Positions 1-59,561 of a stretch of 59,561 bases of DNA are shown here, piece by piece; positions within the stretch are counted from its first letter, which is position 1, and each line of letters opens with the position of its first letter. Both the position numbers and the translations under genes were made by a program. This stretch comes from Sedimentisphaerales bacterium (GTDB lineage Bacteria > Planctomycetota > Phycisphaerae > Sedimentisphaerales > Anaerobacaceae), in the NCBI GenBank assembly GCA_016930645.1, contig JAFGGH010000058.1, forward strand, positions 1 to 59,561, written 5' to 3'. The notes beneath the pieces are model-generated. The model was not told where the DNA came from. It did not search any database and saw only the letters and a program-made list of their open reading frames with translations.

Positions 1-163
1 GGTCGCCGATTTTTTTAGTCATCAGCCATCGGATGATTTTTGGGCCGAAGAGGATCGCAATCAGAAAGCTGGTGATGGCGGTAACTATGCAGCGGAACAT
101 TATGTCCTGATAGGCGTAAAAGCCTACGCGGTGTGTGAAACTGTTGCGAAAATAATAGAGCAA
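1..163 (-). CDS. mraY: Phospho-N-acetylmuramoyl-pentapeptide-transferase, N-terminal part, truncated by window edge
   Basis: Reverse-strand translation from a TTG start: (M)LYYFRNSFTHRVGFYAYQDIMFRCIVTAITSFLIAILFGPKIIRWLMTKKIGD, MraY-like; directly downstream of murF. Confidence 0.8.
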   Translation of the reverse strand, partial: MLYYFRNSFTHRVGFYAYQDIMFRCIVTAITSFLIAILFGPKIIRWLMTKKIGD

Positions 164-171
164 ATGGTAAA

Positions 172-1590
172 TCAATTTTTTTCCGTCTCAATCAGGATTT
201 TATCAAAAATTTGTTTCAGCTTATCTACAACTTTTTCGAGCCCGATGCTTCGCGAGCCTTTTACCAATACTATATCGTGAACTTTTATGAATTTGTGCAG
301 ATTATTACAAACCTGTTCGGAGTTTTGAAAATCATACACATCAATATCAGAATAAGCCATACTTTTTATCCTGTCTGAAGTAATCCGAGTCAAACGACCG
401 GCAGTCAAGAGAAGTTTAACCCGGGCGTTAACTATTGCACAACCAAGCTCATTATGCAGGTCAACTTCCCAGTCGCCCAACTCCAGCATATCACCACAAA
501 CAAAAACCGCCCTGCCCTGCTTTTGTCTGGCAACCGAGGAAAGGATTTCAAGAGCGTTTTTCATTGAGCCTGGATTGGCATTGTAGCAGTCATCGATAAC
601 GGTCAGGGTACCGAACTGTTTAATTTCGGCGCGCATAGGAATCGGTGCCAGATTTTCAATAACAGAAGCGAATCTTTCGGCAGAGATGCCGAACTGTTTA
701 CAGACAGCCCAGGCGGTGACAGCATTTTCGAGGTTGCCTTTTCCCGCGATCGGGACAGCTACAGAGACATTATCAATTTGAAATTTACTTTGAGTTTGTA
801 AGATGGAAAAAGTATCGGGTTTAATAATACAGGTTTGTGACAGGCCGAAGGTTTCGAATGAGTGGTTTTGCTTTTTAGCGGTATTAAGTAAATTCTCGTA
901 ATCGCCGCTTATAAGAAATTTGCCATCTGGTTTTAGGCCTTTGGCGATGGAAAGCTTTTCTTCGATAATCTTATCGATACTGCCGAAGCCTTCGAGATGG
1001 GAAGGATATACATTTGTAACTACAGCGATATCGGGCGCGGCGATATCGGAAAGGTGTGCTATTTCGCCGGGATGATTAGCTCCGAGTTCGGCGACTATGA
1101 TTTCGGTATCTTCATCGGCGTTTAATAAAGTAAGGGGCAGGCCGATTTGGTTATTGAAATTTTTCGGGGCCTGGAAAACTTTATAATGACTCTTTAAGAC
1201 GTGAGCAATTATGTGCCTTGTCGTTGTCTTACCGACGGAGCCGGTTATAGCGATTACTTTAAAGTTACAATCTCTTCGGTAATGGGCAGCCAATCGGCCG
1301 AGTGCTTCTACGGGGTCATCCACACCCAGTATAAAACTTCGATACTCATCAGATATTGGGAACCATTTATTAATGACAGCGCAGGCTGCGCCTTTTTGCA
1401 TGGCCTGGGCGACAAAATCATGGCCGTCGAAGTTTTCCCCTTCGATCGCGAAAAAACAATCACCGGGCTTGATGTTTCTCGAATCGGTTGAGACCGAAGA
1501 TACGAAACCGCCCTGCCGGTTGTAGTCGGCGTTTATAATTTCAGCAAGCTCTTCGAGTGAATATCGTTTCATACCAAGGCCTTTAAGCAA
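172..1590 (-). CDS. murF: UDP-N-acetylmuramoyl-tripeptide--D-alanyl-D-alanine ligase
   Basis: Mur ligase motifs (ITGSVGKTTT, DDCYNANPGSM), position between murE and mraY. Confidence 0.95.
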   Translation of the reverse strand: MLKGLGMKRYSLEELAEIINADYNRQGGFVSSVSTDSRNIKPGDCFFAIEGENFDGHDFVAQAMQKGAACAVINKWFPISDEYRSFILGVDDPVEALGRLAAHYRRDCNFKVIAITGSVGKTTTRHIIAHVLKSHYKVFQAPKNFNNQIGLPLTLLNADEDTEIIVAELGANHPGEIAHLSDIAAPDIAVVTNVYPSHLEGFGSIDKIIEEKLSIAKGLKPDGKFLISGDYENLLNTAKKQNHSFETFGLSQTCIIKPDTFSILQTQSKFQIDNVSVAVPIAGKGNLENAVTAWAVCKQFGISAERFASVIENLAPIPMRAEIKQFGTLTVIDDCYNANPGSMKNALEILSSVARQKQGRAVFVCGDMLELGDWEVDLHNELGCAIVNARVKLLLTAGRLTRITSDRIKSMAYSDIDVYDFQNSEQVCNNLHKFIKVHDIVLVKGSRSIGLEKVVDKLKQIFDKILIETEKN

Positions 1591-3086
1591 TTTTCGACGG
1601 CGGCTTTGTCGCTGAACGGTAATTTTTCTTTGCCGATTATCTGATAGTTCTCGTGGCCTTTGCCGGCGATTAGAATTATGTCGTCCTTCTGAGCGAGATT
1701 AACCGACAGTTCAATAGCTTTTGCTCTGTCTGGTTCGACGATGTTCGTACTGCGTACCGCGTACCGCGTACCGCGTAAATTTTCCTGTTTTTTGAAACCT
1801 GTTATTATGTCACTGATTATTGCCATTGGGTTTTCGGTTCTGGGATTGTCGCTGGTTACAATTGTGATATCGGCAAGCTGTTCGGCGACAGCGGCCATGC
1901 GAGGCCTTTTTGTTTTGTCCCTGTCGCCTCCGCAGCCGAAAACAACAATCAGCCTGCCTTTGCAAAGCGGTCTTAGAGTTGAAAGGACATTCTTCAGGGC
2001 ATCGTCGGTATGGGCATAATCGATAAAAATGTCGCTCGTCGCTTCCGCCTTCGCTGAAGCTTCGGCGGATAAACGTCGCTCGTCGCTCGGAATACTGACT
2101 CTCTCCAAGCGGCCTGGGACTGATTTGAGATTCGAGATACCTTTGGCGATTGTATCCATATCGAAGCCTGCGGAAAAGCACAGGCCTGCGGCGGCAAGAC
2201 AGTTGCTGACATTATGCAGGCCGGGCATAGTAGTGTGTACCTTTTCCGAGTATTCATTGTAAGACAAAGTAAAGCTCGTACCATCAATATCCGTTGATTC
2301 GATATGCGCTGTAATGTCTGCTGGTGTATCGATGCCATAATAAAGGATCTTGGCTTTTGTTTTTTTTGCGATTTTTTTCGATTGCGGAGAGGCAGCATTT
2401 AATATCGTGGTCGCATCGGCAGAGAGATTTTCGAAGAGAATGGCTTTGGCATGAAGGTAGGCATCTTCAGTTTTGTGGTAATCGAGGTGGTCACCGGTCA
2501 GATTTGTAAAAGCGGCGGCAGTGAAATCAATTTCAGCTAAGCGGTTCTGGCTGAGGGCGTGACTGCTGGCTTCGATGACCATATATTGTACGCCTGTATC
2601 TACCATCTGCTTTTGGGCGGCGGCGATAGTGATACAATCGGGTGTTGTCAACGGCGCATTGGTTATACCTCTGCCGGTATCATAAAAGACGGTGCCAATC
2701 ATACCACATTTTTGATTGGCAAAATTGATTATCGAACGGACAAGAAAGGCAACAGTAGTTTTGCCGTTGGTTCCGGTAACAGCGAGGTTGATTAATTTTT
2801 TGGATGGATTGGCGTTTCGCATTTGGGCGAGAATGGCGGCGGCCTGGGCAGTATCGTCAACTTTGACTATTTTGTATTGCGTATCGCGTATCGCGTATCG
2901 CGTATTTTTGCAGACTACGACGCAGGAGGCACCCTTTTCAAATGCTTGTGTGACAAAATCGTGGCCGTCCTGTTCGGTGCCGGAAATGGCGACGAAAATA
3001 TCACCTGTGCCGACGTTACGAGAGTCGATGTGCACTCTCGGGGCGTTTTCAGAGTTAACCAGTTTAATCAGGGCTTTGAAATCCAT
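1569..3086 (-). CDS. murE: UDP-N-acetylmuramoyl-L-alanyl-D-glutamate--2,6-diaminopimelate-type ligase, with repeat-derived insertions
   Basis: AVTGTNGKTTVAFL, TTPDCITIAAAQKQMVDTGVQYMVIEASSHAL, DYAHTDDALKNVL, AGKGHENYQII. Confidence 0.95.
   Translation of the reverse strand: MDFKALIKLVNSENAPRVHIDSRNVGTGDIFVAISGTEQDGHDFVTQAFEKGASCVVVCKNTRYAIRDTQYKIVKVDDTAQAAAILAQMRNANPSKKLINLAVTGTNGKTTVAFLVRSIINFANQKCGMIGTVFYDTGRGITNAPLTTPDCITIAAAQKQMVDTGVQYMVIEASSHALSQNRLAEIDFTAAAFTNLTGDHLDYHKTEDAYLHAKAILFENLSADATTILNAASPQSKKIAKKTKAKILYYGIDTPADITAHIESTDIDGTSFTLSYNEYSEKVHTTMPGLHNVSNCLAAAGLCFSAGFDMDTIAKGISNLKSVPGRLERVSIPSDERRLSAEASAKAEATSDIFIDYAHTDDALKNVLSTLRPLCKGRLIVVFGCGGDRDKTKRPRMAAVAEQLADITIVTSDNPRTENPMAIISDIITGFKKQENLRGTRYAVRSTNIVEPDRAKAIELSVNLAQKDDIILIAGKGHENYQIIGKEKLPFSDKAAVENCLKALV
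1745..1777. repeat. Heptad repeat (GCGTACC)n inside murE
   Basis: TCGTACT GCGTACC GCGTACC GCGTACC GCGTA, 7-bp period. Confidence 0.85.
2031..2087. repeat. Heptad repeat (CGTCGCT) flanking a TCCGCC...GGCGGA hairpin, inside murE
   Basis: GTCGCTCGTCGCT - TCCGCCTTCGCTGAAGCTTCGGCGGA - TAAA - CGTCGCTCGTCGCTCGG. Confidence 0.8.
2872..2906. repeat. Heptad repeat (GCGTATC)n inside murE
   Basis: TTGTATT GCGTATC GCGTATC GCGTATC GCGTATT: five 7-bp units. Confidence 0.85.
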
Positions 3087-3238
3087 TTAATACTCATTAA
3101 TATAATGAATCATCGGCGATAGAGAGCCAATAGTGTGTATTTTAGTTAAATTAGGCAAAGTTGCAAGCAAAGCTGTTTTTATTCCTCGATAAATTTGTTA
3201 TTATTAGCGGTGTAAACGTTTTTTTAAGGGAATCAGTT

Positions 3239-4714
3239 ATGAAATCATTCGGATTTGTCGTTATAGCGGTTTTCTATCTGGCTTCATCGTATTGCCTATG
3301 TGCGACAGAGGATGCTGAATATTTAGCGATATTTATAGACGGGCACAAGTCCGGTTACGGAGTTCATACGCGAATCGTTGACGGCAATACCGTAAGAACC
3401 AGTGAGCAGATGGAGCTTACAATGGAGCGGATGGGAAGCCCTGTTTCTATCGGCACGACAGAAACATATATCGAGACGATTAAAGGCGAGCCGCTCGGAT
3501 TCGAGGCGGTAATGGACTGGAGCTTTATGCAGACGAAGATGACCGGCAAGGTGCTGGATAACGGCAAAGTCGAGGTAAAATCGGTTACGGGACAACTGGA
3601 AAGTGCGAAGACAATCGAATGGCCTAAAGGCGCGATGATGGCTGAGGGACTGCGACTGATGGAGCTTGAAAAAGGGCTTGTCAAAGGAGAGGAATTTTCG
3701 GCGTTGGTATTCAGTCCGTCACTGCTGCTGGCAATAAATGCTAAAGTGATAGTCGGTGACAAGAAAGAGGTTGATTTGTTGGGCAGAGTCGTAACTCTTA
3801 CCGAAGTTACAACCAAAATGACTATCCCCATGAGCGGAGAAATGACAAGCCTTGCTTACGTTGACGATGAGCTTAACGCGCTAAAAATGGTGATGCCGAT
3901 GATGGGTATGAAAATCGAGATGTTGGCCTGCTCGAAGGAATTCGCACTTAGTCCGAACGACCCGGCTGAGCTTATGAGCAAGGCATTTATCAAAAGCCCG
4001 AAGCCGCTTGGGGATTTAAGCTCGGTCACGTCAATCAAATATAAAATAAGACCTTCCGATACGACGAAGAATTTTAATATACCTTCCACTGACAACCAGA
4101 GTGTTGAAAAGCGAAGTGACGGGACGGCAATCTTGACTGTAAGACCTGTAAAGCTCAAATCTGATAAATTTCCCTATAAAGGCAGCGATAAAGAGGCCAT
4201 TGAAAACCTTAAGCCGAACAGGTTCATACAAAGTGATAACGAGATGATAATCAAACTGGCAAAAGAAGCGGTAGGCGATACTAAAAACGCCGCTATCGCG
4301 GTCAAAAGAATAGAGGCGTTTGTGGCTAAATATATAAATGACCGTAATCTATCTGTCGGATATGCCTCGGCTGTAGAGGTGGCTCAGAGCAGACAGGGAG
4401 ACTGTACGGAATTTGCCGTTTTGACGGCGGCTTTGTGCCGGGCGATCGGGATTCCGGCAAGGGTGGTTGCAGGCGTGGCTTATGTCAATGATTTTATGGG
4501 AATGCAAAACGCGTTCGGCGGACACGCCTGGACAGAGGCATACATCGCAGGCAAGTGGGTCGGCCTGGATGCTTCGTTTGTGGAACACGGCTGGGGCGGT
4601 TACGACGCAGGCCATATCGCTCTTGCGGCAGGGGCCGGCAGACCGGAAGATTTTATTCAAATGGTATTTTCACTCGGCTACTTCGAGATTGAAGCAGTTG
4701 AGATTCAGATGTAG
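3239..4714 (+). CDS. Exported transglutaminase-like domain protein
   Basis: N-terminal signal-like segment; core QGDCTEFAVLTAALCRAIGIPARVVAG...GGHAWTEAYI...WVGLDAS (Cys/His/Asp triad context); ATG at 3239 preferred over the ORF-track start. Confidence 0.85.
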   Translation: MKSFGFVVIAVFYLASSYCLCATEDAEYLAIFIDGHKSGYGVHTRIVDGNTVRTSEQMELTMERMGSPVSIGTTETYIETIKGEPLGFEAVMDWSFMQTKMTGKVLDNGKVEVKSVTGQLESAKTIEWPKGAMMAEGLRLMELEKGLVKGEEFSALVFSPSLLLAINAKVIVGDKKEVDLLGRVVTLTEVTTKMTIPMSGEMTSLAYVDDELNALKMVMPMMGMKIEMLACSKEFALSPNDPAELMSKAFIKSPKPLGDLSSVTSIKYKIRPSDTTKNFNIPSTDNQSVEKRSDGTAILTVRPVKLKSDKFPYKGSDKEAIENLKPNRFIQSDNEMIIKLAKEAVGDTKNAAIAVKRIEAFVAKYINDRNLSVGYASAVEVAQSRQGDCTEFAVLTAALCRAIGIPARVVAGVAYVNDFMGMQNAFGGHAWTEAYIAGKWVGLDASFVEHGWGGYDAGHIALAAGAGRPEDFIQMVFSLGYFEIEAVEIQM

Positions 4715-5085
4715 GCCGAAAAAATGAAACCACGGATTAACACGGATTATTATTAAATTTTTTGGACGCTGATTTCGCAGATTTTTAAGCCACAGAGATT
4801 TATTTTTTAACCACGAATCCGCCTTCGTCCCGATAAAAAAATCGGGACTACGCCGAGACAGGTTCACACGAATAAACACAAATTATTTTTCAGACACTGA
4901 TTTACACAGTTCTAAATTTATTCGTGATTTTTCTTTCTTAAAACGAATCCGCCGAGGGTAAGCAGGAAAAGCGTTGCCGGCTTGCCCACTATGGAGGCAT
5001 CGCCACAGGATAAAATCCTCGGTCATCAGTTCAATTGTAATAGCTTCTTTCAAAAAAATAGCTCCTGACCCCTTTTTCACCTTTT

Positions 5086-6954
5086 TTAGTCGAACTGGAT
5101 GTCGCTAAGGACGAGCTGGACGGAGGTTGTGCCGTTGAAGTGGTTGATGTCCGGCTCGTAAGCAACATGGAAGCAGTCTTTTTCCAGAAGTTTCTTTTCC
5201 AGCTTACCCATACCGAAACCGATGCAGCGAATCGAATTGGTGTTGTCGGTAACGGCAAGCTGCAAATGGTCGCTGCGAGCGCCGACCCTTCTGGGTTGTG
5301 CAGCAAGGCGGACGCCTTTTGTAGCGAAAAGGGGTTTGGGATTTCCCTGGCCGAACGGGCCGAGTAACTGTAATTGCTTTACCGTTTCGTGACTAAAATG
5401 CTCCAGAGGAGCGACTGCATCGATACTGATTTTGGCAACGAGGTCCTGCTCGATGAGATTATCCTTAGCAAAAGATTCGAAATCGCTCGCGAATTGTTCG
5501 ATGTTCTCTGCTGGTAATCTTACGCCTGCCGCCATCGCGTGGCCGCCGAAGTTTTTCAGGTGCTTCGAGCAGGCTTTGATTGCGGAGAGAATATCGAAGC
5601 CTTCGATGGACCTGCCTGAACCCTGAGCAATTAATTCTGAGGTGTTGAAAAGTATTGTCGGTCGGTGGTATTTATCAATGATTCGCGAAGCAACTATTCC
5701 TATAACACCGATGTGCCAATCGGGGCTTGATAAGACTATGGTTTTATTATCGGGGTGATTCAGGTGTTGCCGGACAATTATTTCGCAGGCTTCTTTGAAG
5801 ATTTTCCTTTCGTATCGGCGTCGCTGTTCGTTTTGCTGCTTTAGGTATTCGGCGATTTTCATCGAGCGCATATCATTATCACTTGTCAGCAGCTCGACGG
5901 CCAGCCGGGCGTGTCCCATTCTGCCTGCCGCATTGAGCATCGGGGCAAGCCGAAAACCAATATCGTAACTGTCAAGTCCGCTGCCTGTCAGGCCTGCGGT
6001 TTCTATCAGTGCTTTGACGCCTGAAAGCTTACATTCGGCAAGGGTTCTGAGGCCGAAGCTCGTCAGGATTCTGTTTTCGCCTTTGAGGTCCATCACATCG
6101 GCAATAGTTCCCATTGCGGCCAGGCTTGTGGCATTTAGCATAAACTCGCGAAGGTCGGAACCGAGTCTGTCGCCTGCTGAAAATTCGCCGGCCAAAACCC
6201 AGGCGAGCTTGAAGGCTACCATCGCGCCGGACGAATCCTGATTTTGGTATGATGTGTCCATAGCAGGATGAACAATCGCTTTTGCTATAGGTAACTGTTC
6301 GTCGGGTCTATGGTGGTCTGTGATGATTAAATCGAGACCGAGTTTTTGCGCAAGTTCGGCGGACTGGACGGCGGTGATTCCGCAATCAACGGTTATCATC
6401 AGCTCGGTGCCTTCTTTTGCAAGAAATTCCACGGCTTCGGCGTTGAGGCCGTAACCTTCATCGACGCGGTGCGGGATATAAAAATCGACATTGCCGCCGA
6501 GGATTTGCATCAGGTGCCACAAAATCGAAATGCCGGTAATACCGTCAACATCGTAATCACCGTAAACGGTAATCTTTTTCTTGTCTTTTATAGCCTGGGT
6601 GATTATTTTTGCCGCCTCTGTTGCGCCGGGCATTTTTTCGGGCGGAATAAGCTCGGCAAGTCTTGGTCTTAGAAAAGATGAGGCGGTATGAATATCGTTA
6701 ATTCCGCGATTTAGCAGGACTTGTGCAACTATAGGTGAGATTTTCAGGGACTTGGCAAGCTGCTCGCAGCAGTCGTTGGCAGGGGTGATAATCCATTGTC
6801 TGGCGGCGTTTTTCGACGCTTTGCTTGTCCTTAACTTTTTATGCATCCCTGCGACCGACTGCATTTTCAGTATCCTGCCTGTAGATTTGATAAAAGTTTT
6901 ACGAGAATCGGTTATACCAAAACAGGTATCGGCATTACAAGAATAATCGCGCAA
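5086..6954 (-). CDS. recJ: Single-stranded-DNA-specific exonuclease RecJ (true start possibly 6864 or 6846)
   Basis: DHH motifs: VYGDYDVDGITG, DLIITDHHRPDE; DHHA1 motif SGRSIEGFDILSAI...GGHAMAAG. Confidence 0.95.
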   Translation of the reverse strand: MRDYSCNADTCFGITDSRKTFIKSTGRILKMQSVAGMHKKLRTSKASKNAARQWIITPANDCCEQLAKSLKISPIVAQVLLNRGINDIHTASSFLRPRLAELIPPEKMPGATEAAKIITQAIKDKKKITVYGDYDVDGITGISILWHLMQILGGNVDFYIPHRVDEGYGLNAEAVEFLAKEGTELMITVDCGITAVQSAELAQKLGLDLIITDHHRPDEQLPIAKAIVHPAMDTSYQNQDSSGAMVAFKLAWVLAGEFSAGDRLGSDLREFMLNATSLAAMGTIADVMDLKGENRILTSFGLRTLAECKLSGVKALIETAGLTGSGLDSYDIGFRLAPMLNAAGRMGHARLAVELLTSDNDMRSMKIAEYLKQQNEQRRRYERKIFKEACEIIVRQHLNHPDNKTIVLSSPDWHIGVIGIVASRIIDKYHRPTILFNTSELIAQGSGRSIEGFDILSAIKACSKHLKNFGGHAMAAGVRLPAENIEQFASDFESFAKDNLIEQDLVAKISIDAVAPLEHFSHETVKQLQLLGPFGQGNPKPLFATKGVRLAAQPRRVGARSDHLQLAVTDNTNSIRCIGFGMGKLEKKLLEKDCFHVAYEPDINHFNGTTSVQLVLSDIQFD

Positions 6955-6964
6955 AAAAGATTTG

Positions 6965-8050
6965 CTATTGCGCAGAAAGAACCGTTTGCAACAGCTCGTC
7001 TATCTCGGGATATTCCACCTGCCACCACTGGACAAGGCTGCCGTTATTAAGCAGCAGAATCAACGGGCTCTCGAAAATCCAGTCGCGGCTCAGGTCGAGT
7101 TTTCCTACCAGGGCGGTCGTATCGGCAGGAATTGGCTTTTCTTCATCGGGGCCATAGGGTGGGCCTTCGATAAAGGCAAATTGAATCGTTTCGTCAGCGG
7201 CATATTCCCGGCTGTACAGACTATAAAGCGGTATCGCTACTGCGCAATCCGGACAATCATAATGATAGAACAATATGATTTTTACATCTTTGTTAAGCTC
7301 GCCTGCGATATCGGTGTGTTTAAGCATAAGCTGCCATTCGGGAATATCATCCTCATTTATATCAATGTCGATTGGCACTAATTCACCAATGGAATCAGTG
7401 TCTGTTTCATTAATCTCGGCCGGAGGAATTGTTATGTAATTCGAGTCTATTTGAGGGTTGATTATTACGGGGGCTTCATTATTGCCAGGCGGGTCTTTCG
7501 GTTTTACAAGCTGAGTTTGCCATTTGTCTGGTTTTATCACAACATATTTTTCTGTTTTGTCAGGCGGTTTATTGAATACCAGAATCGGTATTAACGCGCC
7601 GAGTATAAAAGCGGTCGGCACAGCGACGACTATAAAGTGAAGCGGGTCCGGCCAGGGCGGAGGAAAAAACGTTTCACCCATCGGTCTGAATATAACAAGT
7701 AAAAGGAAAAGCGGGACATCCATAGCAAATAACGTTATTTGCGGGTCGACAACAATTCTGCCGAAGCAGCCGCAGGACTCCTGGCCGGTGATAGCTTTGT
7801 ACATGGTAACAGCAATGAAACCGGCAAAAGCGATTGTCACCAGCAGCCAGCCAGGCTTTTTGAACAGGCCCGATACCAGCCAGATACCTAAGCCTAATTC
7901 AAGCGGAATTTGAATAACGAAAAACAGCCAGGATTCCCAAAATCCCTTACTGATAACCGGCTCGGTGAGGATTTGATGAGCTTTAAGAACCGCCGCTACT
8001 ATCAACAGCAGCCCGGCTAACGTCATCACTATTCGATTAATTGCCTTCAT
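6965..8050 (-). CDS. MauE/DoxX-like membrane protein with C-terminal thioredoxin-like segment
   Basis: Four hydrophobic helices with CGCFG motif, then proline-rich linker and ILFYHYDCPDCAVA (CxxC). Confidence 0.65.
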   Translation of the reverse strand: MKAINRIVMTLAGLLLIVAAVLKAHQILTEPVISKGFWESWLFFVIQIPLELGLGIWLVSGLFKKPGWLLVTIAFAGFIAVTMYKAITGQESCGCFGRIVVDPQITLFAMDVPLFLLLVIFRPMGETFFPPPWPDPLHFIVVAVPTAFILGALIPILVFNKPPDKTEKYVVIKPDKWQTQLVKPKDPPGNNEAPVIINPQIDSNYITIPPAEINETDTDSIGELVPIDIDINEDDIPEWQLMLKHTDIAGELNKDVKIILFYHYDCPDCAVAIPLYSLYSREYAADETIQFAFIEGPPYGPDEEKPIPADTTALVGKLDLSRDWIFESPLILLLNNGSLVQWWQVEYPEIDELLQTVLSAQ

Positions 8051-8280
8051 AACGAGTAATTAACCACGAATGGACACGAATTAACACAGAAAAGTAAAAA
8101 TTATGGCAACCTCTAAAAATTCCCAAAGTCCAAGCCCCAAGCGCAAGTAACGGGATTTATCCGTTGCGGCGGATAAAAAATAAATATTTTTGTTTAGCAA
8201 CACCAATTTTTAGAGATATTCTTATTATATCAAAAAGACTTATACAAGGCAATACCACAGCACCGGCCTTGGAAATGGTG

Positions 8281-9042
8281 TTACGTTTTCATAAACAGGC
8301 CGCCGTTTACCGCGATAGACTCGCCTGTAATAAAACCTGCGGCATCGGAAGCCAAAAACAGGATGGCTTTGGCGATATCTTCCGCTGTGCCGTTTCTTTT
8401 TAGCGGGGTTTGACGGGCGATTTTCTTTTTTCTTTCGGGTGTGCTGAACTGGTCGTGAAAACGGGTATCAATCAGGCCGGGCACAACACAATTTACACGT
8501 ATACCATATTTAGCGAACTCTTTGGCCATCGAAATGGTCTCTGCGGCAACGGCAGCCTTAGCTCCAGCGTATATACCGGAGCCGCCACCGCCACCGGTAT
8601 AGGCGGCGACCGAGCCGATATTCACTATACAACCTTTGCTTTCTTTCAGATAAGGCAACGCTGCGCGGGTAACCAGAAAGACACTGCGCGTATTCGTTGC
8701 GAATACATTTTCGTGATATTCGAGCGTGCCTTCTTCGAAGCTCTGCCTGTCTATCAGTGTCCCGGCATTGTTTACTAATATGTCTATCCCCCCTGCCGCC
8801 TCGGCAAAGGCTCTGACCATTTTGTTGACCTGTTTCTCATTACGGACATCGGCCCGCAAAAGGCAGCCGTCGCTTAGTTTTTTAACTTCCGCTAAAGTCT
8901 TTTTCGCTCCATCTTTTGTCTTGAAGTAATGCACACCGACAAAGCAGCCTTGCTTTGCAAACATTATCGCCGCAGCCTGGCCGATACCGCTACTGGAGCC
9001 GGTAACCAAAACCTTCTTATCTTTCAAATCTTCGTAAATCAT
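8281..9042 (-). CDS. SDR-family oxidoreductase (FabG-like)
   Basis: VTGSSSGIGQAAA, NNAGT, YAGAKAA, GESIAVNGGL. Confidence 0.9.
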   Translation of the reverse strand: MIYEDLKDKKVLVTGSSSGIGQAAAIMFAKQGCFVGVHYFKTKDGAKKTLAEVKKLSDGCLLRADVRNEKQVNKMVRAFAEAAGGIDILVNNAGTLIDRQSFEEGTLEYHENVFATNTRSVFLVTRAALPYLKESKGCIVNIGSVAAYTGGGGGSGIYAGAKAAVAAETISMAKEFAKYGIRVNCVVPGLIDTRFHDQFSTPERKKKIARQTPLKRNGTAEDIAKAILFLASDAAGFITGESIAVNGGLFMKT

Positions 9043-9055
9043 ATTTTTTCAAAAT

Positions 9056-9076
9056 CCCCAGTTTCACTGGGGGTTC
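9056..9076. repeat. Hairpin CCCCAGT-TTC-ACTGGGG, fragment of the element at 33527
   Basis: 21-nt identity CCCCAGTTTCACTGGGGGTTC with 33528..33548; overlaps the rmuC stop codon. Confidence 0.85.
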
Positions 9077-10089
9077 TCTTTGGTTTGTATTTGTTCCAAC
9101 TGGATGCCGAAGCGGTCGAGGGTTTTCTGGCCCTGCTCGTACTTCGTATAGGAATTTCTTATATGCGTTCCGAGCGTGTCCCAGTCACCGAGGAAACCGG
9201 CAAAAGAGGCGTTGAGCTTTGACAGATTCTGTCTGATTTCAGCAGCCTGCTTTTCAATCTGCAGGCCTTGCAGGCCCATCACAACAGTCATAAGATACGC
9301 ATAAAGAAGGTTCGGCGAAACCGGTATGACTTTCTTATCCAATGTGTACTGTATAATATCTTTAGCGTCATCGGTATATTTTACAACTGTTTCGTAATAT
9401 ATGTTTTCCGCGGGGATAAACATCAACGCGAAATCGAGCGTTCCTTCGGCAGGCCTGATATAATTAGACGATATTTTATCTATGTGCTTAATCACGTCAT
9501 TGTGAAACTGTTTCCGCAGTTTCGCTCTTTCTTCATCGGTTTCGGCTTTTACAAGGGCTTCGAAAGCAGGCAGTGGAAATTTAGCATCAACGGGGACAGA
9601 ATGTTCAGCCAGCTTTACAAGTGCGTCAACTTTCTGGCCGTCCCTGAAACCATACTGCAATTGGTAGCTGTCGGCAGGCAGGACATTTTGTAGCAGATTG
9701 GCCAGCGACCATTCGCCTAACTGGCCTCGCATTTTGGGTCTTGCCAGAATTTCCTGGAGGCGTTTGACATCGGTACCAAGCTGGAGCATCTGCTTATTAG
9801 TGCCCTGTAATTCGCCGATCTGGGAATTGAGCTGGCCGAGTACCTTCTGGCTGGTATCAAGGTTGCGGCTGATAGTCAGTTGGCTTGTGTGCAGAGTTTG
9901 ATTAAATGAATTTCTTGCGCCATCCTGAGCAGATTTCAGCGCTTCGAGCTGCTGCTGCAACATACCGATTGAAGCGCTTTGGCCTGAGATTTCCTTACTG
10001 CTCTTGAAATCCGATGCAAGGACCCAGACTAAAAGGCAGGCAACGACTGCCAGCAAAACTATGGCTATGATTATTAATGTCTCAAGCAT
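9064..10089 (-). CDS. rmuC: DNA recombination protein RmuC homolog
   Basis: Single N-terminal TM, coiled coil, GQLGEWSLANLLQNVLPADSYQLQYGF...VDAKFPLPAFE. Confidence 0.9.
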   Translation of the reverse strand: MLETLIIIAIVLLAVVACLLVWVLASDFKSSKEISGQSASIGMLQQQLEALKSAQDGARNSFNQTLHTSQLTISRNLDTSQKVLGQLNSQIGELQGTNKQMLQLGTDVKRLQEILARPKMRGQLGEWSLANLLQNVLPADSYQLQYGFRDGQKVDALVKLAEHSVPVDAKFPLPAFEALVKAETDEERAKLRKQFHNDVIKHIDKISSNYIRPAEGTLDFALMFIPAENIYYETVVKYTDDAKDIIQYTLDKKVIPVSPNLLYAYLMTVVMGLQGLQIEKQAAEIRQNLSKLNASFAGFLGDWDTLGTHIRNSYTKYEQGQKTLDRFGIQLEQIQTKENPQ

Positions 10090-10208
10090 AATTATTCCCC
10101 TTTCTGTTTTATAAGATTATAGGTTCTCCTGTCTAATCAGTCAAAGCTCAATCAGATATACGTAAAATAAGGCTTGATAATTGCAAATGCGGTTTATATG
10201 GTTAAAAA

Positions 10209-10676
10209 ATGGTGAATCAGCATTTAGTAATTTTGAAACAGCATTATCTCGATTTGATAATCGACGGGCAAAAGAAAATCGAATCGCGGCTTACCAAAAC
10301 CAAAAGGCCCTTCTTCGGGCAAGTCAAGGCCGGCGATGTACTATTCTTAAAACAGAGCAGCGGTCCGGTTTGTGCAAAAGCGAAGGTCAAAAAAGCCCTG
10401 CACTTCGATAACCTTACACCGCAGCAAATTCAAAGCCTTAAAGTGAAATACAATCACCTTATTTTAGGTTTCGATGATTACTGGCAGAGCAGGACTGACT
10501 GCAAATACGGTGTTCTAGTCTGGCTGAAAGACGTAAAGCAAATCAAGCCGCTATGGATAAAAAAGCGAGACTGGCGTGCGTGGGTGGTGCTGACGGAAAA
10601 GGAGAATTTTGAGCTCTTCCGTTACGCAGTTTTTGTAAAGACATCGAAACTAACACCAAACACGGAGGACAGATGA
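10209..10676 (+). CDS. ASCH-domain-like protein
   Basis: HYLDLIIDGQKKIESRLTKTKRPFFGQVKAGDVLFLKQSSGPV resembles ASCH fold. Confidence 0.6.
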   Translation: MVNQHLVILKQHYLDLIIDGQKKIESRLTKTKRPFFGQVKAGDVLFLKQSSGPVCAKAKVKKALHFDNLTPQQIQSLKVKYNHLILGFDDYWQSRTDCKYGVLVWLKDVKQIKPLWIKKRDWRAWVVLTEKENFELFRYAVFVKTSKLTPNTEDR

Positions 10677-10843
10677 CGGACGGCAGAGAACAGAGGGCAG
10701 AGGACAGATGACGGACGGCAGAGGACAGATGACGGAGGGCAGAGGATAGATGACGGACGGCAGAGGACAGATGACGGAGGGCAGAGGATAGATGACGGAC
10801 GGCAGAGGACAGATGACGGACGGCAGAGGACAGATGACGGATA
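10662..10843. repeat. Tandem array of 26 contiguous degenerate heptads (consensus RCRGANG)
   Basis: ACGGAGG ACAGATG ACGGACG GCAGAGA ACAGAGG GCAGAGG ... ACAGATG ACGGATA; 26 x 7 bp in register. Confidence 0.95.
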
Positions 10844-10848
10844 ATATT

Positions 10849-11253
10849 TTATACAAAACTTTTACACCAATCTTCGGGTTTTGCCATCATTTTACCAAGC
10901 ATCTTGCCAATACTTCTGCACTTTTTCAACAATTCATTATGTTTTCTTTCTGAAATATACCGGCATTTTAAAGAGCTATATAACCAGTGCTGAGCCTCAG
11001 CTTGTTCGGCATCGGCATCAGTAAGCTTACTAATAAAATGAGCAACATACCTCCTTTTATGCCATGATTCCGCAATATTAGCACCTATAGAACGAGAAGA
11101 CCTTCTAACTTGGTCAGTCAATGAATACGTTTCTTCTTTAGGAAAGGTCTTGGTAATTTCAAAAATCTCCTGCTGTAATTCCACGGCAAGTTTATAAACA
11201 TTCAAATCCCGAAAACTATTTATTCTTTCACTCATACTTTTCTGCTCCCACAC
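10849..11253 (-). CDS. Four helix bundle protein (23S rRNA intervening-sequence/S23 family)
   Basis: FRDLNVYKLAVELQQEIFEITKTFPKEETYSLTDQVRRSSRSIGANIAESWHKRR. Confidence 0.9.
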   Translation of the reverse strand: MWEQKSMSERINSFRDLNVYKLAVELQQEIFEITKTFPKEETYSLTDQVRRSSRSIGANIAESWHKRRYVAHFISKLTDADAEQAEAQHWLYSSLKCRYISERKHNELLKKCRSIGKMLGKMMAKPEDWCKSFV

Positions 11254-11259
11254 AGAGGT

Positions 11260-11294
11260 TTTCTGTCCTCTGTCGTCTGTATTCCGTCATCCGT
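11260..11294. repeat. Heptad repeat in opposite orientation (NNTCYGT x5)
   Basis: TTTCTGT CCTCTGT CGTCTGT ATTCCGT CATCCGT. Confidence 0.85.
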
Positions 11295-11454
11295 CTTTTA
11301 ATGAGTTTTTTATTGGTATTGATGCCTTGTAGCAAAAATCAACTTAGGAAACAATAAAAAAGCTTGAACAATAGTGGTTTTAAGGTTATCTTACTTGGCT
11401 CTTAATTCAGGATGAACACATTTTGTTAACTACTTATAAAACAGGAAGATAGCG

Positions 11455-13473
11455 ATGACAGACGTAAAAAAAAGCGGTAACGAAAAGCTCGACGAGCTAT
11501 GTGTTAATACAATCCGTCTTCTTTCAGCAGACGGCGTTCAAAAAGCCGGCTGCGGCCATCCGGGTATGCCGATGGGAATGGCGCCCGCGGCATATCTGCT
11601 TTGGACGAAAATACTTAAGCACAATCCTGCAAACCCGAAATGGCACAACCGGGACCGGTTCGTTTTGAGCGCCGGACACGGTTCGATGCTTCTTTATTCG
11701 CTGCTGCACCTTTGCGGGTATGATATGAGCCTTGATGATTTGAAAAATTTCCGCCAGCTCAACAGCAAAACCCCCGGCCATCCTGAGTATGAACCCGACC
11801 TCGGCGTCGAAGTTACTACAGGGCCGCTCGGCCAGGGAATTTCAAACGCCGTCGGTATGGCAATAGCGCAAAAGCATTTGTCGGCATATTTCAACCGCGA
11901 GGGTTTTGATGTTATCGACTATAACATTTATGTTATCGCGGGCGACGGAGATATGCAGGAAGGCGTATCGTCAGAGGCAAGCTCGTTAGCAGGACACCTC
12001 GGCCTGGACAATCTGATTGTAATATACGACGACAACCACATTTCTATCGATGGCAGTACCGAACTTTCCTTTACCGAAGATGCCGCATTGAGATATAAAG
12101 CTTATGGATGGAACGTCATAAAAGTCGATGGCGACGGCAACGATTTAACCGCAATTGAAAAAGCGATTAAAAAGGCAAACCGCTTCAAAGGCAAGCCGAC
12201 GATTATCAAGCTGCGAACACATATCGGCTATGGCAGTCCCAATAAACAGGACACCGCCGCTGTACACGGTTCAGCTTTGGGTGAAGAGGAGGTCAAGCTG
12301 ACCAAGCAGAACCTCGGCTGGGACCCGGAAAAGTCTTTTTACATTCCCGACGAAGTCAAGGAGCATATGATTAGTGTTCGCGATAAGGGTATCAAAGCCG
12401 AAAAGTCCTGGCTGAGGAAATTCAACAAGTACGCAAAACAATACCCTGAACTCGCTGAGCAATTTAACGCAGCGTCAGAAGGAAAGAACATCGTCAATAT
12501 TGATGAGCTGCTGCCGAAATTCGCTGCAGGCGAATCGGTCGCTACAAGGAAGGCATCGGGCAAAGTATTGAGTGCACTTATGCCGAAAATGCCGTTGATA
12601 TTGAGCGGTTCTGCTGATTTAACGCCATCGAATAATACCAGATTCGACGGCGTTGAAGACTTCCAAAAAGATAATTACCTCGGCAGATATATCCGTTACG
12701 GTGTCCGCGAGCACGCGATGGGCGCATTAATGAACGGTATATCGGTCAGTGGTCTTTGCAGGGCTTATGGCGGAACATTTTTCGTTTTCAGTGACTATAT
12801 GAGGCCCGCTCTGCGGGTCGCGGCTATGAGCGGATATCCGACAATTTTTGTTTTCACACATGACAGCATCGGCTTAGGCGAGGACGGCCCGACACATCAG
12901 CCGGTAGAACAATTGCCGTCTCTGCGTGCAATACCGAATCTTCTGACAATTCGTCCCACCGACGCAAATGAAACCGCACAAGCCTGGAAGTATATCCTGC
13001 AGTACAAGGACGGCCCGGTAGCTTTGCTTTTAACAAGGCAAGGCGTACCTGTTATCGACCGTGAAAAATACGCTGCCGCGTCTAACATGGAAAAAGGCGC
13101 ATATGCGATTAAGCCGTCCGACAATCCTGATGTTTTATTGCTCGCCTCCGGCTCGGAAGTTTCGATTGCCCTTAGCGCATCGGAAAGTCTGGAAAAAGAG
13201 GGCATCAAAACACAGGTCGTATCAATGCCCTGCTGGGAACTTTTTGATAGACAAAGCGATGAATATAAGGAATCGGTCTTGCCTTCAAATGTTACTGCAA
13301 GAATCGGCATTGAAGCTGCCGTAGGCTTAGGCTGGGAAAAGTGGCTTGGCAAAGACGGTATTTTTATCGGCATAACCACCTTCGGTAAATCCGCTCCCTA
13401 TAAAGAACTCTATACAGATTTCGGCATTACCGCTGAAAATGTTATCGCCGGCGCCAAGAAGCTCCTTGCCTGA
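11455..13473 (+). CDS. tkt: Transketolase
   Basis: GHPGMPMGMAP, VYVIAGDGDMQEGVSSEASSLAGH, YGVREHAMGA, THDSIGLGEDGPTHQPVEQL. Confidence 0.95.
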   Translation: MTDVKKSGNEKLDELCVNTIRLLSADGVQKAGCGHPGMPMGMAPAAYLLWTKILKHNPANPKWHNRDRFVLSAGHGSMLLYSLLHLCGYDMSLDDLKNFRQLNSKTPGHPEYEPDLGVEVTTGPLGQGISNAVGMAIAQKHLSAYFNREGFDVIDYNIYVIAGDGDMQEGVSSEASSLAGHLGLDNLIVIYDDNHISIDGSTELSFTEDAALRYKAYGWNVIKVDGDGNDLTAIEKAIKKANRFKGKPTIIKLRTHIGYGSPNKQDTAAVHGSALGEEEVKLTKQNLGWDPEKSFYIPDEVKEHMISVRDKGIKAEKSWLRKFNKYAKQYPELAEQFNAASEGKNIVNIDELLPKFAAGESVATRKASGKVLSALMPKMPLILSGSADLTPSNNTRFDGVEDFQKDNYLGRYIRYGVREHAMGALMNGISVSGLCRAYGGTFFVFSDYMRPALRVAAMSGYPTIFVFTHDSIGLGEDGPTHQPVEQLPSLRAIPNLLTIRPTDANETAQAWKYILQYKDGPVALLLTRQGVPVIDREKYAAASNMEKGAYAIKPSDNPDVLLLASGSEVSIALSASESLEKEGIKTQVVSMPCWELFDRQSDEYKESVLPSNVTARIGIEAAVGLGWEKWLGKDGIFIGITTFGKSAPYKELYTDFGITAENVIAGAKKLLA

Positions 13474-13612
13474 ATCTTCCATTGAGGCACCGGTTAAAAT
13501 CATTGTTGCACATACGTTTGCTCTGTCGTAAACTCATATAAGCTATAATACATACCATTAACGTAAAACTGGGAATGTCTCTAAGCAAAAAGTTTTATTA
13601 GGACAGGCAAAA

Positions 13613-16600
13613 ATGGAAAACCAGAACACAAAACAAGCCAAAAAGAAAAAAGTAAAACCTCTTAAATTAACGTTAGTTATTATTGTTGTTGTTTTAGCTG
13701 CCCTGGCTGTCACGGCCCTGGTAGCGGTGCCGGCGTATATCTCTTCGGATAGCGGCAGGGAAACAATACTTGCAAAAATCAACCAGGCTGTCGAAGGTAA
13801 AACCGATTTTGACTCTTTATCGATGGGCTGGCTTAAGGGCATTAAAATAACCGACTTCAGTTACGACGATGAGGCTGGCTTTGCCTCGGTACAGGTAAAA
13901 CATATCAGCACCATACCACATTACAGCTCACTGCTCGGTGGCAATATATCTTTAGGCAGGACGGTTATCGACCAGCCCAGAGTAAATATCAACCTTCAAA
14001 ACAGACCCGTTTCCGAACCGGACGAAGAAAAAAACCAGGCACAGCCAAAAGAATCCACCGAGTTTCCCGTCAAGAAAATAGATTTATATGTCAACGACGG
14101 TGACATAGTTGTAAGCGACAGCAAAAACAACGCCGTTCATCTTGCCAATGTAAACTCCCATGTGGACCTTGTGGGAACCAACAGATTAAATCAATTCGCT
14201 GTCGATATGACAGTAGCAGACGGTCCTGAAGAAGCAAAACTTAACGCTGAAGGGGCAATAAATCCGGCGAAGGTTAGCGGCAATGTCAAAGTGCAGCTCG
14301 ACGGTCTCGACATTGCGAAACTGGCGCCGCTGTTCGACCTTGCCGAGATTCAGATAGACGCCAAAGGCAAAGTTACCGCCAATATCGAAACCCAATTTGC
14401 CGACAGTAAACTCCAGAAATTAAGCGGCACCTTAGACGGCTCGGCATTGGACATTTCCGGCGCCGCATTTAAAGGCGACCGGCTGAAAACCGAGTCGCTC
14501 AAGCTTGACGCTCAGCTTAAAAGAAGCAAAGACCTGATGGATATTGAAAAGCTCACACTGTCAACCGACTGGGCTGACGTAAAAGCGACAGGCCAAATTC
14601 CGACTACATTCGATTCGCTTTCGCAATTCATTTCGCCCGAAGCTGATTATGCTCTCGACTGCGATATAAAAGTAGATTTATCCCAGACAGCTTCCCAGAT
14701 GCCGAACACTTTTAAGCTGCAGCCCGGTACAAAAATAACTTCAGGAACTCTTACAGCAAAAATCAACAGTTCAACTACCGAGCAAAAACGCCAAATCACC
14801 GCAAACGCAAGTGTGACGGAGCTGGCGGGAATTGTAAACGCCAAACCGATATCCCTTTCTCAGCCTATAGAAGCCCAGGCATTGATTACCTCGGTTCCGT
14901 CTGGAATTAATTATGACAGAATCCAGGTCAGCTCCTCGTTCGCCCAAATAAAATGCTCGGGCACTGAGAAGCTCCTTGCCTATGAAGCTTCTGCGGACCT
15001 TGCCAAACTACAGAATGAGCTTGGACAGTTTGTAAAAACCTTCGATTACAGAACTGCCGGGCAGCTTTTGGCTAAAGGCAAACTAACCAGTAACAAAGAC
15101 TCAATCAACCTTACCGGTTCAACTACCATCGACAATCTTGTTCTTACAAGCGCACAGGGACAAGCCGTCTCCGAACCGAAGGCAACGGTTAATATGGACA
15201 TCGATATAATCAGGAAGGTCGGCGACCTCGATATTAAAACCATCGATTTAACCGCGAGCTTCGGTAATGTAAAAATAGCAAAGGGATTTCTACCTTCCGG
15301 TGACGGCACCAAAAAGAATTTCTCTGTTCCAATCGCAGCAAACGTTGACCTGCAGAAAGCCGAACCTTTTGCAAGGCTGGCTTCGGCGTATCCACAAAAA
15401 CTGAAATTAGCCGGCTTGCTTAATTCAAATTTGAATATAAGCGGCAATAAAGATAACTACCGGATACTGACGAATAACACCACTATCAAAAACCTGTCAA
15501 TCGCGACCCCGGGCACCAAGCCGCTTGTTCAGGAACTGGTAACAGTCAACCTGGATTCACAAATAAGCCCGAACAATAAAACAATTAAGTGCAAACTCGA
15601 CGGAAAAGAAATAAAGATAGACGCTGACATTAAACACCTCATTAAAAACAACGATGCCGCTCTACAGGCCAAAGCAGACTGTGATTATAACTGGCAATTT
15701 ATCAGCCGGGCGTTGTCGGCTTTTATGCCACAGGGTCTGGCAATCGAAGGTCAAAACAAAACAACTATCGAACTGGCCAGTAAATACCCCGCTGACAAAC
15801 CTGAGCAGCTATGGGCAAACCTAAATGCAAAACCTTTAAAAATCGGCTTCGATAAAGCCCAATATCTCGGCTTCGTAGCCAACGAACCTTCTCAGGTTGA
15901 AATCCAGTTTAATGACGGGGTGCTCACTATCCCGCAATTTTCAATAAAGGTCAATGAAGGAACACTTAATTTCGCCGGCACCGCCGATTTCAAACAAACC
16001 CCGACCCTGTTCACAATGAAAGGTCCGCAGAACGTTATTCAAAACGTGAAAGTTGACGAAAGGGTATCTTCCAAACTTCTGCAGTACTTAAATCCCATCT
16101 TCAAAGATGCCGACAGGGTAAGAGGTATCGCAAGCTTTTCCGCCAAGATCCTCGAAATTCCACTCAAAGGCGCATCCAAGAAAGACTTAAATGTTGACGG
16201 CACTTTCTCAGTATCAGACATGCAATTGGCTTCGCCAATCTTTAGTGTCCTGAATCGTTTAAAAGGACAAGATTATAAAATGCAATTACTGCCAACCGTT
16301 ATCACCGTAAAGGAAGGGCTGGTCAGATATGATAATATGCAACTTAACGTAGGTGAAAATCCATTCAATTTTGTCGGCAGGATAGACTTAATTACCCGAA
16401 GCATCGAAGGCTCAAAAGCCATCACTCCATACACAACAGGGCCAACTATAAAAACCGGCCAGGAGAATACTCCCGGCAGAATAACACTTCCTTTTACCGG
16501 AACTATTGACAATCCAAAGGTCGATTTGGGAAAAACACTTATCGAGACCGGACTCCAGGAAATCCTTAAAGGAAAATCAGGGGATAATATAGGAGAAGAT

Positions 16601-16636
16601 TTAGAAAAGATCGGTGATATTCTGAAAAACCTTTAA
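13613..16636 (+). CDS. AsmA-like / DUF748-like envelope protein
   Basis: N-terminal TM, long beta-rich repeats, C-terminal GRIDLITRSIEG...ITLPFTGTIDNPKVDL. Confidence 0.6.
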   Translation: MENQNTKQAKKKKVKPLKLTLVIIVVVLAALAVTALVAVPAYISSDSGRETILAKINQAVEGKTDFDSLSMGWLKGIKITDFSYDDEAGFASVQVKHISTIPHYSSLLGGNISLGRTVIDQPRVNINLQNRPVSEPDEEKNQAQPKESTEFPVKKIDLYVNDGDIVVSDSKNNAVHLANVNSHVDLVGTNRLNQFAVDMTVADGPEEAKLNAEGAINPAKVSGNVKVQLDGLDIAKLAPLFDLAEIQIDAKGKVTANIETQFADSKLQKLSGTLDGSALDISGAAFKGDRLKTESLKLDAQLKRSKDLMDIEKLTLSTDWADVKATGQIPTTFDSLSQFISPEADYALDCDIKVDLSQTASQMPNTFKLQPGTKITSGTLTAKINSSTTEQKRQITANASVTELAGIVNAKPISLSQPIEAQALITSVPSGINYDRIQVSSSFAQIKCSGTEKLLAYEASADLAKLQNELGQFVKTFDYRTAGQLLAKGKLTSNKDSINLTGSTTIDNLVLTSAQGQAVSEPKATVNMDIDIIRKVGDLDIKTIDLTASFGNVKIAKGFLPSGDGTKKNFSVPIAANVDLQKAEPFARLASAYPQKLKLAGLLNSNLNISGNKDNYRILTNNTTIKNLSIATPGTKPLVQELVTVNLDSQISPNNKTIKCKLDGKEIKIDADIKHLIKNNDAALQAKADCDYNWQFISRALSAFMPQGLAIEGQNKTTIELASKYPADKPEQLWANLNAKPLKIGFDKAQYLGFVANEPSQVEIQFNDGVLTIPQFSIKVNEGTLNFAGTADFKQTPTLFTMKGPQNVIQNVKVDERVSSKLLQYLNPIFKDADRVRGIASFSAKILEIPLKGASKKDLNVDGTFSVSDMQLASPIFSVLNRLKGQDYKMQLLPTVITVKEGLVRYDNMQLNVGENPFNFVGRIDLITRSIEGSKAITPYTTGPTIKTGQENTPGRITLPFTGTIDNPKVDLGKTLIETGLQEILKGKSGDNIGEDLEKIGDILKNL

Positions 16637-16745
16637 CCGAGTTTTTTGATTCGGCGTTGTACCGATTTATCAGACCATCCGGGATTAAGCAAAAAAGAAA
16701 TTTTCGGGTTTATGAAAAAGCCGCCGCTCGCCCGATACTTTAATT

Positions 16746-17435
16746 ATGAAGGCTTTATTTAAAATAATCACGCGTACACCGTCTTTGATTATCGCATCGG
16801 TCTTCGCAGCGGCTGTTTTGCTGGTTTCTGTAGGGATTTACCGCGGCGGTGTGAGTCTGCATGATTTACTTACGGAAAACAAACAGCTCAAACAATCTCT
16901 AACCAATCTGACCGATGAGGGCAAAATCGGTTACGCAAAGGTCCTGAGCCAGGATGTCGATGACAAAGGAAATGTCGTTTCCACCACACTGAAATTCATC
17001 GAGACGGCGAGAGACAGCGAGCTTGAGACCATCCTCGAAAAACAGTATACCGTCGCCGGTGATGTCGTCCACTTCGACGCTATGATAGTCAAGTTCGGCA
17101 ATCAAATGGTAATGGACGGCAAAGCCAGGAGCTTGTACTTATGGCGGCGGATTTACGGCGAGGAAATGCCGCCTGTAAAAGGCTTCCCAATCGAAGAGCC
17201 GGGCACCGAGCCGCAAAGGTATAAAGCACTGCTGGCGGCACTAAGACTTAAAGAGCGAGAATTGTTCTGGTCGAGCATCTGGGAACTGGCTAACGACCCG
17301 TATCTTCTGGTTCAGTACGACATCGAAGCAATTTACGGTAACGTTACATACGCCAAGCTGAAAAAAGGCCTTGTCTATATATTCCGAATCACCCCCACCG
17401 GCCAGATTTACCCGGAAGTCATACCCGACATATAA
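16746..17435 (+). CDS. Hypothetical protein with N-terminal TM
   Basis: Long ORF with TM at residues ~14-32. Confidence 0.6.
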   Translation: MKALFKIITRTPSLIIASVFAAAVLLVSVGIYRGGVSLHDLLTENKQLKQSLTNLTDEGKIGYAKVLSQDVDDKGNVVSTTLKFIETARDSELETILEKQYTVAGDVVHFDAMIVKFGNQMVMDGKARSLYLWRRIYGEEMPPVKGFPIEEPGTEPQRYKALLAALRLKERELFWSSIWELANDPYLLVQYDIEAIYGNVTYAKLKKGLVYIFRITPTGQIYPEVIPDI

Positions 17436-17516
17436 AATCATAAAAGCCGGAGTAAATGTTTTCTTAGACGCATATTTCACTGTTTAAATATGCTTGCCAT
17501 AAAATCACCTCGCTTT

Positions 17517-18002
17517 TTATTTCGTCATTCGGTCATCGGCTTTTTTGTGGTTGAAATCTTTATGAACATCTGTCAGCCAGCCGATTCTTACAGGCTCATC
17601 AGGATTGAGTGTAGGTATATACGGCTTAATATCGAGAACCGGCGTGCCGTCAAGCATATCGACTCCGGTTATGTGCAGCGCGGAGCCTTCGATTTTATCG
17701 AGGCGGACAATGGAAAGGCCGATTTGGCTGGGCCTGTTCGGAGCGCGGGTGGAAAACAGGCCTCTCGGTTTGTCATCAAGAAATGGTATCACTTTTAGTT
17801 TATAGCTTTCTGAAAGATGGAAACCGAAAAGAACCACGATATGCGAAAAACCGTTAAGGTCACACAGGCCTTCCTTAAACTCTTTTTTAATTTCTATTGT
17901 GCCTTTGACATCTTTGGCCGCTGTCGGCTGAATGAGTGTGCCCTTTCGCTCTTTGAACGGTGAATGCACAACACTGATAGTATTTATTTTAACTTGCTCC
18001 AT
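17517..18002 (-). CDS. trmO: tRNA (N6-threonylcarbamoyladenosine37-N6)-methyltransferase TrmO/TsaA-like
   Basis: SVVHSPFKERKGTLIQP, RGLFSTRAPNRPSQIGLSIVRL; start taken as ATG at 18002. Confidence 0.85.
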   Translation of the reverse strand: MEQVKINTISVVHSPFKERKGTLIQPTAAKDVKGTIEIKKEFKEGLCDLNGFSHIVVLFGFHLSESYKLKVIPFLDDKPRGLFSTRAPNRPSQIGLSIVRLDKIEGSALHITGVDMLDGTPVLDIKPYIPTLNPDEPVRIGWLTDVHKDFNHKKADDRMTK

Positions 18003-18078
18003 ATTGCGATATATTAAGTAAAAATTGAGCTTGATACAACCATTCCGGTGCTGCTGATTATTAATTTCTGTAACGAGT

Positions 18079-20580
18079 CTAATCCCATTGCCCGGCGAGT
18101 TTCGAAAAATCGGGCAAATCAATATCACAGTCGCCGTTCAGGTCGCTGTCCAGTTGTTCGCACGGTAAATCTGACAGCCATTGACACGCCTGTTCCGAAA
18201 GGTCGATGAAATCCACCTTGCAGTCATTATTAAAGTCGGCTTGTTTAAAAATATCGCAACCGGTAATCTTGACGGTAACAGTCGTTGTTGACTCACCCGG
18301 CACAGTTAAGCTGAACCAGTTACCACTGGTCTGGGTAAAGGGTATATACTGGTAATCTTCGGATGATGAAGTCCGGCGAATCTCTTTTATATCAACAACC
18401 CCGTAAGCTGAAAAATCGTAATCGATTTGCACAAAACCTGAATTCGAGTTGAAACTTACGAGAGTCAGGGTTTGATTTAAATCATTTATCCAGGCGGTTG
18501 TTATGCAGTCGGGGTGGCTGTCAGCAGAGCCTATCCGCTGCATACCGGGGCGAATGTGCCTGCTGTACTGAGCCGTTGCCCAGTAGGCTTCTCGCGGGCC
18601 AAAGCCATCCGCATCAATATCAAAGATAAAATCAGGCTCCCACAAAACCCAGCCGGTTGCACAAAGGTCATTCAAGGCCTGGCTGATTTTAGCTGCATGA
18701 TTCAGTGCCTGCTCGTGAGGCCTGTCATTAGGATGGCCCCCGTTGCTCCAGTCGCCCCATTCGGACTGCCACAAACCTTTGTTGTATGCCTGTGCCCTGT
18801 CTTTCCACGCCGCCAGGCCGGCACTTGACGTAACATATTGATGACAGGTAATCACATCAAGGTCCGGTCCGATGACAGAACTCAGTAAATTATCGAGATA
18901 CCACCATGAGCTCGTATATGCTGCATCATAAGCAAGCAGTTTTGTATCGAGCCCGTGTGAAATTAAATGGTCTCTGAGCTGGAGTGTTACCTCAATAGCC
19001 TGGCTCGATGAAAAATAGCAGCCCGGCTGGCCTCCGCCCTCAACCCACCAGGTTGCTTCAGGCTCGTTAAGCAGACTAACATAATCGAAGTCAATACCCC
19101 AGTAATCACGATAATGCTCGAGCACATCACATGCGTGCTCGGCGAACCTGGCTTCCTGGCCGGAGATTAAGTTTTGACGCCCGTCACTTGCCCCTGATGT
19201 GCAGCCGCTTATTGTCATCCAGTAAGGCATCGAGTACCAGTTGGCCCACATTATTGCACCTCGCTGCGCGGCTCCCTGGTGACGCCACAGGATATCTTCA
19301 TGGCCCGACCAGTCGAACACACCGTCCTCAAGCTCGAAAGATTCCGGTGCCCTGTTGCCATAAAGCTTTGTGTGATGATAATGCCCCGGCGCATCTCCAA
19401 CCGGCATAAGCACACGGCAGATAGTAAAGCCAAGACCTTTATCATCCAGAGTGTATATCTGGTCAAGAAAACTTTCCAGATTAGCGGTCGGATAAATGTC
19501 ATACCAGTACGGTACGAACTGGTCCATACCGCCCTCGCCAAATCCCTCGAACACCTGGTGTCTTGTGTCCGGGTCAATAGTAAGATGGTCAATTAACGGG
19601 TTGTTCGTTGTCGTAAACGACCAGACAGGACCCTCGATAATACCGGGACTACCGCCGGCAACCTCGTCAACCCGCCAGTAATAGAGCTGGCTGTAATCTA
19701 AACCTGCCGCAGGATGCGAAACTCTTGCATCAGGCGGGCTCGCTGCTGCAATATTTACCGGTGTTACACCGTTGAAATCCGCATCACCAGCCTTTAGATA
19801 GAGCAGATGGCTTGTGATATTCGGATTCGGGTTGTTGGCATCACAGGGGTCCATACCCGTATTCCATGACAGATTGACATCTGCTGCGCCGCCGTTTGGA
19901 ATTCCAACCTTGATAGCATTATCTGACGGGTCAGGGTTGTAAGCGGCAAAGACCGAAGGGATGGAAGTAATCATATTCACACAGCCGTAGGTCCTTCCCA
20001 GGCCCCAGCTTCCTGTTGATGTCGGCATTGCGCCGGTTGTACTGCCCCAGCGAACTTCCCAGGTATTGCTTGAGTTGGAGCCGACAAAATACGAATTAAG
20101 AGTGATTGCTTTATTAGCGTCAAGCCACCAGTCACTTACAGTATCGGCATTGAATGAAATTACGTAGTTGGTATTAGCGTTTAAGGTTACAGGCCCTTCG
20201 GCAATAGCAGCATAGCGGAAGCCGTCAACCAAAACTCCTGTTGTACCTGAAGGAACTGTAACCTGAGCAACCGCCTGACCTGTAAGTTCCAACCACAATG
20301 TTATATTTACTGGTGAAATCAGCCCATCACCATCCGGTTCGACATCAGGGCTGTCATTATCCAAATCTATAAATCCCAGCGACCTGACCAGCCTTGAAGT
20401 AGAACCGGTCCTGAACCTGTAACCTACCTCATAGCTGGTAGTGCCCCTGGGAGTATTACCCGTGTACTCACTGCGTGCGACTATGGATTCCGCATGCGCT
20501 GCTGAAATAAGAAAAAACAGCAGTAATAATACTAACAACGTGGGAATTTTCGGGTTCAGGAAATTATTTTTATCCATCAA
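18079..20580 (-). CDS. Secreted glycoside hydrolase (GH30-like) with C-terminal dockerin-type repeats
   Basis: Signal peptide; FEGFGEGGMDQ, SLLNEPEATW, WQSEWGDW; two Ca-binding-like repeats DFNNDCKVDFIDLSEQACQWL / DLNGDCDIDLPDFSKLAGQW. Confidence 0.75.
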   Translation of the reverse strand: MMDKNNFLNPKIPTLLVLLLLFFLISAAHAESIVARSEYTGNTPRGTTSYEVGYRFRTGSTSRLVRSLGFIDLDNDSPDVEPDGDGLISPVNITLWLELTGQAVAQVTVPSGTTGVLVDGFRYAAIAEGPVTLNANTNYVISFNADTVSDWWLDANKAITLNSYFVGSNSSNTWEVRWGSTTGAMPTSTGSWGLGRTYGCVNMITSIPSVFAAYNPDPSDNAIKVGIPNGGAADVNLSWNTGMDPCDANNPNPNITSHLLYLKAGDADFNGVTPVNIAAASPPDARVSHPAAGLDYSQLYYWRVDEVAGGSPGIIEGPVWSFTTTNNPLIDHLTIDPDTRHQVFEGFGEGGMDQFVPYWYDIYPTANLESFLDQIYTLDDKGLGFTICRVLMPVGDAPGHYHHTKLYGNRAPESFELEDGVFDWSGHEDILWRHQGAAQRGAIMWANWYSMPYWMTISGCTSGASDGRQNLISGQEARFAEHACDVLEHYRDYWGIDFDYVSLLNEPEATWWVEGGGQPGCYFSSSQAIEVTLQLRDHLISHGLDTKLLAYDAAYTSSWWYLDNLLSSVIGPDLDVITCHQYVTSSAGLAAWKDRAQAYNKGLWQSEWGDWSNGGHPNDRPHEQALNHAAKISQALNDLCATGWVLWEPDFIFDIDADGFGPREAYWATAQYSRHIRPGMQRIGSADSHPDCITTAWINDLNQTLTLVSFNSNSGFVQIDYDFSAYGVVDIKEIRRTSSSEDYQYIPFTQTSGNWFSLTVPGESTTTVTVKITGCDIFKQADFNNDCKVDFIDLSEQACQWLSDLPCEQLDSDLNGDCDIDLPDFSKLAGQWD

Positions 20581-20721
20581 TTATCATCCTGAAAAATAAC
20601 GCATGTTTAGATACCGCAACTGTTGTTGTTGGCAGTAGTTTCGATATTCATCAACCCGGAAAGATGTAATACGCATTTAAATCAAGTATAGCATATTTCA
20701 AAGGATAAATCAAGAACAGTT

Positions 20722-20777
20722 GCTGCTCTTGGCTGAATAGGTGTGCCTTTTCGCTCCTTAAACGGCAAATGCACAAC
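20722..20777 (-). pseudogene. Remnant of a trmO-like gene
   Basis: Minus-strand translation VVHLPFKERKGTPIQPRAA vs intact TrmO VVHSPFKERKGTLIQPTAA (16/19 identical); in-frame stops just upstream. Confidence 0.75.
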
Positions 20778-20862
20778 TTATTACTCCAAAGGGTATTAGA
20801 AATTGAAAGCAGCGGCAAAATCGGTCATAATATTTTCAAACAGGTATTAATGGTACAATTAG

Positions 20863-21111
20863 ATGGGCGAAGTTATGAACATTCGAGTATTGCTGGTTCT
20901 AATCTCCGGACCTTTGTTTCTCATATCTATCGCGGCGTATGTGTATGTGCAGCTTAGATACAAACCTAAGTATGACGCTGATTTAGACGATTATTACTGG
21001 GAATTCGAGGAGCAACACCCTGCCCTGGCCAAATATAATAAATTGTCAAATATTACATTCGCAGCAGCAGTAATAGCGGCTTTGGTGTTGTTTGCCGCGA
21101 CATTTATTTAA
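20863..21111 (+). CDS. Small membrane protein
   Basis: Two hydrophobic segments, ATG start. Confidence 0.5.
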   Translation: MGEVMNIRVLLVLISGPLFLISIAAYVYVQLRYKPKYDADLDDYYWEFEEQHPALAKYNKLSNITFAAAVIAALVLFAATFI

Positions 21112-21196
21112 TCAAAAAAGACTTGTCGTAAAGACAAGGGGGATTTACAATATCTCAAAGCAAAAAAACATATCTTTTTAATACGGGAGCACGAAA

Positions 21197-22048
21197 ATGA
21201 AAAAGGCAAAGAGACTTATCGAAACAATCATCCTGGTAATTATTATTTTAATCGGTGTTTTGCTCTTGGGTTTCGAGCTTTTCGGCGAGCACATTGTCAA
21301 GGTCGGCATTGAAACGGCGGGGACAAAGGCATTAAGTGTCGGTGTAAATATTGACGATTTGGATTTGTCGATTTACAGCGGCAAAGTCGGGCTCGAAGGC
21401 TTGAGGGTAGATAATCCGGTCGGCTATGAAAACAAATATCTGCTGGAACTAAACGAAGGCAGAGTCAAGACAAGTATGAAGTCGCTGTTATCCGATACTG
21501 TTGAGATTGAATCGATTTTGCTCGATGGAATTATACTGACGGTTGAGCAAAAAGGCCTGTCGAGCAACCTTAATGATATTCTCAAATCAATCCCAAAGGC
21601 AGAACCGGCAGCCAAGCCGGAAGAAGGCAAAAATCTGTTAGTCAAAGACCTGAAAATTACCAATACATCGGTAAAAGTAAAGCTGCTTCCTATAGGCGGT
21701 ATAACCGGCAACGTTGATACCGTAACATTAAAGCTCGACCCGATTGAGATGAAGGATTTGGGAAGCAAGGACAAGATGACGACCGCCAGGCTTGCCAAAG
21801 AGATTATGGTAGCATTGGCTACGGGAGTCGCTAAACAAGGGGCAGGGAAGCTTCCTGACGATATGCTAAAAACTATACAAGGGTCGCTCGGTGATATTAC
21901 TGCTATAGGCGAGGCGGCGGCAAAAGAAGCAACCAAGCTGCTCAAGGCCGGTGGAGAAGAGGCAAAAGAGATGCTCGATAAGGGCGGGGATACCGGAAAA
22001 GATATTGTGGAAGGCGTTAAGGGGATTTTCGATAAAAAAGAAGAATAA
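21197..22048 (+). CDS. AsmA-like hypothetical protein
   Basis: TM then GTKALSVGVNIDDLDLSIYSGKVGLEGLRVDNP, AsmA-type start. Confidence 0.6.
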   Translation: MKKAKRLIETIILVIIILIGVLLLGFELFGEHIVKVGIETAGTKALSVGVNIDDLDLSIYSGKVGLEGLRVDNPVGYENKYLLELNEGRVKTSMKSLLSDTVEIESILLDGIILTVEQKGLSSNLNDILKSIPKAEPAAKPEEGKNLLVKDLKITNTSVKVKLLPIGGITGNVDTVTLKLDPIEMKDLGSKDKMTTARLAKEIMVALATGVAKQGAGKLPDDMLKTIQGSLGDITAIGEAAAKEATKLLKAGGEEAKEMLDKGGDTGKDIVEGVKGIFDKKEE

Positions 22049-22079
22049 GTAAATCCATAAATTCTGACAGGGCAGAAAA

Positions 22080-22535
22080 ATGAAGATAGAAGAGTACTTA
22101 AACCAACAGGGCGTTAAGTACGACATTACCAAACATAAGCCGACCTTTTCAGCACAGCGGATGGCAGCGATGGAGCACGAGCCGGGCAGATTTGTGGCCA
22201 AACCCGTGCTGGTAAAAGTTGACGGCACAATGGTAATGTGCGTTTTGGACGCCAACCACAAATTAGACCTCAAGGCACTTAAAAAAAGCCTCGGTGCCAG
22301 GTCGGTTGATTTGGCAAGCGAAGATGAGGTCGGCAGTACCTGCAAGGACTGCGAAATCGGGGCGGAGCCCCCTTTCGGTAATCTCTACGACCTTGATACC
22401 ATTATGGACAAAGCCCTTGAGACGGACGACCATATAGTCTTCCAGGCCGGCTCACACGACAAGGCAATCAAGATGAGCATGGCTGATTACCGCAAGCTCG
22501 CCAAGCCTAAGATAATGGCTCTAAGTTACCGGTAA
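22080..22535 (+). CDS. YbaK/aminoacyl-tRNA deacylase-like protein
   Basis: YDITKHKPTFSAQRMAAMEH...KPVLVKVDGTMVMCVLDANHKLDLKALK. Confidence 0.8.
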   Translation: MKIEEYLNQQGVKYDITKHKPTFSAQRMAAMEHEPGRFVAKPVLVKVDGTMVMCVLDANHKLDLKALKKSLGARSVDLASEDEVGSTCKDCEIGAEPPFGNLYDLDTIMDKALETDDHIVFQAGSHDKAIKMSMADYRKLAKPKIMALSYR

Positions 22536-22538
22536 AAA

Positions 22539-23627
22539 TCAGTTGATTTCTTCGTCAATCCAGGCGAGCAGTTCCTTCAAATCGGCCATGTTAATGTCGC
22601 CCATGTGGGCGATGCGGAAGGTCTTATTCTTCAGGTCGCCGTAGCCGTTTCCGAAAACGGTGTTGTGTTTGGCCTGGACCGCTTTTATGGTCGCACCTAC
22701 ATCAATACCTTTGGTATTCTTTATCGTAGTCAACGTATTCGATGCGTATCGCTCTTCACAGAACAAGTCGAAATTATCTTTGGCCCAGCCGCGGACAAAA
22801 TCGCCCATTTCTTTGTGTCTTTTCCAGACATTTTCCATACCCTCTTTAACCAGCTTTTTGCACTGGTAGTTCAGACCCGCGATGTGAGGTACCGACGGTG
22901 TCGTGGGCGTCTGATTCTTCGCGGCAGCCTTGGCAAATGCCTGGAAATCGAAATAGTAACCCCGCTGCGGGACAGTCTTGCTCTTTTGAAGCGCCCTGTT
23001 GCTGACCAAAGCTACCGTAAATCCCGGAGGCAGAGCGAAGGCTTTTTGGACCGAGGCAAAAGTAACATCCCAGCCGAGCTTATCGAAATGAATCGGCAGG
23101 CCCACCATCGCACTTACCGAGTCAACAAAAACCAGCACATCAGGATATTTTTCCTTCATCATTTCGCTGATTTCGTAAACAGGATTTGTCAGGCCTGTAC
23201 TTGTTTCGTTATAGACCATCGTAATCGCCGCGTATTTCCCTGAAGCCAGTTTCTTATCAATCATTTCAGCGGTAGTGGCTTGACCCCATTCAACCTTCAG
23301 CTCTTCGACATTTCTGCCGCAGCTTTTGGCTACAGACGCCCACTTATCACTGAACGCCCCGCACATCGCACAAAGTACCGTCTCATCGAAGCCCACGCAG
23401 TTACGGATAGCTGCTTCCCAAATTCCGGATGCGCTGTTTGTGCACAGAAAAACATTCTGCTCGGTGAACAATATCTTTTTGAGCATATCGACAGTATCAC
23501 CGTGCAGTTGTGCGTATTCCGGCAAGCGATGGCCGAGGGTCGGCCTTGCCAGCTCTTTCAAAACATCGTCGTCGACCTTTACAGGCCCGGGGATAAACAA
23601 TCTCGGTGGGTTCTTCCAGTCTGCCAT
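22539..23627 (-). CDS. Class V aminotransferase
   Basis: LFIPGPVKVDDDVL, GHRLPEYAQLH, VDSVSAMVGLPI, SVQKAFALPPG. Confidence 0.85.
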   Translation of the reverse strand: MADWKNPPRLFIPGPVKVDDDVLKELARPTLGHRLPEYAQLHGDTVDMLKKILFTEQNVFLCTNSASGIWEAAIRNCVGFDETVLCAMCGAFSDKWASVAKSCGRNVEELKVEWGQATTAEMIDKKLASGKYAAITMVYNETSTGLTNPVYEISEMMKEKYPDVLVFVDSVSAMVGLPIHFDKLGWDVTFASVQKAFALPPGFTVALVSNRALQKSKTVPQRGYYFDFQAFAKAAAKNQTPTTPSVPHIAGLNYQCKKLVKEGMENVWKRHKEMGDFVRGWAKDNFDLFCEERYASNTLTTIKNTKGIDVGATIKAVQAKHNTVFGNGYGDLKNKTFRIAHMGDINMADLKELLAWIDEEIN

Positions 23628-23756
23628 TTCTACGTTCTCCAGAAAATCTTAATTATACCAAATCTTGCTTAATAACTACGCCTCAACTTGAGATAAGTTG
23701 CTTATTGACAATCAGTTACAGTAACCAAACAAGTAACTTATTACCCTATAAGGGTA

Positions 23757-25058
23757 TTATAATTTATTTATTGTTAAACCCGTAAACACTTTCGGGTAAA
23801 AATACGTTGATTTTTGAGGCATTCTTTCTCCGGCGGCTGCTACATCCTGAATCTGTTTTATCCTGGGCGGATTCATAAAAAAGACGACCTGCCCTTTGCC
23901 ATCGTCAATCATTTTTACTAATTCCTTGCTTTTGCCGCCGCTGTCTTTTACATACACAACATAATTACCCTTTGCGAGCTTATCTTTATCTATTCCAAGT
24001 AAACAATCGAGTACCAGCCGTGAAAGTACCGCCACATCAAGTTTCCGCCAGGGCTTGCTCATTTGCGGGGCCTTTTCGTTCATAGCTGATTGATTTCGTA
24101 AAGTAGCCACATAAAACGCTCCATTGCCGCCGTAAATACCAAAGATATTTTCGTCCTTAGCGTGCCCTTCTTTCATCCGCGCAAGCATTTTATGGCGGGC
24201 CTGCTTGACGGAAACACCGGAACCGACAGGTATTTTCTGTACATCGAAATTCTCGCCGAGCTTTTCAATCAGTTCCTTAAAATCAAAGCCTGTCAAATTC
24301 GAAATCATCCGATGTGTCGCAAGCACAATAAGCCCGTCATGGCGTGTGTTTGAAAACGCCATCATCTGATACTGCGCTGCCGGATTACCCGACAGTTCGG
24401 CATATTTCAATCCGGTCTCGTAACGGTGATGACCGTCGGCAACGATACAAATCTTGTCCGACATCATATCTATAATGTTTTTCAATGATTGCTTGTCAGT
24501 AACCGCAAATAACCGGTGCCTTACACTTAAAAAATCAGTAAAATCAATCAGCGCTTCACCATTAACAGCTTCTTCGAGAATATCATCCGCGATATTTTCT
24601 TCATCTTCATAAATCAGATAGACCAGCCCAAGGTCGGCCTCGGTTGCTTTTTTAAGTTCGAGCCTGTCTTTTTTCGGGCCATCCAGGGTATTTTCATGCG
24701 CCCTGACAGTATCACCGAAAGGTTCGAGCTTGCCAAGCGCTATGAAGCTTAGCCGGTGAAACCAGGCACCCGCTATCTCAAAATCCTGGACATAAGCATA
24801 GATTGCTTCGGATTGGTCTTGTTTTAATACACCTTTTTTCAGCCATTCGCCGAGTAAGCCGGCAGCCACTTCGTATGGATTTTGATTATTTCCCTCTGCC
24901 TGCGGTCTGATTAACCTGACAATATTAAAATTGCTCTGCTGAGCCAATTGCTCTCTTAATGAATCATCGATAACATCATAAGGCGGCGCAATGCACCCGC
25001 CGATATCTTTTACAATATCCTTATTGTAACGATAAGCCTTAAAAGGTCTTATGACCAT
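23757..25058 (-). CDS. DUF1015 family protein
   Basis: FKAYRYN...IAPPYDVI, ADGHHRYETGL, FFMNPPRIKQI. Confidence 0.85.
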   Translation of the reverse strand: MVIRPFKAYRYNKDIVKDIGGCIAPPYDVIDDSLREQLAQQSNFNIVRLIRPQAEGNNQNPYEVAAGLLGEWLKKGVLKQDQSEAIYAYVQDFEIAGAWFHRLSFIALGKLEPFGDTVRAHENTLDGPKKDRLELKKATEADLGLVYLIYEDEENIADDILEEAVNGEALIDFTDFLSVRHRLFAVTDKQSLKNIIDMMSDKICIVADGHHRYETGLKYAELSGNPAAQYQMMAFSNTRHDGLIVLATHRMISNLTGFDFKELIEKLGENFDVQKIPVGSGVSVKQARHKMLARMKEGHAKDENIFGIYGGNGAFYVATLRNQSAMNEKAPQMSKPWRKLDVAVLSRLVLDCLLGIDKDKLAKGNYVVYVKDSGGKSKELVKMIDDGKGQVVFFMNPPRIKQIQDVAAAGERMPQKSTYFYPKVFTGLTINKL

Positions 25059-25228
25059 TTTTTATAATCTCCAGTCCTTTTGCACAGATACAATGTTCTC
25101 TTACCCAAATACGAAAAGCCAGATACTACCAAAGAATAGCGGTTGTTGTCAATCAATTCAAATTTCCCACGAAGGACGTAAAAAAAATGGCAATTTTGCC
25201 GTTTTTTTCTTGCATTATTAAAGTTATT

Positions 25229-25249
25229 AGTCTATTATGTCAATAGACT
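25229..25249. promoter_or_regulatory. Palindromic candidate operator upstream of the Rrf2 gene
   Basis: AGTCTATT-ATGTC-AATAGACT, perfect 8-bp inverted repeat about 30 bp before the ATG. Confidence 0.6.
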
Positions 25250-25279
25250 TAGTATGCAAGATAGATAAGGAATTAAAAA

Positions 25280-25681
25280 ATGAAATTAACAACCAAAAGT
25301 GAATATACGATTCTGGCAATGCTTTACATCGCCCGAAATCAAAAAGAAGGCTTCGTCAAAATAGACCCTGTGTGCAAAAAATACAATATACCCAAGAAAT
25401 ATCTCGAGCTGTTGTTTACAGCTCTGCGCCAGAACCGGTATATAAAAACCAAACGCGGTAAAAGCGGCGGATATAAACTTGCTATGCCTGCCTCCAGGAT
25501 AACCCTCGCTGAGATAATCAGGTTGATGGATGGTGCGCTGGCACCAACCGAATCGGTAAGCAAATTTTATTTTTCCGATACGCCGCTGTCCCAGGAAAAA
25601 AAAATAATGAAAATTCTCAAAGAAATCCGTGATTTTACCGCTGCAAAACTCGAAGGCCAAACACTGGCAGATTTGATTTAA
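25280..25681 (+). CDS. Rrf2-family transcriptional regulator
   Basis: MKLTTKSEYTILAMLYIA...IPKKYLELLFTALRQNRYIKTKRGKSGGYKLA. Confidence 0.9.
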   Translation: MKLTTKSEYTILAMLYIARNQKEGFVKIDPVCKKYNIPKKYLELLFTALRQNRYIKTKRGKSGGYKLAMPASRITLAEIIRLMDGALAPTESVSKFYFSDTPLSQEKKIMKILKEIRDFTAAKLEGQTLADLI

Positions 25682-25723
25682 ACACGAACTCGTAAATTTT
25701 AATTCTCTTTTTGAGGTCTTACA

Positions 25724-26569
25724 ATGGAAACAATTACTGCTCAATGGGCTGTTATTATGGCTTTTTGTGCTTTTGTGTGTGAATATATAGACTCGACTTT
25801 GGGGATGGGCTATGGAACAACATTGACACCGTTATTTCTCCTTATAGGCTTCGGCCCTAAGGAGATAGTACCGGCAATCCTGCTGTCTGAGCTTATCAGC
25901 GGAATCTTAGCGGGAATCCTGCACCACAAAGAAGGCAATGTCGATTTTACCGTCAACGGCAGTGAAATAATGAAGGTAAAACACAGATTGCACCTGTTAG
26001 GCTATATCCGTAATCTTAGAAAACACACATCGCTGCATTTCAAGGTAGCTATGGTACTTGCGGCATGCAGTATAGCAGGCACTATCACCGCAGTTTTCGT
26101 CGCTGTCAACATCCCGAAATTCTGGCTCAAGATGTACATCGGTGTCCTCGTACTGGTAATGGGAATTGTCGTATTAATCTTTCTTAAAAAAGATTTCAAG
26201 TTTTCATGGAAAAGGATTACCGTCCTGGGTCTGATAGCCTCGTTCAATAAGGGCATGAGCGGCGGCGGCTATGGTCCGGTCGTTACAAGCGGGCAGATTC
26301 TATCGGGTATCAGCGGTAAAAACGCGATAGGAATAACATCGCTTGCAGAAGGCCTGACCTGTTTAGTCGGCGTAATTACTTACTGGCTGGTCGCAGAATC
26401 GGTATCCTGGCGGCTTGCGCCGTATATAGTATTCGGCGCCATATTGTCGGTGCCGTTCTCAGCAAAGAGTGTTAAAAGACTTAACACAAAACATTTAAAA
26501 CTCATTATTGCTGTGGTTACAATTCTTTTAGGACTTTTAACGATTTTTAAAACACTCTCAAGCAGATAG
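25724..26569 (+). CDS. TSUP (TauE/SafE) family permease
   Basis: DSTLGMGYGTTLTPLFLLIGFGPKEIVPAILLSE; multiple TMs. Confidence 0.85.
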   Translation: METITAQWAVIMAFCAFVCEYIDSTLGMGYGTTLTPLFLLIGFGPKEIVPAILLSELISGILAGILHHKEGNVDFTVNGSEIMKVKHRLHLLGYIRNLRKHTSLHFKVAMVLAACSIAGTITAVFVAVNIPKFWLKMYIGVLVLVMGIVVLIFLKKDFKFSWKRITVLGLIASFNKGMSGGGYGPVVTSGQILSGISGKNAIGITSLAEGLTCLVGVITYWLVAESVSWRLAPYIVFGAILSVPFSAKSVKRLNTKHLKLIIAVVTILLGLLTIFKTLSSR

Positions 26570-26624
26570 AAAATTACATTATTTACTTTTTCTTATTCGC
26601 GAGGCACTCGAAATGACAATGAAA

Positions 26625-26650
26625 GTCGCCGGATACGGCGACTGCTAAAC
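26625..26650 (-). repeat. REP-like element R1
   Basis: Minus strand 5'-GTTTAGCA-GTCGCCG-TATC-CGGCGAC. Confidence 0.85.
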
Positions 26651-27199
26651 TTTTTTACAATTTGGGATTGTAACAAAATCCCATGTTTGAAGGAGCAGAC
26701 CGGAATTTGCAGGATTGGCGTTGATATACCGGATTGCGGCCTTTAGAGTATCAGTGTCATTTATAAATACCTTCCAGCAACCTCTTGTCCAAGGCGTATT
26801 TTTTAGTTTCATTTCTTTTGTAGCGGAGCCTTTTAACTGGTTTACAAGGTATTCAATTTTATATTTTGAACGCATAATAATTATATGCACGTGGTCATTC
26901 ATTATCGCACATGCAGGTACAATAATATTAAATCTGCGAACAACATTTCCAAATCCCGAAGCTACAAGCGGCCGTGTTTTATCATTAAGAAAAAACGGCG
27001 GTCGAGCCAGATTACTTTGGGATTGTACCAAAAACTTCAACAGCACATTTTTCGATGGTTGTGGATTCTGCCTGCCGTATTTAACATTTCCTAATTCTTT
27101 TAATTGTCTGGTATATACATCTTTGGAAAAAGAACCACGTGGGTCGTTAGGCAGCCAGGTACCATACGTAGTAAAAATTGCGTGATAAGCAATAATCAT
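26645..27199 (-). CDS. REP-associated tyrosine (Y1/RAYT-type) transposase 1
   Basis: YHAIFTTYGTWLPNDPRGS, ACAIMNDHVHIII (HxH), YLVNQLKGSATKEMKL. Confidence 0.85.
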   Translation of the reverse strand: MIIAYHAIFTTYGTWLPNDPRGSFSKDVYTRQLKELGNVKYGRQNPQPSKNVLLKFLVQSQSNLARPPFFLNDKTRPLVASGFGNVVRRFNIIVPACAIMNDHVHIIIMRSKYKIEYLVNQLKGSATKEMKLKNTPWTRGCWKVFINDTDTLKAAIRYINANPANSGLLLQTWDFVTIPNCKKV

Positions 27200-27214
27200 T
27201 TAATATCCAGAACC

Positions 27215-27240
27215 GTTTAGCAGTCGCCGGATACGGCGAC
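27215..27240 (+). repeat. REP-like element R2
   Basis: 5'-GTTTAGCA-GTCGCCG-GATA-CGGCGAC; inverted relative to R1. Confidence 0.85.
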
Positions 27241-27256
27241 TATTGATAACATAAGA

Positions 27257-28750
27257 TTAATCTTTTGTACCCAGGTCGTTTTTTGAGAGGTACTCATTGA
27301 TTGCCGCCGCCGCGATGCGGCCCTGGCCCATCGCTAAAATCACCGTAGCTGCGCCTAATACGATGTCTCCGCCCGCATAGACACCTTCCATAGAGGTCTT
27401 GCAGTTTTCATCGACAACGATATTGCCCCACTTATTAAATTCCAGCTCCGGCGTGGTCTGGCGAATCAGGGGATTGGCAATATTGCCGATAGCGACAATA
27501 ACAGTATCGACATCAATCGTAAATTCCGAGCCTTCAATGGGTATGGGTCTGCGCCGACCTGAATCATCCGGCTCGCCGAGCTCGTATCTGAGACACTCGA
27601 TTGCTTTTACTTTGCCTTTTTCGTCGCCGATGATTCGCTTCGGACTTTGAAGGATATGAAATTCAATGCCTTCCTCCTTTGCGTGGTGGACTTCTTCTAT
27701 ACGGGCGGGCATTTCCTTTTCACTTCTGCGATAAATCAAATACACCTTTTCAGCGCCGAGCCTTACCGCCGTCCGTGCCGAATCCATAGTGACGTTGCCG
27801 CCGCCTATTACCGCTACTTTTTTGGAAACAGCAATCGGGGTATCGGCTCCTTTGCCAAAGTCGTAGGCCTTCATAAGATTGGCGCGGGTAAGATATTCGT
27901 TGGCGCTATAGACGCCTACAAGCGATTCACCTTCGATTCCCATAAAGCGCGGCAGGCCTGCACCAACACCAATATAAACGGCATTGAAACCATCTTCTTT
28001 TATAAGTTCGTCAATTGTCCTCGTCCTGCCAACGATAAAATTGCATTTTATTTTGACACCTATCTTTTTAAGGACATCAATTTCCTTCTGTACGATGGCT
28101 TTTGGCAATCTGAATTCCGGTATCCCATAGACCATCACGCCGCCGGTCTTATGAAAGGCCTCGAATATAGTAACATCGTGTCCGGCTCTTCTTGCGTCAG
28201 CCGCTGCGACGATACCGCCCGGCCCTGAGCCGATTACTGCGACTTTCATCCCTGTATCAGACGCAACTTCGGGTATGCTCGCATTATCCTTATCGAGGTC
28301 GGCAACAAATCTTTCCAGTCTGCCGATCGAGACCGCTTTGGTCGGGTCATTGTTGCGTTTGCCGATAGTGCATGTCAACTGGCACTGTACCTCCTGCGGA
28401 CAGACCCTTCCGCAAACGGCAGGCAGCAATGAATTCTGCTTGATAATCTCGAGTGCCTTTTTATAATTGCCTTTCGCGATTTCAGCGATGAAATCTTTTA
28501 TCTCTATTCTGACCGGACAGCCCTCGATGCACGGAGCGTTTTTACACTGGATACATCGCATCGCTTCGAGCCTGGCCTGGGTCTCGGTATAGCCCGTAGC
28601 AACTTCGTTAACATTCGAGCGTCTTTCTACAGCGTCCTGGGCCGGCATATCCTGAGGCGGTATATCGAACCTATCGGAGGCCTTCAGGCCTTCGGCCTTT
28701 TCTTTTTCAAGTAGTTTATCGAGCAGTTCTTTAGCTTCTTTTTTGGTCAC
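27257..28750 (-). CDS. GltD/NfnB-like FAD-dependent oxidoreductase (NADPH-dependent glutamate synthase small-subunit family)
   Basis: CIQCKNAPCIEGCPVRIEIKDFI, VIGSGPGGIVAAADARRAGHDVTIFEA, GDIVLGAATVILAMGQGR. Confidence 0.85.
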   Translation of the reverse strand: MTKKEAKELLDKLLEKEKAEGLKASDRFDIPPQDMPAQDAVERRSNVNEVATGYTETQARLEAMRCIQCKNAPCIEGCPVRIEIKDFIAEIAKGNYKKALEIIKQNSLLPAVCGRVCPQEVQCQLTCTIGKRNNDPTKAVSIGRLERFVADLDKDNASIPEVASDTGMKVAVIGSGPGGIVAAADARRAGHDVTIFEAFHKTGGVMVYGIPEFRLPKAIVQKEIDVLKKIGVKIKCNFIVGRTRTIDELIKEDGFNAVYIGVGAGLPRFMGIEGESLVGVYSANEYLTRANLMKAYDFGKGADTPIAVSKKVAVIGGGNVTMDSARTAVRLGAEKVYLIYRRSEKEMPARIEEVHHAKEEGIEFHILQSPKRIIGDEKGKVKAIECLRYELGEPDDSGRRRPIPIEGSEFTIDVDTVIVAIGNIANPLIRQTTPELEFNKWGNIVVDENCKTSMEGVYAGGDIVLGAATVILAMGQGRIAAAAINEYLSKNDLGTKD

Positions 28751-28761
28751 TTCAGCGCTTC

Positions 28762-29625
28762 CTAAGATGATTTTTTGTCCAGTCCGATTTTACATTGGTG
28801 TTCTTTATATTGCTGATGGGCTTTTTCTTCGAGGTCTTTATAGGCACTTAGTCTTTTCATCATCAAATCGAAATTGACTAAATGCCCGTCGAACTCCGGG
28901 CCATCGACACAGACAAACTTGGCGACTCCGCCCACCTCGACTCTGCATCCGCCGCACATACCGGTTCCATCGACCATTATGGTATTGAGCGAAACGGTAG
29001 TCGGTACTTCATATTTCTTCGTAACTGCGCAGCAGAACTTCATCATTATGGCAGGGCCAATCACAAAGACGTGATTCGGCTTTGGATTTCTTTTGCATAT
29101 TTCTTCAAGCGGCACAGTAACAAGGGCCTTCCTGCCGTAAGAACCGTCATCTGTGGTAACTATCAGCTCATCACTCATCTGCTTAAATTCATCCTCGAGA
29201 ATAACAAGCTCTTTATTGCGCGCGCCGATAATCGAGATAATAATATTGCCCGCCTCTTTCAACGCAGTCGCAATCGGCAGCAGCGGCGCGTTGCCGATTC
29301 CGCCTCCGACACAGACGACCGTACCGAACTTTTCAATTTCGGTCGGCGTTCCGAGCGGCCCTACGATATTGGCTATTTCATCACCGACCTTGAGGTCGGA
29401 TAGTTCTGCGGTGGTTTTGCCGACACGTTGCCAGATTAGTTTTATCGTGCCTTTTTCGGGGTCGGCGCCGGCGATTGTAAGCGGAATTCTCTCGCTGTAT
29501 TCGTCGTTAATACAAAGAATAATAAACTGGCCCGGCTTGCGCTTTTTGGCAATCAGCCCGGCTTCGATATCAGCCGTAAAAACATCCTCTGAAAGCTGCT
29601 TTTTCGATACAATTTTATGACTCAT
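28762..29625 (-). CDS. NfnA-like FAD/NAD-binding ferredoxin-NADP reductase subunit
   Basis: CVGGGIGNAPLLPIATALKEAGN, MVDGTGMCGGCRVEVGG; adjacent to the GltD-like partner. Confidence 0.8.
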   Translation of the reverse strand: MSHKIVSKKQLSEDVFTADIEAGLIAKKRKPGQFIILCINDEYSERIPLTIAGADPEKGTIKLIWQRVGKTTAELSDLKVGDEIANIVGPLGTPTEIEKFGTVVCVGGGIGNAPLLPIATALKEAGNIIISIIGARNKELVILEDEFKQMSDELIVTTDDGSYGRKALVTVPLEEICKRNPKPNHVFVIGPAIMMKFCCAVTKKYEVPTTVSLNTIMVDGTGMCGGCRVEVGGVAKFVCVDGPEFDGHLVNFDLMMKRLSAYKDLEEKAHQQYKEHQCKIGLDKKSS

Positions 29626-29767
29626 AACACAATGCTCTCAACAAAATAATAGAAAAACCATAATTATCTTATAATAGAAGCACTATGTCAAGGTAAGGCG
29701 AAAACATCGAAATGGTAACTTAACAAACCTGTAAAAAATGTACGTCTGAAATTCTGCCGCAAGCGGA

Positions 29768-30094
29768 TTAAAGAAGCTCTTGAATAGCCTCTGTGATATC
29801 CTTTTTGCTCGTCAGGCCGACCCACTTTTTTGCTACCTGGCCGCCCTTGAACAGAATGATTGTCGGGATAGCGCTGATATTAAAATCCATCGCGCTGTCG
29901 CGTGCCTCGTCGGTATTGAGCTTGCATATTTTAGCCTTGCCGGCAAGTTCTTCGGCCACCTCTTCGAGAATCGGGGTCATCATCTTGCACGGGCCGCACC
30001 AGGGAGCCCAGAAATCGACCAGCACAGGCATATCGGAATTATGAATGGTATCATCAAATATCTCATCTGTCAGTTCAGTTACATTACCAGCCAT
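29768..30094 (-). CDS. trxA: Thioredoxin
   Basis: VLVDFWAPWCGPCKMMTPILEE. Confidence 0.95.
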   Translation of the reverse strand: MAGNVTELTDEIFDDTIHNSDMPVLVDFWAPWCGPCKMMTPILEEVAEELAGKAKICKLNTDEARDSAMDFNISAIPTIILFKGGQVAKKWVGLTSKKDITEAIQELL

Positions 30095-30165
30095 TTTGGT
30101 ATCCTTTCCTGATTTACCGATTCGTAAAAAGACATTCTATTTCTCCGCAAGCCCTCTGTCAAATA

Positions 30166-31137
30166 CTAATTGTCAGCGGTATTGTTTTCGTCTTTTTGCC
30201 GGGGTGTTGAATAGTCCTGACAATCCTGCTGTTTCCGTTCGGCGGGTATCTCGGCAATGGGTATGGTATTTTGAGAGGTTTGTACTGTTTCAATTCTTTC
30301 CTGGGGCTTGGCGCTTTGCTCAATTTCAACTATTGGTACCGGAGCCGATTCGGAGGCCTGTTCGGCAGCGGCAATCATAACTTTTTGAACGGCCTGTTCG
30401 GCGGGTTCGTCGGTTAGGGCACTTAGGTAAATAGCTCCGTTTCCTTCCTGCTGCTCGGCGCCGATGAGCGAATCTTTTATAAGCTCGAGTATCGCCAGGA
30501 AAAGGCCTACCAGGACAAGCCGGTTGTCTCTTTCGTCAAAGATACGCTCGAAAGGCATCGCGCCTTCGGTCTGAAGACGATGTAATATTTCAATCTGGTA
30601 AAGGTCGATTGGCGTATCATCGTGAATATGACTGATATCAAAAGAAGCGCCCGTAGCCTGAAGTATATTATCAAATGCTCCCAGCAGGTCCCAGACGCTT
30701 ACATTGTCCATATCCACTTCCGGCTCGGTATTGTCCTTGAGCCTGTTAATAATTGTATCGGGACGAGCGGTTCGCTGCTGCTGCTCAACGGCGCAGGCAT
30801 CCAAGAGATTTGCCGCATCCTTGAATTTTTTGTATTCGAGCAGTTGCCGAATCAGCTCTGCCCGCGGGTCCTCGAAATCCTCAGCTTCAATATCGTCAGG
30901 CCCGGCCTTCGGCAACAGCATCGCAGATTTAATTTGCATCAGGCTCGAAGCCATTACCAGAAAATCGCCTGCCAGGTCGATATCGAGGTTTTTCAGCATC
31001 TCAATATACATGATGTATTGCTCGGTTATTCGGGCAATTGGAATGTCGTATATATCGACCTCTTCCTTGCGGACAAGGTACAAGAGCAGGTCCATCGGGC
31101 CTGCGAAAACATCGAGATTTACACGGTAATCAGCCAT
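30166..31137 (-). CDS. scpA: Segregation and condensation protein A, with extra C-terminal polar tail
   Basis: VFAGPMDLLLYLVRKEEVDIYDIPIARITEQY. Confidence 0.9.
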   Translation of the reverse strand: MADYRVNLDVFAGPMDLLLYLVRKEEVDIYDIPIARITEQYIMYIEMLKNLDIDLAGDFLVMASSLMQIKSAMLLPKAGPDDIEAEDFEDPRAELIRQLLEYKKFKDAANLLDACAVEQQQRTARPDTIINRLKDNTEPEVDMDNVSVWDLLGAFDNILQATGASFDISHIHDDTPIDLYQIEILHRLQTEGAMPFERIFDERDNRLVLVGLFLAILELIKDSLIGAEQQEGNGAIYLSALTDEPAEQAVQKVMIAAAEQASESAPVPIVEIEQSAKPQERIETVQTSQNTIPIAEIPAERKQQDCQDYSTPRQKDENNTADN

Positions 31138-31398
31138 TTATTGTTCTTGTGTTTCTTCTATTTCCTGCTCTTCCTCTAATGGTTCCGGCTGCTGGGCCAG
31201 AATTTCCTTAGCCTCATCGGCCCGGCTGGACAGAACCATCAACTCAGGCCTTTCGATAAACGACAGGGCCGAATAAACATTGGACGCGTTCGCTCCGGTT
31301 ACTATGGCCTCTATACCGCAGTCGGCAAGCACCTGCCGCGCCATATCGGCCTGTATATAGTCATCGAATTTACCTACGCATACGAGTTTATCTTCCAT
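31138..31398 (-). CDS. DUF2007-like small protein
   Basis: GKFDDYIQADMARQVLADCGIEAIVTG...ELMVLSSRADEAKEIL. Confidence 0.65.
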   Translation of the reverse strand: MEDKLVCVGKFDDYIQADMARQVLADCGIEAIVTGANASNVYSALSFIERPELMVLSSRADEAKEILAQQPEPLEEEQEIEETQEQ

Positions 31399-31399
31399 A

Positions 31400-32359
31400 T
31401 TATAGTCCTACCGCCTTGCGAACTTCATCAAAAGTCTGCTTTGCGATTTTCTCGGCGCGCTCGGCGCCTTTTTCCAAAACCTCGTTTACATAATCAAGAT
31501 TGTTCTGTAATTCTTCTCTCTTTGCACGGTAAGGCTGAAAATACTCGACCAAAAGCTCGGCGAGCCGTTTCTTAACGTCGCCGTAACCGGTGCCGCCCTT
31601 GCGGTATTTATCTTCCCATTGTTTAAGCTCATCATCAGGTGCGACAAGCTTCAGCATAGCAAAGACGTTACATTTTTCGGGATTTTTCGGCTCTTCCACA
31701 GGCGTCGAGTCCGTAACAATCCGCATGACCTTTTTCTTCATACTATTTTCGGACTCGAAAATCTCAATGGTATTGCCGTAGCTTTTGCTCATTTTCCTGC
31801 CGTCAATCCCCGGCACAACCGCGACAGATTCAACTATATGCGCTTCGGGAAGTGTCAGAATCTCGCCGTATGCATTATTGAAATAGCCTGCTATATCGCG
31901 CGTAACTTCTATATGCTGTTTCTGGTCGGCCCCGACCGGAACTAAATTACTGTGAAATGCCAAAATGTCCGCCGCCTGCAATACCGGATAGGCAAACAAG
32001 CCGTGGTTGGCGCTTAGTCCCTGCGCGATCTTGTCTTTATAGCTGGTGCACCTTTGCAGAAGTCCCATCGGTGTAATACAGGAAAATATCCAGGTAAGCT
32101 CGGTTATTTCAGGCACATCCGACTGCCGCCAGAATACCGTCTTTTCAGGGTCGAGTCCCAACGCTAAATAATCCAGCGCTACATCGATTATATTCTGAGC
32201 CAATTTTTCAGGGTCCGGATTACCAGTCAGGGCGTGATAATCGGCAATGAAATAAAAACAATCGTTTTCGGCTTGTAGCTGCAAATGCTGACGCATCGCC
32301 CCGAAATAATTGCCTATATGAAGCTTACCCGAAGGCTGAATACCCGACAATACTCTCAC
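31400..32359 (-). CDS. trpS: Tryptophanyl-tRNA synthetase
   Basis: SGIQPSGKLHIGNYFGA, DGRKMSKSYGN. Confidence 0.95.
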   Translation of the reverse strand: MRVLSGIQPSGKLHIGNYFGAMRQHLQLQAENDCFYFIADYHALTGNPDPEKLAQNIIDVALDYLALGLDPEKTVFWRQSDVPEITELTWIFSCITPMGLLQRCTSYKDKIAQGLSANHGLFAYPVLQAADILAFHSNLVPVGADQKQHIEVTRDIAGYFNNAYGEILTLPEAHIVESVAVVPGIDGRKMSKSYGNTIEIFESENSMKKKVMRIVTDSTPVEEPKNPEKCNVFAMLKLVAPDDELKQWEDKYRKGGTGYGDVKKRLAELLVEYFQPYRAKREELQNNLDYVNEVLEKGAERAEKIAKQTFDEVRKAVGL

Positions 32360-32549
32360 TGACTGCTCCTGTTACTTTAACCACGAACGAACACGAATAA
32401 ACACCAAATTTTAACCGCGGATTACACGGATTTTCACGGATTTTTAAAAGAATTTTTCTTAAAGTATGAAGATACAAAGATTAAGGGAAATTGTCAAGAT
32501 GATTACCTCTGTAGTACCAAAGACAGGATAACAGGATTAACGAGATAAT

Positions 32550-32575
32550 ATTTAGCAGCGGTCGGCACGACCGCT
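32550..32575 (+). repeat. REP-like element R9
   Basis: 5'-ATTTAGC-AGCGGTCG-GCA-CGACCGCT. Confidence 0.8.
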
Positions 32576-32600
32576 TATTTAGAACAACGTTCTTCGTGGG

Positions 32601-32628
32601 GTTCCGTCTTCTGTTTTCTGTCCTCTGT
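32601..32628. repeat. Heptad repeat (NNTCYGT x4)
   Basis: GTTCCGT CTTCTGT TTTCTGT CCTCTGT. Confidence 0.8.
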
Positions 32629-32739
32629 TTTCCCCTTGTCTTTGATGGGAATTAGGATATTATTAATGGCTGATTATGCAGATAAAAAAAGAAAATACGG
32701 CAAACATAAAACTTAAGGTGACATAAAACGGAGGTTTAA

Positions 32740-33021
32740 ATGAACCTAAAAGAATATGTCAAAAAAAGCCTTATTGATATAACCGAGGGAGTTTTTGATG
32801 CAAAAAACCAAGCGCCGTTGTCGATAGCTCAGGGCATAGTCGAGGGCATAAAAATCACTGCACCTCAATATGTTTCTTTTGAAGTTATGATAACAATTAA
32901 TAAAGAAGGTGGTGGAGAAATAAGCGTTTTATCTTTCGGGGCCAAGGGTGGTATGTCTTCACAGAATGTGAATAAAATTACTTTTCAAGTACCTGTATAT
33001 TTCAATGCAAAGGGAAGATAG
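32740..33021 (+). CDS. Small conserved-looking hypothetical protein
   Basis: ATG-started ORF with plausible mixed alpha/beta composition. Confidence 0.5.
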   Translation: MNLKEYVKKSLIDITEGVFDAKNQAPLSIAQGIVEGIKITAPQYVSFEVMITINKEGGGEISVLSFGAKGGMSSQNVNKITFQVPVYFNAKGR

Positions 33022-33040
33022 TGCCATTCGGGTTGAAAAA

Positions 33041-33493
33041 ATGGCAAATGTGATGGGATATATGGTTACTTGGACCACGTATGGCACATGGCTTCAGGGC
33101 GATAAAAGAGGTTATGTAAAAAATGGTAAAATATTGCCACCAAACGATAATTTGTTACAGGCCAATAAAGCGAACAAAAAGGGTAATACCATTAAGCTTT
33201 CAAAACAACAAAGAAAAATTGTTCATAACGCAATATTAAAAGAATCCGAAATAATCGGTCAAAAAATACTTGCACTAACTGTCTGTTCGAATCATGTTCA
33301 TCTTGTACTTGACTATTTTCCAAAACCAATATCGAATATTGTCGCGTATTATAAAAAGGCCGGACGATTAGCGTTGAAAGAAACGGGGCTTACCGGAAAG
33401 ATTTGGGCGAAGGGATACGACAAAAGGTTTTGTTATGATGAAATGACATTGAACAGAAGAATTAAGTATGTAAAAAGTCATAATACTGCATAA
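33041..33493 (+). CDS. REP-associated tyrosine (Y1/RAYT-type) transposase 2
   Basis: MVTWTTYGTWLQGDKRGYVKNGKIL, VCSNHVHLVLDY (HxH), YYKKAGRLALKE, GYDKRFCYD; ATG at 33041 preferred. Confidence 0.85.
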   Translation: MANVMGYMVTWTTYGTWLQGDKRGYVKNGKILPPNDNLLQANKANKKGNTIKLSKQQRKIVHNAILKESEIIGQKILALTVCSNHVHLVLDYFPKPISNIVAYYKKAGRLALKETGLTGKIWAKGYDKRFCYDEMTLNRRIKYVKSHNTA

Positions 33494-33548
33494 AACCCTG
33501 GGTAAAACCCAGGGCTAAATATTTAGCCCCCAGTTTCACTGGGGGTTC
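33494..33548. repeat. Tail-to-tail pair of REP-like elements R3 (minus) and R4 (plus)
   Basis: CCCTGGGT-AAA-ACCCAGGG then CTAAATATTTAG then CCCCCAGT-TTC-ACTGGGGG; junction GGGCTAAATATTTAGCCC is a perfect 18-nt palindrome. Confidence 0.9.
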
Positions 33549-34227
33549 AAAAAAAAATGCGCGACGCGATACGCGTAAATATATATTTTATCAGATTTTT
33601 TAATCCTCGTTTATCAGGCGGCGGGAAATTCAGACACGCGAACTCGCCGTGATACTTCCTTGCGGCCTCGTCATAGCATTTCGCCGCCTCAATCTCATCG
33701 TTGAAATATCCGAGATGAATACTTTTTCTGTTTACTTTTATCGCCGCTCCCCATTTTCTGTGCTGTTTGTGCCAGCTAACACCTTTATAAATCGAACTGC
33801 ATTTTTTCTTACTTTTTGAACGGTTTTTCGCGTTCTGCATTCTTGTGACTATTCGAAGGTTTGCCCTTCGGCTGTCCAAAGCGTTGCAATTGATATGGTC
33901 AACAAACAATTTAACTTTGGTTTTGGCACTTTCGGTTTCAAGCTCATCGGCCAAAATCTGTCGGTGCAAGTGTATAGAAAGATGGCCTAAAGTTTTCCCC
34001 GACAATCTAATAGAACGGCAACTACCATATTCACAGTCAGGCAACCAGACATATTTTGAAAGCTCGGCGTAATCGGCCTGGTCAACTATCGCGCATTTAT
34101 TCGAATTGGCTAATTTTATCCTTCTGAAACTATAGCCGTACCAGAGCCAGCGCATAAAAAGCAATGGAGTAACAATTATTCGGTCGAGAAAAACCGGAAC
34201 GTGGATTGGAAGGGAATATTTTATCAA
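33547..34227 (-). CDS. HNH endonuclease with AP2-like DNA-binding domain (homing-endonuclease type)
   Basis: VDHINCNALDSRRANLRIVTRMQNAKNR; YKGVSWHKQHRKWGAAIKVNRKSIHLGYFNDEIEAAKCYDEAA. Confidence 0.85.
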   Translation of the reverse strand: MIKYSLPIHVPVFLDRIIVTPLLFMRWLWYGYSFRRIKLANSNKCAIVDQADYAELSKYVWLPDCEYGSCRSIRLSGKTLGHLSIHLHRQILADELETESAKTKVKLFVDHINCNALDSRRANLRIVTRMQNAKNRSKSKKKCSSIYKGVSWHKQHRKWGAAIKVNRKSIHLGYFNDEIEAAKCYDEAARKYHGEFACLNFPPPDKRGLKNLIKYIFTRIASRIFF

Positions 34228-34613
34228 GGCGGTTTAAGTGTTAAAAATCGGCCAAGTTTGCGATATTAGATTTGTCCTCTTCCTCTTAATATATGAGCAA
34301 CTGCTGTGCCAAAAACAGGAAACTTTTAATTAAAATCTGTCCTGTTTTTCAGGCTGAAATTAAGGTTTTTTTGTTGCCTGTTCGATGTCACAAAGAGCGC
34401 AGCGGGACAGGCAGGCAGAACCTGTCAAATTGGCAGAAAATGATACACCTGTCCTGGAACAGGGCTTTTGGCTTTTTGCCGGTTGTAATGAAATAACCAA
34501 GAGCATCTTACATTACTATTGAATTATCGCTTCATATTCGAAAAGAAATATTATAATTTTTGGTTTTAGCTTGCTTAAAAAACAGTAATAATGTATAATT
34601 CAGGGTTTTGTAC

Positions 34614-34631
34614 TTGTGAACTCAATCACAA
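34614..34631. promoter_or_regulatory. CRP/FNR-superfamily-like operator palindrome
   Basis: TTGTGA-ACTCAA-TCACAA. Confidence 0.6.
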
Positions 34632-34644
34632 TGTGTACGTAAGG

Positions 34645-34650
34645 TATAAT
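34645..34650 (+). promoter_or_regulatory. Candidate -10 box upstream of the hydrogenase operon
   Basis: TATAAT, 50 bp before the ATG at 34700. Confidence 0.45.
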
Positions 34651-34699
34651 AAGGCCGTACAGGCCTTCAAATACGTAAATTTTAGTAGGATTTATAAAT

Positions 34700-35734
34700 A
34701 TGGCAGTAAAGAAAATAACCAAAGCCGCTCTTACCGAATGGGTAGGTGAATTAGTCTCAAAAGAGAGGGTTTTCGGTGTCCAGTCCAAAGGCGACAAGTT
34801 CGATTTCGGCCCGCTGACCTCGGCACAGGATTTAAGGCTCGACTACGATGTAACCCTCCAGCCGCCGAAAAAGTATTTCCTGCCGCCAGTCGAGACACTG
34901 CTGACCTTCGAGGTCTCAGCCGGCTATGAATCGCAGTACAGCGATAAACCTTTCGTGCTAATCGGCGTTCATCCTTACGATATGATAGCCATCAACCAGA
35001 TTGACGAGCTTTTCAAACAGGGGTATTACGATACTCACTATATGACAAGACGCAGCAACGCAACTATCATCACCTGTGATGTGGTAAACGCCTCTGAAAA
35101 TGTCTTTGCCTCACAGATGAAAACAGCTACGGTAAAAGATGGTTTCGATATACTACTGACAGATATAGGTGATAGTTACATAGCCGAAGCCGCTACCGAG
35201 AAGGGCGAAGCTTTGCTTTCAAAAGCCGAAACAGCCGATGCCTCCAAAGACGACCTCGACAAGAGAGAAAAAATCCAGAAAGACAACGAAAAAAATCTCA
35301 GCAAGCACCAGCTCAAGTGCGAGGTCGCAGAGTTGCCCGGTCTCTTGGAAAATGCTTATAACCATCCCGTCTGGGAAGAAAAAGCCGCTACCTGTTTTGC
35401 CTGCGGAAGCTGCAACCAGGTCTGCCCGACCTGCTACTGCTTCAACGTCCAGGACGATGTGAAATGGGATATGAAGACCGGCCAAAGATGCCGGGCATGG
35501 GACGGCTGTATGCTGGACGGCTTCGCTATGGTGGCAGGCGGCCATGATTTCAGGAAGAAACGTGCCGACCGCTTCCGCCACAGGCTCTATAGGAAGGCAA
35601 AATATGTCCCCGAGAAAATCGGCGGCCAAATCGCCTGCGTCGGCTGCGGAAGATGTGTAAGCGCGTGTCTGCCCGATATTGCTAATCCGGTAAATGTCTA
35701 TAACCGGTTATTCGATGACATTAAAACGAAGTAA
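34700..35734 (+). CDS. [NiFe] hydrogenase/sulfhydrogenase beta-type iron-sulfur subunit
   Basis: CFACGSCNQVCPTCYCF ... CVGCGRCVSACLPDI. Confidence 0.85.
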   Translation: MAVKKITKAALTEWVGELVSKERVFGVQSKGDKFDFGPLTSAQDLRLDYDVTLQPPKKYFLPPVETLLTFEVSAGYESQYSDKPFVLIGVHPYDMIAINQIDELFKQGYYDTHYMTRRSNATIITCDVVNASENVFASQMKTATVKDGFDILLTDIGDSYIAEAATEKGEALLSKAETADASKDDLDKREKIQKDNEKNLSKHQLKCEVAELPGLLENAYNHPVWEEKAATCFACGSCNQVCPTCYCFNVQDDVKWDMKTGQRCRAWDGCMLDGFAMVAGGHDFRKKRADRFRHRLYRKAKYVPEKIGGQIACVGCGRCVSACLPDIANPVNVYNRLFDDIKTK

Positions 35735-35778
35735 GAGAATAAGAAAATTACGTTTCGTACAGATAAGGAGCGAAACAA

Positions 35779-36618
35779 ATGTGTGAATGCTGTACTCAAG
35801 AGAAAGATATTTATCTGCCGCAGATAGCGACCGTTCAGAAGGTCAGGCTGATGAACGATACCGAGATGTATGTCCGCTTTACTATGGACGACGGTGGTTT
35901 CGATTATACGCCGGGACAGTTTGTGGAAGTTTCCATAGCAGGGATCGGCGAAGCCCCTTTGACGATTGCATCTTCGCCGACCCAGAAGGACGGCATAGAG
36001 CTGGTTGTCAGAAGAATTGGCAACGTTACCAAAGCCATCCACAACCTTCGTGCAGGCGACAAAATCGGTATCCGCGGCCCGTTAGGCAAAGGCACTTATC
36101 CCGTGGAACACTCGAAAGGCAAAGACCTTATCTTCATTTGCGGTGGAATCGGCTTGGTTCCGCAGAGGTCGTTCATAAATTATGTCCTCGATAACAGGAC
36201 TGATTACGGAAATGTTACCGTTCTGCTCGGTACAAAGTGTTACCCTCAGCGGTTCTTCCAGAGCGAATTGCAGCAGTTGGAGGCCAGAGACGATGTGCAC
36301 TATCTGGAGACGGTAGATGAAGCTCACGATTGCTGGAACGGAAATGTCGGCGTGGTAACCACCCTAATTCCGAAAATCGAATCGGAGCTTGCGTCCTCGG
36401 AGATTTTCATCTGTGGCCCGCCAATTATGTACAAATTCGTACTGATGGCCCTGGCCGAAGACAGCGTCCCACGCGACCAGATATACCTGAACCTCGAAAG
36501 AAAAATGAAATGCGGGGTGGGGCTTTGTGGGCACTGTCAGATAAATAAGTATTATGTATGTATCGACGGTCCGGTATTTAAGTATTCAGATTTGGGCGTA
36601 GCGCCGGAGGCTATATAA
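35779..36618 (+). CDS. [NiFe] hydrogenase/sulfhydrogenase gamma-type FAD/NAD(P)-binding subunit
   Basis: PGQFVEVSIAGIGEAPLTIASSP, FICGGIGLVPQRSFI, ERKMKCGVGLCGHCQI. Confidence 0.9.
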   Translation: MCECCTQEKDIYLPQIATVQKVRLMNDTEMYVRFTMDDGGFDYTPGQFVEVSIAGIGEAPLTIASSPTQKDGIELVVRRIGNVTKAIHNLRAGDKIGIRGPLGKGTYPVEHSKGKDLIFICGGIGLVPQRSFINYVLDNRTDYGNVTVLLGTKCYPQRFFQSELQQLEARDDVHYLETVDEAHDCWNGNVGVVTTLIPKIESELASSEIFICGPPIMYKFVLMALAEDSVPRDQIYLNLERKMKCGVGLCGHCQINKYYVCIDGPVFKYSDLGVAPEAI

Positions 36619-36620
36619 AG

Positions 36621-37370
36621 ATGAGTAAACCAAGAATAGCGATTTTCGACTTTGCCTGCTGCGAAGGCTGTCAGCTCCAGATAGTGAACCTCGAAGAGGA
36701 ACTCCTGGATTTAATAGGCGCCGTCGATGTTGTCGAATGGCGGGAAGCGATGAGTGAGCAAAGCCACGAATACGATATAGCGATTGTGGAAGGCTCGATT
36801 ACCCGGCCTGAAGATGAAGACAGAGTCGAGATAATTCGAAGCAGGGCCAAAATTCTCATTGCATTAGGAGCATGTGCGACAATCGGCGGGGTCAATAAAC
36901 TCAAGAACAATTTCGACCTCGATGATGTGAAAGAATGTGTGTACGGCGATGACGCTAAAATGCCCCATCTCGATACGGCGATGACTAAAGCGGTCGATGA
37001 GGTAGTCGAGGTGGATTATAAAGTTCACGGCTGTCCGATAGACCGCAAAGAGTTCACCTATATAGTCCGCTGTTTGCTGTTAGGCAAAAAACCCGAAATT
37101 CCCGAATGGCCTGTCTGCGTCGAATGTAAAGCCAAAGGCAATCCCTGCCTGTGGGAGTATGGGCAGGTGTGTCTTGGGCCGATTATCCGGGCGGGATGCG
37201 GGGCAAGATGCCCGTCGAGCGGTTTCAGGTGTTTCGGCTGCCGGGGCTATGTCGATGAGCCGAATGTGAACGCGGCAAAGGACGTAATCGAAAAATACGG
37301 CCTGAGCATAGAAGACTTAAAAGGTAAAATGATATTATTCGGAAGTACACAGGGGCCCACCAATGAGTAA
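36621..37370 (+). CDS. [NiFe] hydrogenase small subunit (delta-type)
   Basis: FDFACCEGCQLQIVNLEEELLDLIGAVDVVEWREA, GACATIGGVNKLKN, VHGCPIDRKEF. Confidence 0.9.
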   Translation: MSKPRIAIFDFACCEGCQLQIVNLEEELLDLIGAVDVVEWREAMSEQSHEYDIAIVEGSITRPEDEDRVEIIRSRAKILIALGACATIGGVNKLKNNFDLDDVKECVYGDDAKMPHLDTAMTKAVDEVVEVDYKVHGCPIDRKEFTYIVRCLLLGKKPEIPEWPVCVECKAKGNPCLWEYGQVCLGPIIRAGCGARCPSSGFRCFGCRGYVDEPNVNAAKDVIEKYGLSIEDLKGKMILFGSTQGPTNE

Positions 37371-38670
37371 AGATTTGAATATAAACGTAAGGCACATGAC
37401 CCGCGTCGAAGGTCACGGTAATATCGCAGTCAACGCCAAAAACGGCAGGATAGAAAAAATCGAATGGCAGGTGCCGGAGGCCCCGCGGTTCTTCGAGGCT
37501 ATGGTTCGCGGATTAAGCTACGAGGACATCCAGACCGTAGTAAGCAGGATTTGCGGTATCTGCTCGATTACGCACTCGCTGGCTGCCACGAAAGCCGTTG
37601 AAGCGGCGCTTGGAATCAAGGTATCGAAACAGGCTGACAAGATGCGAATCCTGATGCACTACTCGGAGCAGCTTCAAAGCCATACGCTGCATATCGGATA
37701 TTTAGCGGCGCCGGACTTTTTCGGTGCGCCATCGGTAGTTCCCTTAGTAGCTAAGGCCAAAGACGCTGTTTTGACAATTGTCCGGACGCACAAAGTCGCT
37801 AATGAATGGTCGGATTTGATTGCGGGCAGGACAACCCACCCGGTAACACTAATACCGGGGGGCCTAACAAGATTTCCGACCGAACAGCAATTAAAAGATT
37901 TGCAGGAAACCCTGAAGGGGTGTCTGAATGATTTAAGCACAATTGCGGAAGTAGTCTTGAGTGTAGCCGAGAATATCCCTGCTTTCGAGCGCGATACGGA
38001 ATACGTCTCGCTTAAACAGACCGACCCTCCGACATACACGTTTTATCACGGGGATATTACCTCCACCGATACCAACGGTAGTGTGGTTCCGATTAGTGAC
38101 TGGGAAGGCATCGCCAACGAGTATGTCAGCCCGCAATCAACGGCAAAATGGTGTAAATGGCACAGGGACTCTTATGCCGTTGGAGCGCTTGCAAGATTCA
38201 ATAACAATGCTGAATTGCTAACCGACGGTGCCAAAGGCGTCGCCAAGATGTTCGGCCTTGAGAAAGGCTGCTGCAACCCGTATATGAACACCATCGCACA
38301 GCTTGTCGAATGTGTACACATTGTCGAGACAAGTATTCAGCTAATCGACGAGCTGCTGACAGCAGGAATAAAAGAAGAAAAAATCAAGACCAGCGGCAAA
38401 GCAGGAATGGCTTCGGGATGTGTCGAGGCACCGCGGGGGATACTTTTCCACAGTTACGAATTCGATAATAAGGGCAACTGCGTCGGCGGTAATATCTGTA
38501 TCCCGACTAATCAGAACCACGCCAATATCCAGAAGGATTTCGAGAAATTAGTGCCCCAGATAATCGACCAGGGCCAGGATGCGGTAAGACAGAAACTCGA
38601 GATGCTCGTGCGTTCTTACGACCCGTGCATAAGCTGCTCGACACATATGCTGAACGTGGAATTCGTATGA
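37363..38670 (+). CDS. [NiFe] hydrogenase large subunit (group 3-like, alpha-type)
   Basis: TRVEGHGNIAV, SRICGICSITHSLA, C-terminal DPCISCSTH followed by MLNVEFV. Confidence 0.92.
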   Translation: MSKDLNINVRHMTRVEGHGNIAVNAKNGRIEKIEWQVPEAPRFFEAMVRGLSYEDIQTVVSRICGICSITHSLAATKAVEAALGIKVSKQADKMRILMHYSEQLQSHTLHIGYLAAPDFFGAPSVVPLVAKAKDAVLTIVRTHKVANEWSDLIAGRTTHPVTLIPGGLTRFPTEQQLKDLQETLKGCLNDLSTIAEVVLSVAENIPAFERDTEYVSLKQTDPPTYTFYHGDITSTDTNGSVVPISDWEGIANEYVSPQSTAKWCKWHRDSYAVGALARFNNNAELLTDGAKGVAKMFGLEKGCCNPYMNTIAQLVECVHIVETSIQLIDELLTAGIKEEKIKTSGKAGMASGCVEAPRGILFHSYEFDNKGNCVGGNICIPTNQNHANIQKDFEKLVPQIIDQGQDAVRQKLEMLVRSYDPCISCSTHMLNVEFV

Positions 38671-38735
38671 AATTTAGCCACGAATAAACTCTAAATTTCG
38701 TTGACTCTGATTAACAGAGGATTTACACTATCATC

Positions 38736-39041
38736 ATGGGAAAAGAAGAAATAAAAAAGAAATTATTAGAAGCTATTGAAAATGACCCGCATAGGCCTGA
38801 TATAAAATCAGTAGCTATATTCGGCTCTTACGTTAACGGCAATGCTTCACAAGACAGCGATATCGACGTTCTCATAGATTTCGAGCCGACCGCCGTTATT
38901 GGCTTTTTTGCTTTGTCTGATATCAAAGATAATTTTGAAGCTTTCCTGCAGAAAACAGTCGATTTACTTACACCGCAGGCGATAAGCAAGTACTTCCGGG
39001 ACGAAGTTTTGCAGCAAGCCGAGTATGTCTATGAAAAATGA
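38736..39041 (+). CDS. MNT-type nucleotidyltransferase (type VII toxin-antitoxin partner)
   Basis: AIFGSYVNGNASQDSDIDVLIDF (GSX10DXD). Confidence 0.85.
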   Translation: MGKEEIKKKLLEAIENDPHRPDIKSVAIFGSYVNGNASQDSDIDVLIDFEPTAVIGFFALSDIKDNFEAFLQKTVDLLTPQAISKYFRDEVLQQAEYVYEK

Positions 39042-39369
39042 CCGAACATATCTGATTCATATCAGGGATGCTATCGAAACTATATATGACTACCTCCATG
39101 ACATCAGCTATGAAAGTTTCATATCCAACAAGATGATTATAGATGCAGTTGTAAGGGAACTGGAGATAATAGGCGAAGCGTCTAATAATCTCAGCGAGCA
39201 GTTCCGTCAAGCCCATTCGGAAATTCAATGGCGTCGAATGAAAAACATGAGAAATTTCCTGATTCATGTTTATTTCGGCGTTAACACAAAGGTGGTTTGG
39301 GATACCTGTAAGAATGATTTACCGATACTCAAAGATTTTATCAAATCATGGGTAGACACTGATTTCTAA
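39025..39369 (+). CDS. HepT-like protein (DUF86)
   Basis: AVVRELEIIGEASNNLSEQFR, MRNFLIHVYFGVNTKVVW (RX4HXYF). Confidence 0.88.
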   Translation: MSMKNDRTYLIHIRDAIETIYDYLHDISYESFISNKMIIDAVVRELEIIGEASNNLSEQFRQAHSEIQWRRMKNMRNFLIHVYFGVNTKVVWDTCKNDLPILKDFIKSWVDTDF

Positions 39370-39372
39370 AAC

Positions 39373-39428
39373 ATTTAGCCTGCGGTTTTCCATGTCCGCC
39401 ATAGCGTTGACGACGGCGGAACCGCAGG
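39373..39428 (+). repeat. REP-like element R8 with nested TCCGCC/GGCGGA hairpin
   Basis: 5'-ATTTAG-CCTGCGGTT ... TCCGCC(39395)...GGCGGA(39415) ... AACCGCAGG. Confidence 0.8.
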
Positions 39429-39601
39429 TTCTTCTTCAAAGCCACAGAGAGCACCGAATACACAGAGATTATTTTCCTTAGACACAGATTCATACCGGTA
39501 TTTATGACAGGATTTTTTCAGACAGGATAACAGGATTGACAAGATATTTTTTATCGTAGATTTCGCTGATTGTAATGATTTCTTTGATTAAAATTATGAT
39601 G

Positions 39602-40954
39602 CTATGGATGGTCATTGCCAACTTGGTACAATTGGTTATACTTCTCAATTTGTCCCGACTTAAGATAAATCTTGCCTAACAAATCTTTTGTTATTTCAGC
39701 CATATTATCGAGGCTTTTATAGTTCTTAACTTCTACGGTTTTCAGCGATTCTAAAACCTTCAACATATATTTCTCAAAAGCATTAAGATCATCTCTTGGT
39801 ATGTTGATGAAACCTAAATAAAAGTCAGCTACAATCATACCAACATCGAGTTCATGATTTTTACAAATATTTTGCCAACATTTAATGATACTTTCTAAAC
39901 GATCAAGTTCTTTAATTAGTTCGTCATTTAATTCTTTATACGGGGATGTATCGGCCAGAATAATTTTATTAAGAGATTCGACAATTTCATCAAAGTTGTT
40001 TTCAAGAACAGCTTCATCAATTCTTGTTGCGTTTTCCACATAAAGTTTAGCTTCTCCAAAATTGGAGGATTCTAACGCTAAAAGGGCTAATCGGATAAGC
40101 GACAACTGATGATATTCTCTAGGGATGTATACTTCACCTGATACTACTTTAACGTCTGCACAGTAGTTATTTAAATTTGGCTTATCCGCTAATAAAATAT
40201 AGTTCATTACTCGAGCATTATGACGCTGAAGATATCTTTCTTTGAAAAACTCCTCGTCACTATCTTCCATCTTGCCTATGGAACCTATGGGTAATATCAA
40301 TGAGTGTGGACCTCCTGCAATTCTTGAAGGCAACTTGACTGCATTAGACCAATATTCTATTGATACCATCGCTCTATCCTCTCCAATACCTCTAAAAGGA
40401 ACCGTTAATCCTTCAAATGGCGTAGGAGGAAAATTTTGAGCATCTTCTCCTTTTTCCCAAAAACCAATAATAAAAATCATCCAGTCTTTAGTATCTAACA
40501 ACAATTCCATCCTTGCTTCAAGCGTATCGCCTTCAAAAACAAACATAGAACCATCCGTAATCAACTGCGACTTGAAACAACTATCATGAAGCGTAAGAAC
40601 CTGATTCGTATTTTTCAGATTATCTTTAACAACCAATTTGTCAATAGTGATCCATGACCTAACTTGTCTAAAATTAAAGTCGTCCCATATTATTTTTATG
40701 TTTTCTGAGAGATTTCTTTGGATGACACACGTAGGCTTCATATCACAACCAATAAGTAGATTACCATAAAATTTTCTCTTACAAAAAATAGCATAACCTT
40801 GTGGATATTCTAGCAGATACCTTTGTTCATTAATTTTTTCTATATCTTTCACGCTGGTAAAGATGTTTTTCTCTACTTCATTAATGCCAATAGCAACCAT
40901 AACGTTATTTCCGTCATCTGAAAAAACTTCAAAACTTATGCATAGTTCTGGCAT
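39602..40954 (-). CDS. Hypothetical protein
   Basis: 450-codon ATG ORF, AT-rich, starts overlapping the stop of the upstream ORF. Confidence 0.7.
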   Translation of the reverse strand: MPELCISFEVFSDDGNNVMVAIGINEVEKNIFTSVKDIEKINEQRYLLEYPQGYAIFCKRKFYGNLLIGCDMKPTCVIQRNLSENIKIIWDDFNFRQVRSWITIDKLVVKDNLKNTNQVLTLHDSCFKSQLITDGSMFVFEGDTLEARMELLLDTKDWMIFIIGFWEKGEDAQNFPPTPFEGLTVPFRGIGEDRAMVSIEYWSNAVKLPSRIAGGPHSLILPIGSIGKMEDSDEEFFKERYLQRHNARVMNYILLADKPNLNNYCADVKVVSGEVYIPREYHQLSLIRLALLALESSNFGEAKLYVENATRIDEAVLENNFDEIVESLNKIILADTSPYKELNDELIKELDRLESIIKCWQNICKNHELDVGMIVADFYLGFINIPRDDLNAFEKYMLKVLESLKTVEVKNYKSLDNMAEITKDLLGKIYLKSGQIEKYNQLYQVGNDHP

Positions 40955-41570
40955 ATATATTTGTTACATTGCCTACAATTCTTGATAAGACTATTCCTTT
41001 TCTAATCACAACTTTGGCTTTTGCTGTGACATTATCTGTATTCAACAAGGCACTTGAAGAATCTTTATGTATAATATTGGGGGCCTTAACAGTGATTTTA
41101 TCACGAGACAATTCAAAAATTCTACAGGCTGACCAATCTATATCTATTATTTTATGTAATCGTTTTAGGCTTACTTTCTTATCTTCGACATCCTCTTGGC
41201 TGGTTAATATTGCATATCCCAGATTGTATTTCCCAAAAAGAGTTTCACTATTAAGCCTGTCTACCTGTTGTAAATCTTCAATCAACTTGATCAACTGTTG
41301 ATCTTCTTCAAAGAGTTTTTCTATGAAATCAGGATTGTTATCTTGTTGATTTACTTCTAAATTTACGTAAGAGTCACTGATTATTATTGAATTGGCAAAA
41401 TCACCGACATCTATATCTACTTCTGGCGTGTTTTTAGAATCTGGTTTAATGAAAGAAATAAACCACAGAAAAATACCTGCAATAGATGCCAAAGAACCCC
41501 AAAAAGCAACGCGATTCCAAATACTCAGCCTATTATATCTTTTTGTTAAATTTGAAAGTGATTTTTTCAT
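40929..41570 (-). CDS. Hypothetical membrane-anchored protein
   Basis: N-terminal TM (VAFWGSLASIAGIFLWFISFI) followed by a soluble domain; overlaps the next ORF by 26 bp. Confidence 0.7.
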   Translation of the reverse strand: MKKSLSNLTKRYNRLSIWNRVAFWGSLASIAGIFLWFISFIKPDSKNTPEVDIDVGDFANSIIISDSYVNLEVNQQDNNPDFIEKLFEEDQQLIKLIEDLQQVDRLNSETLFGKYNLGYAILTSQEDVEDKKVSLKRLHKIIDIDWSACRIFELSRDKITVKAPNIIHKDSSSALLNTDNVTAKAKVVIRKGIVLSRIVGNVTNIYARTMHKF

Positions 41571-41699
41571 AAATCAATAAAAATCCCTTTTAATCTGTTG
41601 CTGAAGATAGCCCATCAATCCTGTTATCCTGTCAATATATGCTTCCTGTCTGTGTAATCATCGATTAAATATATCCCCAATCCCATCAAAGACAAGCAA

Positions 41700-41720
41700 C
41701 ATTTTGGCGAAGCCAAAATG
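41700..41720. repeat. Perfect hairpin CATTTTGGC-GAA-GCCAAAATG
   Basis: 9-bp stem, 3-nt loop. Confidence 0.8.
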
Positions 41721-42252
41721 GAGAAATAGTGCAATAAAACAGTTGTCCTTCTTTAATGAAATTTTCGTTATTCAAGTTGACCTTCCTTGATTAAATGGTC
41801 AATCCATTTTGTAATTACCCCCGTTAAATCGGTGATTGTCAATATCAATTCTAAATAGAAAAATCAATATCCCCAATTTTACTATTTCCACGCCGCAGGG
41901 TCAATATAAATAAACTGGGAATTATGGGGGGTTTTACTGAGCTCGTTCAAAATGGTATTTATTCTATAAAATCTGCGTAATCCGCGATTAAAAATTTGTG
42001 GCAAAACATCAAAATTTTACTTGACAAATGTTTTATAATATGTTATAATACGCAATAGTTCACTGGATAGTGAATCATAAATACCGTTTTCACGCCAAAA
42101 ACAGACATCAAACCGTAGAAGAATATCCAATATCCAATGTAGAATTTCCAATGTAGAAATAAAGGAAGATGGCAAAGTATAGAAGTCAGAATACAATCCG
42201 CCGAAGACGCTCCGTAGTTCCATCGTACCAGTGTTGATTCGTGGTTAAAATC

Positions 42253-42314
42253 GACCCGCCGTGATCCGTCTTCGCCCTAAAAGGGCTACGCCGGACAGGA
42301 ACGGCGGGCTAAAT
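42253..42314 (-). repeat. REP-like element R5 with nested hairpin
   Basis: CCCGCCGT ... TCCGTCTTCGCCC-TAAAA-GGGCTACGCCGGA ... ACGGCGGG-CTAAAT. Confidence 0.8.
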
Positions 42315-42466
42315 ATAAAAACAAAAAACTGCGCCATCCGCGTCAATTCGTGGTTAATTTTTCCGTGTTTTCAGCGTAATCTGCGATTAAAAATTTCTCT
42401 GTGTTTTCTGTGTTCTCTGTGGCTATAATAAATAATAACTCTGTGGTAAAAAATGAAAAGAAATTC

Positions 42467-42493
42467 CCCACGGCACAGGTCCGTGGGCTAAAC
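42467..42493 (-). repeat. REP-like element R6 abutting the start of the hydrogenase protease gene
   Basis: CCCACGG-CACAGGT-CCGTGGG-CTAAAC. Confidence 0.85.
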
Positions 42494-42496
42494 AAT

Positions 42497-42958
42497 ATGA
42501 AAAAAGAAACAGTGGTAGTCGGGCTTGGAAATGTTTTGATGGCTGATGAGGGCATCGGCTGTGCCGTAGTCGAGCATTTTTCCAAACAGGCGGGTAAATA
42601 TCCCAATGTTGAATTCACCGATATCGGTACGGGCGGAATGGCGCTTTTACATCTTATAGCAGGACGCAAAAAGGCGATTCTTATAGATTGTGCGAAGATG
42701 GGGACAAGGCCCGGGACGCTCAAAAGATTTACGCCTGAAGACGTAAAAACCATCAAGCAACTCTGCCAGTTCAGCCTGCACGACAGCGATGTTATGAGAG
42801 TAATCGAGATGTCGCGGCAGTTAGGGCAATGCCCTGAGAGTATAGTGATTTTCGGTATCGAGCCGGGCCGCATAGAGCCCGGTCGTCAGCTCAGCACTAC
42901 CCTAGCGGGCAAGCTCGCCGATTATATCGCCGCTGTCGCAGAAGAGCTGAAAGGGTAA
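42497..42958 (+). CDS. Hydrogenase maturation protease (HycI/HyaD family)
   Basis: VVVGLGNVLMADEGIGCAVVEHF, LIDCAKMGTRPGTL; ATG at 42497 preferred over the ORF-track start. Confidence 0.88.
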   Translation: MKKETVVVGLGNVLMADEGIGCAVVEHFSKQAGKYPNVEFTDIGTGGMALLHLIAGRKKAILIDCAKMGTRPGTLKRFTPEDVKTIKQLCQFSLHDSDVMRVIEMSRQLGQCPESIVIFGIEPGRIEPGRQLSTTLAGKLADYIAAVAEELKG

Positions 42959-43186
42959 CTACGCCCTGCCGATGGATTTCAGATACCTCTTGCTCTTTTT
43001 GATGCCCATTCTTGATGCTTTTTTCTTAACGGCATCGACCTTGCGTCCTACCTTTTTTGCGATGTCCGCTGTTGATATGTCAGCAAATTGCTTTTTAAGG
43101 ATGTTGAGGTCTTTGGCGTTCCAGGCGCCTTTGGCTGCTTTTCTCCGGGCGGGTTTCTTTTTCGCGGCTCTTTTTTTCTTAGCCAT
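42959..43186 (-). CDS. Small basic protein: Lys/Arg/Ala-rich tail plus SANT/homeodomain-like HTH
   Basis: MAKKKRAAKKKPARRKAAKGAWNAKDLNILKKQFADISTADIAKKVGRKVDAVKKKASRMGIKK. Confidence 0.7.
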   Translation of the reverse strand: MAKKKRAAKKKPARRKAAKGAWNAKDLNILKKQFADISTADIAKKVGRKVDAVKKKASRMGIKKSKRYLKSIGRA

Positions 43187-43383
43187 TTTCTTTACCTCCT
43201 TTCCCGGTAAAGGGAATCTCTTAATAATATAATCAATCTATTGCGTACCCGTGACAATGTCAAGTGTTTTTATGAAATAATATGGTTTTGAGAGACATAT
43301 TTTGTCATATTTACAAAATAATCAAAAAAAGCGTCATATTGCGTACTTTACACGTAGGTTAAACACTATATACTCATAACTAT

Positions 43384-45171
43384 ATGGCAGAAGATAAAAA
43401 TAGTTCGGTTGGAATTGTAAAGACAGAGACTATTCGGCTGGTTGAGAGGGACAGACCGCTCAAATTAGCCTGCGGCAAGACACTTGCGCCGATTGATGTC
43501 GCTTATGAGACTTACGGAAATCTCAACGAGGCTGGTGATAATGCGGTCTTGATTTGCCATGCGCTTAGCGGAAACGCACACGTTGCGGGAGTGAATAGTC
43601 CGGAAGACAAGCAGCCCGGCTGGTGGGACTCAATGGTTGGGCCTGGCAAGGGCATAGATACGAATAAATATTTTGTTATCTGCTCGAATTTTTTGGGCGG
43701 GTGCAGCGGGACAACAGGGCCATCCAGTACGAATCCGGAGACGGGCAGGCCTTACGGCCTGGATTTTCCGGTGATTACCATTGCCGATATGGTCAAGGTT
43801 CAAAAGCTGCTGCTGGATAAACTCGGAGTCAGACAGCTATTGGCGGTATTAGGCGGTTCGATAGGCGGGATGCAGGTATTGCAGTGGGCGATTGATTATC
43901 CGGATTTCGTCAGGAGCGTACTGCCTATAGCGACAACGAGTCATCTTGGCGCCCAGTCGATAGCGTTTGACGCGGTAGGCAGAAACGCGATTTTAGGCGA
44001 CCCGAACTTTTCACAAGGTCAATATCATTCCGGGTCCGGACCGGATAAAGGCCTGGGGATTGCAAGGATGATTGGACATATCACTTATCTTTCCGAGCCT
44101 GGCATGCGCGAGAAATTCGGCAGGCGTCTCAGGAGCAAGGAACATTATACTTATGATTTCGACCCTGAATTCGAGGTCGAGACATATCTGGATTACAAGG
44201 GACAGAGTTTTGTCGAGCGGTTCGATGCCAACAGCTATCTATATATAACCAAGGCTGCCGATTATTTCGACCTAAGTAAAGATTACGGGAGCCTGGTAAG
44301 CGCATTTGCAAATGTTAAAAGCCGTTTTCTTGTTATTAGTTTTTCGAGTGACTGGCTGTTTACGCCCGCTCAATCCGAAGCAATAGTCAATGCACTGGCA
44401 GCCAATAAAAAAGATGTCAGCTATGCCAATATAGAATCCTCATACGGCCATGACGCGTTTCTACTGGAAGCGAATAGGTTGAGCAGACTCATTTGTTGTT
44501 TTTTAAAGGCTACACATCAGCCTGATTCGGCTTGTAAGTGCGCTCTTACAGATGAGCGTCGGCCTGCTGAAGCAGCTTCTCGAAGCCGTGTTGATTATGA
44601 ATTGATTGAGTCTTTAATTGAACCACAAAGCAGGGTGCTGGATGTCGGCTGCGGTGACGGGAAACTGCTTGCGCATTTGAAAACTGATAAAAGTATCCGC
44701 GGTGAAGGGATTGAACTTGATTACAGCTCGATGCTGGACTGCATCTGCCAGGGCTTGCCGATAATTCAGTACGATATCGAACGCGGATTAAGCGCCTATG
44801 AAGACAAGAGTTTCGATGTGGTAATACTTTCGCGGACTTTACAGACCCTTAAGGATCCTGAAAAAGTTTTTACAGAGCTGCTTAGAGTCGGCAAGAAAGT
44901 AATAGTGAGCTTTCCTAATTTCGGGCATTGGCGGTGTCGATTACAATTGCTTGTAAAAGGGAAGGCTCCGGTAACACGCCAGTTACCATTCGGATGGCAC
45001 GATACGCCGAATGTCCATGTTCTGTCTCTGAAAGATTTCGACCAGTTCTGCAAAAGGCTCGGAGCTACTGTAGAGAAGCGCATACCATTGATAGAGTATC
45101 GTCAGAGTCCTGTCCGTTTGGCACCCAATTTATTCGCTGAGCAGGCTATCTACGTGACAAGTAAAAGTTAA
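43384..45171 (+). CDS. metX-metW: Homoserine O-acetyltransferase fused to MetW-type methyltransferase domain
   Basis: Met[16 protein letters not shown] ... [11 protein letters not shown]; Met[31 protein letters not shown] ... [15 protein letters not shown] ... [19 protein letters not shown]. Confidence 0.92.
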
Positions 45172-45515
45172 GCATCCTTCTGCCCTGCCGGTGCGACGCA
45201 ATAGATATAAATCAGCGGGTCGTTACCTGTGTTTTTAATATCGTGCTGAGTTTGAGGCGGTATATAGGCAATTTTGCCTACGCCTGCCGGTAAAGGCTCA
45301 GAGCCTTCAATTAACGCGGTGCCGGTGCCACTGAGGAAAATCAGCATCTCCTCGTTTTGGCTTGTGCTGTGCAGGCCGCAGCTTTCGCCCGGTTCGAGAT
45401 AGACCTTTCCGGCTTTCATTCCGTAGCTTTGCGTATTTTTATCCAGCAGCCTTTGGAATTCTTTTGTATCTTCGATTTCAAGCGCAAAAGGCTTAGGTTT
45501 CATATAAATCTCCAT
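45168..45515 (-). CDS. Cupin-domain protein
   Basis: [34 protein letters not shown] ... [14 protein letters not shown]. Confidence 0.85.
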
Positions 45516-45650
45516 TTTTCAAGAACATACAGACCGCAACAGCTAAACAATTTTTCTTGATTTTTTCAATAAAATTTATTTGACGTAGTAGCACTAATTT
45601 AATATTGTTATGCGCAGATAACTTATTACTTTTTTAAGGATTATTTATAA

Positions 45651-46889
45651 ATGGAAAAAAGGGGATTGATTACACTGATTGCTGTTACACAACTTTTATG
45701 GACATGCCTGGCTGTTCACGACCAAAATGACATCAGGGAACACCACAGGCAGCTTTCTGAAAAAGGAATCGAGTTTGGATTTGGCGTAACGAATATTTAT
45801 CAGCAAAATGTTCGAGGCGGTCTGAGCAAGCACCGCAAGGCAGGCCGTTTTTCCGGCAGTTATGATATCGAATTAACCTTAGACGCAGAAAAACTGTTTC
45901 AACTGGAAAACGGAATATTCTTTCTGCACGCTGAAGGCTCGTGGTCGAAGTCGGGCGGGATTGACGGGCCATCGGCAGGCAGCGTTTTCGGTGTAAACGG
46001 TGACGCCGCGGGCAGACGTGCGTTCGACCTGACCGAGTTCTGGTATGAACAGCCGATATTCTTCGACAACCTGCTGATACGGCTGGGAAAATTCGATATC
46101 ACAGGCGGCTTCGAATGTCATGGGTGTCCGGTATCTTTTGACGGCAGTTTATTCGCCAATGACGAAGTTACACAATTCTTAAACAGCGCGTTAGTAAACA
46201 ATCCATCTATTCCGTTTCCTGATAACGGTCTCGGCGTCATACTGCATTACGATGTCGATGACTTCTGGTATATATCAGCTTCAGCGATGGATGCGCAAAG
46301 CGATGTAAGAGAGACGGGCTTTAGAACGACATTTCATGATGAGGATTATTTTTTCTATATCCTCGAAACCGGTATCACTCCGGAATTCGGTTCTGCTGAT
46401 AAGCCCTTACAAGGAGCATATCGAGTTGGGCTGTGGAATGACCCACAGCCGAAAGCCAATTCAGATAATGATGCGGCGGGTAAGTATTATAGAGATGATA
46501 CAGGTTTTTATATCAGCTGCGACCAAATGCTAAAAAGGGAAAACACCGAAGACGACCAGGGATTAGGGGCGTTTTTCAGATACGGTTATGCCCCGAGCAG
46601 GGCCAACGATGTTACGCAATTTTTCAGCTTCGGGTTTCAATATGCAGGTTTATTCGAGGGCAGAGACGAAGATGTTCTGGGAGTCGGATTCGCGCATGGG
46701 ACAGTAGCAGATACGGCAAAGATGACATATAACGATGATTATGAAGCCGTTACGGAATTGTATTACAATGTTAAGGTAACAGATTATTTGAATATCAGTC
46801 CGAGCGTACAATATGTAATGAACCCGGGCGGCAGCCAGGATGTAAGTGACGCTGTAGTTTTTGGTGTTCGAGCACAAATAACTTTCTGA
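45651..46889 (+). CDS. OprB-like carbohydrate-selective-type porin
   Basis: FQLENGIFFLHAEGSWSKSGGID...GDAAGRRAFDLTEFWYEQPIFFDNLLIRLGKFDITGGF; C-terminal beta-strand ending in F. Confidence 0.8.
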   Translation: MEKRGLITLIAVTQLLWTCLAVHDQNDIREHHRQLSEKGIEFGFGVTNIYQQNVRGGLSKHRKAGRFSGSYDIELTLDAEKLFQLENGIFFLHAEGSWSKSGGIDGPSAGSVFGVNGDAAGRRAFDLTEFWYEQPIFFDNLLIRLGKFDITGGFECHGCPVSFDGSLFANDEVTQFLNSALVNNPSIPFPDNGLGVILHYDVDDFWYISASAMDAQSDVRETGFRTTFHDEDYFFYILETGITPEFGSADKPLQGAYRVGLWNDPQPKANSDNDAAGKYYRDDTGFYISCDQMLKRENTEDDQGLGAFFRYGYAPSRANDVTQFFSFGFQYAGLFEGRDEDVLGVGFAHGTVADTAKMTYNDDYEAVTELYYNVKVTDYLNISPSVQYVMNPGGSQDVSDAVVFGVRAQITF

Positions 46890-46922
46890 AACGTAAATCC
46901 ATAATAAAAAGGAGATTACATT

Positions 46923-47975
46923 ATGCATATGGCAAACGAATTACTGTCGGTTCCGGTTGCGGGGGCGACTTTAACGATAGCAGGCGGGGCACTGGCTTTT
47001 ATTACACGCCGGGCAAGGAAGATTATTGACGCAGATAAACTTGCCCTTATGGGAATTCTCGGCGCGTTTGTCTTTGCCGCTCAAATGGTGAATTTTCGAC
47101 TGCCCGCTATGCCGGGTACAAGCGGTCATCTTGTTGGTTCTGTTTTACTATCTATTGTGCTTGGTCCGACCCTTGGGGCAATTGTAATTTCTTCGGTCAT
47201 TATCATTCAGTGCCTGATTTTTCAGGATGGCGGACTGCTTGCGCTCGGCTGTAATATTATCAATATGGGAATTATTCCATGCTACGCCGGCTATTATATA
47301 TTCAAAACTATAAAAGCCGAATCCTGGCAGAACACCAGAACTTATGTTGCGGTTATCATCGCGTGTGTCGTATCCCTGGAAATCGGTGCGGCACTTGTCC
47401 CGATAGAAGCGGCAATGTCAGGTGTCCTGCTTGTACCAATGTCAACATTTTTGGTTACTATGCTCGGCGTCCACGCAATTGCAGGAACGATTGAAGGTAT
47501 CGTTACAGCCGCTGTTCTCGGTTATCTGTTGCAGGTCAGGCCTGATATAATCGGTGATTCTTTGCACGGCAAAATCAGGCTCAGTAAACCGGCTGTTATC
47601 GCTTCTCTTTCAATTTTCACGGTGATTACCGCCGCAGGTTTGTCGCTGCTGGCATCGGGAATGCCGGACGGACTCGAATGGAGCTACGCTGAGCGGCCTG
47701 ACCAGAGCGACTTCGAGACTACTATTGCCAACGAAAGTACCGTGATACCAAAAGTGGATGCATTTCAGGAAAAATTTTCCCTGATGCCGGATTACACCGT
47801 AAGAAGCTCCAAACTTGGTCAAACAGCTCAATTGGAATACGAGCCTGCCGCGGCGTGGACGAGCATGGCAGGATTAATCGGTGCTTTTTTGACTATGGGC
47901 TTCATCTGGCTGTTTGCTCAAATTATAAGAAAAAGGTCAAATTCAAAGCCGAATCCTGATACAATAGCCGCATAG
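46923..47975 (+). CDS. CbiM/NikM substrate-binding transporter subunit fused to NikN-like (PDGLE) domain
   Basis: LGAFVFAAQMVNFRLPAMPGTSGHLVGSVLLSIVLGPTLGAI...; PDGLEWSYAE. Confidence 0.88.
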   Translation: MHMANELLSVPVAGATLTIAGGALAFITRRARKIIDADKLALMGILGAFVFAAQMVNFRLPAMPGTSGHLVGSVLLSIVLGPTLGAIVISSVIIIQCLIFQDGGLLALGCNIINMGIIPCYAGYYIFKTIKAESWQNTRTYVAVIIACVVSLEIGAALVPIEAAMSGVLLVPMSTFLVTMLGVHAIAGTIEGIVTAAVLGYLLQVRPDIIGDSLHGKIRLSKPAVIASLSIFTVITAAGLSLLASGMPDGLEWSYAERPDQSDFETTIANESTVIPKVDAFQEKFSLMPDYTVRSSKLGQTAQLEYEPAAAWTSMAGLIGAFLTMGFIWLFAQIIRKRSNSKPNPDTIAA

Positions 47976-48043
47976 CCGGTCCGAGAGGTATTTTATCCTC
48001 CAGAGTTATTTTTTTAACTGTGATTAGTTAATACGGTTTTGGA

Positions 48044-48820
48044 ATGCACCACGCACATATCGATAAATTCGCGTATCAGGATTCGCCTGTCCACAGGCTC
48101 GATGCGAGAGTCAAATTTATAGTAATGGTTATATTCATGGCCTTTGTCATTTCGCTGCCGCCGAATTCGGTGGTCATTTTGAGTTTATATGCGATAGGAC
48201 CTTTTGCCGTACTGGTTTCGGGGCGGATTCCCCTGAGATTCGTATTCAAGCAAATAATAATTGTCAGTCCCTTCATACTTGTATTGGCACTATCCTGTCC
48301 ATTTTATGACAGAACCCCGGTATCGGTATCCTTCGGGCCTTTATCGTGGCAGATAACAGCAGGCTGGCTGAGATGTTGTAATATCCTTGCCAAGTTTACC
48401 GTAACTATGATGTGCATTATCGCGCTGGTTTCAACAACCCGGTTCACTAATTTACTGGAAGGCCTCGGCAAACTTGGAATACCAAAAATTCTGACAGCAC
48501 AGCTTGGTCTTTTATACAGGTATATTTTCGTGGTTATCGACAAAGCCCAGCACATGCTGCTGTCACGCAGGGCGAGGTCTTCTAATTATCTGGGATTTCG
48601 CAATGAACTTAAGACCGCTTCTGCGATGATAGGCAGTTTGTTTATTCGAAGCATCGATACCGCCGAAAATATCAGTATAGCTATGCAGGGACGAGGATTT
48701 AATCAAAAATGGCGCAGCCTGTCACAAATGCATACTGGATGGGCTGATTATCTTTTTATAGTATTATCAGCTATTTACATTTTGGCTCTGGAGCTTTTCG
48801 CAAAACCGGTACTAACCTGA
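48044..48820 (+). CDS. CbiQ/NikQ ECF-type transporter transmembrane subunit
   Basis: SPVHRLDARVKFI, LGLLYRYIFVVIDKAQHMLLSRRAR, AMQGRGF. Confidence 0.88.
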   Translation: MHHAHIDKFAYQDSPVHRLDARVKFIVMVIFMAFVISLPPNSVVILSLYAIGPFAVLVSGRIPLRFVFKQIIIVSPFILVLALSCPFYDRTPVSVSFGPLSWQITAGWLRCCNILAKFTVTMMCIIALVSTTRFTNLLEGLGKLGIPKILTAQLGLLYRYIFVVIDKAQHMLLSRRARSSNYLGFRNELKTASAMIGSLFIRSIDTAENISIAMQGRGFNQKWRSLSQMHTGWADYLFIVLSAIYILALELFAKPVLT

Positions 48821-48825
48821 ACGAT

Positions 48826-49557
48826 ATGACTTCCGCAATAGAAATCAAAGATTACTCATACGCTTATGCAGACGGGACAGCCGCGCTAAAGGATATAAGT
48901 CTTATTATTGAGCACGGGCAAAAAGTTGTGTTAATAGGTCCGAACGGTGCCGGCAAATCAACACTTCTATTGGCAATGGCTGGCTTTGTTAAAGGGACAG
49001 GTAAAATATTTGTTGATGGTATCGAGGTAAATAAAAAGAACAATAAAAAAATCCGAGGCCTAATCGGCTGTTGCGTGGAAAATCCCGAAGACCAGTTGTT
49101 TATGCCCACCATATACGAGGATGTGGCTTTCGGGCCGCTTAATCTTCGTCTTGAAAAAGACGAGGTAAAAGCCCGAACAAGGCAGGCTCTTGAAACTGTC
49201 GGCCTCTGGTCTCTTGCCGACAAACCGCCTCATCACCTTTCGGCAGGCCAGAAACGCGCCGCCGCCATTGCTACCATACTTTCTATGAAACCAGGCATTA
49301 TCACTCTTGATGAACCTACAAGCAGTCTGGACCCCACATGCAGAAATAAAATTCTTCGAATTATCAGAGAACTGCCGCAAACTATTATTGTTGCTACCTG
49401 CGATATGAACTTTGCTGCGGAATTCGCCGAACACGCTGTTTTAATAGATAACGGCCAAAAAACAGCGGAGGGAGAACCTCAAAAAATTATGGCAGAGGAG
49501 CAATTAATGACCTCTCACGGGCTGGAAGTGCCGTGGAAATACCGCAAAAGCATCTGA
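48826..49557 (+). CDS. CbiO/NikO ATP-binding subunit
   Basis: GPNGAGKSTLL, LSAGQKRAAAIATILSMKPGIITLDEPTSSLDP. Confidence 0.92.
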   Translation: MTSAIEIKDYSYAYADGTAALKDISLIIEHGQKVVLIGPNGAGKSTLLLAMAGFVKGTGKIFVDGIEVNKKNNKKIRGLIGCCVENPEDQLFMPTIYEDVAFGPLNLRLEKDEVKARTRQALETVGLWSLADKPPHHLSAGQKRAAAIATILSMKPGIITLDEPTSSLDPTCRNKILRIIRELPQTIIVATCDMNFAAEFAEHAVLIDNGQKTAEGEPQKIMAEEQLMTSHGLEVPWKYRKSI

Positions 49558-49611
49558 ACTATGAACTCAGTTGAAATCCAGTCCTAAACTTTTTTATATC
49601 ATAGAGACTTC

Positions 49612-49839
49612 TTAAAAGCTCAACAAATACGCGCATATCTCAAGCGGAGCGGCAAAACAACTGTGCGGAGTTTCACCAATGACTATCAACTGCATGCAAA
49701 TAGCATCCAGCTTTTCCATACCATATGGCGAGGATGTAAAAGAATCCGCACTTTCTACTTCAGCAAACCTGTCTGCTACAATTTCACAGGCCTGTTTAAT
49801 CTGTCTGAGAACTTCCTTTGCTAACTATCTGTCAAACAT
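49612..49839 (-). pseudogene. Decayed HepT-like gene
   Basis: MFDR*LAKEVLRQIKQACEIVADRFAEVESADSFTSSPYGMEKLDAICMQLIVIGETPHSCFAAPLEICAYLLSF*: in-frame TAG at codon 5, HepT similarity lost after IGE. Confidence 0.8.
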
Positions 49840-50122
49840 ATATGCCGTCTCTGACTATATGCTGCTTCAAAACCGGATTCATCTTTTCCCGCAGCCGTAC
49901 AATATCCACAGTTATATGAAGGGTCTGCTCAATATCCTGCTTAATATCGGCTAATAAAAAAATGTCCGGTTTCTCAAGCTCAACAAAAATATCGATATCG
50001 CTGTTGTCATCAAAACTACCTTTAGCAACCGAACCAAACAGGCCAAGGGCCTTAATCCCATATTGTTGCTGATGAGATTGTTTGTAATCTTCCAGTACCG
50101 TTAAAATCTCTTCTTTTCCCAT
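49832..50122 (-). CDS. MNT-type nucleotidyltransferase
   Basis: ALGLFGSVAKGSFDDNSDIDIFVELEKP (GSX10DXD). Confidence 0.85.
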   Translation of the reverse strand: MGKEEILTVLEDYKQSHQQQYGIKALGLFGSVAKGSFDDNSDIDIFVELEKPDIFLLADIKQDIEQTLHITVDIVRLREKMNPVLKQHIVRDGIYV

Positions 50123-50372
50123 ATTATTACGGCTTTAAATAATCCTCAGTAATAAAAGTCATATCATTATCTAAAATTTGCCTCAAAGCAACTTAAACTA
50201 TACCAAATTATACATTTTTATACAATTAATAAGCCATCAAGGAGGGGAAAAAGATTTTTATAAACGAACCTGAATATTTCTTGTATACAGTATTATTGAT
50301 TTGGCGGCTTTATTTGAGTAAGATAACCTATAATTAAGTAAGGTTAATTTTTGTTGCAGGCTGGAGATTATC

Positions 50373-51134
50373 ATTAACGCTAAGAAGCTAAAAGAACTTC
50401 TGGAGCAAGTTAGACAAGGCGAAATCAGTCCTGACCAGGCTTTAGAAAAGCTTCGGCATCTGCCTTTCGAGGATTTGGGCTTTGCGCGAATCGACCATCA
50501 CAGAAATATCCGCAGAGGCTTTCCTGAAGTTATATATTGCCCCGGCAAAACAACCGAGCAAATCGTTGGTATTTTTGTGGCACTTGCCCAAAAGGGTAAT
50601 AACGTTTTAGCCACCCGCGCGGGAAAAGAAATTTACGACGCGCTTGTTGCCACAGGCAAATATGACAATTTGAAATTCGAGGAATTATCAAAAGCTATAT
50701 ATCTCGAACAGGAGAAACTGCCCCTTTCAAAAACAGCTATCCCGATAGTAACAGCAGGTACCGCTGATTTGCCGGTTGCGATGGAGGCAAAAGTAACCGC
50801 TGAAATAATGGGACAAAAAACCGAGCTGATTTGTGATGTTGGCGTGGCAGGCCTACACAGACTGTTCGATAAAGTAGAACAGCTCCAGACCGCAAACGTA
50901 CTTATAGTAGTAGCGGGTATGGAAGGAGCACTGGCGAGTGTAATCGGCGGGCTTGTCAGTTGCCCGGTTATCGCAGTGCCCACAAGTGTCGGATATGGGG
51001 CAAACTTCAAGGGCATATCGGCGCTGTTGACTATGCTGAACAGTTGTGCATCAGGCGTATCCGTTGTTAATATCGATAATGGATTTTCGGCAGGTGTGAG
51101 CGCCAGCCTGATAAACAGAAAGTGTAAAAATTAA
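50373..51134 (+). CDS. larB: LarB (nickel-pincer cofactor biosynthesis, AIR-carboxylase-like); probable ATT start
   Basis: INAKKLKELLEQVRQGEISPDQALEKLRHLPFEDLGFARIDHHRNIRRGFPEVIYCPGKT ... VAGMEGALASVIGGLVSCPVIAVPTSVGYGA. Confidence 0.88.
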   Translation: MNAKKLKELLEQVRQGEISPDQALEKLRHLPFEDLGFARIDHHRNIRRGFPEVIYCPGKTTEQIVGIFVALAQKGNNVLATRAGKEIYDALVATGKYDNLKFEELSKAIYLEQEKLPLSKTAIPIVTAGTADLPVAMEAKVTAEIMGQKTELICDVGVAGLHRLFDKVEQLQTANVLIVVAGMEGALASVIGGLVSCPVIAVPTSVGYGANFKGISALLTMLNSCASGVSVVNIDNGFSAGVSASLINRKCKN

Positions 51135-51149
51135 CAACAAAAATACACC

Positions 51150-51196
51150 ACCCCTCAAGCAGCCGCCTGAGGCATCTAAAGGCTTGAGGGCTAAAT
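51150..51196 (-). repeat. REP-like element R7 between larB and larE
   Basis: CCCTCAAGC ... GCTTGAGGG-CTAAAT. Confidence 0.8.
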
Positions 51197-51204
51197 AAAA
51201 AAAG

Positions 51205-52065
51205 ATGACCTTAGAACAAAAATATGACAAGCTAAAAGAAATATTGAGCGGTTACGGTAAACTTCTTATCGCATATTCAGGCGGGGTTGACAGCACATTT
51301 TTAGTCAGAGCCGCGTTCAATACTCTCGGAAAAGAAAAAGTTTCAGCATGTATTGCACAGGGGCCGTCGCTGCCTCAAAGCCAATATGAAAGGGCCGTTG
51401 GATTAGCCAAAGAAATCGGAGTCGATTTAATTACCATACAGGCTGATGAGATGGCGGATACCGGATACAGGGAAAACCTGGCGGACAGATGTTACCACTG
51501 TAAATCGCATTTATTCGAGCAGTTAAAAGACATTGCTGAAAAGCAGGGATTTGATGCTATAGCCTGCGGTCATAATTTCGATGACATCAAAGACTATCGG
51601 CCCGGCAACCAGGCCGCCGCCGATTACCAAATCAAGTCGCCGCTGATAGATGCCCAATTGACAAAACAGGATATAAGAAAGCTGAGCAAAAAGCTCGGCC
51701 TGCCAACTGCGGATATGCCGGCGTCTCCCTGCCTTGCTTCGAGAATTTCATACGGCCAGGAAATAACCAAAGAAAAGCTCAAACAGGTGGAACAAGCCGA
51801 AGAATTCCTGAAAAGTCTCGGCCTGACAGAATTCAGGGTACGTCACCATAATGAAATCGCAAGAATCGAAGTTGAACCTGAAGACTTCCATAGGGTAATA
51901 GAACCGGCAGCCAAAAATAAAATTATTGAAAAACTCAAAGAACTCGGGTTTAAATATATTACCCTGGATTTAGGGGGCTTTCGCAGCGGCTCATTAAATG
52001 ATATGCTCTCGGAAGAACAGAAAAACGCTTTTAGGAAAAACAAATGTCACAAGTTGAAAGAATAG
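51205..52065 (+). CDS. larE: LarE ATP-dependent sacrificial sulfur transferase
   Basis: LLIAYSGGVDSTFLVRAA, DRCYHCKSHLFEQL, ACGHNFDDIKDYRPG, PASPCLASRISYG. Confidence 0.92.
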   Translation: MTLEQKYDKLKEILSGYGKLLIAYSGGVDSTFLVRAAFNTLGKEKVSACIAQGPSLPQSQYERAVGLAKEIGVDLITIQADEMADTGYRENLADRCYHCKSHLFEQLKDIAEKQGFDAIACGHNFDDIKDYRPGNQAAADYQIKSPLIDAQLTKQDIRKLSKKLGLPTADMPASPCLASRISYGQEITKEKLKQVEQAEEFLKSLGLTEFRVRHHNEIARIEVEPEDFHRVIEPAAKNKIIEKLKELGFKYITLDLGGFRSGSLNDMLSEEQKNAFRKNKCHKLKE

Positions 52066-52481
52066 GCGTATCTCTTGAAAAAGACCTTTTATCACAGTTC
52101 GACGAGCTGATTGAGAAAAAAGGATACCCGAACCGCTCCGAGGCGATAAGAGATTTAATAAGGGAACAGTTGAGTCAAAAAGAAATGGAAAATCCGAATG
52201 CCGAAGCTGTCGCTGCGGTTTCTATCGTCTATGACCACCATGCGACACAGCTAATGCAGAAATTAACCGCCTTGCAGCACCAGCACCTTTTGCAGACTAT
52301 CAGCTCTTTGCATGTCCACCTGAATGAGCACGACTGTATGGAGATAATCGTCCTCAAGGGCAGGATTAAACATATCAACAGCACTGCCGAGCAGATGCTG
52401 AGCCATAAAGGCGTCAAGCTGGGCAAGGTCAATCTAATACCTACTCAGATACATAATCACCAAGTTGAATGTAACAGGTAA
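52044..52481 (+). CDS. nikR: NikR nickel-responsive regulator
   Basis: RIGVSLEKDLLSQFDELIEKKGYPNRSEAIRDLIR; HVHLNEHDCMEIIVLKG metal-site motif. Confidence 0.92.
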   Translation: MSQVERIGVSLEKDLLSQFDELIEKKGYPNRSEAIRDLIREQLSQKEMENPNAEAVAAVSIVYDHHATQLMQKLTALQHQHLLQTISSLHVHLNEHDCMEIIVLKGRIKHINSTAEQMLSHKGVKLGKVNLIPTQIHNHQVECNR

Positions 52482-52620
52482 AATCGGGGCTGAATATAAC
52501 CGCTGAAAACACTGGTAATTTTGTGATGAATTTGGTAATTTACAGCAACCTGCACAGTGACGAAGGTGCTTATATGGAAGATATGATTTCAAATAAAATC
52601 AGGCCTGGGAGAATGGATAT

Positions 52621-53571
52621 ATGAAAAATAGCGGTTTGGGTAAGCGTATTCTCGTAACCGGCGGCGGAGGTTTTTTAGGTTCACATCTGTGTCAGAGGCT
52701 TCTTGAACAAGGTAATGAAGTTATTTGTCTGGACAATTTCTATACGGGCAGGCGTGCGAATATTGCCCATCTCGTTTCCAATCCTATGCTTGAGGTGATA
52801 CGTCACGATGTCTGTTTTCCCCTTTATGTCGAGGTTGATGATATTTATAATCTTGCCTGTCCAGCCTCACCAATTCATTATCAGTTTGACCCGGTCCAAA
52901 CAACAAAAACTTCTGTGCACGGTGCGATAAATATGCTGGGGCTTGCCAAGCGGATTAAGGCAAAGATATTACAGGCTTCAACATCGGAAGTTTACGGTGA
53001 CCCTTCAGTTCATCCACAAGACGAAGCTTATTGGGGTAATGTAAATCCAATCGGCTTGCGTTCGTGCTATGACGAGGGTAAAAGATGCGCTGAGACGCTG
53101 TTTTTCGATTATTATCGTCAGCATAACCTTAGAATCAAGGTGGCAAGGATATTTAATACTTACGGCCCGCGAATGCATCCGAATGACGGCAGGGTTGTCA
53201 GCAACTTTATAATCCAGGCTTTGAAAAATAAAGACATTACCATTTACGGCGACGGCAGTCAGACCAGAAGTTTTTGTTATGTTGATGACCTTATTGAAGC
53301 CCTGATTATATTGATGAACAGCCCGGATGATTTTATCGGGCCTGTGAATCTCGGCAATCCGAATGAAAACACGATATTAGAGCTTGCACAAAAAATTATC
53401 AAAATGACAAAATCAAAATCCAAGATAATATATAAAGCCCTTCCAAAAGACGACCCGCATCAAAGACAGCCGAATATAACACTGGCAAAAGAAAAGTTAG
53501 GCTGGCAGCCGAAAACAAAACTCGAAGAAGGCCTAATAAAAACAATAGATTATTTCAGGCCCTTAATATGA
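52621..53571 (+). CDS. NAD-dependent epimerase, UDP-glucuronate decarboxylase-like
   Basis: [58 protein letters not shown]. Confidence 0.9.
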
Positions 53572-54257
53572 AGCTAAGTATTATTATACCCTGTTACAAC
53601 GAAGTTGATACAATAGAATCTTTAATAGAAGCTGTTAAGGGCTGTCCTGTTAAGGACAAAGAGATAATTTTGGTTGACGACTGCTCAACAGACGGTACGA
53701 TAGACAGGCTGAAAAAACAAGTTGAGCCTGTTATCGATAAGGTTCTTTACCATGAGAAAAATCAGGGCAAAGGGGCTGCTCTTCGAACCGGTATAAAAGA
53801 AGCTACCGGTGATATTGTAATTATTCAGGACGCAGATTTGGAGTACGACCCGCAGGAGATTCCAACGGTGATTGCCCCAATTGTAGCAGGCAGGGCCGAT
53901 GTTGTTTATGGGTCAAGATTTTTAAGCGGCTCAGCTCATCGAGTCGTATATTTCTGGCACATGCTTGGGAATAAGTTTTTAACCTTTCTCTCGAATATGT
54001 TTACCAATATAAATTTGACTGATATGGAGACCTGTTACAAAGCATTTAAGCGGGAAATAATACAGTCGATAGACATAAAAGAAAATCGATTTGGTTTTGA
54101 GCCTGAGATTACGGCCAAGGTGGCCAAAAAAAAATGCCGAATTTATGAGGTTGGCATTTCTTATTACGGCAGAACGTACGCCACAGGCAAAAAGATAGGA
54201 TGGAAAGACGGATTGTGGGCAATCAGATGTATATTAAAATACAATATTTTTGGATAA
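53568..54257 (+). CDS. Glycosyltransferase family 2 (DPM1-like)
   Basis: [33 protein letters not shown]. Confidence 0.9.
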
Positions 54258-54378
54258 CAAGAAAAACATTCGGCACCCGGACTATACGGCTGGGATGAAA
54301 ACAATCAGTTAAGTCATAATACTTTTCATACTATGGGAGACCTGGCGATTATAACACTGTAACAGGTGAACAGTACAG

Positions 54379-55596
54379 ATGAAATATAGAGAGATAATAT
54401 GGCTTTTGCCTCTTCTGGCATTTTACCTGGTTGTATGTATCGTGATCGCGGATAATTCACTCGATTATGACCAAAGCCGCTATGCAATGTATTCCGAGAA
54501 TCTTACTAAAGGCTTCTACATCCCGGCAGATACACTGTATCTCTGGAACGGCCCAGGCTATCCGATAGTTCTTATGCCTTTTGCCGCAGCAAAAATTCCA
54601 TATATATATGCCAAATACCTCAATCCTTTTTTCCTGTTTGCCGGAGTAATTTTCTTTTATCTTTTACTGCGAGAATACACAATACGAAACAAAGCTATGT
54701 TCGGCGCATATCTGCTTGGCCTATATCCTCCTTTTCTGCCGGAATTGCCGATGTTGTTAACTGAATCATTATGTGTGATGCTGGTATCGGGCTTTGCGTT
54801 TTTCGTTGTCAAATTTTACAAAAGGGGCAAACTGCGATTTTTCATCACCGCTGGAATTTTTGGTGCTTATTTGATATTAACCAAAGTCATGTTCGCTTAT
54901 GTAATAGCATTAACTATGTTATTGAGTTTTGCGTTTTGTTTGTGGAAACTACAATATCTGAAAACAGCTTTAATATGCCTGTTATCACTACTATTCTGTA
55001 CACCTTATCTCGCTTATACATATTCATTAACCGGCAGGTTTTTCTGCTGGGCCAACTCGGGAGGTTATGTTCTTTACTGGATGAGCAATCCGCATCCTGA
55101 GGAATGGGGGGATTACAGACCCTGGACTATGATTGGAAAAGATGAAAGGGTCAGTCATCACGTACCTCTTTATGAAAAGTTAAAAGAGCTTAACTATGTC
55201 GAGCAGGATGATTTGCTTAAGCAGCAGGCGTTGAAAAACATTCGAGAGCATCCTTTAAAATATCTTTCAAATTTGGTATCTAACTTCGGCAGGATGTGGT
55301 TCGATTATCCGTTTTCATATAAGTATCAAAGACCTCAGACATTGTTATATATGTTCTCAAATTCATTTCTTTTTGTCTGCCTGGTCTTGTGCTCGTATCC
55401 GTTATTCAGAAAAACAAAGGAACTGCCTGTTGAAATAATCAGCATAAGTTATTTCGGAATTATATTTATAGGTTTGTCACTTTTTGTTTATACGAACTGC
55501 CGTTATTTAGTACCTATTGTGCCAATCCTGACTGTTTTAATTTTTTATACATTTTTTGAAGTGCTTGACGTCAAGTTTAAAAACCATACTGATTAA
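54379..55596 (+). CDS. Multi-TM glycosyltransferase family 39-like protein
   Basis: N-terminal DNSLDYDQSRYAMYSENLTKGFY after TM1; many TMs. Confidence 0.65.
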   Translation: MKYREIIWLLPLLAFYLVVCIVIADNSLDYDQSRYAMYSENLTKGFYIPADTLYLWNGPGYPIVLMPFAAAKIPYIYAKYLNPFFLFAGVIFFYLLLREYTIRNKAMFGAYLLGLYPPFLPELPMLLTESLCVMLVSGFAFFVVKFYKRGKLRFFITAGIFGAYLILTKVMFAYVIALTMLLSFAFCLWKLQYLKTALICLLSLLFCTPYLAYTYSLTGRFFCWANSGGYVLYWMSNPHPEEWGDYRPWTMIGKDERVSHHVPLYEKLKELNYVEQDDLLKQQALKNIREHPLKYLSNLVSNFGRMWFDYPFSYKYQRPQTLLYMFSNSFLFVCLVLCSYPLFRKTKELPVEIISISYFGIIFIGLSLFVYTNCRYLVPIVPILTVLIFYTFFEVLDVKFKNHTD

Positions 55597-55617
55597 CAGA
55601 AGCAGTATTACAGGCAT

Positions 55618-56232
55618 TTATTTTTCAGCAGTTACCCACATATTCATAAACAGCTCGAAGAATCCGGCGTTTATCATGCTTTTATTAAAACCGGCTTTTT
55701 GAAGGTATCCGCGGACATCACTTCGACTGTAAGTGCCTTTATGGTCGTTTATTTCTTCGGCGCTAATAAGCTTTATAGAAGCCAAAGTTCTCAGAAGTTT
55801 GTCTGTCCAGAATGCGGGGGTAGTCAGTACGAATACGCCTCCGGATTTTAGTACCCTTTTTATTTCACTAAGTAAATAAACAATCAGTTGAGGGTGAATA
55901 TGTTCAAAAACAGCAAGCATAGTTACAGCATCAAAAAAATCGCTCTTAAACGGTAAAGGGGTTTCTTCTTCAATATTATGCTCAATTAGCCTAATTCCGT
56001 GTTTTTCTGCGAATTCCAGTGCTTTGTTATTTACGTTTTGTTCAATTCCGAATTTTTCCGTAAAGTCGATGTCTTTCAAAAAACGTGGGTAGTTCCCACA
56101 TCCAATATCCAGCACCTTGTCTCTATGACGAATAGGCTGAAGTTTTTTGTAAGCAATGTGACGCCTTCGTGCGGCAAGATACTTATCAAATAGCCCGTCA
56201 CCGCGAACCACATTTATTTTTTCTTCGGTCAC
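55618..56232 (-). CDS. Class I SAM-dependent methyltransferase
   Basis: KVLDIGCGNYPRFLKDI, DAVTMLAVFEHI, GGVFVLTTPAFW. Confidence 0.85.
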   Translation of the reverse strand: MTEEKINVVRGDGLFDKYLAARRRHIAYKKLQPIRHRDKVLDIGCGNYPRFLKDIDFTEKFGIEQNVNNKALEFAEKHGIRLIEHNIEEETPLPFKSDFFDAVTMLAVFEHIHPQLIVYLLSEIKRVLKSGGVFVLTTPAFWTDKLLRTLASIKLISAEEINDHKGTYSRSDVRGYLQKAGFNKSMINAGFFELFMNMWVTAEK

Positions 56233-56382
56233 AATCAGAAAAACCCAATATTTTATTTATTTTTTATATTCCGGCAAGTTAAAACATTTTGAATTTTAAT
56301 ACGCAAAATCAGTTAGCTCCCGTTTTTTCACAACTATACAATCAAAATTCTAAGTTCAATATAGTAACATTCATACAATTTG

Positions 56383-58359
56383 CTATTGTTCTCTATGACC
56401 TAACAGGTCTAAAACAAATATACGCCCATCATTATAAATCTTCTTTTTGCTTTTTTCAAGTCTCCTAAGGTTATCCTGAAAGTCAAAAGTACACTTCGCT
56501 TGAGCCGCAACCCATGGAGATGGATGCTTAAGTCTTTCTAAGTAAAATCTTTTAGGGAAATTTGCTTCGTCAGCATAAGAATACGCAACATATCTGACTG
56601 ATTTCGAGATTAAATATTCTGATAGAGGTTCTGCCCCTTTGAAAAACGGCATTCCCGGCGGCGGGCTTGCACCACCCGAATAGTCTGAAATGAAAATGGT
56701 ATTCCGCTTAAAGTCCAGCAAGAAGGGGTAAGATAATCTGGTCAGTACCGTCTCTCCCGCCGGTATCGATTGCTGCATCCTTAGATATCGAGCCCTTAAT
56801 TCATCTGAAGGGATGCATCTTGGATCCGTATTGAATTCATCTTTTTGTAAACTTAAATTAGAACTACTGCAACCAAATTTTATAGCCTCAATATGATCGT
56901 TAAACCGACTTTTTAAGATAGGCCATCTGTTGCCTATAATCACACATGCCACAGACACAACTACAAATACATAGGTATAACGTTTAAATCTTCTTTCAGC
57001 TTTTAAAGTCGAGTTGGCCAAAATAGACATCATCAATATGATTATCGTGGCATAGCTTGATGCAAAACTATAACGTGGATATAAACCTCTAGTGATTATA
57101 AACAAAAATATTGCGTTGAAAGCTGCGCTAATTGTAAAAGCCAATGCTACATTATACCCGTTACATATTTTTAAAGAACGAGATCTTAAATTAGCGATAG
57201 CAAGAGCTATAAATGAAATCACATATGGATTAGCCATCTGATCGGTAAGCATGTTAGATACCTCGGTGAATGTAAGCCCGAATGTATGGGACGGGAAAGT
57301 TCCATATGCTGAACCATGGTAACCTCTGCCGAATAAGGGAAATAAAAATGTCCCGGATGATTGGTACATAGAAATCATCCAAGGTAGAAGAAAAACTCCT
57401 ACCAGGCCGGATGAAATAAGAAACTCACAAACGACCTTTTTCTTATGGTCAGATTTTATAAAAAATAAAAAGTAGTTCAAGACATACAAAACTCCACAAA
57501 CAGGAATAAAGCTGGTTTTCAACGAACAAATCGAGGCTGTAATTAAAGCTATAACAAAAATACGCGACCCAAAAACATTTGATTGAAAATCTTTACAATC
57601 CAACACCCTGAACAAACTAATAAAAAGAGCCAAAGGAACCATCACCGCAGTAACATTCGGACCTTTTTGTGGAATCAACAAAAAGAAAATAAGAATAAAC
57701 ATCGCTGCTTTCCTTGGTATATCTTTATCTTTAAAATACCCCAAGAGTAACCCTATAGTTATTAAAACACCAAGGCCGGGGTCGATTATTGTCAAGTTTT
57801 GCTCTGAAAGCACACTCAAAATAAACGTATGTAAAAACGACTGCCCACCCAGTGAAGCAACAATTCTTCTTTCACTGAAAGGATCTGGTCCCAGGGATCC
57901 GGTTTGCAGCATTTTGTGTGGGAATACGAAATACGCATGAAAGTCATCATGCATGTTAAAAGTACTCCTAAAAACCCACCCACCATACTGCAAAAAAACT
58001 AAAATAAGAACTAATAAAACGCTAATAACAACCACTTTGTTTTTACAATGATTTTTAATAAAATGATATGGTGAGTTGTTTTTCCATAACTTAATCTTAA
58101 ATATAGTATGTAACCAAAACAAAAACCCTATTAGTAAATAGACTAAGACCGTTGCCTTTGAAATAAAAGCAAAAATATTTAATATACCTCCAATAACAAC
58201 GCTAAAGGCAAGCCCCCAACTCGCTTTTTGTCCCCAGTCAATTTGATATCCGGCAAAAAGAGCACGTTTGATCACTTCTCCCCAACCTATAAACGAAAGA
58301 AGAATAGTAACGCCCCATAAGCAAGGAAAGAAAAATGAAACCATTTTATTCGCTCCCAT
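56383..58359 (-). CDS. Multi-TM membrane protein, probable glycosyltransferase/polysaccharide function
   Basis: Many TMs, C-terminal soluble domain; sits among glycosyltransferases. Confidence 0.55.
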   Translation of the reverse strand: MGANKMVSFFFPCLWGVTILLSFIGWGEVIKRALFAGYQIDWGQKASWGLAFSVVIGGILNIFAFISKATVLVYLLIGFLFWLHTIFKIKLWKNNSPYHFIKNHCKNKVVVISVLLVLILVFLQYGGWVFRSTFNMHDDFHAYFVFPHKMLQTGSLGPDPFSERRIVASLGGQSFLHTFILSVLSEQNLTIIDPGLGVLITIGLLLGYFKDKDIPRKAAMFILIFFLLIPQKGPNVTAVMVPLALFISLFRVLDCKDFQSNVFGSRIFVIALITASICSLKTSFIPVCGVLYVLNYFLFFIKSDHKKKVVCEFLISSGLVGVFLLPWMISMYQSSGTFLFPLFGRGYHGSAYGTFPSHTFGLTFTEVSNMLTDQMANPYVISFIALAIANLRSRSLKICNGYNVALAFTISAAFNAIFLFIITRGLYPRYSFASSYATIIILMMSILANSTLKAERRFKRYTYVFVVVSVACVIIGNRWPILKSRFNDHIEAIKFGCSSSNLSLQKDEFNTDPRCIPSDELRARYLRMQQSIPAGETVLTRLSYPFLLDFKRNTIFISDYSGGASPPPGMPFFKGAEPLSEYLISKSVRYVAYSYADEANFPKRFYLERLKHPSPWVAAQAKCTFDFQDNLRRLEKSKKKIYNDGRIFVLDLLGHREQ

Positions 58360-58465
58360 AGAAAAAAAAGTTTTAGCAATTGTTTATGTGCCTTCCCATC
58401 ACAGTTACTCAATGGCAGTATTTCTCGAACGATATTCAATTCTTCCCTGGCGGGCATCTGGTATT

Positions 58466-59416
58466 TCAATAATCTCTTTTCCCTGGTGTATTCCATCGAG
58501 TCAAAACATTGTGAACCTCTCGGAATCGCCAATTGATCACGTGCAATAAAACACCCAGGAAAACAGAACCAACAGAAAGAATCATCAATCCGGTAGCAAG
58601 AATTGCCAAAGGTACGTGTCTTACATAATGGTTCGGTTCGGTTAGATAATCATGAACCGGTGCTATGCCGACTAAAAGCCCAAGGATAAAAAAAACAATC
58701 CCGACAGAGCCAAAAAAAGTTAAAGGCTTTAATGCCCTGAAAAGGCTGAATATTTTCCAGAGCACCCGAAAGCCGTCTCTGAACGTTTTTAGCTTGCTTT
58801 GACTTCCTTTTGGACGGTCTTTATAAGGAATCTCAACCTCGATAATCCTGCGTTGATAATAAAGGGTTTGAATTGATAATTCCGTCTCTACTTCAAAACC
58901 CGATGATACCACAGGAATCATTTGAGTTATAACCCGATTAAAAGCACGGTAACCGCTCATTATATCCGTCAGGTTTGCACCTGTAATCATATTAACAAAG
59001 AAACAGACTAGCCTGTGGCCAAACAGTCGAAAAGACCTGAAAGATTTTTCCGCTTGTTCACTTAAATGTGAGCCTACAACCATGTCCGCCCGGTTTTTTA
59101 GAATTGGTTCGATTAACTTATGCACTGAACCGGCAGGATAGGTATCATTGCCGTCAACCCTTATATAGACATCCGTTTCGACAGCTCCAAACATCGATTC
59201 CACAACGAAGCCTTTGCCTTGTCTGGGCTCGATTACAACTTCTGCGTCATGTTCTTCGGCGATTTCTGCTGATCTATCCGTGGAATAATTATCAAAAACC
59301 ACTATTTGAGCACCAGGCAGTTGCACTCTGAAATCATCAATTACCTTACCTATGGTTTGTTCTTCATTAAAGCAGGGAATTAATACCGCGATACTTTTTT
59401 CTTCTTTATTGCGCAT
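58466..59416 (-). CDS. Glycosyltransferase family 2 with C-terminal TM helices
   Basis: IAVLIPCFNEEQTIGKVIDDFR, VRVDGNDTYPAG, MSGYRAFNR. Confidence 0.9.
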   Translation of the reverse strand: MRNKEEKSIAVLIPCFNEEQTIGKVIDDFRVQLPGAQIVVFDNYSTDRSAEIAEEHDAEVVIEPRQGKGFVVESMFGAVETDVYIRVDGNDTYPAGSVHKLIEPILKNRADMVVGSHLSEQAEKSFRSFRLFGHRLVCFFVNMITGANLTDIMSGYRAFNRVITQMIPVVSSGFEVETELSIQTLYYQRRIIEVEIPYKDRPKGSQSKLKTFRDGFRVLWKIFSLFRALKPLTFFGSVGIVFFILGLLVGIAPVHDYLTEPNHYVRHVPLAILATGLMILSVGSVFLGVLLHVINWRFREVHNVLTRWNTPGKRDY

Positions 59417-59561
59417 TTAGAAAATCCACATTAATAATTATCAATAACCTTCCTTTAATACCCTTATAATAACAGGATTATCCAGGCTTGACAATGAAGA
59501 TATATTTCACGCGATTACCCGTTTTGAGGTGGCTCTATGAAAAAGCCTCCTTGTGGGATTA

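Follow-up and report, generated by a model that had tools for sequence, protein, structure and literature searches.

The locus and its hairpins

The window, the 59,561-nucleotide stretch of DNA that was analysed, is a contig of a Planctomycetota metagenome-assembled genome (MAG) with relatives in the Phycisphaerae/Sedimentisphaerales. It encodes two Y1/HuH transposases, RAYT-A and RAYT-B (Table 1), which the initial annotation had recognised as RAYT-type and which both match Pfam Y1_Tnp. RAYT-A contains the motifs MNDHVH, PWTRGCW and YINANP, matches the fold of TnpAREP (4er8, E=6.2e-6) and has homologues of 53-73% identity in 11 relatives. RAYT-B contains SNHVH, IWAKGYD and YVKSHN, with no NP after the tyrosine; its fold matches are IS200-family transposases together with 4er8, and matches to the protein are found in 42 of 80 genomes. 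The cut-off of 80 bits for NCBIfam REP_Tyr_transpos (NF047646) is reached by neither protein (RAYT-A 46.7 bits, RAYT-B 23.8 bits). Pfam, motifs and fold identify both as the short, low-copy genes for a HuH domain with a single tyrosine that, when flanked by cognate REPs, typify RAYT or TnpAREP systems.

Table 1. Positions of the RAYT genes and hairpin elements within the window
Feature	Position	Strand	Support
RAYT-A, 184 aa, Y1/HuH transposase	26645..27199	-	Pfam Y1_Tnp 30.9 bits (cut-off 23)
RAYT-B, 162 aa, Y1/HuH transposase	33005..33493	+	Pfam Y1_Tnp 25.9 bits
R1, REP-A	26625..26650	-	CM R1 34.5 bits
R2, REP-A	27215..27240	+	CM R1 36.5 bits
R9, REP-A, intergenic	32550..32575	+	CM R1 38.7 bits
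R3, REP-B, begins directly 3' of RAYT-B	33494..33520	-	CM R2 45.6 bits
R4, REP-B	33521..33548	+	CM R2 46.2 bits
R8, REP-B, second palindrome in loop	39373..39428	+	CM R2 33.5 bits
Inner palindrome TGTCCGCCATAG...GACGGCGGA within R8	39393..39420	+	
R5, REP-B-like, loop holds TGTCCGGCGTAG... palindrome	42255..42314	-	CM R2 25.3 bits
R6, REP-B-like, 7-bp stem, ACCTGTG loop	42467..42493	-	mechanical scan
R7, REP-B-like, long-loop type	51152..51196	-	mechanical scan

Nine hairpins had been annotated as one family with an invariant TTTAGC[A/C] flank. All nine sequences read back with the coordinates and strands claimed for them, and a mechanical scan recovers each with a perfectly self-complementary stem of 7-9 bp. 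TTTAG is indeed present in all nine, but the elements form two families rather than one, and at some paralogs the foot is reduced to TTAG or TAG. The layout of REP-A (R1, R2 and R9) is GTTTAGC, an 8-bp stem strand, a GNA loop and the complementary 8 bp, with TTTAGC unpaired, whereas in REP-B (R3-R8) an [A/G]TTTAG foot precedes an 8-9-bp stem starting CC, a loop and then a terminal TT, such that TTTAG is unpaired and the following C is paired. The core units of 25-30 bp fall within the 20-40 bp of perfect or near-perfect palindrome that defines a REP. A search of the window against Rfam matched no family.

RAYT-A ends in a TAG stop codon that is part of the foot of R1, while R2 lies 16 bp upstream of the gene and is inverted relative to R1, with both feet facing the gene. 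R3 and R4 abut foot to foot as a tail-tail pair. The inner palindrome of R8 occurs elsewhere as stand-alone copies. A second palindrome (TGTCC...CGGA) sits within the loops of both R5 and R8, and the length of these loops is therefore secondary. The loop of R6 resembles those of REPs belonging to other RAYT-B paralogs (L106, L114, L115 and L087); a 176-aa ORF that overlaps R6 (42343-42873) has no Pfam match and is probably spurious. The loop type of R7 is common to both REPs flanking a RAYT-B paralog on contig C66.

Abundance, foot preference and association with RAYT genes

The number of hairpins in the window is far above expectation. A stem of 8 bp or more follows TTTAG at nine places, whereas 30 dinucleotide shuffles of the window gave 0.37 on average and never more than 2; these nine comprise eight of the annotated elements and one chance overlap inside R5, with R6 left out on account of its 7-bp stem. 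Among all 1024 pentamers TTTAG ranks first 5' of hairpins in the window (8 against a mean of 0.21). The own genome was sampled through a 367-kb set of stretches, the window included, and through covariance-model searches. When all pentamers directly 5' of hairpins (no spacer) are counted over the whole sample, A-rich feet dominate and TTTAG is not singled out outside the window; restriction of the count to RAYT neighbourhoods is decisive. There, an unbiased count in relatives finds TAGC (TTTAGC) in 27 of 30 hairpins near RAYT-A and TTAG in 43 of 51 near RAYT-B, which together make 70 of 81. The unpaired foot is conserved 5' of the stem, and across A1 and A2 TTTAG(C) does not vary. The GT[AG]G foot of the GTAG superfamily is seen near the RAYT genes only as GTRG at one RAYT-A locus, and the CGTC foot of the CGTC superfamily is not the foot of these elements. 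Across relatives the foot forms a graded series of TTTAG, xTTAG, CAAG and AAAG.

Hairpin density follows the genes, at 2.41 per kb near RAYT-A against 0.08 away from it and 2.04 per kb near RAYT-B against 0.24 away. REP-A flanks RAYT-A, REP-B flanks RAYT-B and its paralogs, and seven of the eight free-standing Y1 genes in the own genome are adjoined by TAG-footed hairpins. The association also holds genome by genome: REP-A is present in 11 of 11 genomes with RAYT-A against 19 of 68 without (p=6e-6), and in 26 of 32 genomes with any RAYT against 4 of 47 (p=3e-11). Stems and loops differ by RAYT family, in keeping with the sorting by paralog that the initial annotation had proposed. Thus, neither of the two outcomes that it had named as fatal, a shuffled-sequence frequency and a lack of association with RAYT genes, was encountered.

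The elements are also dispersed as bounded units. They are intergenic in 128 of 146 cases within sequence that is 84% coding, and conservation ends at the edge of the unit. REP-A stems are 100% paired despite 36 two-sided changes, a result equalled in 0 of 500 shuffles. In some genomes there are at least 83-94 copies, the scoring being capped at about 96. One element, situated within a coding stretch, is absent from the homologous site of a relative; this is the one informative site in pairwise comparisons that otherwise reflect tandem-copy differences, and its junction is not clean.

Strand bias and the origin of the elements

In 39 of 47 clusters the foot is carried by the C-rich strand (p=6e-6; 54% for bare TTTAGC), while foot orientation shows no bias with respect to the direction of neighbouring genes (31 of 64). 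A strand bias that is independent of gene direction suggests a coupling of the REPs to replication. DnaA genes were looked for at the GC-skew switches and not located there, such that replication direction is read from GC skew alone. The sign of the bias is opposite to that described for IS608.

What kind of element, then, are these hairpins? The reading that we favour, at a probability of roughly 85%, is that they are REPs spread by cognate Y1 RAYTs, in two lineages each with its own TTTAG-footed REP. The alternative that they are intrinsic transcription terminators or mRNA-stability hairpins, located after a TTTAG shared by chance, draws on their mainly intergenic location, on the TT that follows REP-B and on the position of R3, R8 and R7 just past a stop codon; it is very improbable given that the hairpins have no long T tract 3', that conservation is strongest 5' of the stem, that orientation is unrelated to adjacent genes, and that hairpins stand on both sides of RAYT genes with a copy number that tracks RAYT content. 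A secondary role in RNA may nevertheless exist. We hold it just as improbable that they represent the termini or relics of IS200/IS605 insertion sequences: the RAYT genes are few and divergent (paralogs within a genome are 41-51% identical) instead of high-copy and near-identical, isolated hairpin units with paralog-specific stems dominate, and an unsystematic look noticed no tnpB beside the RAYT genes, even though the proteins share a fold family and the fold search with RAYT-B ranks the transposases of IS200 and ISDra2 near the top.

A further possibility is that the repeat is old and neutral, having spread in the distant past and now merely persisting, with the RAYT genes kept for another purpose. 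Genomes with REP-A or REP-B in which no cognate RAYT was detected do exist (19 for REP-A), perhaps through gene loss or incomplete MAGs, and copy number in the window's own genome is low (18 + 18). Set against this are the range of 0-40 copies inside one genus (g46), the absence at a homologous site, the perfect stems of most copies and the presence of identical copies within genomes, which leave the neutral reading unlikely, if a little less so than the other two.

With RAYT-driven spread, the REPs would be short non-autonomous units mobilised by the HuH single-tyrosine transposases, RAYT-A serving GTTTAGC-[8 bp]-GNA-[8 bp] and the RAYT-B paralogs [A/G]TTTAG-[8-9 bp starting CC]-loop-TT. In such a mechanism the RAYT would bind the folded single strand and recognise the TTTAG foot, whose last two bases, AG, would specify a CT cleavage site by pairing with it, in line with the IS608/REP-Mb model; the cleavage-site rule for foot bases is described in PMC8266576, and it is the retention of the final AG of GTAG that leads to the prediction of CT. 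Cleavage and strand transfer would then act on the single-stranded DNA of replication forks, and the strand bias would follow from this. A bolder and distinctly speculative extension is that two distantly related RAYT lineages share one TTTAG foot and that their REPs insert side by side at forks, the foot strand being located, in contrast to IS608, on the template of the leading strand; such a fork-coupled system would have a recognition code and a strand rule of its own.

Comparison with known systems

The initial annotation was thus largely right in proposing a real, scattered family of the REP/RAYT kind with a TTTAG tag instead of GTAG, and TTTAG does occupy the position of GT[AG]G in classical REPs. 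Its suggestion of an undescribed lineage with its own motif holds to the extent that no report of REPs with a TTAG or TTTAGC foot was found among open-licence papers, but there are two RAYT lineages and non-GTAG feet have precedent, namely CnGA in class 3, an atypical foot in subclass 2.6 (PMC6006769) and the CGTC superfamily. Since GT[AG]G has served as the hallmark of REPs associated with RAYTs, and automatic searches in the literature rely on it, TTTAG families would be missed. Two protein lineages whose foot has changed in its first two bases but kept AG, together with the graded foot series, provide a natural experiment on guide reading and cleavage-site choice by a HuH enzyme. Through TTTAG REPs the enzyme-to-tag rule becomes directly testable, and a strand bias unrelated to gene direction offers a genomic handle on the tie between REP movement and replication.

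In common with the GTAG REPs and group 2-4 RAYTs of E. coli, Stenotrophomonas and cyanobacteria (subclasses 2.2, 2.4, 2.5, 2.7 and 2.8), the elements are short, dispersed intergenic hairpins with a conserved unpaired 5' foot ending in AG, which flank a low-copy Y1 transposase gene with one REP type per gene. They differ in the foot, TTTAG(C) and not GT[AG]G, and in the proteins, where W[TAS] is joined with YxxxNP (RAYT-A) or YxxxH (RAYT-B), a combination that Table 1 of PMC6006769 lists for none of its subclasses. The full family sets, [DN]H[VI]H, W[TAS] and Y[IV]xxNP for RAYT-A and NH[VI]H, W[TAS] and Y[VI]xxH for RAYT-B, likewise correspond, at the level of motifs, to no subclass among the 12 published for Y1 (TnpAY1 1.1-3; Quentin 2018).

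Class 3 TnpAY1, known from Planctomycetes and Acidobacteria (PMC6006769), is similar in its planctomycete hosts, W[TA] motif, atypical non-GTAG foot and high-copy hairpins, but is defined by a CnGA foot and a Y----Q motif, in place of which the RAYT-A and RAYT-B systems have TTTAG and Y...NP or Y...H. A class-3-like gene (L003), without TTTAG hairpins, is present in the own genome. Subclass 2.6 of the Bacteroidetes also has atypical secondary structures on its flanks that lack GT[AG]G, but carries WQ and YIH[QN]NP motifs and a C-terminal serine motif, and its foot is undefined in PMC6006769. Finally, IS200/IS605 elements such as IS608 and ISDra2 share the HuH-Y1 fold, the guide bases 5' of a hairpin and a replication-tied orientation, but are autonomous insertion sequences with two ends whose active strand is on the lagging template, whereas the foot strand here is the C-rich strand, which would be the leading template if the skew has its usual sign.

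Nine hairpins in two families

The initial annotation had described nine self-complementary hairpins (R1-R9) behind one shared flank, and reading back the sequence recovered every one of them at its position and on its strand. A scan for TTTAG followed by a perfect stem also returns all nine, with stems of 7-9 bp. Requiring at least 8 bp leaves 9 matches in the window, which include one chance overlap inside R5 and exclude R6 with its 7-bp stem, against a mean of 0.37 and a maximum of 2 in 30 dinucleotide shuffles; the excess over shuffled DNA, on which the annotation had staked its proposal, is therefore borne out. No other pentamer of the 1024 occurs as often as TTTAG just 5' of such hairpins in the window, and an Rfam search of the window found no family.

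The foot TTTAG, the conserved unpaired bases 5' of the stem, is common to all nine, but the elements belong to two families, REP-A and REP-B, which are the two types of repetitive extragenic palindrome (REP) seen at the loci of RAYT relatives. REP-A (R1, R2 and R9) consists of GTTTAGC, an 8-bp stem and a GNA loop. Its stem is 100% paired, with two-sided changes at 6 of the 8 pairs and a covariation score unmatched by any shuffle; TTTAGC is invariant in 24 distinct copies, and because these were gathered partly with the foot as criterion, it is the unbiased foot count given below that bears the weight. REP-B (core members R3 and R4, variants R5-R8) consists of [A/G]TTTAG, an 8-9-bp stem beginning CC, a short paralog-specific loop and then TT. 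The long-loop type of R7 is common to two REPs around a RAYT-B paralog on contig C66, and the ACCTGTG loop of R6 recurs in REPs of other RAYT-B paralogs. Sequence conservation stops at the edge of the REP unit.

Association with RAYT genes

The draft genome (2.18 Mb, 103 contigs, 77.9% complete, the window being contig C83) has nine Y1_Tnp matches, and two Y1 transposase genes, RAYT-A and RAYT-B, lie in the window. RAYT-A is flanked by R1 and R2, both with their feet toward the gene, whose stop codon is the TAG within the R1 foot, while R3 and R4 adjoin foot to foot directly past RAYT-B.

Features of the window and of related loci (L, locus; G, genome, G000 being that of the window; C, contig)
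Feature	Location	Strand	Remarks
RAYT-A	window 26645-27199	-	Y1; motifs DHVH, PWTRG, YINANP
RAYT-B	window 33005-33493	+	Y1; motifs NHVH, WAKGYD, YVKSHN
Homing-endonuclease-like gene	window 33547-34227	-	HNH_3 (27.2 bits) and sub-threshold AP2 match; adjoins R4 beside RAYT-B
Palindrome TGTCCGCCNTAG...CGAAGGCGGA	window 39393-39420; L021 14336-14363; L203; L019 18470-18495		alone or nested in loops of other hairpins, REP-B included
Class-3-like Y1 gene	L003 (G000:C43) 30503-30946		YVIYGQ motif; TTTAG hairpins absent; RAYT-B paralog ~2.3 kb away
Third RAYT type	L024 (G000:C61) ~16030-16720; also L001	-	MPNHVH...YVLTNP; own REP-like palindromes; inserted in frame within the valS reading frame, giving a 1222-aa open frame; 1372-aa frame with similar match in a relative (G074:C203)
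Palindromic repeat ATTCCCGCGCAGGCGGGAATCC	L179 13681-13740		adjoins a REP-A insertion; both absent from the homologous L205 stretch

When every hairpin (stem at least 8, loop at most 12) near RAYT genes of relatives was listed without regard to motif, the feet ended in TAGC in 27 of 30 hairpins near RAYT-A and in TTAG in 43 of 51 near RAYT-B, at hairpin densities about 30 and 8 times, respectively, those of the rest of the same loci. In the genome of the window TAG-footed hairpins stand beside seven of the eight free-standing Y1 genes, the remaining one being class-3-like. Covariance models searched in 80 genomes (this one and 79 relatives) found REP-A in 31 and REP-B in 40, with top counts of at least 83 and at least 94 copies. 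Among the 79 relatives, in tests that ignore phylogeny, REP-A is present in 11/11 genomes with RAYT-A against 19/68 without (p=6e-6), REP-B in 24/29 with RAYT-B against 15/50 without (p=6e-6), and REP-A in 26/32 with any RAYT against 4/47 without (p=3e-11), so that the expected tie between hairpins and RAYT genes also holds.

The RAYT proteins and the graded foot

AlphaFold models of the two proteins (mean pLDDT 77 and 88) match IS200/IS605 transposases and the E. coli TnpAREP 4er8, the best match being 4er8 for RAYT-A (E=6e-6) and IS200 2f4f for RAYT-B (E=5e-6). Global superposition is loose (TM ~0.5), and the models therefore back the fold family only; NCBIfam REP_Tyr_transpos scores are 46.7 and 23.8 bits, both below the cut-off of 80. 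The named relatives of RAYT-B are Planctomycetota, mostly Phycisphaerae/Sedimentisphaerales MAGs. A tree of 52 proteins sets RAYT-A apart in its own clade (support 99), distant from RAYT-B. On the RAYT-B side the feet are graded, from TTTAG and xTTAG in RAYT-B through xTTAG in the L121-L128 group to CAAG/AAAG in remoter groups, the tree labels showing only feet that end in AG or AGC, drawn from an unfiltered hairpin list. The final AG is constant throughout, as in GTAG.

RAYTs work on folded single-stranded REPs, and A3G4 of the GTAG foot is thought to choose the CT cleavage site (PMC8266576). Since AG is retained in TTTAG, the model predicts cleavage at CT. TTAG would serve as the guide, abutting the stem in REP-B and separated from it by one base in REP-A.

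Arrangement, mobility and strand bias

Mobility of the REPs is supported by their dispersal, by differences in copy number and by one presence/absence site. Within one genus (g46) the genomes carry 0, 14, 20 and 40 REP-A copies, a spread that argues for recent change. A conserved coding stretch at locus L179 contains a REP-A unit plus extra sequence that is absent from the 80%-identical homologue of the stretch in another genome (L205), the junction not being clean enough for a target-site reading. Of 44 pairs of neighbours less than 100 bp apart, 30 share orientation (p=0.02) and 13 join REP-A with REP-B. A separate palindrome (TGTCCGCCNTAG...GGCGGA) has copies standing alone and others within REP-B loops (R8, L021 and L203), and R5 carries a variant of it. 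Apparently the loop of one palindromic element can receive another as an insertion.

Across loci totalling 2.2 Mb (G000, G009, G010, G015, G016, G027, G034, G048, G070 and G073), the C-rich strand carries the foot in 66 of 100 clusters, rising to 37 of 45 at an absolute skew of at least 0.06 (p=1.5e-5), with the same direction of bias at each of four thresholds tried. With skew taken from the flanks only, the figure is 39 of 47 clear-skew clusters (p=6e-6; bare TTTAGC, 54%), and counted by contig half it is 19/22; the clear-skew clusters come mostly from two genomes, G010 and G015. Where the neighbouring genes are co-directional, the elements show random orientation towards them (31/64), and DnaA genes, checked as origin markers, failed to locate the origin. 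Under the usual interpretation of skew, the foot strand would lie on the leading template, replication direction being read from GC skew alone. A speculative source of the bias would be that oppositely oriented elements are excised at the fork and then lost.

Comparison with known systems

Replication also orients IS200/IS605 elements, whose active strand lies on the lagging template (PMC5371812), the opposite of the TTTAG REPs if skew is read as usual. By anatomy and association, the TTTAG hairpins and Y1 genes are REPs with RAYTs. They fall outside the definitions of the GTAG and CGTC superfamilies and of class 3 TnpAY1, and at motif level the HuH/W/Y sets of RAYT-A and RAYT-B fit none of 12 subclasses (PMC6006769 Table 1). 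The undescribed lineage with its own recognition motif that had been proposed is largely upheld. Feet other than GTAG had been known before in broad terms, as CnGA in class 3 and as atypical feet in subclass 2.6 (PMC6006769), and the TTTAG system is therefore a variant within the known REP/RAYT kind. This variant is new and its confirmation reaches far outside the window; recognition of TTTAG and cleavage by its RAYTs are predicted properties.
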